Assembly: GCA_954871525.1 (NCBI GenBank)
Contig: OX940869.1
Span: forward strand, 24,332,001-24,396,000
From: Parietaria judaica
Lineage: Eukaryota > Streptophyta > Magnoliopsida > Rosales > Urticaceae
Reading direction: 5' to 3'
DNA: 64,000 bases
Shown: positions 1 to 64,000 of the stretch, piece after piece
Layout of the letters: each line of letters starts with the position of its first letter
Numbering within the stretch: the first letter of the stretch is position 1
Made by a program: the position numbers and the translations under genes
Notes under the pieces: generated by a model
Database searches by the model: none
Told to the model about the DNA's origin: nothing
The model's input: only the letters and a program-made list of their open reading frames with translations

Positions 1-341
1 TTAATGAACTTCTAGTAAGAGTGACACGCACAAAATCCAGAATAGGTTTGTCACTTAGTCACATTAATGACCTTATACGATTAATGGGCTCCCACCCAGT
101 AAATCAGGTCATGGACATTTTAAGTTCATTTATTATGATTATTAATTCTTCGTCACATTGACTCTGTTGTGATAATAATAACATAATTGCATCCTTTATG
201 AACTAAGGAACAAACATTCTATTTTACTCTACCAGAAACTATAATAAGATTAACATAAAAAGCACCATCTTTTATTCAACGACTTGTCATTATCTTTTAC
301 AAATGGATAAAAACATCTTGTTTAAGGACACATGACCAATA
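1..341 (-). repeat. Partial 3' LTR of element 1 (first ~341 bp of the LTR)
   Basis: The sequence matches the outer end of the 5' LTR of element 1 and of every unit of the satellite. Read on the minus strand it starts TATTGG (TGTTGG in the other copies) at position 341, next to the polypurine tract. The rest of the LTR lies left of the window. Confidence 0.9.
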
Positions 342-352
342 ATCTCCCACTT
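342..352 (-). other. Polypurine tract of element 1
   Basis: On the minus strand AAGTGGGAGAT abuts the LTR start. The same purine run precedes the 3' LTRs of element 2 (25775-25785) and element 3 (17049-17059). Family knowledge: this is the plus-strand priming site of reverse transcription. Confidence 0.88.
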
Positions 353-356
353 GTAC

Positions 357-1148
357 TTAAAGAAGATGACCCATGTCTTTCAGACCCATATTCTCCAGAT
401 GCCTCCTGAATATTGTCTCTTGCAATGTATATGTGAATGGATCATCCAGATTGTGTTCCGAAACTATTTTCACAACCCTTACGTCGCCACGATGCACTAT
501 CTCCCTTATGAGATGGTATTTACCTTCTATATGATTCGCCTTGTTATGGTCTCTGAGCTCTTTAGAATTTTCCTCTGCACCACTGTTGTCATAGTATAGT
601 GTTTGGGTCCCATCTACATTTTGAACTACTCCCAACTCTATGTAGAAATTCTTGAGCCAAACTAATTCTTTAGCTGGCACATATTCCGCTTCCATTGTGG
701 AATCTGCAATACCGGATTGCTTTACGCTTCTCCAGAATATCGCTCCACCAGCAAGGGTGAACACTGCTCCCGACGTCGACTTTCTCGCGTCTCTATCAGA
801 CATAAATTCCGAGTCAATGTAACCTAGTGGATTCAGTTCTGATCCTGAAAACACTAACATATAGTCTCTTGTTCTCCGAAGATACTTGAGAATGTTCTTC
901 ACTGCAGTCCAGTTAGCCATACCCGGGTTGGATTGGTATCTGCTCCCAATTCCCACAGCGTAACAAATGTCTGGCCTAGTACACTGCATAGCGTACATCA
1001 GACTTCCCACTACTGAATCATAGGGTATCCTCCTCATTTTATCTTGCTCTTCCAGAAAAGTAGGGCACGACTTTCTGTTAAGGAACACTCCATGTCTTGT
1101 CGGTAAATTACCTTCCTTTGAATTTGCCATTGCAAAATGATTAAACAC
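357..1148 (-). pseudogene. Copia RT C-terminal part and RNase H (element 1)
   Basis: A 263-codon open stretch on the minus strand. It carries the usual copia block between RT and RNase H (PYDSVVGSLMYAMQCTRPDI, then KYLRRTRDY), followed by RNase H. The acidic active-site positions are recognisable as IDSEF, MEAEY and YYDNSGA; copia consensus has DSDFAG, TEAEY and CDNSGA, so the D-E-D carboxylates look kept. The stretch ends with the typical HLENMGLKDMGHLL tail and a stop just before the polypurine tract. Its upstream end is not a real start: it is where the frame is broken inside RT (see 1149-1751). In an intact element this would degrade the RNA strand of the RNA-DNA hybrid. It cannot be translated as part of a full polyprotein here. 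Confidence 0.92.
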
Positions 1149-1751
1149 CTTATCTATGTAGGTTGCTTGTGATAAGGCTAGAAGCCTGTTGTTGCGATCC
1201 CTAAAAATATGGATTCAAGGAACATAACTGGCTTTTCCTATGTCCTTCATTTGGAATTGCGTAGATAGCCACGCTTTCACGTCCGATAGCCTTTTCTCAC
1301 AGTTTCCAATGAACAGAATATTGTCGACATATAGAACAAGGAATATCTCCACGGTATCATCATTGAGTTTGTAAATGCAGGCCTCATTGATGGTCTGTAT
1401 GAATCCATAGGTCTTGATGGTCTCATCAAACCTTAGATTCTAGGATCTAGCAGCTTGTTTCAATCCATAAATGGATTTTAGTAATCTGCAAACCTTTCCT
1501 TCTTGACCCTCTTGAACGAACCCTTCTGGTTGGTCCATATAGATGTTTTCGTCAATATATCTGTTCAGGAAGGCAGTTTTGACGTCCATCTGCCAAATCT
1601 CGTAATTGAGACTACAGGCTATGGCCATGAGAATCCGGATGGACTTATATTTAGCGACTGGAGCAAAGGTCTCATCGAAATCAATACCTTCCCTCTGGGT
1701 AAATCCCTTAGCCACTAGTCTAGCCTTGAAGGTTTCAACCTTCCCATCCAC
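1149..1751 (-). pseudogene. Copia reverse transcriptase, N-terminal and palm part, broken frame (element 1)
   Basis: The minus-strand stretch 1440-1751 encodes the RVT_2-type start, with KARLVAKGFTQREGIDFDET, then ILMAIA, WQMDVKTAFLN and LLKSIYGLKQA. The first catalytic Asp is in QMDVKTAFL. A stop follows at 1440, and 1149-1439 continues the domain with further breaks. The palm motif near 1320-1335 reads LYVDN, where the family has YVDD, so one catalytic carboxylate is changed to Asn. Upstream a stop at about 1770 separates this part from the linker. Homology is clear; a working polymerase is not possible. Confidence 0.9.
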
Positions 1752-1772
1752 TCCTCTCTTTCTCTTGTATAC

Positions 1773-2111
1773 CTACTTACAGCCAATGGTTTTGAAGTCA
1801 TCCGGTAAGTCTACAAGTTCCCACACTTCGTTAGAATCCATTGATTCTATTTCTTGGTTCATGGCTTCATGCCATTCTCCCTTATCAGGATCCATCATGG
1901 CTTGCTTGTAGCCTATGGGATTTTCAACGCTAGTGTTTGTGACAGCTAGGTGAAATTCCAACTGGGTGTGCTCGTAGCGTTCAACCAGTCTTTTGAACCT
2001 CCCACTACGTCTCAATACCCCTTGGTTCTGATTTGGGACCGTGGTTTTTGCACTCTCTTCAACAACAGACACTGTTGGCGAAGCTGTGACATTTGTCACA
2101 TGGCTTAGCAA
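1773..2111 (-). pseudogene. Copia integrase-RT linker region (element 1)
   Basis: A 112-codon open stretch on the minus strand with the low-complexity linker that precedes RT in copia polyproteins. It contains LRRSGRFKR, then EWHEAMNQEIESMDSN and VWELVDLPDDFKTIGCK, which leads straight into the RT domain after one in-frame stop. The upstream end adjoins non-coding sequence rather than an integrase. Confidence 0.85.
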
Positions 2112-2513
2112 AATAATGTATTTTACTTATTGTCTTATTTTTCCATCATAGTATATTGATTGAATACTATGATTAGATATAACCTTCGTGCTTTTAGTGG
2201 CAAGATAATGCTTAAAATACGTCAAAGTTAATCTATCAATAAAGAACTCATATATTTACTCAAAAATCTCATAGGACCAAAAATTAAATTTTATTGAATA
2301 AAAAACTTAACATTGTTAAAGAAAAGGTTGAAGGGTTTTCTAATCACCTTTCAACATAAATTAGATCCATACTGAAACAAAATTTGAGTAAATAACTGAA
2401 AAAATTCTCCTTGAGTTCTTCCATTGTCGCCGACCAGAATCTCTTATATTCTTAGATGACCATAGACAATCACTCCTTAGCTGGTGCTGAAAAACAAAGA
2501 ATGTCACATATTT
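2112..2513 (-). other. Non-coding gap where protease and integrase are expected (element 1)
   Basis: About 400 AT-rich bases lie between the gag remnant and the integrase-RT linker. I see no protease DSG motif, HHCC zinc finger or integrase core on either strand. In an intact copia element this interval is usually 1.5-2 kb of protease plus integrase, so an internal deletion is the simplest reading. Confidence 0.7.
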
Positions 2514-3407
2514 CTATTTTAGATCTTTTGGAGAAAAAGACTTTCTAGAACAAATGTGTATAGGAAACTTATCGGGAGAGACACTCAACAGTTTCATTCT
2601 TCTTTTCATTTTGGAACTTGGGACAATCTCTTTTCCAATGTCCCTTTTCCTTGCAAAGGAAACATCTTCCTTCACATCGGCTTTCTTGTCTCCGGTTTTC
2701 GGCTGGAAATTCTTTCCCCACTTTTTCTTAGGAACAAGCCTTTTCTTCATCCTCGAGTTCTTAGAGGAAGATCCTTTCTTGAATGCCACATTCAATTCGG
2801 ATTTCTTCTTAACCAAATCTGAGATGTCTTCAAAGGTTTTCAACTCATTAATCAACTGTGTCATACCATATTTTAGTTTGTTCATAATGTAGTTGCGGGT
2901 GAATGAAACAAACTCAGGTGACAACGAATTAAGAACGATGCTGATTTGAGCCTTCTCATCCACCACGGCCCCATGTAGCTCAGCCTCATTAAACCAATTA
3001 GTCATACTCATGACATGGTCACGAACATACGTTCCTGGTTTCATTTTGGCATTCATGTAGCGACGACTCGCTTCATGTTGAGCTTGCTCAGACTGCTTTC
3101 CATACATTCCTTGGAGAGATTCCATGATCTCATAAGCAGTGTCCTTTTCCTCTAGCTTGACTCTCAGTGAAACAGTCATGCTAGCCAGCATATATGCCTT
3201 AGCGCGATTGTTTGCATGAACCTAAGAGTCATAGAGTTCCTTTACACCTCTGGCGCTTCTAGCAGCCGGTGTAGGGGGACATTCCTCAGTGAGAACAAAG
3301 CGTATGTTCTCACTGATTAAGACAATATTTATATTGCTCTTCCATATCGAAAAGTTACTTCTGGCCAGAGTGTTGTTCGAAAGCAGTGACATGATAGGAT
3401 TCGACAT
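2514..3407 (-). pseudogene. Copia gag (capsid/nucleocapsid polyprotein) remnant (element 1)
   Basis: The start at 3407 gives MSNPIMSLLSNNTLARSNFS, a typical copia gag opening, followed by a WKSNINIVL block. A stop at about 3222 interrupts it; 3191-2514 carries the rest of the capsid-like UBN2-type domain. A CX2CX4HX4C zinc knuckle is encoded at 2623-2664, but in a different frame from the long open stretch, so a frameshift lies upstream of it. The start is supported by homologous ATGs at the same place in element 3 (11676) and element 2 (22774), each followed by a similar short peptide. Role in the family: particle assembly and RNA binding. Broken here. Confidence 0.88.
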
Positions 3408-3594
3408 TTTAGACTGGCATTGAAAAAGAAACTTATTAAACTTTATTATAGGTAAAATGTTTTAGGAAATTTTTTTTTGTTTGAAATAGTTACATGATGC
3501 AAACATGTTATGGGAAAAACGTTTAACAAACCCTTTAACTATTTCGTGATAATTTAACCGACTGTACATGTCGTTGCCGTCCTTAGTGGGCATA

Positions 3595-3933
3595 GTCACT
3601 CTAGGGTGACTCGCGGTATCAACCGTGTAGTTTGGTTAAACTAAGTTTTAGTCATAAACTTAATTAATATTCATAACAAGAACTACCAAAGTTCCCTACG
3701 ATTATTAACTATCACCATGGACAGTCGGGAAGCACCAACTTCCGTGCAAGCTTAACCCATTATTTTCGGTTCTCGGGATCCTCTTAGAAACGTCGTCTAT
3801 AGGGAATGGTCACTCTAGGGTGACTCGCGGTCCGTTTCCAGGATTCCTCCGTCCCCACATTCTTTTCTAACTATTACAGTGTCAAACCTTCCACAAGCAC
3901 ACCTTTCTTGGGGAATGGACACACTAGGATGAC
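3595..3933 (-). promoter_or_regulatory. Three dispersed leader stem-loops (element 1)
   Basis: The copies are at 3595-3610, 3809-3824 and 3917-3933. On the minus (sense) strand the first two read GTCACCCTAGAGTGAC, a 5-bp stem (GTCAC/GTGAC) with loop CCTAGA, preceded by CCGCGA. The third is less regular. Element 2 has three copies at matching places with a different loop and a compensated stem pair. A role in RNA packaging or dimerisation is inference only. Confidence 0.6.
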
Positions 3934-4139
3934 TCGAGGCGGTGTGGTCAGCAGACCTTGTGACAGTAATAATGGAGACCTTTGTTTTATTCTATACTTG
4001 CCATTGTTTTATAGAAAATGACGTTTTTAATTTGTAAGTTATTAAAACTTAATATAAACTAATTAATTTTAGTTCATAATTATTAATTTCATTAATAATA
4101 ATTAATATTGAATTAAATCACGGGTATCTAGGTCGGATA

Positions 4140-4480
4140 AAAAAAATCCGGCCCAATTAAAAAAAATTGCACGTTCCGGGCTTAAGCCCGGGCCCACGAG
4201 CCCGCGGATTGGGCACACACAGCCCACGGGAAGGGCTAGGGCAGCGCGCTGCCTAGGCTGGGCCTGCAGGCCCATTACGATACTAGGTAGCGAGGCCCGC
4301 AGCCCGTGCGCTGCGCGCCAGCGCTGGCCGAAAGGCCCTGGCAGGGCCTGCCCATGGGCCTGCTGGGCGATTTCCTTTGGGCTGTTTCGACAGCCCCTGT
4401 TCGCACCTACCACGGGGTGGGCTTCACTATGCAGCCCGCCTCCATTACCCGATCCGAATTTTCGGGTCGGGTAATTTTCT
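4140..4480. other. GC-rich island with GGGCC/GCCCA motifs in the leader of element 1
   Basis: This stretch is strikingly GC-rich inside strongly AT-rich flanks. It is full of GGGCC, GCCCA, GGCCCA and short inverted repeats such as GCTTAAGC. Open frames on both strands here are a by-product of the composition. Element 2 has a similar island at 20995-21305 in the same relative position. Confidence 0.75.
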
Positions 4481-4597
4481 TATTTAAAATATCTAGAAAT
4501 TCAAAAAATTCAATTTTAAAAATTAATTTATTCATCTAATAATTCGTTCTATAAAACCGTTAAATTAAATTACGTAATTATTTATCCTTGAACCAAG

Positions 4598-4673
4598 GCT
4601 CTGATACCAATTGTTTGAAATTGGATCTAGCTTTTATACCAATTGTTAGAAATTGGATCTAGCTCTGATACCA
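4598..4673 (-). other. Primer-binding site in a triple 32-bp tandem (element 1)
   Basis: On the minus strand the copy next to the LTR (4662-4673) reads TGGTATCAGAGC, the complement of the 3' end of plant initiator tRNA-Met, two bases from the LTR end. Two further copies follow at exact 32-bp spacing: 4630-4641 (degenerate) and 4598-4609 (perfect). The intervening bases (TAGATCCAATTTC, then TAACA or AAACA) resemble the LTR end of element 2, so the repeated unit is LTR end plus PBS. Confidence 0.9.
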
Positions 4674-4675
4674 AT

Positions 4676-7285
4676 TGATGGGGATCACGTCACGGATCCC
4701 GTGAATATTATCGCGAAATATGTCGTCGAACCGTCTGGGTAACATTTAAAAATTATTTTAAGCGGAAAACATGTTATCCGTTCAACGGTCTGGATATCGG
4801 ATAATAAGCATATTACAAGATCTGATAAACATTATTAATAATCTAGTCTAAAGGAAATAAATATAAAGCAGTAAATGCTCGCATTTATTAGCCCAATGCA
4901 TAAGGCCGTACCTCAAGTGTCGACTTCCGGCTGCGCGTTCTGAATTTGGCCGGGCTACGCCGGTGCTGAGGGAAACACCCGTGATCTTCCGGGATATTCT
5001 CTCGGATTCCTCGTACCGAAGCGTGGGCTTCACCGGCAGGACTCCGTCGCAAACTTTAACTGATGGTTCTTTTTAAGCTTCCGGAGAACTAAGTCTCTTA
5101 AGCCAAACAAGAGAGAGGTCAGAGGAAAAATTCGCAGAACCTTAAGGAGAGGGAGAGTTCGAATTTTTCTCTGGGGAAAGGTGTGAAAAATGTGTAGAAT
5201 GAGCTCCCTATTTATAGGCTCAAACTGTAACCGAATTAGAGAAATTCCCTGCCTATATTTCGAATTATATATATTAAATATAATTAATTATTTCAATCTA
5301 ATGGTCTAGATTTAATCTTATCCAAATCCAAGTGATATAATTAATCATGGATTTATAAATCCAGATCCAACAGTTAATATAAATCTTAAACCGATCTAAT
5401 GGATCAAAGACACTAAGCTTGGTCAGCAAGCTATCAATTTAAAATTATTATATATAATTATATATCAATCTAATGGTCTATATAAATCTTATCCATATCT
5501 TGAATTCGAAAATGATATATTATATATAATTAATTAATTTCCAATCCGACTATAAAGATTAAATCTTAAACCGATCCAACGGATACAATTAATTACATAA
5601 ATTCGAAAACACTAAGCTTGGTCAGCAAGCTATCAATTTCAAATTATATTTAGGGTTAAAATCAATTATCTTAATCCAACGGTTGATATTAAATCCTAAC
5701 CGATCCAAATTATTAAATTGATTTTGGGTTTTGCTAAAAAACACAAACATTTGGTACTTATGTCGCAATTATGAAAAGACCAAAGTCTATCCATTCGAAT
5801 GGTATATGTTCCACATTCCAAGCAGCCCAAATTGATTTACACATAAAAATATATATATAAACATATAATATTTATTATTAATATAAATCTATTAATTATT
5901 AATTATTTATTAATAAGATATTAATAATTAAATCAAAATAGTTAAATTATACTAATATCCTCTGATCTCAATATTACACATGTCATGGTGCCACACCATT
6001 ATTTCAATTCGTGACATGTGATTTAATTTTATAGTTTACCGAAACGATCACAAACTTAGAAATTCTCTAAATCACAAACCGTACGTCGAAACGACTCGGT
6101 TTCCAAAAGCAAAGTTTCTTAGAATTTAATTTCCAACAACTTTCATGTTGACGAAAAATCCGAATTCTACTTTCTTTTGTCAGTTAATTTCGGTTACCAA
6201 GATATGGTACTTTTGCCACGCTACTGATAAAACTATCTGATGCCTGTCACAGACTTCAGTTTTATAAGTCTTGCCAAATGATTAAACATCTCAAAATTTT
6301 CCTATCACGTACGTATGATCCGTTACGAAGCTATCCTGGGAACCATTGACTTGTACCACTTAAGCTCCAACGAACTGCTAGGATGTTCGTCAAACCTCAG
6401 TGTAATTCCACTATAAACCCGAGGCTGCACTATTTAGTGATACAGAATATATTATTCCTTTTATTACAACAGGGTGTCCATAGATACAATCAAATTCGGG
6501 TTATTGATCTTTCACTTGATGATCCAAACATGAGCAGGCGGTTTTTACCGTTTTGCCCCTCATTGCATTTTCATCATTGACTCAGTCAGTAATATCATGA
6601 GTAACCCAGTTACGGTTTCGATTCATAATTTGCGCACGGGTACCTCTCACTTATCACCACCGACAATCAAGGGAATCATCATGACTCTGAAGAGAGTTGT
6701 GTGATGCCCATGTCTATGACCAAGCTACCCTTACTGCTGACTATCATGTTCCCAACGGTAATATATTTTGCTCTTTAACGATTAAATAAAAGAACAATCA
6801 TGGCAGCATCTCAGACTCAAGATTACTCAGGATTTAGATCGAATATCCATTTGATCATCTACTAGTGACTCAACTCCAAGTTCTCAGTGACGGTCTTATA
6901 TGATAACTTCCGGAGTTTAAGTCAGGTCCAGTCCAGTATGAAGACACTACATACTTAATGCACTTCTAGTGAGTGTGACACACACAAGATCCAGAATAGG
7001 ATTGTCAGTTAGTCACATTAATGACGTTATACGATTAATGGGTTTCCACGCAGTCAATCAGGTCACAAACATTTTAAGTTCATTTATTATGATTATTAAT
7101 TCTTCCTCACATTGACTCAATTGTGATAATAATAACATAATTGCATCCTTTATGAACTAAGGAATAAATATTCAACGACTTGTCATAATAAGATTAACAT
7201 AATAAGCACCATCTTTTATTCAACGACTTGTCATAATCTTTTACAAAATGATAAAAACATATTGTTTAAGGACACATGTCCAACA
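4676..7285 (-). repeat. 5' LTR of element 1 (family A, 2610 bp)
   Basis: On the minus strand it starts TGTTGGACATGTGTCC at 7285 and ends CCCCATCA at 4676, just before the PBS. It aligns along its length with the LTRs at 11964-14601 and 30234-32888. The U3 hairpin GTTCCCAA/TTGGGAAC is collapsed at about 6749-6760. A 21-bp segment is repeated at 7169-7189 and 7217-7237, apparently replacing normal U3 sequence. Confidence 0.92.
5209..5216 (-). promoter_or_regulatory. TATA box of the element 1 5' LTR
   Basis: TATAAATA on the minus strand, in the context CCTATAAATAGGGAGC. It is conserved at the same place in the element 2 LTRs and the array LTR. It lies about 2.07 kb from the LTR start, marking the U3/R boundary region. 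Confidence 0.75.
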
Positions 7286-8570
7286 AAAATCTTGAGATTC
7301 TACATGATCGACGAGTCACTATATAAAAGGAGTTTTAGGGGACCATACCTGAAATTCCTCAGGAAGGAAGAAGCACTAAACGCACTTCGCGAGGTACATG
7401 AGGGGATATGTGGGAACCACTCAGAGGGCAGGTCGCTCGCAAACAAAGTAAAACGGCAAGGCTTGTTCTGGCCAACCATGTTGGAGGACAGCGAGTCTCA
7501 CGTTAGAAAGTAAAACATGTGCAAAAAACATGCTCCCGCAATCAGACAACCAGCGCTAAAACTTTCCTCTGTCACAGTGCCATATCCTTTCATGAAGTGG
7601 TCAATGGACATCGTTGGACCAATGCCGGCCGCAAAAGGACTGACAAAGTTTCTCCTGATCGCCACCGACTACTTCACGAAGTGGGTAGAGGCGAAAGCAT
7701 ACGTCCTCATCAAGGACACCGACGTAGAAAAATTTGTGTGGAAGGACATCGTCTGTAGATTCGGTCTCCCCAAGGAGATCATAGCGGACAACGGTCCACA
7801 ATTCATCTCGAAAAGATTCAAAAACTTCTGCGCAAGCCTAGGAAATATTTTTAAACACCTCGTCCCCGAGGTACCCGCAGGGTAACGTACATTCCGAGGT
7901 AGCGAACAGAACCATTAACAACGGGATCAAGAAAAGGCTGGATTCCAAGAATGGGAGGTGGCCAGAAGAGCTCCTCGGGGTACTGTGGGCTTACCGCACC
8001 ACACCTCGAAGAGCAACAGACGAAACAGCTTTCGCGCTAGTCCACAGAATAAAAACAATGGTCCCAGCAGAAGCCGAATCACTAAGCCTGCGACGGGAAT
8101 ACTTCCCGGACAGGCCGGAAGAAAATGATGAGATGATACTCAACGAGCTCGATTACATCGAGGAACGAAGAAACCGCACGCTTCGTAATATAAAAAATTA
8201 TCAAAGAGTAATCGCAAGATACTACAATGCTAAGGTACGACAACGATCCTTCGAAATAGGAGATCTAATACTACGCAAAGTATTCCAAAATACAGCAGAA
8301 CTAAATGCCAAAAAATTGGGGATAAACTTGGAGGGACCATACATAGTGTCCGAGTTAGTGCGCCCCGGTGTATACTGTCGAATAAATTTTGAAGGACTAA
8401 GAACGAAGTGCCCGCGTTGCCCACGGCACCTCGGAAGATCTTGCCGAAGTGATCATGCACTTTCCTCGAAAAACAAAGCCCAATGTCCTCAAGCTGAGAT
8501 TCGATTTTGCATTAGTACCAGTCCAACTCCCTATCAAGGAAAGCTGTTAAGAAATAAAACATCCTGTTAA
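7286..8570 (+). pseudogene. Gypsy integrase (zinc finger, catalytic core, C-terminal part), broken
   Basis: Residues start right after the element 1 LTR; the ATG at 7262 belongs to the LTR and is not a gene start. The H2C2 zinc finger is seen as [18 protein letters not shown] and FWPTM, but the first Cys codon is replaced by a stop at about 7511. The core has Asp in MDIVGP (codon 7607-7609), Asp in ADNGPQF (7787-7789) and Glu in SEVANRT (7896-7898). The second Asp to Glu is 109 bases, one more than the 108 expected for D-35-E, matching a visible +1 frameshift near 7860-7890. The C-terminal part runs through WAYRTTPR, VRQRSFEIGDLILRK and LEGPYIVSELVRPG, then loses similarity. In the family this inserts the cDNA into the host genome. 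Confidence 0.9.
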
Positions 8571-8904
8571 GAGACTAGCTCGTTCGGCCTCGAGAGCCAA
8601 CAGACAGCAATGGTAAAAAGTAGAGTCGAAATATGCAATCACGGATGTAACGAGCAAAACGAGACCAACCACCACGGAAGGAAACAAACACAGAAGTTGC
8701 AGAAGGATACTTGGATATTATTTATACCCGAAATATACCTAAAAGACAAAACGAGGTAAGTTGGACTACCGACAGCAAAAGTACACCTCGATAAATCGAG
8801 GTCGGAATGCAAAAATACTAACTAAAGCGCCCAGGCTGGACTCCCAACCAAAAAAGGCGATAGGCACCAACACTGTGAAAGAAAAAAAAAACATAAAGGC
8901 TAAT
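8571..8904. other. Gypsy spacer downstream of integrase, nothing recognised
   Basis: No open frame with family similarity, no LTR terminus and no clear polypurine tract was seen. An A-run occurs at about 8881-8891. Confidence 0.6.
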
Positions 8905-9999
8905 CTAGACTCCTTCTTCATCGGCCACTTTGTCTCGCCCGCCATCTTCCACATAATGGCCTACCTCATCCTCGCCATCGGCCCCATCCTTAGCAAGGCC
9001 ACGTCCTACGCCTTCCTCCAGATCGACACCGACCTCGGGGACCTCTTCCTCACCGGGATCGACCTCGGAAGAGCCGAGCGGGCAGGAACCTTTGACGGGG
9101 ACAACATGATCCGATGAGGTAATAGATACTGAGGAGGACCCACCGGCACCAAGCGCATGACCACCTGGGAGATGAAACCCAGCACGCTCAATCCTAATAC
9201 GAATCCGCCGACCACGACAATCTTGCAAAAACAACCGAGATAGTCCGTACACTTACGTCGGGAGATGTCGGATGAGGTATACTTCTTTAGCTGGGCTTCT
9301 TCACGGCAAGTCGGGAGGCAGTGATCACCTCGTTCCTTGCTTTTTGGAGCTCGGTTGAGGTAGCCACGAGGTTTGCAAGAACCTTATCAAGGTTTCCCTT
9401 AAGGATTTCCACCTGGGAGACATCGGCTTGGAGGCCGGACACCTCCTCAACAAGAGCCCCCGCGCGCTAACGCTCTTCATGCAGCTCAGCCCGCAGCCTC
9501 ACCTACGACTGCCTCAGGTGCTTAACAGTCATGTTCGCCCTAAACTGGCCTCCAACTCCTTCAGGTGGCCCCCAGATCCCGACACAGCCGTTTTGGCTAG
9601 CTTGGACTTAAGCCCGGCCAGGTCTTTCTCATACGCGAGGACCATCTCGTTCAAATACGTCAAGAATTGAAAAGCAAAAAAAATTGGTTCAAGCACACTA
9701 AGCCAAGGGAAAACATGAACGGAGACGTTTGTATTCACTTACCCGAACATATGCTTGAACCGTACGCTCATAGTCCTTTCCACGAGCAAGCTCCAGCACG
9801 TGTAGAGGGCGCCCGAGATGTGTTGAGCTTGCAATGTACCTGGAAGAGGCCCGCGCCGAATCAACGAGGGATTTCTCGGCAGAAAATTTGACAAAGATAT
9901 GCTGAACCCCCTCCTCGTCAGAAACGGAGCGGCTGCTGCTCCCTTTAGGCACCGCGGGCCCCTTCCTCTTCTCGTCAGAGCGTTTGCGCGCCACAAGAT
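8905..9999 (-). pseudogene. Antisense coding remnant of the gypsy element, coiled-coil rich
   Basis: Several minus-strand stretches read as protein. The part at about 9745-9999 (VARKRSDEKRKGPAVPKG, later ARGKDYERTVQAYVR) ends at a good splice donor (GGGTAAGTG) near 9740. Then comes a charged, Leu-rich stretch (LNEMVLAYEKDLAGLKSKLA, later LQADVSQVEILKGNLDKV and STELQKARNEV) typical of a coiled coil, with stops inside. An acidic tail lies at 8905-9250. The apparent first Met at about 10009 is supplied by the LTR of element 3, so the N-terminus is cut off. Tat-group gypsy elements are known to carry extra, sometimes antisense, genes between pol and the 3' LTR; assignment to that class is inference and function is unknown. 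Confidence 0.55.
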
Positions 10000-11167
10000 T
10001 GTTGGACATATTCTGTATATGCCCTCTATTCATATGCTAATCCCGCTTGTATAAGATTATGGTCGTTTACCTACGAATGAAAGGTTCTTGTTAATGTTAA
10101 TCTTATGTAGTTATCTACGGATTATAGATATAATTATCAAATTGAATGTTTGATCCTTAGTTCTTTAACTTTTGCATTTATATTAAAGTCATCACACTAG
10201 GTCTTTGTGTGAGGAGGTTTGACTAACATAAATAAAGAACTTAAAATTAGTCCATAGTCTAGATCGGAAGTGGGGACTTCTGATCGGGAACGACTATTGG
10301 TGAACTTAATAGATCACATTTATGTGGTGACCTATTACCGGGTCGGAGTGCTGTCCATGCACTAGTAAGATCATCGGGTATGAAGTGTCTTTATACTAGA
10401 CATGGACAGACTTATATCCGAAATCATCATGTAAGTCCGTCACTGATAAAAGTACGATAAGGTCACTAAGATGATCAGATGAAATCGGTTGATGTCCTGA
10501 GGTAATGTGGGTTTATACAGTTTAACTTAAACGATCTTTGATATAATCGTTTTAGTTTACAATCAAGTATCCCCAACACTTTTATTTTGGGATCGGAAGG
10601 TTGGCCGTAGTAAACTGCATATTATAGATATGGATAATAACTTTATGATTTCCTTGTTATGATTTTGTGGGAAGCAAATAAGTACTCATGGCCAGCTTAC
10701 GGATTCATAACCCGATAAGTGAGTAGTTTGCAATAAATCATAGATTAAGGTAGTGTCGTCAAAAGGGCACAACGATAATAATATATTTACCCTTTTAATG
10801 AGAATCATAATAATACGAAAATCGATCAATTCATATATCTGATTGTATCAATGGACACCTGTGATCAGAAAAATATAATTATACATACTTGAGAGTTCAG
10901 CTTCGCGCAATAGTGGAATGTTACCGAAGTTGGTAAAAGTTCTACACTTTCATCGTAGCTCGGGTGTGTTGTCCATTTGTCCGCTTTGTAGCTCCACAAG
11001 GATGACACTGCAATTATGTTTATTATACTAGTTAAACATTGAATAGATCCAATCAAGAGTGATTCGTGATTGTTGTCACGAATTCTCTTATTAAGCTAAA
11101 AGTGGCAAAAGTACGTAAGTTTTAGGTACTGGCCGGGAATGTGAAAAATTGATAATTGAATTTGACC
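10000..11167 (+). repeat. 5' LTR of element 3, 3' half deleted
   Basis: It starts TGTTGGACATATTCTG and matches 17060-18014 and then 28975-29187 at high identity. At 11167 it leaves the match (shared end TTTGACC) and continues in leader sequence, so the rest of the LTR and the PBS have been deleted. Confidence 0.88.
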
Positions 11168-11675
11168 GTTAAGAAAGGTCTCCATTTGTTGTCGGTACAA
11201 CGACAGGCTGCATAACACCTCGTGTCAGCTAGATCTGGTCTCCTACGGAAAGGTTTCAGTTATGTAGCTGATAAGTCACAATACTGGTCTGTTTATAGAT
11301 AAGGTGATCAGATGTATTTCAACGGCCGTGTGTCAGCTAGATCTAGCCCCCTAAGAGCGGTGACTGCTTGAGTTAAGTCTATGAACCGAAAACGAGTGGG
11401 TTACTCTTGCATGTGATGATTCAATTCGTTGCATGGCCGTTCTAAAGTGGGTAGCTAGTTCACGTGAGACCAAACTCTGTTTAGCTAGTGTGTGGTTAGT
11501 ATTGCTGGAGAAGCTGCAACCACCTATCGGTTGCTAAATTACCTTCAGAATAGTAAGTAAGGATTTTTCTTATGTTTATCCTTCGATACAATGCAAAAGT
11601 ATACTATTCCCAAATTTTTCTCCAAACATTATCATATATAAGTTTTAATAAATGTTTCATTCATGTAAGTTAGCT
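11168..11675 (+). other. Leader remnant of element 3 with palindromic motifs
   Basis: It begins with AAGGTCTCC, as in the element 2 leader at 22213. Where elements 1 and 2 have stem-loops, this one has GTGTCAGCTAGATCT twice (from 11222 and from 11330). The second copy contains the perfect 12-bp palindrome GCTAGATCTAGC at 11336-11347; in the first it is one-sided (GCTAGATCTGGT). No coding sequence. Confidence 0.65.
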
Positions 11676-11963
11676 ATGTCGCACCCAATCATGTCGTTGT
11701 TGTTGAACAATACTCTGAATTGGAATATTAACAACAGTAGTCCACAATAAGTGACTTGTTCACTAATGATTATCTTTTGTTCACAATCAGTATTTTCGCT
11801 CGAATTACAAGGGAGTAGTTCTATGTATTTGAACATAGTTCAAAACTGAGAAATTACTAGAACTTGAACATAGAAAACACAATAGCCTAACCCGTGTCTA
11901 TGATTGGTGAGGTAAACCCTCTGACTGAATTCGGTATTCGGTTTCGACCATCATAAATATTCT
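11676..11963 (+). pseudogene. Gag start remnant of element 3
   Basis: The ATG at 11676 opens MSHPIMSLLLNNTL, almost the same as the gag start of element 1. Similarity to gag ends within about 20 codons and a stop follows. The rest (ending AAATATTCT) matches 22860-23050 of element 2, so both elements share the same shortened gag region. The solo LTR interrupts it at 11964. Confidence 0.75.
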
Positions 11964-14601
11964 TGTTGGACAAGTGTGTCCTTAAACAAAATATTTTTAT
12001 CCATTTATAAAAGATTATGACAAGTCGTTGAATAAAGATGATGCTTATTATGATAATCTTATTATAGTTTCTGGTAGAGTAAAATAGAATGTTTGATCTT
12101 TAGTTCATAAAATATGCAATTATGTATTATTATCGCAGCAGAGTAATTGTGAAGTAGAATTAATAATCATAATAAATGAACTTAAATGTTCATGACCTGA
12201 TTAACTGGATGGGAGCCCATTAATCGTATAAGTTCATTATTGTGACTAACTGACAATCCTATTCTGGATTTTGTGTGTGTCACACTCACTAGAAGTGCAT
12301 TAAGTATGAAGTGTCTTCATGCTGGACTGGACCTGACTTAAACTCCGGAAGTTATCATATAAGACCATCACTGATAACTTGGAGTTGAGTCACTAGTAGA
12401 TGATCAAATGGATATTCGATCTAAGTCACGAGTGATCTTGAGTCTGAGTTGTTGGCTTGATTGTTCTATGATTTAACCGTTAAAGAACACAATATATTAC
12501 TGTTGTTCCCAACGCTATTATTTTGGGAACATGATAGTCAGCAGTAAGGGTAGCTTGGTCATAGACATGGGCATCACACTGCTCTCTTCAGAGTTATGAT
12601 GATTCCCTTGATTGTCGGTGGTGAGAAGTGAGGGGTACCCGTGCGCAACTTATGAATCGAAACCATAAGTGGGTTACTCATAATATTACTGACTGAGTCA
12701 AGGATGAAAATGCAATGAGGGGCATAACGGTAGAAACCGCCTGCTCTTGTGTGGATCATCAAGTGAAAGATCAATAACCCGAATTTGATTGTATTAATGG
12801 ACACCCTGCTGTAATAAATGGAATAATATATACTGTATCACAAAAGAGTGCAGCCTCGGGTTTATAGTGGATTAACACCGAGGTTTGACGAACACCCTAG
12901 CAGTTCGTTGGAGCTTAAGTGATACGGGTCCATGGTCCCCAGGATAGCTCCGTAACGGATGATACGTACGTGATAAAAACATTTGAAATGTTTTTAAGAT
13001 CATTTGGCAAGACTCATAAAATTGAAGTCTGTGACAGACATCAGATAGTTTTATCAGTAGCGTGGCAAAAGTACCTTATCTTGGTAACCGAAATTAACTA
13101 ACAAAAGAAAGTTGAATTCGGATTTTTTGTCAACATGAAAGTTGTTGGAAATTAAATTCTAAGAAACTTTGCTTTTGGGAAACGAGTAGTTTCAACGTAC
13201 GGTTTGTGATTTAGAGAATTTCTAAGTTTGTGATCGTTTCGGGAAACTATGAAATTAAATCACATGTCACGAATTTAAATAATGGTGTGGCACCATGGCA
13301 TTTGAATGTGTAATATTGAGATCAGAGGATATTAGTATAATTTAACTATTTTTATTTAATTATTAATATCATATTAATAATTAATTAATAATTAATAGAT
13401 TTATATTAATATGTAAATAATATATTTTTGTATAAATTATAAAGTGTAAAAATCGAATTGGGCCTTGGATTGTGGATCGATACACAATCGAATGGATAGA
13501 CTTTGTTCTTTTCATAATTGCGGCAAAAGTACCAAAAGTTTTCGTATTTGAGAAAAAAAACCCTAAAATCAATTTAATCCATTGGATCGGTTATGATCAA
13601 CCGTTGGATTAGGATATTGATGAATTCGAAATTGATAACTTGGTGAGCAAGTTTTGATTTTCGAAATTGATTAATTAATTATATCTGTTAGATCGGTCTA
13701 AGATTTAATCTTTGCCGTAGGATTAGAAATTAGATAATTATATATATTTATATTAATTTTCGAATTATGGTTTTTGGATAAATTCGAAATTGTTTTTATT
13801 AAATCTTTTTATATTAGATTTTATCCTAAACTAATTTGATCCATTAGATCGGTTTATAGATTTATCTCAACCGTTGGATCTTATTTAATTAAATCCCTAA
13901 TTAATTATATCCATTGGATTTAGATAAGATTAAAATTGACCATTGGATTGAGATAATTAATTATATTTAAATATAAAGAATTTGAAATTAGGGAGGAATT
14001 TTCTCCAATTCGGTTACACTCTGAGCCTCTAAATAGGAGGCTCATTCTACACATTTTTCACACCTCTCCCCAGAGAAAAATTCAAACTCTCCCTCTCCCT
14101 CAGGGTCTGCGAATTTTCTATATGGTCTCTCTTTCTAGTTCGGCATAAGAGACTTAGTTCTCCGGAAGCTTAAAAAGAACCATCAGTTTAAATTTTGCGA
14201 CGGAGTCCTGTCGGCGAATCCCACGCTTCGGTACGAGGAATCCAGGAGAATATCCCGGAGGATGACGGTAGTTTCCCTCAGCACCGGCGGAGCCCTGCCC
14301 GATTCAGAATGCGCAGCTGTAACTCGTCATTATAGGCACGGCCTTATGCATTGGGTTAATAAATGCAACCATTTACTGCTTTTTATTTATTTACTATAAT
14401 GACTAGATTATTAATAATGATTTATGAATATTAAATTGTATAATGTTGATCAGATCTTGTTATATGGTTATTATCCGATATCCGGACCGTTGAACGGATA
14501 ACAAGTTTTCCGCTTTAAAATAATTTTTTAAATGTTACCCGGGCGGTTCGGAGGAACAATTCGTCATAATTTACACGGAATCTGAGACGTGATTCTCAAC
14601 A
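11964..14601 (+). mobile_element. Solo LTR, family A, 2638 bp, with ATTCT target duplication
   Basis: It starts TGTTGGACAAGTGTG and ends GATTCTCAACA. The 5 bp before it (11959-11963) and after it (14602-14606) are both ATTCT. No internal region is present, so it is a solo LTR, the usual product of LTR-LTR recombination. It aligns with the LTRs of element 1 and of the array. The U3 hairpin is at 12505-12530. A weak TATA-like stretch (CTAAATAGG) lies at about 14029-14037 and AATAAA in the R region near 14364. Confidence 0.95.
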
Positions 14602-17048
14602 ATTCTTTGGTAGAATAAAGACATAATTGACTACGTTAGCCAATGACGGAAGAATTATTTCAGATAAGATAGTGGGAGTTATTCGTCAGTATTAATAAAT
14701 ATCGTTCATTAATGAACATATTTATTTACGATCAAGACTTTAAGTGGAAATTCAATCTCCACGATATAAACAAAAGTCGCAAGACTTAATCGTTTGAGTA
14801 ATCTGGATATTATTCGAGAAGTGATTTTATCGTTTATATTGATTGTCTTGATAACGAAAAATTCTAAATCTTATGAAATAATAATAAATGTTTAATAGAT
14901 TCGTTAATTGGTTAATGGTGATTAATATACCATAGGATCATAAATCATCTTAATATAGATAAGATAAACAAGATTGACCAATGAGTGAACTGTTCGTCAG
15001 TTCCCAACTTGTTTGAGAATTTTATCTAAAGGTTAAAATAATTAATAGGCTATTTTTTCCGGAAATTTTTAAGATCCAGTATTCTCTAAGAGCTTGTTAA
15101 TACTTTGTGTATTATGGTCAATTATAAACAAGCTGGAGAATATGAATACTTTTTCAATTTACTGAGAGTTATTCAAGATTATGGTATATATAAATAATGC
15201 TAGAAATATAAACTTTTTGTAAGTTTTAGGATTTCAAGCATAAATGTGGTCAGCTAATCACTAAGTGAGTGTGAACTTTGAGTTCAGTGATCACATGATA
15301 GAGAAATTAATTTCTTCATCCGTTAACGGTTCCGGGTACACTATTACATTAGTGTAGCATGATACGTGAACCGAACCTAGAAATTAATGCCTCAATCTAT
15401 AATAAACATTTAAGGATGTTTGCTTTCAAAGCAAGCAGATATACAATCAATTCATTGATTTATGATATATCTAAACTTGGACTTGAATTAGTTTATAATT
15501 ATATATAAAGAGTATTCGCTTTCGTGAATACAAGTCTTTTGGAATATATATGTTAAACTAAGTTGTTAATTAGTATACTAGATTCTTGGGAATCAGGGTC
15601 TAATTAAAAGTGATTTGCTCACTTTATTCCATGAAATCAATTTGATATTAAATCTTAAAAGATTTCCAGATAAGAAACCATAGTTACAGTTAGAAATTAT
15701 TAGGATACTCAGCCGTGATGAGAGCTGTGTCAGCAATTCCGAGACTACGAGTATCGACTATTATCAACGGGTTTATTTAATAAACAGATACGTTGAACTT
15801 CATATAATTATTGAAGAAGTCTAATTATGAATAATTGGAGGAAATACAAAATAGATTGACTACAGTCAACATCTGGAACCAATGTACTTAGTTAACGGTT
15901 TAAAGGTACCGTAAGTATATAGAGTGAGAGAGGAAGACAGAAGGGTAATGCCTTAATAGCTAGAGTAGTAATGAGGGTTATTCCCTAGAAATAAGAGAGA
16001 AAAGAAACGGTAAAATCTTTTGCTCTCTGGTTACTATGTTATCTATCTAGATTCTTTTGTCCATTGCTTATATCGTCAAACGACGATGGCGGATAAATGT
16101 CAATTGTCTTTCTGAATGGCAAAGTTGACTAGATATTATCTTTATGGATTTGTTTCGGATTGTATTTTGTATAATTAAGATTTGCAGACAAATTTACGGT
16201 ATAATTTAATCCATGTTGGATTAATGTAAATTTTTAAACCTTAGAAGCTTAAGGTTTATAAACCTAAAAGCGGAAGCATAAACGTTAATGAGACATGCAT
16301 CTAGAATCTCATTAACTAGCTTAATTATGGTTTTCTGAGTTCGATATATAAAAAAATAATTACAGATCGAGTCGATCTACTTATTAAAACGACATGATAA
16401 TATTGGTTTAACATATTACCTCTTCTGTTAGAAGTTCTGAGTGCGCAGCGAAAGTGGACTAGAAAGAACCTCTATGTAGCAGTAGTAATTATGATTACCA
16501 ATACAGTTCTTGATAAATTCACCATGTGAATAAAAAGTTCTCTTTATCTAGATATGACGGAGGAACTTGAATGCTATCACATTAAGAGATGTTTAATATC
16601 TCAAGTAATGTAGCATTTTATGAAGAAGTCATAAATGAGACAGTAAGGATTTTTGTAATCCGAGAATTAGTGTCTAACCTTATTAAAGGAATGATCACAT
16701 GGATCAATGCTTTACGGCGATCTTGGATCGCAGATTCCCCGTGGTGGCTATTTTAATATCTTGGGCGTTAATTGATATAGTCAAGCTCAATATTCTCACG
16801 GATATAAAAGTAATTAAAATTGCTGGTAAACCGCTAACATTATACTAATTTTCATCCGTAGTTAAGTGGGAGCTTTGAACCATATAAGGGTAAAAAAGGA
16901 ATACAATCTTCTGGATAAGATTGTAGGCGACATAGAAATATAACATAGTTATAGCTAATTGACCACTTTGTTTTTCTGAATAAATGGTCTAGAATTGGAG
17001 TTTTCGGGAAAAATAGATTTAAGGACTCGATGCATCTTCTTAGAGTGC
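14602..17048 (+). pseudogene. Decayed pol of element 3 (integrase and later)
   Basis: This region aligns in order with 23040-25770 of element 2. At about 14960-15040 the bases match the GAG-pre-integrase zinc-finger region (AGATAAACAAGATTGACC corresponds to the LDKINRM block). At 15090-15190 they match the start of the integrase core (GAATATGAATACTTT corresponds to the GYEYF block). At 15330-15380 there is a faint trace of the core end. From about 15400 on no domain can be named with confidence and stops are in all frames. The last 40 bases (GATGCATCTTCTTAGAG) match the end of pol in element 2. Confidence 0.65.
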
Positions 17049-17059
17049 AAGTGGGAGAT
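17049..17059 (+). other. Polypurine tract of element 3
   Basis: AAGTGGGAGAT directly precedes the 3' LTR start TGTTGA at 17060. It is identical to the tracts of elements 1 and 2. Confidence 0.88.
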
Positions 17060-18014
17060 TGTTGAGCATATTTTGTATATGCCCTCTATTCAGATGCTAA
17101 TCCCACATGTATAAGATTATGGTCGTTTACCTAGGAATGAAAGGTTCTTGTTAATGTTAATCTTATGTAGTTATCTACGGATTATAGATATAATTATCAA
17201 ATTGAATGTTTGATCCTTAGTTCTTTAACTTTTGCATTTATGTTAAAGTCATCACACTGGGTCTTTGTGTGAGGAGGTTTGACTAACATAAATAAAGAAC
17301 TTAAAATTAGTCCATAGTCTAGATCAGAAGTGGGAAATTCTGATCGGGAACGAGTATTGGTGAACTTAATAGATCACGTTTATGAGGTAACCTATTACCG
17401 GGTCAGAGTGTTGTCCATGCACTGGTAAGTTCATCAGGTATGAAGTGTCTTCATACTAGACAGGGACAGACATATATCTGAAATCATCATGTAAGTCCGT
17501 CACTGATGAAATTACGATAAGGTCGCTAAGATGATCAGATGAAATCGGTTGATGTCCTGAGGTAATGTGGGTTTATACAGTTTAACTTAAACGATCTTTG
17601 ATTTAATCGTATCAGATTACAGTCAAGTATCCCCAACACTTTTATTTTGGTATCGGAAGGTTGGCCGTAGTAAAATGCATATTATAGATATGGATAATAA
17701 CTTAATGATTTCCGTATTATGATTTTGTGGGAAGCAAATAAGTACTCATGGCTAGCTTACGGATTCATAACCCGATAAGTAAGTAGTTTGCAATAAATCA
17801 TAGATTAAGTTAGTGTCGTCAAAAGGGCAGAACGGTAATAATATATTTACCTTTTTGATGATGATCATAATAATACGAAAACCGATCGATTCAGATATCT
17901 GATCGTATCAATGGACACCTGTGATCAGGAAGATATGATTATACACACTTGAGAGTTCAGCTTCGCGCAATAGTGGAATGTTACCGAAGTTTGTGAAAGT
18001 TCTACACTTTCATC
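17060..18014 (+). repeat. 3' LTR of element 3, left part
   Basis: The first 955 bp of the LTR, matching 10000-10960 closely. Element 2 interrupts it after TCATC; the LTR resumes at 28975. Confidence 0.92.
18010..18014. repeat. Left target-site duplication of element 2 (TCATC)
   Basis: TCATC precedes TGTTGG at 18015. The uninterrupted site in the 5' LTR of element 3 reads CACTTTCATCGTAGC near 10950, confirming the empty site. Confidence 0.95.
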
Positions 18015-20815
18015 TGTTGGACATGTGTCCTTAAACAAGCTGTTTTAAACCCATTTGTAAAATATTATGACTTGTCGTTGAATAAAGATAATACTTATTA
18101 TGTTAATCTTATTATAGTTTCTGGTAGAGTAAAATAGAATGTTTAATCCATAGTTCATAATGGAATGCAATTATGTTATTATCATCACACCCGAGTCAAT
18201 GTGAGGAAGAATTGATAATCATAATAAATGAACTTAAATTGTCCGTGACCTGATTAACTGGGTGGGAGCCCTTTAATCGGATAAGGTCATTAATGTGACT
18301 ATGTGATATAATCCTATTCTGGATTAAGTGTGTGTCACACTCACTAGAAGTGCATTAAGTATGAATTGTCTTCATACTAAACTGGACCTGACTTAAACTC
18401 CGGAAGTTATCATATAAGACCGTCACTGATAACTTGGAGTTGAGTCACTAGTAGATGATCAAATGGATATTCGATCTAAATCCTGAGTGATCTTGAGTCT
18501 GAGCTGCTGGCTTGATTGTTCTTTAATTTAACCGTTAAAGAATACGAAATATTACCGCTGTTCCCAACACTAATATTTTGGGAACATGATAGTCAGTAGT
18601 AAAGGTGGCTTGATCATAGATATGGGCCTCACACAGCTCTCTTCAGAGTCAAAATGATGATGGTGAGAATTGAGATAGACCAATGGCCAGCTTATGACTC
18701 GTAATCATAAGTGGGTCGCTAAAAATATTACCGACTGAGTTAAGGATGAAAATGCAGTGAGGGGCAATACGGTAAAACCGCCTGGTCATGTGTGGATCAT
18801 CAAGTGAAAGATCAATAACCGGAATTTGAATGTATCAATGGACACCTTGCTATAAAAGCGAATAATATATACTGTATCACTAAAGAGTGCAGCCTCGGGT
18901 TTATAGTGGAATTACACCGAGGTTAACGAACTTCTAGCAATTCGTTGGAGCTTAAGTGATATGGGTCCATGGTCCCCAGGATAGCTCCAGAACGGATGAT
19001 ACATACGTGATTAAATATACGTTTGTTTAATCATTTGACAGGATTTATAAAACTGAAGTCTGTGTCAAATTTCGGATAGTTTTACCGCGGCAAAAGTACC
19101 AAAGTTTGGTACCGTAAATTTAACTGTCAAAAGATGAATGAATTGAATTTTGTCATCAACTGGAAAATTGTAGAAAATTTAATTCTGTGCAATTTATCTT
19201 TTGAAACCGAGTCAATCCGACTGACGGTTTGTTATTTATAGATTTAATGAGTTTAATCTAAAGTTTCGGGTTGCATTAATTAAATCACGTGTCACAAATA
19301 AAATGGTGGGTTTGTCCCACGACATTTTAATGTGTGATATGAGAGAGAATAAATTATAATATAATTTAATTATTTGGATTTAATTATTAATAGGATTTAT
19401 TCCGGATTATTAATAATTAATTAATAATTAATAGATTTATATTATATATTAATATATATTTGAGAGGTTGCACGCAACGTTTGAGCGTGACCGAAAAATA
19501 CATGGAGATTGTTTTGTAACAATCAAATTCGTGTGTTTTTATATATTAATAATATATATATATTAATATAAAGAAGAAGTCAAATGTTGCATGGGAGTTC
19601 GTGCCAAAGATTGAGCGCGAATCTGTTATGCAACTTTTGCATAACTGCAGCATAAGTACCTATTGTTTAGGTACTTGAGATAAAACCCTGAAATTAATTT
19701 AATCCATTGCATCGGTCTAGATTTAATCTTCACCGTTGGATTAGGAATTAATTTATTATATAAATAAAAAGGGATTTCGAATTTTAGACTTGTTTACCAA
19801 GTCTTGGTATTTGAATTTTCCCTAATTAATTTAATCCATTGGATCGGTCTAAGATTTAATCTTAACCGTTGGATTGGAAATTAATATTTTATTTATTTAA
19901 AAGGGGATTTTGAAATTAATAAATAATGATAAGCTTGGTGACCAAGTTTGGTGGTTGAGAGAATCTCTCAGTCAATCTTATCCATTGGATCAATCTAGAT
20001 TTAATCTGGACTGTTGGATAGATTTAATTTATTATTTAATTTCAAAATAATTCCCTGGATTAATCTGAGCCATTGGTTTTCGACCAATCAGATGATCCGG
20101 ATGGAGGGAATTTCTCTCAGGTGGTTGGAATTGAACTCTATAAATAGGGAGCTCATTTCACACTTCTCTTCACACATCAGAGCTCAAAATTTCGTGACCC
20201 CTTATTAGGGGATGCGAAAATTGACTCTTCTCTCCCCCCCGGTTCGGCTTTGTGAGATCTTTTCTCCGGTAGGTTCAAAAGAACGATCAGCTAAATATTT
20301 GTCAGAGTCCTGTCATCGAAGCCCACGCTTCGGTACGAGGATTCCAGGAGAATATCCCGGAAGATAACGGGAGTTTCCCTAGCACCGGCGGAGCCCTGCC
20401 AAAATCAGAACGTTCAGCCGAAAGTCGTCAATAAGGTACGGCCTTATGCATTGGGTCAATAAATGCAAAATTTCTTTTATTGTATTTATTTATTTTTCAT
20501 AGACATTAGATTTAATAATGTTGTTTTGAAATTAATTGTGATAATTAAATTGCCAATTATTTATCCGATCGATTTATCCAAATTACTCGATGTCAGTGCG
20601 TTGCTACGGAGTAACTATTCCGACTTAAAAATATTTTAAAAGTTACCCGGACGGACTGATGAGAGTGGAATATTCGAGGTAATTTGGACGGGACGTTAAA
20701 AGTATTTTTAATGAACTTGCAATCAAAGATATTTCTTCATTTTTAAGGTAAATTGGCATATTAGCAGATCCGATTTTCAATAAATGGTATCGGAGCTAGA
20801 TCCAAATTCCCAACA
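18015..20815 (+). repeat. 5' LTR of element 2 (2801 bp)
   Basis: It starts TGTTGGACATGTGTCC and ends AAATTCCCAACA, with 6-bp inverted ends TGTTGG/CCAACA. It is related to family A over U3 but distinct, with AAGCTGTTTTAAACCC near the start and a longer middle. The U3 hairpin is at 18560-18585. R/U5 carries the ACGCTTCGGTACGAGG block shared with family A and AATAAATGC near 20458. Confidence 0.95.
20139..20146 (+). promoter_or_regulatory. TATA box, 5' LTR of element 2
   Basis: TATAAATA in the context ACTCTATAAATAGGGAGC, followed by a CT-rich leader (CACTTCTCTTCACAC), a typical plant Pol II start region. Confidence 0.8.
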
Positions 20816-20829
20816 ATTGGTATCAGAGC
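20785..20829 (+). other. Primer-binding site of element 2 with a decayed second copy inside the LTR end
   Basis: The PBS TGGTATCAGAGC is at 20818-20829, two bases after the LTR end. Thirty-three bases upstream, inside the LTR, is TGGTATCGGAGC (20785-20796), followed by TAGATCCAAATTCCCAACA up to the LTR end. This is the same LTR-end/PBS unit that is tandem in element 1, but here one copy has become part of the LTR; the 3' LTR has it too (28939-28950, TGGCATCGGAGC). Confidence 0.9.
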
Positions 20830-20994
20830 CCGTGGTCGTAGATAAATAATTACGTAATTTAATTTAGGGTTTTAAATGATTGATTTATTTGATGAATTAT
20901 TAATTTTAAAATTGAAATTTTGAATTTCTGGATTTTTAAAATTAATTTAAAATACCCGATCCAAAATTTATGGACCGGATATGAATTAGGGTTG

Positions 20995-21305
20995 CTTTTT
21001 CGCAACCCTAACCAATCGGCCAGGGCCAAAAGGGGCAAAGCCCAGGGCTGTTCGCACAGCCCTGATGGGCCGAAAAACATGGTGGGCCATTGGGTCCAAC
21101 CTGCCCGCAACGCAAGCCCTTGGGCTCGCGACGTGGTCTCTCGGCCAGCCCAAGAATGGGCTTTCAGCCCAGCCTAATGGGCCAGCGAGCTGGGTTTTTC
21201 AAGCCCATAATAACTCGCTGCCCAGCCCTATTCAAATAGGCTGGGCATGGCCCAATCCACGACACGTGGGCCCGGGTTTTAACCCGGATGGCCCACGTGT
21301 TTATT
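20995..21305. other. GC-rich island with TGGGCC/GCCCA motifs, leader of element 2
   Basis: A dense cluster of TGGGCC, GGGCTT, GCCCA and GGCCCA in AT-rich surroundings. TGGGCY is the plant 'site II' motif bound by TCP factors; whether these copies act as binding sites is inference. Open frames on both strands follow from the composition. Confidence 0.7.
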
Positions 21306-21431
21306 TTTAAATAAAGGTTGGAATTTTAATCCGACCCAAAAACCCGTGGATTAATTAATTTTATTTTTGAAATTGAGATTTATGAATTAAAATTAATTAC
21401 GTTTGATTAATTAATTAAAATTAAAGTATGG

Positions 21432-21755
21432 ATGTTATTTTTGATAAATAACATTGTCTTATTTTAATAAATAAAAAATATGGATGTTATTTCTAGATAA
21501 ATAACATTGACTTATTTTTATGATCATAGATTAAAATATGGATGTTATTTTTTATAAATAACATTGTCTTATTTTAATAAATTAAAATATGGATGTTATT
21601 TCTTGATAAATAACATTGTCTTATTTTATATTATTCATAAATTAAAATATGGATGATAATTCTTTTTAGAATGATATCATTGGCTTATTTTATATTTCAT
21701 AAATAATTATTAATGGCTTTAATATGAATGATAATTCTTTGTGAATAAGTATCAT
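21432..21755 (+). repeat. Six-copy hairpin tandem, leader of element 2
   Basis: Hairpins are at 21432-21454, 21484-21507, 21542-21564, 21593-21616, 21653-21680 and 21728-21755, spaced about 50-75 bp. The first four have ATGTTATTT paired with AAATAACAT around a short loop. In the last two both arms changed (ATGATAATTCT with AGAATGATATCAT and a close variant), so pairing is kept by compensatory changes. The spacers share TTGTCTTATTTTA and AAAATATGG. Confidence 0.8.
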
Positions 21756-22260
21756 TGACATATTAGTAAGATTCATCATAGATATAATTTGTTAGAACCT
21801 ATTTTCATAACATGCGAACGTAGTGTCTATATTCGCTGAACATTATTAATATGTCGGAATTGGAATATATATAAATAATGAGCAATAAAGAAGATTTATT
21901 TATTATTAGTCGGAAAAATCTCAACCGTACAATCTTGCCTAAGGAAGAGGGAATCAAAAGTGGGGCCGGTTCACCATCCACTTCTGGGTGACCGGTTAGG
22001 ACCCCTCCCATCTACCTGGAGAGCGTACGTGTTGACCTATCACTACCGACAAGGAAATAAATTAATAACCAGGCTTATTAGATATTAGCCCTGTAATTAT
22101 AATGCCTTAGTATAAACCTTTTAATGTGTCATTAAATAGAGTTTATAATAAGTTTTATAAAATAAAAACGTTATTTTATAAAAATAATGGCAAGTATAGA
22201 ATTAAATATAAAAGGTCTCCATTATTACTGTCACAAGGTCTGCTGACCACACCGCCTCGA

Positions 22261-22595
22261 GTCATCTTCGTGTGACCACTCCTCAGGAAAGGTGTGCTTG
22301 TGGAAGGTTTGACACAGTGATAGTTCCAAAAGAATATGGGGACGGAGAAATCTTGAAAATTGACCGCGAGTCATCTTCGTATGACCATTCCTTAAGGACG
22401 ACGTTTCCAAGAGGATCCCGGGAACCGAAAATAATGGGTTAAGCTTGCACGGAAGTTGGTGCTTCCCGACCGTCTATGGTGATAGTTAATAATCATGAGG
22501 AACTTTGGTAGTTCTTTTAATATTAATTGAGTTTATGACTAAAGCTCAGTTTAACCAAACTACATGGTTGATACCGCGAGTCATCTTCGTATGAC
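22261..22595 (+). promoter_or_regulatory. Three dispersed leader stem-loops (element 2)
   Basis: The copies are at 22261-22276, 22370-22385 and 22580-22595. The last two read GTCATCTTCGTATGAC, a 5-bp stem (GTCAT/ATGAC) around CTTCGT, which contains UUCG. They sit in a longer conserved box (CCGCGA before, CCTTAAGGACG after). Element 1 has the same three with stem GTCAC/GTGAC. Confidence 0.65.
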
Positions 22596-23514
22596 CATGC
22601 CTTAAGGACGGCAACGACGTGTACAGTCGGTTAACTTATCACGAAATAGTTAAAGGGTTTAGTTAACGTTTTCCCAGAACATGTTTGCATCTTGTAACTA
22701 TTTCAAACCTATAATTTAAAACATTCTATCTATAATAAAGTTTAATAAGTTTCTTATTCAATGCCAGTCTAAAATGTCGATCTCTAAAATATCATTGCTA
22801 TCAAAGAATCTGATGTATATTTTGTCAAGACAATATAAGTCTAAATAAGTGATTTAGTTCGCTTATTGATTATCTTTTGTTCCTAGCCGGTATTCCCACT
22901 CGAAATTACAAGGGAGTAATTCGAAAGTTCTTTAACTTGGGAAATTGCTGAAAGGTAAACAATGATAAGATGATCACCCTACCCAAATTCAATGATTGGT
23001 TAAGGTTGAAACCTTTGACTGAATCCAGGATTCAGAAGACAATCATTAATGTAAGTTTGACTATGTTAGTCAAAACATATTGGGAGGATTATTTCAATTA
23101 AGGTAGTGGGAGCAAGTCGTTTATAAATAAAGCAAGTCGTTTATGTATATAGTAAAATGTTGTTTTCAAGAAAAATATTTATTATACCTGTGACTTACGT
23201 GGAAATTCAAGTGTCCACTTATGTAAACAAAGTTTTAACATTTTAGATAATAGTAATTATCTTAAGAAATGATCTAGTTGTTTACATTGATTGTCCGATG
23301 AAATGAAATAAACGAGCTTTAAGTGTCAACGTGTATAAACAAGGATCTATTAGTTTAGATAATAATTATCTTAAGAAATGATTTAATTGTTTATATGGAA
23401 CCTTATGACAAATAAACGAGCTGAAACCTTTATGAAATAATAAATGAATATTATGGATATGAAGTCCAGAAAAAGGGTTAGAGATTGAAAGTGATTGAAC
23501 ATACCTAAGGCATC

Positions 23515-23985
23515 TACAAATAGTCATATTAATTTAGATAAGATAAACAGGATGGACCAATGCGTTAATTGTATGTCAATTCCCTGCCTGTTTGAGAATC
23601 TTATCTAAAGGTTAAAGTGACTAAAAGACCATTTTTCTGTAAAAAGGTGTAAGAGTCACAGTTCCTATAAAGCTTGTTCATACTTGGTGTATGTGGTCCA
23701 TTAAACAAGCTCGATAGGGATATGAATACTTTATCTAATGATTGTCAAGTATTCAAGGTAATGGTATGAATGCAAAGTAAATTAGAACTTTTGTGAGTTC
23801 AAGAAACTTATTGCATAAACCGAGTTTTTAACTCGGTAAATCACTATTGGCTCTTCAGTTATTCTGAAAGGAATGAGTCTGAAGTTTTAGTTTTATAATC
23901 TCGTAAAGGAGAAATAAACGGTTCCTAGCACACCAGCACAATGAGGTGTTGCAGAAAGTGGGAACTAGAACCTTTTATTAATGAT
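23515..23985 (+). pseudogene. Integrase zinc finger and catalytic-core remnants (element 2)
   Basis: At about 23520-23635 the bases still read as GHINLDKINRM and, after breaks, the K-GKxTKRP block of the GAG-pre-integrase domain. At 23660-23770 the start of the core is seen (GTATGTGGTCCATT for the CGP block, GGATATGAATACTTTAT for GYEYF). At about 23925-23975 CCTAGCACACCAGCACAATG and GGTGTTGCAGAAAG are the decayed P-TPQ-NGVAE block with the catalytic Glu codon. Confidence 0.7.
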
Positions 23986-24207
23986 TAAACTGAAGGTAAT
24001 CATTTTAATAATATTCATTTAGTGGGTACTTAGACAAGATAAAGTTTATGATCATATAAGAGAGTAGTCGTTTTACCAACGATAGTAGCTCTTTTGGAAT
24101 ATGATTATATGATAAACTATGAACCTCAAAGTAAGATAGTACTAGAGGAATTGTCAGAAGACATAGTAATTACATGATCAACAGCCACTGTTGAAAATCA
24201 GATTGAG

Positions 24208-24557
24208 GAAACCAAAGGTCTCAAATCAGAACTCTGGGTACTCAGACGTAGTGGGAGGTTCAATCATTATGATTGGACGCTACGAGCACCGGAAAGAGAT
24301 AAACGTTGTCGTGTCGACAGTAACGTAATGATCCTTTGACCTTTAACAAGGCATTAAAGGATATTGATCATAGGAGACGGCAGAAACCACAGGTCCCAAA
24401 TCAGAACTCTAGGTACTCAGACGTAGTGGGAGGTTCAATCATTAGATTGGACGCTACGAGCACCGGAAAGAGATAAACGTTGTCGTGTCGACAGTAACGT
24501 AGTGATCCTTTGACCTTTAACAAGGCAATAAAGGATACTGATCATGGGAAACTGCAT
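24208..24557 (+). repeat. 175-bp tandem duplication in the integrase-RT linker (element 2)
   Basis: 24208-24382 and 24383-24557 are near-identical, including CGTTGTCGTGTCGACAGTAA in each. The positions correspond to the Ser/Arg-rich linker of element 1 (1773-2111). A duplication this clean in otherwise decayed sequence is probably younger than the decay or was present in the source copy. Confidence 0.85.
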
Positions 24558-25020
24558 GAAGCGATGAACCAAGAAATAGAATCTATAGATTCTAACCAAG
24601 TCTAGAAACTTGTAGACTTACTGGATGGATTCAAACCCATTAGTTGTAGGTGGATCTACAATTGCAAAAAGATGAATGGACGGGAAGGTTGAAACCTTCA
24701 AAGCTAGTTTAGTGGACAAGGGTTAAACCAAGAGAGAAAGTATTTATTACGAGGTAACTTTCTCTTCAGTCTCTAAAGTCCATTCTGTCCATAGCCTAAA
24801 GTATCATATATGAGATTTGGCAGATGAAAGTCAAAACCGCTTCCTGAATGGGTACTTTGACTAGAATATCTATATGGTGCAACCAGAAGGTTCATGCAGA
24901 AAGATCAAGAAAGGAAGGTTTGCAGATTACTCAAATCCATTATGGATTGAAGCAAGCTTCCAAGATCTAGGATCGAAAAGTTTGATGAGATATCAAGACT
25001 TACGGATTCACTGAAATATC
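24548..25020 (+). pseudogene. Reverse transcriptase remnant (element 2)
   Basis: AMNQEIESIDSNQV leads into the block equivalent to the RT start of element 1 (1440-1773). FLNGYFD and NIYMVQPEG are readable, then the frame breaks again. There are several stops and small deletions; the palm motif is not recognisable. Confidence 0.75.
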
Positions 25021-25199
25021 ATTGAGGGCCTGCAGTTATAAACTCAATGATGAAAAATGTGGTGGTTTTCCTTGTGATATACGTCGACATACTTTTGATC
25101 GGAAACGATTGAAAAAGTTATCGGACGTGAAAGCTTGGTTAGCTAGTAAATTTCAAATATGGGAATTGTTAACAGATACCAATCTAACCCAGGTATGGT

Positions 25200-25770
25200 T
25201 CACTAAACAGCAGTGAAGAACGTTCTCAAGTATCTTCGGAGAATGAGAAACTATATGCTAGTGTTCAAGAAATTATCTGAATCCACTATGCTACACTGAC
25301 TCAGACTTTATGTCTGTCCGGGTTTTGAGTAAGTCCACGTCGGGAGCAGTGTACACCCTTTTTTGGTGGAGCGGTATTCTGGATATGCATAAAGCAATCC
25401 TGCATCGCAGATTCCACGATGGAAACTGGATATGTAGCAGCCGTGAGGCAGCTAAGGGATCAGTTTGGCTTAAGAATTTCTACACAGAGCTGGGAGAAAT
25501 TCTAGGTGTATGATGGGTCACTAACGTTGTACTGTGATAACAGTGGCGCGGTGGCAAAATTCTAAAGAGCCCATAAACCATAACAAGGTGTAGCATATAG
25601 AACGTAAATACCATCTCAGTATAGAGATTGTATGTCGACGCGACGTAAGGATTATGAAAATAGCTTTGAGAGACAAACTGGCTGATCCATTTGCCAAGAC
25701 GTTGCCAGAGAAAATATCCAGGAGGCATCTGGAGAATATGGGTCTGAAAGACATGGGTCATCTTCTTTAA
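25200..25770 (+). pseudogene. RNase H remnant (element 2)
   Basis: It aligns with 357-960 of element 1. KNVLKYLRRMRNYMLVF is clear, then bases for the D, E and D segments follow with frameshifts. The end, HLENMGLKDMGHLL with a TAA, is intact. Confidence 0.82.
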
Positions 25771-25774
25771 GTAC

Positions 25775-25785
25775 AAGTGGGAGAT
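25775..25785 (+). other. Polypurine tract of element 2
   Basis: AAGTGGGAGAT directly before TGTTGG at 25786. Confidence 0.9.
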
Positions 25786-26167
25786 TGTTGGACATGTGTC
25801 CTTAAACAAGCTGTTTTAAACCCATTTGTAAAAGATTATGACTTGTCGTTGAATAAAGATAATACTTATTATGTTAATCTTATTATAGTTTCTGGTAGAG
25901 TAAAATAGAATGTTTGATCCATAGTTCATAATGGAATGCAATTATGTTATTATCATCACACCCGAGTCAATGTGAGGACGAATTGATAATCATAATAAAT
26001 GAACTTATATTGTCCGTGGCCTGATTAACTGGGTGGGAGCCCATTAATCGGATAAGGTCATTAATGTGACTAAGTAATATAATTCTATTCTGGATTAAGT
26101 GTGTGTCACACTCACTAGAAGTGCATTAAGTATGAAGTGTCATCTTCTTTAAGTACAAGTGGGAGAT
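25786..26167 (+). repeat. Extra partial LTR plus second polypurine tract, element 2
   Basis: 25786-26141 repeats the first ~355 bp of the 5' LTR of element 2, then jumps at a short shared GTC to CATCTTCTTTAAGTACAAGT and the purine run ending at 26167. That second piece is the end of pol plus polypurine tract again (compare 25759-25785). A full LTR starts at 26168. Confidence 0.92.
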
Positions 26168-28272
26168 TGTTGGACATCTGTGTCCTTAAACAAGATATTT
26201 TTATCCATTTGTAAAAGATTATGACAAGTTGTTGAATAAAGATGATGCTTATTATGATAATCTTATTATAGTTTAGGGTAGAGTAAAATAGAATGGTGGA
26301 TCCTTAGTTCATAAAGGATGCAATTATGTATTATTATCACAACACAGTCAATGTGAAGTATAATTAATAATCATAATAAATTAACTTAAAATGTCCGTGA
26401 CCTGATTTACTGGGTGGGAGCCCATTAATTGTGTAAGGTCATTAATGTGACTAAGTGACAATCCTATTCTGGATTTTTTGTGTGTCACACTCACTAGAAA
26501 GTGCATTAAGTATGAAGTGTCTTCATGCTGGACTGGACCTGACTTAAACTCCGAAAGTTATCATATAAGACCGTCACTGATAACTTGGAGTTGAGTCACT
26601 AGTAGATGATCAAATGGATATTCGATCTAAGTCCTGAGTGATCTTGAGTCTGAGCTGCTGGCTTGATTGTTCTTTGATTTAACCGTTAAAGAATACGAAA
26701 TATTACCGCTGTTCCCAACACTATTATTTTCGGAACATGATAGTCAATAGTAAAGGTAGCTTGATCATAGATATGGGCCTCACACAGCTCTCTTCAGAGT
26801 CAAGATGATTCCCTTAATTGTTGATGGTGAGAAGTGAGATAGACCTATGGCCAGATTATGACTCGTAATCATAAGTGGGTAGCTCATAATATTACCGACT
26901 GGGTTAAGGATGAAAATGCAGTGAGGGGCAATACGGTAAAACCGCCTACTCATGTGTGGATCATCAAGTGAAAGATCAATAACCCGAATTTGATTGTATC
27001 AATGGGCACCTTGCTATAAAAGAGAATAATATATATTGTATCAGTAAAGTGTAGCCTCTGGCTTATAGTGGAATTACACCGAGGTTAACGAACTTCTAGC
27101 AGTTCGTTGGAGCTTAAGTGATATGAGTCGATGGTCCCCAGGATAGCTCCGGAACGGATGATACGTACGTGATTAAATATACGTTTGTTTAATCATTTGA
27201 CAGGATTTATAAAACTGAAGTTTGTGTCAGATTTCGAATAGTTTTACCGCGGCAAAAGTACCAAAGTTTGGTACCGGAAATTTAACTGTCAAAAGATGAA
27301 TGAATTGAATTTTTTCATCAACTGGAAAGTTGTAGAAAGTTTAATTTTGTGCAATTTATCTTTTGGAACCGAGTCAATCCGACTGACGGTTTGTGATTTA
27401 TAGATTTAATGAGTTTAACCTAAAGTTTCGGGTTGCATTAATTAAATCACGTGTCACAAATAAAATGGTGGGTTTGTCCCACGACATTTTAATGTGTAAT
27501 ATGAGAGAGAATAAATTATAATATAATTTAATTATTTGGATTTAATTATTAATAGGATTTATTCCGGATTATTAATAATTAATAGATTTATATTATATAT
27601 TAATATATATTTGAGAGGTTGCACGCAACGTTTGAGCGTGACTGAAAAATACATGGAGATTGTTTTGTAACAATCAAATTCGTGTGTTTTTATATATTAA
27701 TATAAAGAAGAAGTCAAATGCTGCATGGGAGTTCGTGCCAAAGATTGAGCGCGAATCTGTTATGCAAATTTTGCATAACTGCAGCATAAGTACCTATTGT
27801 TTAGGTACTTGAGATAAAACCCTAAAATTAATTTAATCCATTGCATCGGTCTAGATTTAATCTTCACCGTTGGATTAGGAATTAATTTATTATATAAATA
27901 AAAAGGAATTTCGAATTTTAGACTTGTTTACCAAGTCTTAATATTTGAATTTTCCCTAATTAATTTAATCCATTGGATCGGTCTAAGATTTAATCTTAAC
28001 CGTTGGATTGGAAATTAATATTTTATTTATTTAAAAGGGGATTTCGAAATTAATAAATAATGATAAGCTTGGTGACCAAGTTTGGTGGTTGAGAGAATCT
28101 CTCAGTCAATCTTATCTATTAGATCAATCTAGATTTAATCTGGACTGTTGGATAGATTTAATTTATTATTTAATTTTGAAATAATTCCCTGGATTAATCT
28201 GAGCCATTGGTTTTCGACCAATCAGATGATCCGGATGGAGGGAATTTCTCTCAGGTGGTTGGAATTGAACTC

Positions 28273-28280
28273 TATAAATA
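28273..28280 (+). promoter_or_regulatory. TATA box, 3' LTR of element 2
   Basis: TATAAATA in the same context as 20139-20146. Confidence 0.75.
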
Positions 28281-28369
28281 GGGAGCTCATTTCACACTTC
28301 TCTTCACACCTCAGAGCTCAAAATTTCGTGACCCCTTATTAGGGGATGCGAAAATTGACTCTTCTCCCT

Positions 28370-28394
28370 CCCCCCCCCCCCCCCCCCCCCCCCC
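28370..28394 (+). repeat. Run of 25 C in the 3' LTR of element 2
   Basis: The same place in the 5' LTR (20234-20240) has seven C. Slippage, in vivo or during sequencing, is the likely cause. Confidence 0.9.
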
Positions 28395-28969
28395 GGTTCG
28401 GCTTTGTGAGATCTTTTCTCCGGTAGCTTCAAAAGAACCATTAGTTAAATATTTGTCAGAGTCCTGTCATCGAAGCCCACGCTTCGGTACGAGGATTCCA
28501 GGAGTATATCCCGGAAGATCACGGGTGTTTCCCTAGCACCGGCGGAGCCCTGCCAAAGTCAGAACGTGCAGCCGGAAGTCGTCAATGAGGTACGGCCTTA
28601 TGCATTGGGTCAATAAATGCAAAATTTCTTTTGTTGTATTTATTTATTTTCCATAGACATTAGATTTAATAATGTTGTTATGAAATTAATTGTGATAATT
28701 AAATTGCCAATTTTTTATCCGATCGCTTTATCCAAATTACTCGATGTCAGTGCGTTGCTACGGAGTAACTATTCCGACTTAAAAATATTTTAAAAGTTAC
28801 CCAGACGGACTGATGAGAGCGGAATATTCGAGGTAATTTGGACGGGACGTTAAAAGTATTTTTAATGAACTTGCAATCAATGCTATTTCTTCATTTTTAA
28901 GGTAAATTGGCATATTAGCAGATCCGATTTTCAATAAATGGCATCGGAGCTAGATCCAAATTCCCAACA

Positions 28970-28974
28970 TCATC
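28970..28974. repeat. Right target-site duplication of element 2 (TCATC)
   Basis: TCATC follows CCAACA at 28969 and leads into GTAACTCGGGTGTGTTG, the continuation of the element 3 LTR. Confidence 0.95.
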
Positions 28975-30176
28975 GTAACTCGGGTGTGTTGTCCATTTGT
29001 CCCCTAAGTAGCTCCACAAGGATGACACCGCAATTATGTTTATTATACTAGTTAAACATTGAATAGATCTAATCAAGAGTGATTCGTGATTGTTGTCACG
29101 AATTCTCTGATTAACCTAAAAGTGACAAAAGTACCAAAGTTTTTGGTACTGGCCGGGAATGTGAAAAATTGATAATTGAATTTGACCCCAGGATAATTCT
29201 TGGATTATGGGAAATCAAATTCTGTGAATTTATCCTTTTGAATCATACAATTCTAATGTACGGTTTGATAGTTATGGTCAAAGTAGTTTTTTGGCGAATG
29301 CCGAAATAGCCGTTGTTTTTACCTGCGAATTTGGGAGAAAATTAAATATTGGATTTAATTCCTGGAATATTTCATTAAGAAAATAATCATAATTATTTTC
29401 TAATTATGGTTATAGTGATTTTAAATCTTGAAAATATAATGATTTGATTTATTAAATCTTTTAGAGTATTTTCTGAATAAATTTGATTTGGATTTATTCT
29501 TTATTTGATTTAATCATTTAATCAAATCTTTGAGTGAATATCTCCAAATTGGTTGAGATAATCTCTCCAAAGTGGTTGGGATCAGCTGCCTTTAATAGGG
29601 GATCCCTGGAACTCTAAATCACACACAACACGTTCTAAAAACGTCAGAAAAGTCATTTTCTCTCAGCCTCTCTCAGTTTCTGCGAATTTCTAAGGGAAAA
29701 ATTTTCCTGGGATTTTGCTTTTAGGGTTTAGAGGTTATTCTAGAAGAGCCCACGCTATTGGCGACGTAATCCGGAAGTCATACATTAAAAGACAACTGGG
29801 AGTTATCTTCTCGTAGAAAATCGCAAACAGCATGTGGATCAGAAGGCACGGATTTCTTGAAGATCAAAGAGCGTAGACAGAATCGTCAAAGGTGTCAGGT
29901 ACACGTTCTTGTATTTATCGATTATGAGATTATTCACTATTACTAAGGGCTCAGATTAAAAACAATAAACATGTTAATAAATTAAATTTAATTAATTCAT
30001 CACGATTGGGAAAATTAATTGTAAGGTTATTTTGATACAGACGGTTTGACAGGGTTTTTGGTATGGGACTCTAACCCAGTAAATTTTTTAAAGGTCAAAC
30101 TGTGTGCTTCAATCAATGATTACAATTTCTTAGGAGTCGGCGGTGACCGATTTGGGTCTAGATCCTTAGGCCAACA
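28975..30176 (+). repeat. 3' LTR of element 3, right part
   Basis: It continues the LTR interrupted at 18014 and matches the 5' LTR copy up to 29187, where that copy is deleted. The TATA-like TTTAATAGGGGATCC is at about 29590. The right end is put at CCAACA (30171-30176), which pairs with the TGTTGG start and gives an LTR of about 2157 bp. No second full copy exists to confirm it. Confidence 0.7.
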
Positions 30177-30233
30177 CGGAATCGGTACCAGAACAATATC
30201 GATTCCAGCAAGGATACCCTTGCGGGTTCGACC
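30177..30233. other. 57-bp unassigned segment with a PBS-like stretch
   Basis: Between the presumed end of the element 3 LTR and the next LTR. CGGTACCAGAAC at 30183-30194 matches the PBS TGGTATCAGAGC at 9 of 12 positions. The last five bases, CGACC, would be the left target duplication of the LTR at 30234. Confidence 0.4.
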
Positions 30234-32888
30234 TGTTGGGAATCACGTCTCAAATTCCGTGTAAATTATCACGAATTGTACCTCCGAACCATCCGGGTAA
30301 CATTTAAAAAATTATTTTAAAGTGGAATACTTGTTATCCGTTCAACGGTCCGGATATCGGATAATAACCATATAACAAGATCTGATAAATATTATGTAAT
30401 TTAATATTCATAACTCATTATTAATAATCTAGTCATTATAGGAAATAAATAGAAAGCAGTAAATGGTTGCATTTATTAACCCAATGCATAAGGCCGTACC
30501 TCTAATGACGACTTCCAGCTGCGCGTTCTGAGTCGGGCAAGGCTCCGCCGGTGCTGAGGGAAACTACCGTGATCTTTCGAGATATTCTCCTTGAGTCCTC
30601 GTACCGAAGCGTGGGCTTCGTAGACAGGACTCCGTCGCAAAATTTAAACTGATGGTTCTTTTTAAGCTTCCGGAGAACTAAGTCTCTTAAGCCGAACCAG
30701 AAAAAGAGATCAGAGAGAAAATTCGCAACCACTGAGGGAGAGGGAGAGTTCGAAATTTTCTCTGCGAAGAGGTGTGTAAAATGTATAGAATGAGCCTCCT
30801 ATTTATAGGCTCAGACTGTAACCGAATTGGAGAAATTTCCTCCCTAATTTCGAATTCTTTATATTTAAATATAATTAATAATCTCAATCCAATAGTCTAG
30901 ATTTAATCTTATCTAAATCCAATGGATATAATTAATTAGGGATTTAATTAAATAAGAAAGATTTCGATTAAATAAAAAATCCAATCTTATCTTCTTATCT
31001 TTATAAAATTCGAATTATATATATATATTAACATTCGAATTATCATTATCTAGATCCAACGGTTGAGATAAATCTTTTAATCGATCTAATGGATTAATAT
31101 AAATATATATAATTAATTAATTTCTAATCTGACGGCAAAGATTAAATCTTAGACCGATATAACGGATATAATTAATTAATTAATTTCGAAAATCAAAACT
31201 TGCTCACCAAGTTATAAATTTCAAATTCATCAATTTTCTAACGCAATGGTTGATATTAAATTATAACCGATTCAATGGATTAAATTGATTTTAGGGTTTT
31301 CTCAAATACCAAAAAATTTGGTACTTTTGCCGCAATTATGAAAAGACCAAAGTCTATCCATTCGAATGTGTATGGATCCACAATCCAAGGCCCAATTCAA
31401 TTTTTACACTTTATAATATATACAAAAATATATTATTTACATATTAATACAAATCTATTAATTATTGATTAATTATTAATAATACATTAATAATTTACTT
31501 CAAATAATTAAATTATATTAATACTCTCTGATCTCAATATCACATATTTAAATGTCATGGTGACACAACATCATTTAAATTCGTGACATGTGATTTAATT
31601 TCATCGTTTACCGAAACAGTCACAAACTTAGAAATTCTCTAAATCACAAACCGTACGTCGAAACGACTCGGTTCCAAAAGAAAAGTTTCTTAGAATTTAA
31701 TTTCCAACAACTTTCATGTTGACAGAAAATCCGAATTCTACTTTATTTTGTCCATTAATTTCGGTTACCAAGATATGGTACTTTTGCCACGCTATTGATA
31801 AAACTATCTGATGTCTGTCACAGACTTTAGTTTTATGAGTCTTGCCAAATGATCTTAAAAAAATTTCAAATGTTTTTATCACGTACGTATCATCCGTTAC
31901 GGAGCTATCCTGGGGACCATGGACCCGTATCACTTAAGCTCCAACGAACTGCTAGGGTGTTCGTCAAACCTCGGTGTTATTCCACTATAAACCCGAGGCT
32001 GCACTCTTTAGTGATACAGTATATATTATTCCATTTATTACAATAGGGTGTCCATTGATACAATCAAATTCGGGTTATTGATCTTTCACTTGATGATCCA
32101 CACATGAACAAGCGGTTTGTACCGTTATGCCCTTCATTGCATTTTCATCCTTGACTCAGTCAGTAAATTATGAGTAACCCACTTATGGTTTCGATTCATA
32201 AGTTGCGCACGGGTACCTCTCACTTCTCACCACCGACAATCAAGGGAATCATCATGACTCTGAAGAGAGTTGTGTGATGCCCATGTCTATGACCAAGCTA
32301 CCCTTACTTCTGACTATCATGTTCCCAAAATAATAGTATTGGGAACAAAGGTAATATATTGTGTTCTTTAACGGTTAAATCAAAGAACAATCAAGCCACC
32401 AGCTCGGACTCAAGACCACTCCGGACTTAGATCGAATATTCATTTGATCATCTACTAGTGACTCAACTCCAAGTTATCAGTGACGGTCTTATATGATAAC
32501 TTCCGGAGTTTAAGTCAGGTCCAGTCCAGCATGAAGACACTTCATACTTAATGCACTTCTAGTGAGTGTGACACATACAAAATCCAGAATAGGATTGTCA
32601 CTTAGTCACATTAATGACCTTGTACGATTAATGGGCTCCCACCCAGTTAATCAGGTCACGGACATTTTAAGTTCATTTATTATGATTATTAATTCTTCTT
32701 CACATTGACTCTGTTGTGATAATAATTCATAATTGCATCCTTTATGAACTAAGGATCAAACATTCTATTTTACTCTACCAGAAACTATAATAAGATTATC
32801 ATAATAAGCATCATCTTTATTCAACGTCTTGTCATAATCTTTTACAAATGGATAAAAATATCTTGTTTAAGGACACGTATGTCCAACA
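30234..32888 (-). repeat. Family-A LTR that founds the tandem array (2655 bp)
   Basis: On the minus strand it starts TGTTGGACATACGTGTCC at 32888 and ends GTGATTCCCAACA at 30234. It aligns with the solo LTR and the element 1 LTR. No PBS or internal sequence lies on its U5 side (left), so it is a solo LTR or a 3' LTR whose U3-side neighbour is now the array. The outer 971 bp (31918-32888) are the template of the repeat unit. The U3 hairpin is at 32321-32346. Confidence 0.93.
30800..30807 (-). promoter_or_regulatory. TATA box of the array-founding LTR
   Basis: TATAAATA on the minus strand in the context GCCTATAAATAGGAGG. It lies 2.08 kb from the LTR start, well outside the repeated 971 bp, so the array units carry no copy of it. 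Confidence 0.75.
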
Positions 32889-34832
32889 CATGGACCCGTA
32901 TCACTTAAGCTCCAACGAACTGCTAGGGTGTTCGTCAAACCTCGGTGTTATTCCACTATAAACCCGAGGCTGCACTCTTTAGTGATACAGTATATATTAT
33001 TCCTTTTATTACAGCAGGGTGTCCATTGATACAATCAAATTCGGGTTATTGATCTTTCACTTGATGATCCACACACGAGCAGGCGGTTTCTACCGTTATG
33101 CCCCTCATTGCATTTTCATCCTTGACTCAGTCAGTAATATTATGAGTGACCCACTTATGGTTTCGATTCATAAGTTGCGCACGGGTACCTCTCACTTCTC
33201 ACCACCGACAATCAAGGGAATCATCATGACTCTGAAGAGAGTTGTGTGATGCCCATGTCTATGACCAAGCTGCCCTTACTTCTGACTATCATGTTCCCAA
33301 AATAATAGTGTTGGGAACAAAGGTAATATATTGTGTTCTTTAACGGTTAAATCAAAGAACAATCAAGCCAGAAGCTCGGACTCAAGACCACTCAGGACTT
33401 AGATCGAATATTCATTTCATCATCTACTAGTGACTCAACTCCAAGTTATCAGTGACGGTCTTATATGATAACTTCCGGAGTTTAAGTCAGGTCCAGTCCA
33501 GCATGAAGACACTTCATACTTAATGCACTTCTAGTGAGTGTGACACACACAAAATCCAGAATAGGATTGTCACTTAGTCACATTAATGACCTTGTACGAT
33601 TAATGGGCTCCCACCCAGTTAATCAGGTCACGGACATTTTAAGTTCATTTATTATGATTATTAATTCTTCTTCACATTGACTCTGTTGTGATAATAATTC
33701 ATAATTGCATCCTTTATGAACTAAGGATCAAACATTCTATTTTACTCTACCAGAAACTATAATAAGATTATCATAATAAGCATCATCTTTATTCAACGTC
33801 TTGTCATAATCTTTTACAAATGGATTAAAATATCTTGTTTAAGGACACGTATGTCCAACACATGGACCCGTATCACTTAAGCTCCAACGAACTGCTAGGG
33901 TGTTCGTCAAACCTCGGTGTTATTCCACTATAAACCCGAGGCTGCACTCTTTAGTGATACAGTATATATTATTCCCTTTATTACAGCAGGGTGTCCATTG
34001 ATACAATCAAATTCGGGTTATTGATCTTTCACTTGATGATCCACACACGAGCAGGCGGTTTCTACCGTTATGCCCCTCATTGCATTTTCATCCTTGACTC
34101 AGTCAGTAATATTATGAGTGACCCACTTATGGTTTCGATTCATAAGTTGCGCACGGGTACCTCTCACTTCTCACCACCGATAATCAAGGTTATCATCATG
34201 ACTCTGAAGAGAGCTGTGTGATGCCCATGTCTATGACCAAGCTACCCTTACTGCTGACTATCATGCTCCCAAAATAATAGTGTTGGGAACAACGGTAATA
34301 TATTGTGTTCTTTAACGGTTAAATCAAAGAACAATCAAGCCAGCAGCTCGGACTCAAGACCACTCAGGACTTAGATCGAATATCTATTTGATCATCTACT
34401 AGTGACTCAACTCCAAGTTATCAGTGACGGTCTTATATGATAACTTCCGGAGTTTAAGTCAGGTCCAGTCCAGCATGAAGACAGTTCATACTTAATGCAC
34501 TTCTTGGGAGTGTGACACACACAAAATCCAGAATAGGATTGTCACTTAGTCACATTAATGACCTTGTACGATTAATGGGCTCCCACCCAGTTAATCAGGT
34601 CACGGACATTTTAAGTTCATTTATTATGATTATTAATTCTTCTTCACATTGACTCTGTTGTGATAATAATTCATAATTGCATCCTTTATGAACTAAGGAT
34701 CAAACATTCTATTTTACTCTACCAGAAACTATAATAAGATTATCATAATAAGCATCATCTTTATTCAACGTCTTGTCATAATCTTTTACAAATGGATAAA
34801 AATATCTTGTTTAAGGACACGTATGTCCAACA
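32889..34832 (-). repeat. Array zone 1: units 1-2, entry units
   Basis: Unit 1 carries the odd-type markers (TTACTTCTGAC, AACAAAGGT) but still AAGAGAGTTGTG; unit 2 carries the even-type markers (GATAATCAAGGTTATC, AACAACGGT). They are the first odd/even pair but less uniform than the pairs that follow. Confidence 0.8.
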
Positions 34833-37800
34833 CATGGACCCGTATCACTTAAGCTCCAACGAACTGCTAGGGTGTTCGTCAAACCTCGGTGTTATTCCAC
34901 TATAAACCCGAGGCTGCACTCTTTAGTGATACAGTATATATTATTCCCTTTATTACAGCAGGGTGTCCATTGATACAATCAAATTCGGGTTATTGATCTT
35001 TCACTTGATGATCCACACACGAGCAGGCGGTTTCTACCGTTATGCCCCTCATTGCATTTTCATCCTTGACTCAGTCAGTAATATTATGAGTGACCCACTT
35101 ATGGTTTCGATTCATAAGTTGCGCACAGGTACCTCTCACTTCTCACCACCGACAATCAAGGGAATCATCATGACTCTGAATAGAGTTGTGTGATGCCCAT
35201 GTCTATGACCAAGCTACCCTTACTTCTGACTATCATGTTCCCAAAATAATAGTGTTGGGAACAAAGGTAATATATTGTGTTCTTTAACGGTTAAATCAAA
35301 GAACAATCAAGCCAGCAGCTCGGACTCAAGACCACTCAGGACTTAGATCGAATATTCATTTCATCATCTCTAGTGACTCAACTCCAAGTTATCAGTGACG
35401 GTCTTATATGATAACTTCCGGAGTTTAAGTCAGGTCCAGTCCAGCATGAAGACACTTCATACTTAATGCACTTCTAGTGAGTGTGACACACACAAAATCC
35501 AGAATAGGATTGTCACTTAGTCACATTAATGACCTTGTACGATTAATGGGCTCCCACCCAGTTAATCAGGTCACGGACATTTTAAGTTCATTTATTATGA
35601 TTATTAATTCTTCTTCACATTGACTCTGTTGTGATAATAATTCATAATTGCATCCTTTATGAACTAAGGATCAAACATTCTATTTTACTCTACCAGAAAC
35701 TATAATAAGATTATCATAATAAGCATCATCTTTATTCAACGTCTTGTCATAATCTTTTACAAATGGATAAAAATATCTTGTTTAAGGACACGTATGTCCA
35801 ACACATGGACCCGTATCACTTAAGCTCCAACGAACTGCTAGGGTGTTCGTCAAACCTCGGTGTTATTCCACTATAAACCCGAGGCTGCACTCTTTAGTGA
35901 TACAGTATATATTATTCCCTTTATTACAGCAGGGTGTCCATTGATACAATCAAATTCGGGTTATTGATCTTTCACTTGATGATCCACACACGAGCAGGCG
36001 GTTTCTACCGTTATGCCCCTCATTGCATTTTCATCCTTGACTCAGTCAGTAATATTATGAGTGACCCACTTATGGTTTCGATTCATAAGTTGCGCACGGG
36101 TACCTCTCACCTCTCACCACCGATAATCAAGGTTATCATCATGACTCTGAAGAGAGCTGTGTGATGCCCATGTCTATGACCAAGCTACCCTTACTGCTGA
36201 CTATCATGCTCCCAAAATAATAGTGTTGGGAACAACGGTAATATATTGTGTTCTTTAACGGTTAAATCAAAGAACAATCAAGCCAGCAGCTCGGACTCAA
36301 GACCACTCAGGACTTAGATCGAATATCTATTTGATCATCTACTAGTGACTCAACTCCAAGTTATCAGTGACGGCCTTATATGATAAATTCCGGAGTTTAA
36401 GTCAGGTCCAGTCCAGCATGAAGACACTTCATACTTAATGCACTTCTAGTGAGTGTGACACACACAAAATCCAGAATAGGATTGTCACTTAGTCACATTA
36501 ATGACCTTGTACGATTAATGGGCTCCCACCCAGTTAATCAGGTCACGGACATTTTAAGTTCATTTATTATGATTATTAATTCTTCTTCACATTGACTCTG
36601 TTGTGATAATAATTCATAATTGCATCCTTTATGAACTAAGGATCAAACATTCTAATTTACTCTACCAGAAACTATAATAAGATTATCATAATAAGCATCA
36701 TCTTTATTCAACGTCTTGTCATAATCTTTTACAAATGGATAAAAATATCTTGTTTAAGGACACGTATGTCCAACACATGGACCCGTATCACTTAAGCTCC
36801 AACGAACTGCTAGGGTGTTCGTCAAACCTCGGTGTTATTCCACTATAAACCCGAGGCTGCACTCTTTAGTGATACAGTATATATTATTCCCTTTATTACA
36901 GCAGGGTGTCCATTGATACAATCAAATTCGGGTTATTGATCTTTCACTTGATGATCCACTCACGAGCAGGCGGTTTCTACCGTTATGCCCCTCATTGCAT
37001 TTTCATCCTTGACTCAGTCAGTAATATTATGAGTGACCCACTTATGGTTTCGATTCATAAGTTGCGCACAGGTACCTCTCACTTCTCACCACCGACAATC
37101 AAGGGAATCATCATGACTCTGAATAGAGTTGTGTGATGCCCATGTCTATGACCAAGCTACCCTTACTTCTGACTATCATGTTCCCAAAATAATAGTGTTG
37201 GGAACAAAGGTAATATATTGTGTTCTTTAACGGTTAAATCAAAGAACAATCAAGCCAGCAGCTCGGACTCAAGACCACTCAGGACTTAGATCGAATATTC
37301 ATTTCATCATCTACTAGTGACTCAACTCCAAGTTATCAGTGACGGTCTTATATGATAACTTCCGGAGTTTAAGTCAGGTCCAGTCCAGCATGAAGACACT
37401 TCATACTTAATGCACTTCTAGTGAGTGTGACACACACAAAATCCAGAATAGGATTGTCACTTAGTCACATTAATGACCTTGTACGATTAATGGGCTCCCA
37501 CCCAGTTAATCAGGTCACGGACATTTTAAGTTCATTTATTATGATTATTAATTCTTCTTCACATTGACTCTGTTGTGATAATAATTCATAATTGCATCCT
37601 TTATGAACTAAGGATCAAACATTCTATTTTACTCTACCAGAAACTATAATAAGATTATCATAATAAGCATCATCTTTATTCAACGTCTTGTCATAATCTT
37701 TTACAAATGGATAAAAATATCTTGTTTAAGGACACGTATGTCCAACACATGGACCCGTATCACTTAAGCTCCAACGAACTGCTAGGGTGTTCGTCAAACC

Positions 37801-40800
37801 TCGGTGTTATTCCACTATAAACCCGAGGCTGCACTCTTTAGTGATACAGTATATATTATTCCCTTTATTACAGCAGGGTGTCCATTGATACAATCAAATT
37901 CGGGTTATTGATCTTTCACTTGATGATCCACACACGAGCAGGCGGTTTCTACCGTTATGCCCCTCATTGCATTTTCATCCTTGACTCAGTCAGTAATATT
38001 ATGAGTGACCCACTTATGGTTTCGATTCATAAGTTGCGCACGGGTACCTCTCACCTCTCACCACCGATAATCAAGGTTATCATCATGACTCTGAAGAGAG
38101 CTGTGTGATGCCCATGTCTATGACCAAGCTACCCTTACTGCTGACTATCATGCTCCCAAAATAATAGTGTTGGGAACAACGGTAATATATTGTGTTCTTT
38201 AACGGTTAAATCAAAGAACAATCAAGCCAGCAGCTCGGACTCAAGACCACTCAGGACTTAGATCGAATATCTATTTGATCATCTACTAGTGACTCAACTC
38301 CAAGTTATCAGTGACGGCCTTATATGATAAATTCCGGAGTTTAAGTCAGGTCCAGTCCAGCATGAAGACACTTCATACTTAATGCACTTCTAGTGAGTGT
38401 GACACACACAAAATCCAGAATAGGATTGTCACTTAGTCACATTAATGACCTTGTACGATTAATGGGCTCCCACCCAGTTAATCAGGTCACGGACATTTTA
38501 AGTTCATTTATTATGATTATTAATTCTTCTTCACATTGACTCTGTTGTGATAATAATTCATAATTGCATCCTTTATGAACTAAGGATCAAACATTCTAAT
38601 TTACTCTACCAGAAACTATAATAAGATTATCATAATAAGCATCATCTTTATTCAACGTCTTGTCATAATCTTTTACAAATGGATAAAAATATCTTGTTTA
38701 AGGACACGTATGTCCAACACATGGACCCGTATCACTTAAGCTCCAACGAACTGCTAGGGTGTTCGTCAAACCTCGGTGTTATTCCACTATAAACCCGAGG
38801 CTGCACTCTTTAGTGATACAGTATATATTATTCCCTTTATTACAGCAGGGTGTCCATTGATACAATCAAATTCGGGTTATTGATCTTTCACTTGATGATC
38901 CACTCACGAGCAGGCGGTTTCTACCGTTATGCCCCTCATTGCATTTTCATCCTTGACTCAGTCAGTAATATTATGAGTGACCCACTTATGGTTTCGATTC
39001 ATAAGTTGCGCACAGGTACCTCTCACTTCTCACCACCGACAATCAAGGGAATCATCATGACTCTGAATAGAGTTGTGTGATGCCCATGTCTATGACCAAG
39101 CTACCCTTACTTCTGACTATCATGTTCCCAAAATAATAGTGTTGGGAACAAAGGTAATATATTGTGTTCTTTAACGGTTAAATCAAAGAACAATCAAGCC
39201 AGCAGCTCGGACTCAAGACCACTCAGGACTTAGATCGAATATTCATTTCATCATCTACTAGTGACTCAACTCCAAGTTATCAGTGACGGTCTTATATGAT
39301 AACTTCCGGAGTTTAAGTCAGGTCCAGTCCAGCATGAAGACACTTCATACTTAATGCACTTCTAGTGAGTGTGACACACACAAAATCCAGAATAGGATTG
39401 TCACTTAGTCACATTAATGACCTTGTACGATTAATGGGCTCCCACCCAGTTAATCAGGTCACGGACATTTTAAGTTCATTTATTATGATTATTAATTCTT
39501 CTTCACATTGACTCTGTTGTGATAATAATTCATAATTGCATCCTTTATGAACTAAGGATCAAACATTCTATTTTACTCTACCAGAAACTATAATAAGATT
39601 ATCATAATAAGCATCATCTTTATTCAACGTCTTGTCATAATCTTTTACAAATGGATAAAAATATCTTGTTTAAGGACACGTATGTCCAACACATGGACCC
39701 GTATCACTTAAGCTCCAACGAACTGCTAGGGTGTTCGTCAAACCTCGGTGTTATTCCACTATAAACCCGAGGCTGCACTCTTTAGTGATACAGTATATAT
39801 TATTCCCTTTATTACAGCAGGGTGTCCATTGATACAATCAAATTCGGGTTATTGATCTTTCACTTGATGATCCACACACGAGCAGGCGGTTTCTACCGTT
39901 ATGCCCCTCATTGCATTTTCATCCTTGACTCAGTCAGTAATATTATGAGTGACCCACTTATGGTTTCGATTCATAAGTTGCGCACGGGTACCTCTCACCT
40001 CTCACCACCGATAATCAAGGTTATCATCATGACTCTGAAGAGAGCTGTGTGATGCCCATGTCTATGACCAAGCTACCCTTACTGCTGACTATCATGCTCC
40101 CAAAATAATAGTGTTGGGAACAACGGTAATATATTGTGTTCTTTAACGGTTAAATCAAAGAACAATCAAGCCAGCAGCTCGGACTCAAGACCACTCAGGA
40201 CTTAGATCGAATATCTATTTGATCATCTACTAGTGACTCAACTCCAAGTTATCAGTGACGGCCTTATATGATAAATTCCGGAGTTTAAGTCAGGTCCAGT
40301 CCAGCATGAAGACACTTCATACTTAATGCACTTCTAGTGAGTGTGACACACACAAAATCCAGAATAGGATTGTCACTTAGTCACATTAATGACCTTGTAC
40401 GATTAATGGGCTCCCACCCAGTTAATCAGGTCACGGACATTTTAAGTTCATTTATTATGATTATTAATTCTTCTTCACATTGACTCTGTTGTGATAATAA
40501 TTCATAATTGCATCCTTTATGAACTAAGGATCAAACATTCTAATTTACTCTACCAGAAACTATAATAAGATTATCATAATAAGCATCATCTTTATTCAAC
40601 GTCTTGTCATAATCTTTTACAAATGGATAAAAATATCTTGTTTAAGGACACGTATGTCCAACACATGGACCCGTATCACTTAAGCTCCAACGAACTGCTA
40701 GGGTGTTCGTCAAACCTCGGTGTTATTCCACTATAAACCCGAGGCTGCACTCTTTAGTGATACAGTATATATTATTCCCTTTATTACAGCAGGGTGTCCA

Positions 40801-43579
40801 TTGATACAATCAAATTCGGGTTATTGATCTTTCACTTGATGATCCACTCACGAGCAGGCGGTTTCTACCGTTATGCCCCTCATTGCATTTTCATCCTTGA
40901 CTCAGTCAGTAATATTATGAGTGACCCACTTATGGTTTCGATTCATAAGTTGCGCACAGGTACCTCTCACTTCTCACCACCGACAATCAAGGGAATCATC
41001 ATGACTCTGAATAGAGTTGTGTGATGCCCATGTCTATGACCAAGCTACCCTTACTTCTGACTATCATGTTCCCAAAATAATAGTGTTGGGAACAAAGGTA
41101 ATATATTGTGTTCTTTAACGGTTAAATCAAAGAAAAATCAAGCCAGCAGCTCGGACTCAAGACCACTCAGGACTTAGATCGAATATTCATTTCATCATCT
41201 ACTAGTGACTCAACTCCAAGTTATCAGTGACGGTCTTATATGATAACTTCCGGAGTTTAAGTCAGGTCCAGTCCAGCATGAAGACACTTCATACTTAATG
41301 CACTTCTAGTGAGTGTGACACACACAAAATCCAGAATAGGATTGTCACTTAGTCACATTAATGACCTTGTACGATTAATGGGCTCCCACCCAGTTAATCA
41401 GGTCACGGACATTTTAAGTTCATTTATTATGATTATTAATTCTTCTTCACATTGACTCTGTTGTGATAATAATTCATAATTGCATCCTTTATGAACTAAG
41501 GATCAAACATTCTATTTTACTCTACCAGAAACTATAATAAGATTATCATAATAAGCATCATCTTTATTCAACGTCTTGTCATAATCTTTTACAAATGGAT
41601 AAAAATATCTTGTTTAAGGACACGTATGTCCAACACATGGACCCGTATCACTTAAGCTCCAACGAACTGCTAGGGTGTTCGTCAAACCTCGGTGTTATTC
41701 CACTATAAACCCGAGGCTGCACTCTTTAGTGATACAGTATATATTATTCCCTTTATTACAGCAGGGTGTCCATTGATACAATCAAATTCGGGTTATTGAT
41801 CTTTCACTTGATGATCCACACACGAGCAGGCGGTTTCTACCGTTATGCCCCTCATTGCATTTTCATCCTTGACTCAGTCAGTAATATTATGAGTGACCCA
41901 CTTATGGTTTCGATTCATAAGTTGCGCACGGGTACCTCTCACCTCTCACCACCGATAATCAAGGTTATCATCATGACTCTGAAGAGAGCTGTGTGATGCC
42001 CATGTCTATGACCAAGCTACCCTTACTGCTGACTATCATGCTCCCAAAATAATAGTGTTGGGAACAACGGTAATATATTGTGTTCTTTAACGGTTAAATC
42101 AAAGAACAATCAAGCCAGCAGCTCGGACTCAAGACCACTCAGGACTTAGATCGAATATCTATTTGATCATCTACTAGTGACTCAACTCCAAGTTATCAGT
42201 GACGGCCTTATATGATAAATTCCGGAGTTTAAGTCAGGTCCAGTCCAGCATGAAGACACTTCATACTTAATGCACTTCTAGTGAGTGTGACACACACAAA
42301 ATCCAGAATAGGATTGTCACTTAGTCACATTAATGACCTTGTACGATTAATGGGCTCCCACCCAGTTAATCAGGTCACGGACATTTTAAGTTCATTTATT
42401 ATGATTATTAATTCTTCTTCACATTGACTCTGTTGTGATAATAATTCATAATTGCATCCTTTATGAACTAAGGATCAAACATTCTATTTTACTCTACCAG
42501 AAACTATAATAAGATTATCATAATAAGCATCATCTTTATTCAACGTCTTGTCATAATCTTTTACAAATGGATAAAAATATCTTGTTTAAGGACACGTATG
42601 TCCAACACATGGACCCGTATCACTTAAGCTCCAACGAACTGCTAGGGTGTTCGTCAAACCTCGGTGTTATTCCACTATAAACCCGAGGCTGCACTCTTTA
42701 GTGATACAGTATATATTATTCCCTTTATTACAGCAGGGTGTCCATTGATACAATCAAATTCGGGTTATTGATCTTTCACTTGATGATCCACTCACGAGCA
42801 GGCGGTTTCTACCGTTATGCCCCTCATTGCATTTTCATCCTTGACTCAGTCAGTAATATTATGAGTGACCCACTTATGGTTTCGATTCATAAGTTGCGCA
42901 CAGGTACCTCTCACTTCTCACCACCGACAATCAAGGGAATCATCATGACTCTGAATAGAGTTGTGTGATGCCCATGTCTATGACCAAGCTACCCTTACTT
43001 CTGACTATCATGTTCCCAAAATAATAGTGTTGGGAACAAAGGTAATATATTGTGTTCTTTAACGGTTAAATCAAAGAACAATCAAGCCAGCAGCTCGGAC
43101 TCAAGACCACTCAGGACTTAGATCGAATATTCATTTCATCATCTACTAGTGACTCAACTCCAAGTTATCAGTGACGGTCTTATATGATAACTTCCGGAGT
43201 TTAAGTCAGGTCCAGTCCAGCATGAAGACACTTCATACTTAATGCACTTCTAGTGAGTGTGACACACACAAAATCCAGAATAGGATTGTCACTTAGTCAC
43301 ATTAATGACCTTGTACGATTAATGGGCTCCCACCCAGTTAATCAGGTCACGGACATTTTAAGTTCATTTATTATGATTATTAATTCTTCTTCACATTGAC
43401 TCTGTTGTGATAATAATTCATAATTGCATCCTTTATGAACTAAGGATCAAACATTCTATTTTACTCTACCAGAAACTATAATAAGATTATCATAATAAGC
43501 ATCATCTTTATTCAACGTCTTGTCATAATCTTTTACAAATGGATAAAAATATCTTGTTTAAGGACACGTATGTCCAACA
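34833..43579 (-). repeat. Array zone 2: units 3-11, dimeric higher-order repeat (~1944 bp)
   Basis: Odd units share CGCACAGGTACC, CTGAATAGAGTTG, AACAAAGGT and ATTCATTTCATC; even units share GATAATCAAGGTTATC, GAGAGCTGTG, CATGCTCCC and AACAACGGT. Units 5, 7, 9 and 11 also have CCACTCACGAG; units 4, 6, 8 and 10 have GGCCTTATATGATAAATTCC. Successive dimers look virtually identical by eye, with single differences such as AAGAAAAATC at about 41132 and ATTCTATTTT in unit 10 where units 4, 6 and 8 have ATTCTAATTT. Confidence 0.88.
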
Positions 43580-44421
43580 CATGGACCCGTATCACTTAAG
43601 CTCCAACGAACTACTAGGGTGTTCGTCAAACCTCGGGGTTATTCCACTATAAACCCGAGGCTGCACTCTTTAGTGTTCATCCTTGACTCAGTCAGTAATA
43701 TTATGAGTGACCCACTTATGGTTTCGATTCATAAGTTGCGCACGGGTACCTCTCACGTCTCACCACCGACAATCAAGGGAATCATCATGACTCTGAAGAG
43801 AGCTGTGTGATGCCCATGTCTATGACCAAGCTACCCTTACTGCTGACTATCATGCTCCCAAAATAATAGTGTTGGGAACAACGGTAATATATTGTGTTCT
43901 TTAACGGTTAAATCAAAGAACAATCAAGCCAGAACCTCGGACTCAAGACCACTCAGGACTTAGATCGAATATCCATTTGATCATCTATTAGTGACTCAAC
44001 TCCAAGTTATCAGTGACGGTCTTATATGATAACTTCCGGAGTTTAAGTCAGGCCCAGTCCAGCATGAAGACACTTCATACTTAATGCACTTCTAGTGAGT
44101 GTGACACACACAAAATCCAGAATAGGATTGTCACTTAGTCACATTAATGACCTTGTACGATTAATGGGCTCCCACCCAGTTAATAAGGTCACGAACATTT
44201 TAAGTTCATTTATTATGATTATTAATTCTTCTTCACATTGACTCTGTTGTGATAATAATTCATAATTGCATCCTTTATGAACTAAGGATCAAACATTCTA
44301 TTTTACTCTACCAGAAACTATAATAAGATTATCATAATAAGCATCATCTTTATTCAACGTCTTGTCATAATCTTTTACAAATGGATAAAAATATCTTGTT
44401 TAAGGACACATATGTCCAACA
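43580..44421 (-). repeat. Unit 12: 842 bp, internal 130-bp deletion
   Basis: Sequence jumps at about 43675 from CTCTTTAGTG to TTCATCCTTGACTC, losing the part between. It is the only large indel in the array and sits exactly between the dimer zone and the more mixed zone to its right. Confidence 0.93.
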
Positions 44422-47400
44422 CATGGACCCGTATCACTTAAGCTCCAACGAACTGCTAGGGTGTTCGTCAAACCTCGATGTTATTCCACTATAAACCCGA
44501 GGCTGCACTCTTTAGTGATACAGTATATATTATTCCCTTTATTACAGCAGGGTGTCCATTGATACAATCAAATTCGGGTTATTGATCTTTCACTTGATGA
44601 TCCACACACGAGCAGGCGGTTTCTACCGTTATGCCCCTCATTGAATTTTCATCCTTGACTCAGTCAGTAATATTATGAGTGACCCACTTATGGTTTCGAT
44701 TCATAAGTTGCGCACGGGTACCTCTCACGTCTCACCACCGACAATCAAGGGAATCATCATGACTCTGAAGAGAGCTGTGTGATGCCCATGTCTGTGACCA
44801 AGCTACCCTTACTGCTGACTATCATGCTCCCAAAATAATAGTGTTGAGAACAACGGTAATATATTGTGTTCTTTAGCGGTTAAATCAAAGAACAATCAAG
44901 CCAGCAGCTCGCACTCAAGACCACTCAGGACTTAGACCGAATATCCATTTTATCATCTATTAGTGACTCAACTCCAAGTTATCAGTGACGGTCTTATATG
45001 ATAACTTCCGGAGTTTAAGTCAGGCCCAGTCCAGCATGAAGACACTTCATACTTAATGCACTTCTAGTGAGTGTGACACACACAAAATCCAGAATAGGAG
45101 TGTCACTTAGTCACATTAATGACCTTGTACGATTAATGGGCTCCCACCCAGTTAATCAGGTCACGGACATTTTAAGTTCATTTATTATGATTATTAATTC
45201 TTCTTCACATTGACTCTGTTGTGATAATAATTCACAATTGCATCCTTTATGAACTAAGGATCAAACATTCTATTTTACTCTACCAGAAACTATAATAAGA
45301 TTATCATAATAAGCATCATCTTTATTCAACGTCTTATCATAATCTTTTACAAATGGATAAAAATATCTTGTTTAAGGACACATATGTCCAACACATGGAC
45401 CCGTATCACTTAAGCTCCAACGAACTGCTAGGGTGTTCGTCAAACCTAGGTGTTATTCCACTTTAAACCCGAGGCTGCACTCTTTAGTGATACAGTATAT
45501 ATTATTCCCTTTATTACAGCAGGGTGTCCATTGATACAATCAAATTCGGGTTATTGATCTTTCACTTGATGATCCACACACGAGCCGGAGGTTTCTACCG
45601 TTATGCCCCTCATTGCATTTTCATCCTTGACTCAGTCAGTAATATTATGAGTGACCCACTTATGGTTTCGATTCATAAGTTGCGCACGGGTACCTCTCAC
45701 GTCTCACCACCGACAATCAAGGGAATCATCATGACTCTGAAGAGAGCTGTGTGATGCCCATGTCTATGACCAAGCTACCCTTACTGCTGACTATCATGCT
45801 CCCAAAATAATAGTGTTGGGAACAACGGTAATATATTGTGTTCTTTAACGGTTAAATCAAAGAACAATCAAGCCAGCAGCTCGGACTCAAGACCACTCAG
45901 GACTTAGATCGAATATCCATTTGATCATCTATTAGTGACTCAACTCCAAGTTATCAGTGACGGTCTTATATGATAACTTCCGGAGTTTAAGTCAGGCCCA
46001 GTCCTGCATGAAGACACTTCATACTTAATGCACTTCTAGTGAGTGTGACACACACAAAATCCAGAATAGCATTGTCACTTAGTCACATTAATGACCTTGT
46101 ACGATTAATGGGCTCCCACCCAGTTAATCAGGTCACGGACATTTTAAGTTCATTTATTATGATTATTAATTCTTCTTCACATTGACTCTGTTGTGATAAT
46201 AATTCATAATTGCATCCTTTATGAACTAAGGATCAAACATTCTATTTTACTCTACCAGAAACTATAATAAGATTATCATAATAAGCATCATCTTTATTCA
46301 ACGTCTTGTCATAATCTTTTACAAATGGATAAAAATGTCTTGTTTAAGGACACATATGTCCAACACATGGACCCGTATCACTTAAGCTCCAACGAACTGC
46401 TAGGGTGTTCGTCAAACCTCGGTGTTATTCCACTATAAACCCGAGGCTGCACTCTTTAATGATACAATATATATTATTCCCTTTATTATAGCAGGGTGTC
46501 CATTGATACAATCAAATTCGGGTTATTGATCTTTCACTTGATGATCCACACACGAGCAGGCGGTTTCTACCGTTATGCCCCTCATTGCATTTTCATCCTT
46601 GACTCAGTCAGTAATATTATGAGTGACCCACATATGGTTTCGATTCATAAGTTGCGCACGGGTACCTCTCACGTCTCACCACCGACAATCAAGGGAATCA
46701 TCATGACTCTGAAGAGAGCTGTGTGATGCCCATGTCTATGACCAAGCTACCCTTACTGCTGACTATCATGCTCCCAAAATAATAGTGTTTGGAACAACGG
46801 TAATATATTGTGTTCTTTAACGGTTAAATCAAAGAACAATCAAGCCAGCAGCTCGGACTCAAGACCACTCAGGACTTAGATCGAATATCCATTTGATCAT
46901 CTACTAGTGACTCAACTCCAAGTTATCAGTGACGGTCTTATATGATAACTTCCGGAGTTTAAGTCAGGCCCAGTCCAGCATGAAGACACTTCATACTTAA
47001 TGCACTTCTAGTGAGTGTGACACACACAAAATCCAGAATAGGATTGTCACTTAGTCACATTAATGACCTTGTACAATTAATGGGCTCTCACCCAGTTAAT
47101 CAGGTCACGGACATTTTAAGTTCATTTATTATGATTATTAATTCTTCTTCACATTGACTCTGTTGTGATAATAATTCATAATTGCATCCTTTATGAACTA
47201 AGGATCAAACATTCTATTTTACTCTACCAGAAACTATAATAAGATTATCATAATAAGCATCATCTTTATTCAACGTCTTGTCATAATCTTTTACAAATGG
47301 ATAAAAATATCTTGTTTAAGGACACATATGTCCAACACATGGACCTGTATCACTTAAGCTCCAACGAACTGCTAGGGTGTTCGTCAAACCTTGATGTTAT

Positions 47401-50400
47401 TCCACTATAAACCCGAGGCTGCACTCTTTAGTGATACAGTATATATTATTCCCTTTATTACAGCAGGGTGTCCATTGATACAATCAAATTCGGGTTATTG
47501 ATCTTTCACTTGATGATCCACACACGAGCAGGCGGTTTCTACCGTTATGCCCCTCATTGCATTTTCATCCTTGACTCAGTCAGTAATATTATGAGTGACC
47601 CACTTATGGTTTCGATTCATAAGTTGCGCACGGGTACCTCTCACGTCTCACCAGCGACAATCAAGGTTATCATCATGACTCTGAAGAGAGCTGTGTGATG
47701 CTCATGTCTATGACCAAGCTACCCTTACTGCTGACTATCATGCTCCCAAAATAATAGTGTTGGGAACAACGGTAATATATTGTGTTCTTTAACGGTTAAA
47801 TCAAAGAACAATCAAGCCAGCAGCTCGGACTCAAGACCACTCAGGACTTAGATCGAATATCCATTTGATCATCTACTAGTGACTCAACTCCAAGTTATCA
47901 GTGACGGTCTTATATGATAACTTCCGGAGTTTAAGTCAGGTCCAGTCCAGCATGATGACACTTCATACTTAATGCACTTCTAGTGAGTGTGACACACACA
48001 AAATCCAGAATAGGATTGTCACTTAGTCACATTAATGACCTTGAACGATTAATGGGCTCCCACCCAGTTAATCAGGTCACGGACATTTTAAGTTCATTTA
48101 TTAATTATTAATTCTTCTTCACATTGACTCTGTTGTGATAATAATTCATAATTGCATCCTTTATGAACTAAGGATCAAACATTCTATTTTACTCTACCAG
48201 AAACTATAATAAGATTATCATAATAAGCATCATCTTTATTCAACGTCTTATCATAATCTTTTACAAATGGATAAAAATATCTTTTTTAAGGACACATATG
48301 TCCAACACATGGACCCGTATCACTTAAGCTCCAACGAACTGCTAGGGTGTTCGTCAAACCTCGGTGTTATTCCACTATAAACCCGAGGCTGCACTCTTTA
48401 GTGATAAAGTATATATTATTCCCTTTATTACAGCAGGGTGTCCATTGATACAATCAAATTCGGGTTATTGATCTTTCACTTGATGATCCACACACGAGCA
48501 GGCGGTTTCTACCGTTATGTCCATTATTGCATTTTCATCCTTGACTCAGTCAGTAATATTATGAGTGACCCACTTATGGTTTTGATTCATAAGTTGCGCA
48601 TGGGTACCTCTCACTTCTCACCACCGACAATCAAGGTTATCATCATGAATCTGAAGAGAGCTGTGTGATGCCCATGTCTATGACCAAGCTACCCTTACTG
48701 CTGACTATCATGCTCCCAAAATAATAGTGTTGGGAACAACGGTAATAAATTGTGTTCTTTAACGGTTAAATCAAAGAACAATCAAGCCAGCAGCTCGGAC
48801 TCAAGACCACTCAGGACTTAGATCGAATATCCATTTGATCATCTACTAGTGACTCAACTCCAAGTTATCAGTGACAGTCTAATATGATAACTTCCGGAGT
48901 TTAAGTCAGGTCCAGTCCAGCATGATGACACTTCATACTTAATGCACTTCTAGTGAGTGTGACACACACAAAATCCAGAATAGGATTGTCACTTAGTCAC
49001 ATTAATGACCTTGAACGATTAATGGGCTCCCACCCAGTTAATCAGGTCACGGACATTTTAAGTTCATTTATTATGATTATTAATTCTTCTTCACATTGAC
49101 TCTGTTGTGATAATAATTCATAATTGCATCCTTTATGAACTAAGGATCAAACATTCTATTTTACTCTACCAGAAACTATAATAAGATTATCATAATAAGC
49201 ATCATCTTTATTCAACGTCTTGTCATAATCTTTTACAAATGGATAAAAATATCTTGTTTAAGGACACATATGTCCAACACTTGGACCCGTAACACTTAAG
49301 CTCCAACGAACTGCTAGGGTGTTCGTCAAACCTCGGTGTTATTCTACTATAAACCCGAGGCTGCACTCTTTAGTGATACAGTATATATTATTCCCTTTAT
49401 TACAGCAGGGTTTCCATTGATACAATCAAATTCGGGTTATTGATCTTTCACTTGATGATCCACACACGAGCAGGCGGTTTCTACTGTTATGCCCCTCATT
49501 GCATTTTCATCCTTGACTCAGTCAGTAATATTATGAATGACCCACTTATGGTTTCGATTCATAAGTTGCGCACGGGTACCTCTCACGTCTCACCACCGAC
49601 AATCAAGGGAATCATCATGACTCTGAAGAGAGCTGTGTGATGCCCATGTCTATGACCAAGCTACCCTTACTGCTGACTATCATGCTCCCAAAATAATAGT
49701 GTTGGGAACAACGGTAATATATTGTGTTCTTTAACGGTTAAATCAAAGAACAATCAAGCCAGCAGCTCGGACTCAAGACCACTCAGGACTTAGATCGAAT
49801 ATCCATTTGATCATCTACTAGTGACTCAACTCCAAGTTATCAGTGACGGTCTTATATGATAACTTCCGGAGTTTAAGTCAGGCCCAGTCCAGCATGAAGA
49901 CACTTCATACTTAATGCACTTCTAGTGAGTGTGACACACACAAAATCCAGAATAGGATTGTCACTTAGTCACATTAATGACCTTGTACGATTAATGGGCT
50001 CCCACCCAGTTAATCAGGTCACGGACATTTTAAGTTCATTTATTATGATTATTAATTCTTCTTCACATTGACTCTGTTGTGATAATAATTCATAATTGCA
50101 TCCTTTATGAACTAAGGATCAAACATTCTATTTTACTCTACCAGAAACTATAATAAGATTATCATAATAAGCGTCATCTTTATTCAACGTCTTGTCATAA
50201 TCTTTTACAAATGGATAAAAATATCTTGTTTAAGGACACGTATGTCCAACACATGGACCCGTATCACTTAAGCTCCAACGAACTGCTAGGGTGTTCGTCA
50301 AACCTCGGTGTTATTCTACTATAAACCCGAGGCTGCACTCTTTAGTGATACAGTATATATTATTCCCTTTATTACAGCAGGGTGTCCATTGATACAATCA

Positions 50401-51223
50401 AATTCGGGTTATTGATCTTTCACTTGATGATCCACACACGAGCAGGCGGTTTCTACCGTTATGCCCCTCATTGCATTTTCATCCTTGACTCAGTCAGTAA
50501 TATTATGAGTGACCCACTTATGGTTTCGATTCATAAGTTGCGCACGGGTACCTCTCACGTCTCACCACCGACAATCAAGGTTATCATCATGACTCTGAAG
50601 AGAGCTGTGTGATGCCCATGTCTATGACCAAGCTACCCTTACTGTTTACTATCATGCTCCCAAAATAATAGTGTTGGGAACAACGGTAATATATTGTGTT
50701 CTTTAACGGTTAAATCAAAGAACAATCAAGCCAGCAGCTCGGACTCAAGACCACTCAGGACTTAGATCGAATATCCATTTGATCATCTACTAGTGACTCA
50801 ACTCCAAGTTATCAGTGACGGTCTTATATGATAACTTCCGGAGTTTAAGTCAGGCCCAGTCCAGCATGAAGACACTTCATACTTAATGCACTTCTAGTGA
50901 GTGTGACACACACAAAATCCAGAATAGGATTGTCACTTAGTCACATTAATGACCTTGTACGATTAATGGGCTCCCACCCAGTTAATCAGGTCACGGACAT
51001 TTTAAGTTCATTTATTATGATTATTAATTCTTCTTCACATTGACTCTGTTGTGATAATAATTCATAATTGCATCCTTTATGAACTAAGGATCAAACATTC
51101 TATTTTACTCTACCAGAAACTATAATAAGATTATCATAATAAGCATCATCTTTATTCAACGTCTTGTCATAATCTTTTACATATGGATAAAAATATCTTG
51201 TTTAAGGACACATATGTCCAACA
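44422..51223 (-). repeat. Array zone 3: units 13-19, mixed monomers
   Basis: Mostly one type (CACGTCTCACCACC, AACAACGGT), with private changes: a stop from TTGAATTTTC in unit 13, CATGATGACAC and TTGAACGATT in units 16-17, and a 4-bp loss near 48102 in unit 16. From about here on the junction reads ACACATATGTCC in most units, where zone 2 has ACACGTATGTCC. Confidence 0.75.
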
Positions 51224-54200
51224 CATGGACCCGTATCACTTAAGCTCCAACGAACTGCTAGGGTGTTCGTCAAACCTCGATGTTATTCCACTATAAACCC
51301 GAGGCTGCACTCTTTAGTGATACAGTATATATTATTCCCTTTATTACAGCAGGGTGTCCATTGATACAATCAAATTCGGGTTATTGATCTTTCACTTGAT
51401 GATCCACACACGAGCAGGCGGTTTCTACCGTTATGCCCCTCATTGCATTTTCATCCTTGACTCAGTCAGTAATATTATGAGTGACCCACTTATGGTTTCG
51501 ATTCATAAGTTGCGCACGGGTACCTCTCACGTCTCACCACCGACAATCAAGGGAATCATCATGACTCTGAAGAGAGCTGTGTGATGCCCATGTCTATGAC
51601 CAAGCTACCCTTACTGCTGACTATCATGCTCCCAAAATAATAGTGTTGGGAACAACGGTAATATATTGTGTTCTTTAACGGTTAAATCAAAGAACAATCA
51701 AGCCAGCAGCTCGGACTCAAGACCACTCAGGACTTAGATCGAATATCCATTTGATCATCTACTAGTGACTCAACTCCAAGTTATCAGTGACGGTCTTATA
51801 TGATAACTTCCGGAGTTTAAGTCAGGTCCAGTCCAGCATGATGACACTTCATACTTAATGCACTTCTAGTGAGTGTGACACACACAAAATCCAGAATAGG
51901 ATTGTCACTTAGTCACATTAATGACCTTGAACGATTAATGGGCTCCCACCCAGTTAATCAGGTCACGGACATTTTAAGTTCATTTATTATGATTATTAAT
52001 TCTTCTTCACATTGACTCTGTTGTGATAATAATTCATAATTGCATCCTTTATGAACTAAGGATCAAACATTCTATTTTACTCTACCAGAAACTATAATAA
52101 GATTATCATAATAAGCATCATCTGTATTCAACGTCTTGTCATAATCTTTTACAAATGGATAAAAATATCTTGTTTAAGGACACATATGTCCAACACATGG
52201 ACCCATATCACTTAAGCTCCAACGAACTACTAGGGTGTTTGTCAAACCTAGGTGTTATTCCACTATAAACCCGAGGCTGCACTCTTTAGTGATACAGTAT
52301 ATATTATTCCCTTTATTACAGCAGGGTGTCCATTGATACAATCAAATTCGGGTTATTGATCTTTCACTTGATGATCCACACACGAGCAGGCGGTTTCTAC
52401 CGTTATGCCCCTCATTGCATTTTCATCCTTGACTCAGTCAGTAATATTATGAGTGACCCACTTATGGTTTCGATTCATAAGTTGCGCACGGGTACATCTC
52501 ACGTCTCACCACCGACAATCAAGGGAATCATCATGACTCTGAAGAGAGCTGTGTGATGCCCATGTCTATGACCAAGCTACCCTTACTGCTGACTATCATG
52601 CTCCCAAAATAATAGTGTTGGGAACAACGGTAATATATTGTGTTCTTTAACGGTTAAATCAAAGAACAATCAAGCCAGCAGCTCAGACTCAAGACCACTC
52701 AGGACTTAGATCGAATATCCATTGATCATCTACTAGTGATTGAACTCGAAGTTATCAGTGACGGTCTTATATGATAACTTCCGGAGTTTAAGTCAGGTCC
52801 AGTCCAGCATGAAGACAGTTCATACTTAATGCACTTCTAGGGAGTGTGACACACACAAAATCCAGAATAGGATTGTCGCTTAGTCACATTAATGACCTTG
52901 TACGATTAATGGGCTCCCACCCAATTAATCAGGTCACGGACATTTTAAGTTCATTTATTATAATTATTAATTCTTCTTCACATTGACTCTGTTGTGATAA
53001 TAATTCATAATTGCATCCTTTATGAACTAAGGATCAAACATTCTATTTTACACTACCAGAAACTATAATAAGATTATCATAATAAGCATCATCTTTATTC
53101 AACGTCTTGTCATAATCTCTTACAAATGGATAAAAATACCTTGTTTAAGGACACATATGTCCAACACATGGACCCGTATCACTTAAGCTCCAACGAACTG
53201 CTAGGGTGTTCGTCAAACCTCGATGTTATTCCACTATAAACCCGAGGCTGCACTCTTTAGTGATACAGTATATATTATTCCCTTTATTACAGCAGGGTGT
53301 CAATTGATACAATCAAATTCGGGTTATTGATCTTTCACTTGATGATCCACACACGAGCAGGTGGTTTCTACCGTTATGCCCCTCGTTGCATTTTCATCCT
53401 TGACTCAGTCAGTAATATTATGAGTGACCCACTTATGGTTTCGATTCATAAGTTGCGCACGGGTACCTCTCACGTCTCACCACCGACAATCAAGGTTATC
53501 ATCATGACTCTGAAGAGAGCTGTATGATGCCCATGTCTATGACCAAGCTACCCTTACTGCTGAATATCATGCTCCCAAAATAATAGTGTTGGGAACAACG
53601 GTAATATATTGTGTTCTTTAACGGTTAAATCAAAGAACAATCAAGCCAGCAGCTCGGACTCAAGACCACTCAGGACTTAGATCGAATATCCATTTGATCA
53701 TCTACTAGTGACTCAACTCCAAGTTATCAGTGACGGTCTTATATGATAACTTCCGGAGTTTAAGTCAGGTCCAGTCCAGCATGATGACACTTCATACTTA
53801 ATGCACTTCTAGTGAGTGTGACACACACAAAATCCAAAATAGGATTGTCACTTAGTAACATTAATGACCTTGAACGATTAATGGGCTCCCACCCAGTTAA
53901 TCAGGTCACGGACATTTTAAGTTCATTTATTATGATTATTAATTCTTCTTCACATTGACTCTGTTGTGATAATAATTCATAATTGCATCCTTTATGAACT
54001 AAGGATCAAACATTCTATTTTACTCTACCAGAAACTATAATAAGATTATCATAATAAGCATCATCTGTATTCAACGTCTTGTCATAATATTTTACAAATG
54101 GATAAAAATATCTTGTTTAAGGACACATATGTCCAACACATGGACCCGTATCACTTAAGCTCCAACGAACTACTAGGGTGTTCGTCAAACCTAGGTGTTA

Positions 54201-55109
54201 TTCCACTATAAACCCGAGGCTGCACTCTTTAGTGATACAGTATATATTATTCCCTTTATTACAGCAGGGTGTCCATTGATACAATCAAATTCGGGTTATT
54301 GATCTTTCACTTGATGATCCACACACGAGCAGGCGGTTTCTACCGTTATGCCCCTCATTGCATTTTCATCCTTGACTCAGTCAGTAATATTATGAGTGAC
54401 CCACTTATGGTTTCGATTCATAAGTTGCGCACGGGTACATCTCACGTCTCACCACCGACAATCAAGGGAATCATCATGACTCTGAAGAGAGCTGTGTGAT
54501 GCCCATGTCTATGACCAAGCTACCCTTACTGCTGACTATCATGCTCCCAAAATAATAGTGTTGGGAACAACGGTAATATATTGTGTTCTTTAACGGTTAA
54601 ATCAAAGAACAATCAAGCCAGCAGCTCGGACTCAAGACCACTCAGGACTTAGATCGAATATCCATTGATCATCTACTAGTGACTCAACTCCAAGTTATCA
54701 GTGACGGTCTTATATGATAACTTCCGGAGTTTAAGTCAGGTCCAGTCCAGCATGAAGACAGTTCATACTTAATGCACTTCTAGGGAGTGTGATACACACA
54801 AAATCCAGAATAGGATTGTCGCTTAGTCACATTAATGACCTTGTACGATTAATGGGGTCCCACCCAATTAATCAGGTCACAGACATTTTAAGTTCATTTA
54901 TTATAATTATTAATTCTTCTTCACATTGACTCTGTTGTGATAATAATTCATAATTGCATCCTTTATGAACTAAGGATCAAACATTCTATTTTACTCTACC
55001 AGAAACTATAATAAGATTATCATAATAAGCATCATCTTTATTCAACGTCTTGTCATAATCTTTTACAAATGGATAAAAATATCTTGTTTAAGGACACATA
55101 TGTCCAACA
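51224..55109 (-). repeat. Array zone 4: units 20-23, second dimeric block (~1943 bp)
   Basis: Units 20 and 22 share CATGATGACAC and TTGAACGATT. Units 21 and 23 share CGGGTACATCTCACG, ATATCCATTGATC (one T lost), GACAGTTCATAC, CTAGGGAGTG and CACCCAATTAATC. CATCTGTATTC recurs at about 52120 and 54061. The lost T explains the 971-bp lengths of units 21 and 23. Confidence 0.82.
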
Positions 55110-58025
55110 CATGGACCCTTATCACTTAAGCTCCAACGAACTACTAGAGTGTTCGTCAAACCTAGGTGTTATTCCACTAGAAACCCGAGGCTGCACTCTT
55201 TAGTGATACAGTATATATTATTCCCTTTATTACAGCAGGGTGTCCATTGATACAATCAAATTCGGGTTATTGATCTTTCACTTGATGATCCACACACGAG
55301 CAGGCGGTTTCTACCGTTATGCCCCTCATTGCATTTTCATCCTTGACTCAGTCAGTAATATTATGAGTGACCCACTTATGGTTTCGATTCATAAGTTGCG
55401 CACGGGTACCTCTCACTTCTCACCACCGACATTCAAGGGAATCATCATGACTCTGAAGAGAGCTGTGTGATGCCCATGTCTATGACCAAGCTACCCTTAC
55501 TGCTGACTATCATGCTCCCAAAATAATAGTGTTGGGAACAACGGTAATATATTGTGTTCTTTAACGGTTAAATCAAAGAACAATCAAGCCAGCAGCTCGG
55601 ACTCAAGACCACTCAGGACTTAGATCGAATATCCATTTGATCATCTACTAGTGACTCAACTCCAAGTTATCAGTGACGGTCTTATATGATAACTTCCGGA
55701 GTTTAAGGCAGGTCCAGTCCAGCATGAAGACACTTCATACTTAATGCACTTCTAGTGAGTGTGACACACACAAAATCCAGAATAGGATTGTCACTTAGTC
55801 ACATTACTGACCTTGTACGATTAATGGGCTCCCACCCAGTTAATCAGGTCATGGACATTTTAAGTTCATTTATTATGATTATTAATTCTTCTTCACATTG
55901 ACTCTGTTGTGATAATAATTCATAATTTCATCCTTTATGAACTAAGGATCAAACATTCTATTTTACTCTACCAGAAACTATAATAAGATTATCCTAATAA
56001 GCATTATTATTATTCAACATCTTGTCATAATCTTTTACAAATGGATAAAAATATCTTGTTTAAGGACACATATGTCCAACACATGGACCCGTATCACTTA
56101 AGCTCCAACGAACTGCTAGGGTGTTCGTCAAACCTCGGTGTTATTCCACTATAAACCCGAGGCTGCAATCTTTAGTGATACAATATATATTATTCCCTTT
56201 ATTACAGCAGGGTGTCCATTGGTACAATCAAATTCGGGTTATTGATCTTTCACTTGATGATCCACACACGAGCAGGCGGTTTCTACCGTTATGCCCCTCA
56301 TTGCATTTTCATCCTTGACTCAGTCAGTAATATTATGAGTGACCCACTTATGGTTTCGATTCATAAGTTGCGCACGGGTACCTCTCACTTCTCACCACCG
56401 AAATTCAAGGGAATCATTATGACTCTGAAGAGAGCTGTGTGATGCCCATGTCTATGACCAAGCTACCCTTACTGCTGACTATCATGCTCCCAAAATAATA
56501 GTGTTGGGAACAACGGTAATATTTTGTGTTCTTTAACGGTTAAATCAAAGAACAATCAAGCCAGCAGCTCGGACTCAAGACCACTCAGGACTTAGATCGA
56601 ATATCCATTTGATCATCTACTAGTGACTCAACACCAAGTTATCAGTGACGGTCTTATATGATAACTTCCGGAGTTTAAGGCAGGTCCAGTCCAGCATGAA
56701 GACACTTCATACTTAATGCACTTCTAGTGAGTGTGACACATACAAAATTCAGAATAGGATTGTCACTTAGTCACATTAATGACCTTGTACGATTAATGGG
56801 CTCCCACCCAGTTAATCAGGTCACGGACATTTTAAGTTCATTTATTATGATTATTAATTCTTCTTCACATTGACTCTGTTGTGATAATAATTCATAATTG
56901 CATCCTTTATGAACTAAGGATCAAACATTCTATTTTACTCTACCAGAAACTATAATAAGATTATCATAATAAGCATCATCTTTATTCAACGTCTTGTCAT
57001 AATCTTTTACAAATGGATAAAAATATCTTGTTTAAGGACACATATGTCCAACACATGGACCCGTATCACTTAAGCTCCAACGAACAGCTAGGGTGTTCGT
57101 CAAACCTCGATGTTATTCCACTATAAACCCGAGGCTGCACTCTTTAGTGATACAGTATATATTATTCCCTTTATTACAGCAGGGTGTCCATTGATACAAT
57201 CAAATTCGGGTTATTGATCTTTCACTTGATGATCCACACACGAGCAGGCGGTTTCTACCGTTATGCCCCTCATTGCATTTTCATCCTTGACTCGGTCAGT
57301 AATATTATGAGTGACCCACTTATGGTTTCGATTCATAAGTTGCGCACGGGTACCTCTCACTTCTCACCACCGACATTCAAGGGAATCATCATGACTCTGA
57401 AGAGAGCTGTGTGATGCCCATGTCTATGACCAAGCTACCCTTACTGCTGACTATCATGCTCCCAAAATAATAGTGTTGGGAACAACGGTAATATATTGTG
57501 TTCTTTAACGGTTAAATCAAAGAACAATCAAGCCAGCAGCTCGGACTCAAGACCACTCAGGACTTAGATCGAATATCCATTTGATCATCTACTAGTGACT
57601 CAACACCAAGTTATCAGTGACGGTCTTATATGATAACTTCCGGAGTTTAAGGCAGGTCCAGTCCAGCATGAAGACACTTCATACTTAATGCACTTCTAGT
57701 GAGTGTGACACACACAAAATCCAGAATAGGATTGTCACTTAGTCACATTAATGACCTTGTACGATTAATGGGCTCCCACCCAGTTAATCAGGTCATGGAC
57801 ATTTTAAGTTCATTTATTATGATTATTAATTCTTCTTCACATTGACTCTGTTGTGATAATAATTCATAATTTCATCCTTTATGAACTAAGGATCAAACAC
57901 TCTATTTTACTCTACCAGAAACTATAATAAGATTATCCTAATAAGCATCATCTTTATTCAACATCTTGTCATAATCTTTTACAAATGGATAAAAATATCT
58001 TGTTTAAGGACACATATGTCCAACA
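55110..58025 (-). repeat. Array zone 5: units 24-26, transition
   Basis: These share CGACATTCAAGG or CGAAATTCAAGG and GTTTAAGGCAGG. Unit 25 has CCATTGGTACAATC and TTATCCTAATAAGC-like changes that return in units 27 and 30. Confidence 0.7.
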
Positions 58026-61000
58026 CATGGACCCGTATCACTTAAGCTCCAACGAACTGCTAGGGTGTTCGTCAAACCTCGGTGTTATTCCACTATAAAC
58101 CCGAGGCTGCAATCTTTAGTGATACAATATATATTATTCCCTTTATTACAGCAGGGTGTCCATTGGTACAATCAAATTCGGGTTATTGATCTTTCACTTG
58201 ATGATCCACACACGAGCAGGCGGTTTCTACCGTTATGCCCCTCATTGCATTTTCATCCTTGACTCAGTCAGTAATATTATGAGTGACCCACTTATGGTTT
58301 CGATTCATAAGTTGCGCACGGGTACCTCTCACTTCTCACCACCGAAATTCAAGGGAATCATTATGACTCTGAAGAGAGCTGTGTGATGCCCATGTCTATG
58401 ACCAAGCTACCCTTACTGCTGACTATCATGCTCCCAAAATAATAGTGTTGGGAACAACGGTAATATATTGTGTTCTTTAACGGTTAAATCAAAGAACAAT
58501 CAAGCCAGCAGCTCGGACTCAAGACCACTAAGGACTTAGATCGAATATCCATTTGATCATCTACTAGTGACTCAACACCAAGTTATCAGTGACGGTCTTA
58601 TATGATAACTTCCGGAGTTTAAGGCAGGTCCAGTCCAGCATGAAGACACTTCATACTTAATGCACTTCTAGTGAGTGTGACACATACAAAATTCAGAATA
58701 GGATTGTCACTTAGTCACATTAATGACCTTGTACAATTAATGGGCTCCCACCCAGTTAATCAGGTCACGGACATTTTAAGTTCATTTATTATGATTATTA
58801 ATTCTTCTTCACATTGACTCTGTTGTGATAATAATTCATAATTGCATCCTTTATGAACTAAGGATCAAACATTCTATTTTACTCTACCAGAAACTATAAT
58901 AAGATTATCATAATAAGCATCATCTTTATTCAACGTCTTGTCATAATCTTTTACAAATGGATAAAAATATCTTGTTTAAGGACACATATGTCCAACACAT
59001 GGACCCGTATCACTTAAGCTCCAACGAACTGCTAGGGTGTTCGTCAAACCTCGGTGTTATTCCACTATAAACCCGAGGCTGCACTCTTTAGTGATACAGT
59101 ATATATTATTCCCTTTATTACAGCAGGGTGTCCATAGATACAATCAAATTCGGGTTATTGATCTTTCACTTGATGATCCACACACGAGCAGGCGGTTTCT
59201 ACCGTTATGCCCCTCATTGCATTTTCATCCTTGACTCAGTCAGTAATATTATGAGTGACCCACTTATGGTTTCGATTCATAAGTTGCGCACGGGTACCTC
59301 CCACGTCTCACCACCGACAATGAAGGGAATCATCATGACTCTGAAGAAAGCTGTGTGATGCCCATGTCTATGACCAAGCTACCCTTACTACTGACTATCA
59401 TGCTCCCAAAATAATAGTGTTGGGAACAACGGTAATATATTGTGTTCTTTAACGGTTAAATCAAAGAACAATCAAGCCAGCAGCTCAGACTCAAGACCAC
59501 TCAGGACTTAGATCGAATATCCATTTGATCATCTACTAGTGACTCAACTCCAAGTTATCAGTGACGGTCTTATATGATAACTTCCGAAGTTTAAGTTAGG
59601 CCCAGTCCAGCATGAAGACACTTCATACTTAATGCACTTCTAGTGAGTGTGACACACACAAAATCCAGAATAGGATTGTCACTTAGTCACATTAATGACC
59701 TTGTACGATTAATGGGCTCCCACCACGTTAATCAGGTCACGGACATTTTAAGTTCATATATTATGATTATTAATTCTTCTTCACATTGACTCTGTTGTGA
59801 TAATAATTCATAAATGCATCCTTTATGAACTAAGGATCAAACATTCTATTTTACTCTACCAGAAACTATAATAAGATTATCATAATAAGCATCGTCTTTA
59901 TTCAACGTCTTGTCATAATCTTTTACAAATGGATAAAAATATCTTGTTTAAGGACACATATGTCCAACACATGGACCCGTATCACTTAAGCTCCAACGAA
60001 CTGCTAGGGTGTTCGTCAAACCTCGGTGTTATTCCACTATAAACCCGAGGCTGCACTCTTTAGTGATACAGTATATATTATTCCCTTTATTACAGCAGGG
60101 TGTCCATTGATACAATCAAATTCGGGTTATTGATCTTTCACTTGATGATCCACACACGAGCAGGCGGTTTCTACCGTTATGCCCCTCATTGCATTTTCAT
60201 CCTTGACTCAGTCAGTAATATTATGAGTGACCCACTTATGGTTTCGATTCATAAGTTGCGCACGGGTACCTCTCACGTCTCACCACCGACAATCAAGGGA
60301 ATCATCATGACTCTGAAGAGAGCTTTGTGATGCCCATGTCTATGACCAAGCTACCCTTACTGCTGACTATCATGTTCGCAAAATAATAGTGTTCGGAACA
60401 ACGGTAATATATTGTGTTCTTTAACGGTTAAATCAAAGAACAATCAAGCCAGCAGCTCGGACTCAAGACCACTCAGGACTTAGATCGAATATCCATTTGA
60501 TCATCTACTAGTGACTCAACTCCAAGTTATCAGTGACGGTCTTATATGATAACTTCCGGAGTTTAAGTCAGGTCCAGTCCAGCATGAAGACACTTCATAC
60601 TTAATGCACTTCTAGTGAGTGTGACACACACAAAATCCAGAATAGGATTGTCACTTAGTCACATTAATGACCTTGTACGATTAATGGGCTCCCACCCAGT
60701 TAATCAGGTCATGGACATTTTAAGTTCATTTATTATGATTATTAATTCTTCTTCACATTGACTCTGTTGTGATAATAATTCATAATTTCATCCTTTATGA
60801 ACTAAGGATCAAACATTCTATTTTACTCTACCAGAAACTATAATAAGATTATCATAATAAGCATCATCTTTATTCAACATCTTGTCATAATATTTTACAA
60901 ATGGATAAAAATATCTTGTTTAAGGACACATATGTCCAACACATGGACCCGTATCACTTAAGCTCCAACGAACTGCTAGGGTGTTCGTCAAACCTCGGTG

Positions 61001-63857
61001 TTATTCCACTATAAACCCGAGGCTGCAATCTTTAGTGATACAATATATATTATTCCCTTTATTACAGCAGGGTGTCCATTGGTACAATCAAATTCGGGTT
61101 ATTGATCTTTCACTTGATGATCCACACACGAGCAGGCGGTTTCTACCGTTATGCCCCTCATTGCATTTTCATCCTTGACTCAGTCAGTAATATTATGAGT
61201 GACCCACTTATGGTTTCGATTCATAAGTTGCGCACGGGTACCTCTCACTTCTCACCACCGACATTCAAGGGAATCATCATGACTCTGAAGAGAGCTGTGT
61301 GATGCCCATGTCTATGACCAAGCTACCCTTACTGCTGACTATCATGCTCCCAAAATAATAGTGTTGGGAACAACGGTAATATATTGTGTTCTTTAACGGT
61401 TAAATCAAAGAACAATCAAGCCAGCAGCTCGGACTCAAGACCACTCAGGACTTAGATCGAATATCCATTTGATCATCTACTAGTGACTCAACACCAAGTT
61501 ATCAGTGACGGTCTTATATGATAACTTCCGGAGTTTAAGGCAGGTCCAGTCCAGCATGAAGACACTTCATACTTAATGCACTTCTAGTGAGTGTAACACA
61601 TACAAAATTCAGAATAGGATTGTCACTTAGTCACATTAATGACCTTGTACGATTAATGGGCTCCCACCCAGTTAATCAGGTCACGGACATTTTAAGTTCA
61701 TTTATTATGAATATTAATTCTTCTTCACATTGACTCTGTTGTGATAATAATTCATAATTGCATCCTTTATGAACTAAGGATCAAACATTCTATTTTACTC
61801 TACCAGAAACTATAATAAGATTATCATAATAAGCATCATCTTTATTCAACGTCTTGTCATAATCTTTTACAAATGGATACAAATATCTTGTTTAAGGACA
61901 CATATGTCCAACACATGGACCCGTATCACTTAAGCTCCAACGAACTGCTAGGGTGTTCGTCAAACCTCGGTGTTATTCCACTATAAACCCGAGGCTGCAC
62001 TCTTTAGTGATACAGTATATATTATTCCCTTTATTACAGCAGGGTGTCCATAGATACAATCAAATTCGGGTTATTGATCTTTCACTTGATGATCCACACA
62101 CGAGCAGGCGGTTTCTACCGTTATGCCCCTCATTGCATTTTCATCCTTGACTCAGTCAGTAATATTATGAGTGACCCACTTATGGTTTCGATTCATAAGT
62201 TGCGCACGGGTACCTCTCACGTCTCACCACCGACAATGAAGGGAATCATCATGACTCTGAAGAAAGCTGTGTAATGCCCATGTCTATGACCAAGCTACCC
62301 TTACTACTGACTATCATGCTCCCAAAATAATAGTGTTGGGAACAACGGTAATATATTGTGTTCTTTAACGGTTAAATCAAAGAACAATCAAGCCAGCAGC
62401 TCAGACTCAAGACCACTCAGGACTTAGATCGAATATCCATTTGATCATCTACTAGTGACTCAACTCCAAGTTATCAGTGACGGTCTTATATGATAACTTC
62501 CGAAGTTTAAGTTAGGCCCAGTCCAGCATGAAGACACTTCATACTTAATGCACTTCTAGTGAGTGTGACACACACAAAATCCAGAATAGGATTGTCACTT
62601 AGTCACATTAATGACCTTGTACGATTAATGGGCTCCCACCCAGTTAATCAGGTCACGGACATTTTAAGTTCATATATTATGATTATTAATTCTTCTTCAC
62701 ATTGACTCTGTTGTGATAATAATTCATAAATGCATCCTTTATGAACTAAGGATCAAACATTCTATTTTACTCTACCAGAAACTATAATAAGATTATCATA
62801 ATAAGCATCGTCTTTATTCAACGTCTTGTCATAATCTTTTACAAATGGATAAAAATATCTTGTTTAAGGACACATATGTCCAACACATGGACCCGTATCA
62901 CTTAAGCTCCAAAGAACTGCTAGGGTGTTCGTCAAACCTCGGTGTTATTCCACTATAAACCCGAGGCTGCACTCTTTAGTGATACAGTATATATTATTCC
63001 CTTTATTACAGCAGGGTGTCCATTGACACAATCAAATTCGGGTTATTGATCTTTCACTTGATGATCCACACAGGAGCAGGCGGTTTCTACCGTTATGCCC
63101 CTCATTGCATTTTCATCCTTGACTCAGTCAGTAATATTATGAGTGACCCACTTATGGTTTCGATTCATAAGTTGCGCACGGGTACCTCTCACGTCTCACC
63201 ACCGACAATCAAGGGAATCATCATGACTCTGAAGAGAGCTTTGTGATGCCCATGTCTATGACCAAGCCACCCTTACTGCTGACTATCATGTTCCCAAATT
63301 AATAGTGTTCGGAACAACGGTAATATATTGTGTTCTTTAACGGTTAAATCAAAGAACAATCAAGCCAGCAGCTCGGACTCAAGACCACTCAGGACTTAGA
63401 TCGAATATCCATTTGATCATCTACTAGTGACTCAACTCCAAGTTATCAGTGACGGTCTTATATGATAACTTCCGGAGTTTAAGTCAGGTCCAGTCCAGCA
63501 TGAAGACACTTCATACTTAATGCACTTCTAGTGAGTGTGACACACACAAAATCCAGAATAGGATTGTCACTTAGTCACATTAATGACCTTGTACGATTAA
63601 TGGGCTCCCACCCAGTTAATCAGGTCACGGACATTTTAAGTTCATTTATTATGATTATTAATTCTTCTTTACATTGACTCTGTTGTGATAATAATTCATA
63701 ATTGCATCCTTTATGAACTAAGGATCAAACATTCTATTTTACTCTACCAGAAACTATAATAAGATTATCATAATAAGCATCATCTTTATTCAACGTCTTG
63801 TCATAATCTTTTACAAATGGATAAAAATATCTTGTTTAAGGACACATATGTCCAACA
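58026..63857 (-). repeat. Array zone 6: units 27-32, trimeric higher-order repeat (2916 bp)
   Basis: Unit pairs 27/30, 28/31 and 29/32 are each exactly 2916 bp apart. Units 27 and 30 share CCATTGGTACAATC and CTGCAATCTTTAG. Units 28 and 31 share CCATAGATACAATC, CGACAATGAAGGG, GAAGAAAGCTGTG, TTACTACTGAC and CTTCCGAAGTTTAAGTTAGG. Units 29 and 32 share GAGAGCTTTGTG and GTGTTCGGAACAACGG. Confidence 0.88.
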
Positions 63858-64000
63858 CATGGACCCGTATCACTTAAGCTCCAACGAACTGCTAGGGTGT
63901 TCGTCAAACCTCGGTGTTATTCCACTATAAACCCGAGGCTTCACTCTTTAGTGATACAGTATATATTATTCCCTTTATTACAGCAGGGTGTCCATTGATA

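What the first reader, a model, noticed from the sequence alone, without database searches (positions are those of the whole stretch)
32889..64000. Satellite made from the outer 971 bp of a copia LTR
Seen: 32 complete head-to-tail units of ~972 bp, each equal to U3 positions 1-971 of the LTR immediately to the left (30234-32888), joined terminus-to-position-971. The parent LTR is still attached, so the birthplace of the array can be read: LTR start | U3 position 971 is the founding junction. Known: large satellites derived from LTR retrotransposons exist in plants, some at centromeres. Inference: this may be an undescribed satellite family with its founder preserved; routes include unequal exchange or rolling-circle copying of an extrachromosomal LTR fragment.
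Basis: partly seen in the sequence, partly recalled or inferred. Interest (0 to 1): 0.87.

Follow-up and report, generated by a model that had tools for sequence, protein, structure and literature searches.

The report
Solo LTR grown into tandem array
One ordinary retrotransposon remnant (a solo LTR) in this plant-type genome has had its outer 971 bases copied in place into a 34-copy tandem block, an unusually readable example of how a satellite repeat may begin.

Summary
The window holds 32 head-to-tail units; 31 are 970-972 bp and one is 842 bp. Each equals the outer 971 bp of U3 of the LTR at 30234-32888, and all 33 junctions join the LTR terminus to U3 position 971. DNA fetched to the right shows the array ends after a 33rd unit, which is split by another solo LTR (TSD GAAAC). 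Next comes CGACC, as on the left of the LTR. Uninterrupted copies of the joined flanks exist elsewhere in the genome (10 places). The whole 37.5 kb is therefore one solo-LTR insertion whose U3 end expanded in place. The junction was found nowhere else in the 538.7-Mb assembly (33 of 33 matches here), so this is a single-locus embryonic array, not a satellite family. The 11 units beside the LTR form 1,944-bp dimers; odd units are chimeras of LTR-type and array-type sequence. With block duplications further out, this points to unequal crossing-over. The founding duplication is less certain; I prefer self-insertion into U3 followed by LTR-LTR recombination. Any centromere role is untested.

The parts
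30229..30233 (.). left target-site duplication CGACC; the right copy is just beyond the window (67726-67730 on the extended sequence)
30234..32888 (-). founder solo LTR (2,655 bp), TG...CA ends, copia-type family; no PBS on its U5 side
31918..32888 (-). u00: founder's U3 positions 1-971, the first copy of the unit, still joined to the LTR body
32889..43579 (-). units u01-u11: dimeric higher-order repeat (1,944 bp); same-parity units mean 99.7%, odd-even 98.3%; odd units carry LTR-type variants in the outer two thirds
43580..44421 (-). u12: unit with a 130-bp internal deletion (842 bp)
44422..63857 (-). units u13-u32: older part of the array; u12-u32 mean pairwise identity 97.9%, with 2- and 3-unit block duplications
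63858..64000 (-). start of u33, the last unit; it continues to 64726, is split by solo LTR E (64727-67617, TSD GAAAC), and ends at 67725 next to CGACC

Best explanation
A copia-type element inserted with a 5-bp TSD (CGACC) and was reduced to a solo LTR. The outer 971 bp of its U3 was then duplicated head to tail, with the join at the LTR terminus. Unequal (out-of-register) exchange between sister or homologous copies expanded this to 34 copies in place, still bounded by the original TSD. The latest growth was at the LTR-proximal edge: an exchange between the LTR's own end and an array unit made a chimeric unit that pairs with an array-type unit in a dimer, and this dimer was then amplified. 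SHOWN: one TSD around the whole, an empty site, a single locus, near-identical junctions, a dimer block, chimeric units, and un-homogenised edge copies. INFERRED: the first duplication. My preferred route (about 0.55 on its own) is a second element of the same family inserting into U3 at position 971. Recombination between the outer LTR part and the inserted LTR would then leave a full LTR followed directly by the 971-bp remainder. The unit length would be set by where the second element landed.
For: CGACC lies directly outside both ends of LTR plus array. The flanks joined with one CGACC give a 30-base pattern that occurs at 10 other places with 2-3 mismatches (control 0; 6 of 10 keep CGACC), so the site exists uninterrupted. 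Five-bp TSDs are common in this family: of 17 full LTRs examined, 8 are solo with a perfect 5-bp TSD, 3 have one mismatch, 6 adjoin element interiors. The junction was found 33 times genome-wide, all here. Unequal exchange makes a new unit from the inner part of an array unit plus the outer part of u00. Odd units match u00 at 6 of 10 outer sites and at 0 of 10 inner sites (712-856) where u00 differs from the array (Fisher p 0.011). Edge effect: 12 of 13 u00-private variants lie in its inner half (p 0.0017); at position 62 the last unit keeps T, as in 20 of 20 copies, while the other 33 array copies have A. Distal units resemble neighbours at lags 2-3 (p 0.0002), with block copies u20-21/u22-23 and u27-29/u30-32. 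For self-insertion: the break is within 1 bp of the LTR terminus (p 0.0006-0.003 if uniform). u00 carries C-A-A-T at 12/566/618/712, as do dispersed copies L030 and L040 (2 of 22), while u33 carries the commoner T-G-G-C, hinting at two source LTRs. E shows that a related LTR has landed in this U3.
Against: For the founding step: no second copy of the expected target duplication (CATGG) is seen beside the LTR, and no near-identical donor was found. u00's inner haplotype has no other match within 2 mismatches. Two dispersed copies sharing 62A are not close relatives. Some variants shared by u00 and odd units are not exclusive: 566A and 618A occur in dispersed copies, and 12C is also in the even units. 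Conversion of u00 by another LTR could give the L030-like haplotype. Trees disagree: FastTree groups u00 with all units, but IQ-TREE rooted on B does not make the array monophyletic. Gene conversion could produce some of the chimeras.
Confidence: 0.87

Rival explanations
1. The founding duplication was a simple illegitimate or end-joining event within one solo LTR (break at the LTR edge joined to U3 position 971 on the sister), with no second element; the same unequal exchange followed. (A rival to the founding step only.)
For: Only 0-1 bp of homology at the join, as in end joining. No near-identical donor copy found. u00 and units group together in FastTree.
Against: The join falling within 1 bp of the LTR terminus is a coincidence of about 0.0006-0.003 under uniform breakpoints. 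u00 and the last unit carry two different four-site haplotypes that both occur among dispersed copies.
Confidence: 0.28
2. An extrachromosomal circle of the 971-bp U3 piece (for example from cDNA self-integration, which also joins the LTR terminus to an internal site) was copied by rolling circle and recombined into the solo LTR.
For: Plant satellites do occur as circles (recalled; the survey PMC2543021 was seen only in the listing and abstract start).
Against: Junction at one locus only. Ordered variation with dimers and lag-2/3 block copies, and chimeras with the LTR's own end, point to growth in place. Both TSDs are intact.
Confidence: 0.1
3. Assembly artefact: the copy number is inflated by mis-assembly of one or two units.
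For: Several units are identical (u04=u06=u08; u05=u07=u11); no reads could be checked.
Against: 25 of the 33 units outside the LTR carry at least one variant of their own. The array ends cleanly at the matching TSD, is split by an insertion with its own TSD, and lies inside a 33.9-Mb contig.
Confidence: 0.04
4. The tandem existed before insertion: a reverse-transcription product with a duplicated U3 end inserted once.
For: Rice tandem elements flanked by one TSD were linked to a single insertion (PMC11899658, passages and Discussion; that Discussion leaves both routes open).
Against: No other copy was found to carry the junction, and the distal units differ among themselves as much as the dispersed copies do (97.9% vs 97.8%).
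Confidence: 0.08

Closest known systems
CRM1TR and CRM4TR of maize (PMC3648361; passages read)
   Same: Tandem repeats derived wholly from one retrotransposon, from the LTR region, confined to one or two loci; a partly duplicated LTR structure is proposed as founder; nested insertion is suggested.
   Different: Gypsy CRM elements; unit spans LTR plus UTR; longer, interrupted arrays; growth ascribed mainly to gene conversion. Here the unit is pure U3, the founder LTR is attached, and a TSD brackets the whole.
Sobo satellite of wild potato (PMC9659126 table; PMC3648361 passage) and LTR-derived potato centromeric repeats St3-58, St3-238 and others; originals not read
   Same: Satellite units with homology to retrotransposon LTRs.
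   Different: Sobo: 4.7-kb unit, about 360 kb. Here 34 copies of 972 bp at one place with the birthplace intact.
VaccSat1 of Vaccinium (PMC7290377, passages)
   Same: Satellite resembling part of an LTR that survives as solo LTRs.
   Different: Gypsy (Ogre-like) LTR; the link to the LTR was drawn across species, not from a founder still attached to the array.
Tandem LTR-retrotransposon arrays sharing internal LTRs in rice and other plants (PMC11899658; outline, passages and Discussion)
   Same: Tandem structure bracketed by a single 5-bp TSD.
   Different: Repeat unit there is a whole element (LTR plus internal region), with few copies; here part of one LTR, 34 copies.
Ogre 3'UTR-derived satellites of Lathyrus (PMC7004042, passages)
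   Same: Satellites emerging from retrotransposon sequence.
   Different: They start from short tandem repeats already inside the element; Tandem Repeats Finder lists none inside 31918-32888.

Membership tests
LTR-retrotransposon-derived tandem repeat | Unit wholly homologous to part of an LTR | tested here: met
LTR-retrotransposon-derived tandem repeat | Long head-to-tail array with a defined unit | tested here: met
   32 complete units in window, 33 in all plus the LTR's own copy
Satellite DNA family | High copy number, usually several loci or a large fraction of the genome | tested here: not met
   Junction pattern found only at this array, 33 of 33 matches in 538.7 Mb with up to 3 mismatches
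Satellite DNA family | Concerted evolution with higher-order repeats | tested here: met
   dimer block u01-u11
Centromeric satellite | CENH3 association or cytogenetic position at a centromere | not testable with these tools
   no ChIP or FISH data; position is 24.4 Mb on a 33.9-Mb contig
Ty1/copia-type solo LTR | TG...CA termini, 5-bp TSD, no internal region | tested here: met
   empty site
Ty1/copia-type solo LTR | Family membership through coding domains | tested here: met
   Indirect: the related element at 1-7285 has Pfam copia gag PF14223 and RVT_2 PF07727 and its LTR is about 84% identical; the founder itself has no coding region
CRM1TR-like repeats | Derived from centromeric gypsy (CRM) elements | tested here: not met
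   copia-type LTR
Rolling-circle product | Extrachromosomal circles of the unit | not tested
   no eccDNA data

The most novel reading that the evidence does not exclude
Self-insertion of an element into its own family's LTR, followed by ordinary solo-LTR recombination, turns a dead LTR into a satellite seed whose unit length is fixed by the landing site. The array then grows from the LTR-proximal edge, where the LTR end keeps feeding fresh sequence into new units. Any genome rich in nested same-family insertions would then hold many such seeds.
Probability: 0.37. Interest if true: 0.72.

Novelty: new variant of a known kind. Interest (0 to 1): 0.56.

Why it matters
How a satellite repeat starts is usually lost once it has spread. 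Here the parent LTR, the founding junction, both edges of the original insertion and the order of later growth are all in one 37.5-kb stretch. It makes a concrete model testable: duplication at an LTR terminus, then unequal crossing-over with a growth point beside the LTR. The test is whether alleles differ by 972 or 1,944 bp at the LTR-proximal edge. LTR-derived satellites themselves are known, so the kind is not new.

Tried and rejected
Considered and rejected: (1) D as a chimera of two LTR subfamilies with a break near position 840, suggested by a drop in identity to dispersed copies. A site table showed the array and u00 share the haplotype of 5 of 20 copies there, so that break is not needed. 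(2) A private donor: 62A also occurs at two dispersed LTRs, but they are only 92% and 96% like u00. (3) u00's inner haplotype elsewhere: no other match within 2 mismatches; 11 others at 3. (4) Similarity between the LTR end and the position-971 site as a recombination seed: seen by eye, judged weak, not tested. (5) Rfam: 0 matches. (6) Host species: nearest named gag proteins are Zingiber officinale at about 66%, too distant to name the host; a matK search did not complete.

Led nowhere: a genome search with the LTR body did not complete. A paper search for '972 bp' with satellite, monomer, retrotransposon and LTR gave none. Tek 2005 is not held. The list of LTR places is capped (39 scored of 4,200) and does not show the array itself, so it is not a ranking of the nearest copies.

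For these I raised the main confidence from 0.82 to 0.87, self-insertion from 0.5 to 0.55 and the novel case from 0.35 to 0.37, and lowered the one-LTR rival from 0.33 to 0.28.
Full report
What is there. The window's right half is a head-to-tail array. Unit 1 (32889-33860) was searched against the window: 32 complete units run to 63857. Of these, 31 are 970-972 bp and one is 842 bp. A partial unit fills the last 143 bases. Each matches 31918-32888, the U3 end of the LTR 30234-32888, and all 33 junctions in the window join the LTR's last base to the same internal site. The LTR is in minus orientation. A related element at 1-7285, also minus, carries copia gag (PF14223) and RVT_2 (PF07727) matches, and its 5' LTR is followed by a primer-binding site (the motif is recognised from memory). 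The founder LTR has no such site beside it, so it is a solo LTR.

Beyond the window. The window lies at C19:24332001-24396000 of a 538.7-Mb assembly in 87 contigs. I fetched 99 kb of new sequence to the right. Only one more unit follows directly. It is split at 64727 by another LTR, E (64727-67617, 2,891 bp, TSD GAAAC on both sides, 79-83% to the founder LTR over its matching pieces). With E and one TSD copy set aside, the unit is 972 bp. It ends at 67725 in GTCCAACA, directly followed by CGACC. The five bases left of the founder LTR are also CGACC. One target-site duplication therefore encloses LTR plus array: 37,492 bp with E, 34,596 without E and its extra TSD copy. The two flanks joined with a single CGACC make a 30-base pattern. 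It matches 10 other places in the genome with 2-3 mismatches, against 0 for the reversed control, and 6 of the 10 keep CGACC. The target was thus a repeated sequence that still exists uninterrupted. This is the central result: the array is the inside of a single insertion.

How rare it is. A 33-base pattern over the junction, with up to 3 mismatches, occurs 33 times in the assembly, all in this array, with 0 control matches. The LTR family itself is dispersed: a unit query listed 39 scored places at 97-98% out of 4,200 first-look candidates. Of 17 full-length LTRs examined (16 of those 20, plus L048), 8 are solo LTRs with a perfect 5-bp TSD, 3 have one mismatch, and 6 are joined to element interiors. 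Solo-LTR formation is thus routine here.

How it grew. (1) Units 1-11 alternate: odd-odd 99.7%, even-even 99.7%, odd-even 98.3%, a 1,944-bp dimer. (2) Odd units carry u00's variants at 12, 448, 539, 566, 579 and 618. From 712 to 856, where u00 differs from the units at 10 sites, they carry none of u00's states (u01 has a third state at 856). An unequal crossover between the LTR end and an array unit predicts such a unit: inner part from the array, outer part from the LTR. Limits: 12C is in even units too; 566A and 618A also occur in dispersed copies; 448A is in 1 of 22 copies, and 539T and 579A in 0 of 22. Four more u00 variants (313, 466, 489, 550) are absent from odd units; the last three are private to u00 and 313A is shared with three distal units. 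Counting these against gives 6 of 10 outer versus 0 of 10 inner sites (Fisher p 0.011; site 664, mixed among units, was left out). (3) In the distal part, identity is raised at lags 2 and 3 (permutation p 0.0002) but not at lag 1 (p 0.25). Contiguous blocks u20-21/u22-23 and u27-29/u30-32 are copies. (4) Edges: crossing-over cannot spread the inner part of the first copy or the outer part of the last. Of 13 variants private to the first copy, 12 lie in its inner half (p 0.0017). Position 62 is A in the other 33 array copies but T in the last unit, in the 20 copies and in LTR B. The last unit's private variants show no such skew (6 outer, 4 inner), which neither helps nor hurts.

Age. Distal units differ by 2.15% on average, close to the 2.2% among the 20 copies. 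With substitution rates recalled from memory (7e-9 to 1.3e-8), this is roughly 0.8-1.6 million years. The dimer block is nearly invariant and so much younger.

The founding step. The join lies at the LTR terminus or one base beyond, because both the TSD and the position-971 site begin with C. If a break were placed uniformly within 0.5-2.7 kb either side, landing this close has probability 0.0006-0.003. Retroelement ends are defined to the base, so a joining event that used an LTR end is more likely. The simplest sequence uses only common events. A same-family element inserts into U3 at position 971. The LTR part outside it then recombines with the inserted LTR, leaving one full LTR followed directly by the 971-bp remainder and the old TSD. 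One observation hints at two source LTRs: at positions 12, 566, 618 and 712, u00 reads C-A-A-T, as do L030 and L040 (2 of 22 copies), while the last unit reads the commoner T-G-G-C. L030 is also the fetched copy most like the founder in U3 (97.2%) and in the LTR body (93.6%). Conversion of u00, or parallel transitions, could imitate this. E shows that related LTRs do land in this U3. A neighbouring element (18015-28969) has a separate partial U3 duplication in its 3' LTR made from two differing U3 sequences. No near-identical donor was found, and the extra target duplication the model predicts would have been lost, so this step stays inferred.

Evidence against and limits. IQ-TREE (rooted on LTR B) does not make the array monophyletic. 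19 of 22 dispersed copies form a clade without any unit (ultrafast bootstrap 96), but that clade sits among the units. FastTree had grouped u00 with all units. Exchange within the array makes single trees unreliable. No reads, methylation or chromosome data were available. The host was not identified.

Comparison. LTR-derived satellites are known (table in PMC9659126; mechanisms reviewed in PMC12628747, passages). The nearest described case is maize CRM1TR/CRM4TR (PMC3648361, passages), where an LTR-UTR~LTR founder and nested insertions were proposed but gene conversion was favoured for growth. VaccSat1 resembles part of an LTR known from solo LTRs (PMC7290377, passages). Whole-element tandems inside one TSD are described from rice (PMC11899658; outline, passages and Discussion), and Cassandra arrays from other plants (PMC7215508, passages). 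In the papers and passages I saw, none shows a TSD-bounded array of part of one solo LTR; this rests on eight answered searches of an open-access library that lacks most subscription papers. I place it as a new variant of a known kind.

Noticed in passing
25763-26560: 3' LTR of the copia element 18015-28969 (TSD TCATC) has a partial tandem U3: the first 359 bp resemble its own 5' LTR (96.9%), then a polypurine tract and a second U3 start more like the founder LTR (94.7%) than its own 5' LTR (87%).
   Followed up: partly
18015-20815 vs 30234-32888: The outer ~1 kb of U3 is about 90% alike between two LTR subfamilies whose remaining LTR is only about 67% alike, the reverse of the usual expectation that U3 varies most.
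   Followed up: no
18015-20815 and 26168-28969: The two LTRs of one element are 97.3% alike beyond U3 position 971 but 92.4% within it, suggesting ectopic exchange of U3.
   Followed up: partly
L045:3001-5755: An LTR with a polypurine tract before it and a primer-binding site after it, as expected for an LTR shared by two tandem elements.
   Followed up: no
11964-14601: Solo LTR of the same family with TSD ATTCT.
   Followed up: yes
43580-44421: The one short unit lacks 130 bp; it is the first unit after the dimer block.
   Followed up: no
24208-24556: Two-copy 174-bp tandem repeat inside the copia element 18015-28969.
   Followed up: no
7517-7885: Integrase core domain (PF00665) fragment beside the first copia LTR.
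   Followed up: no
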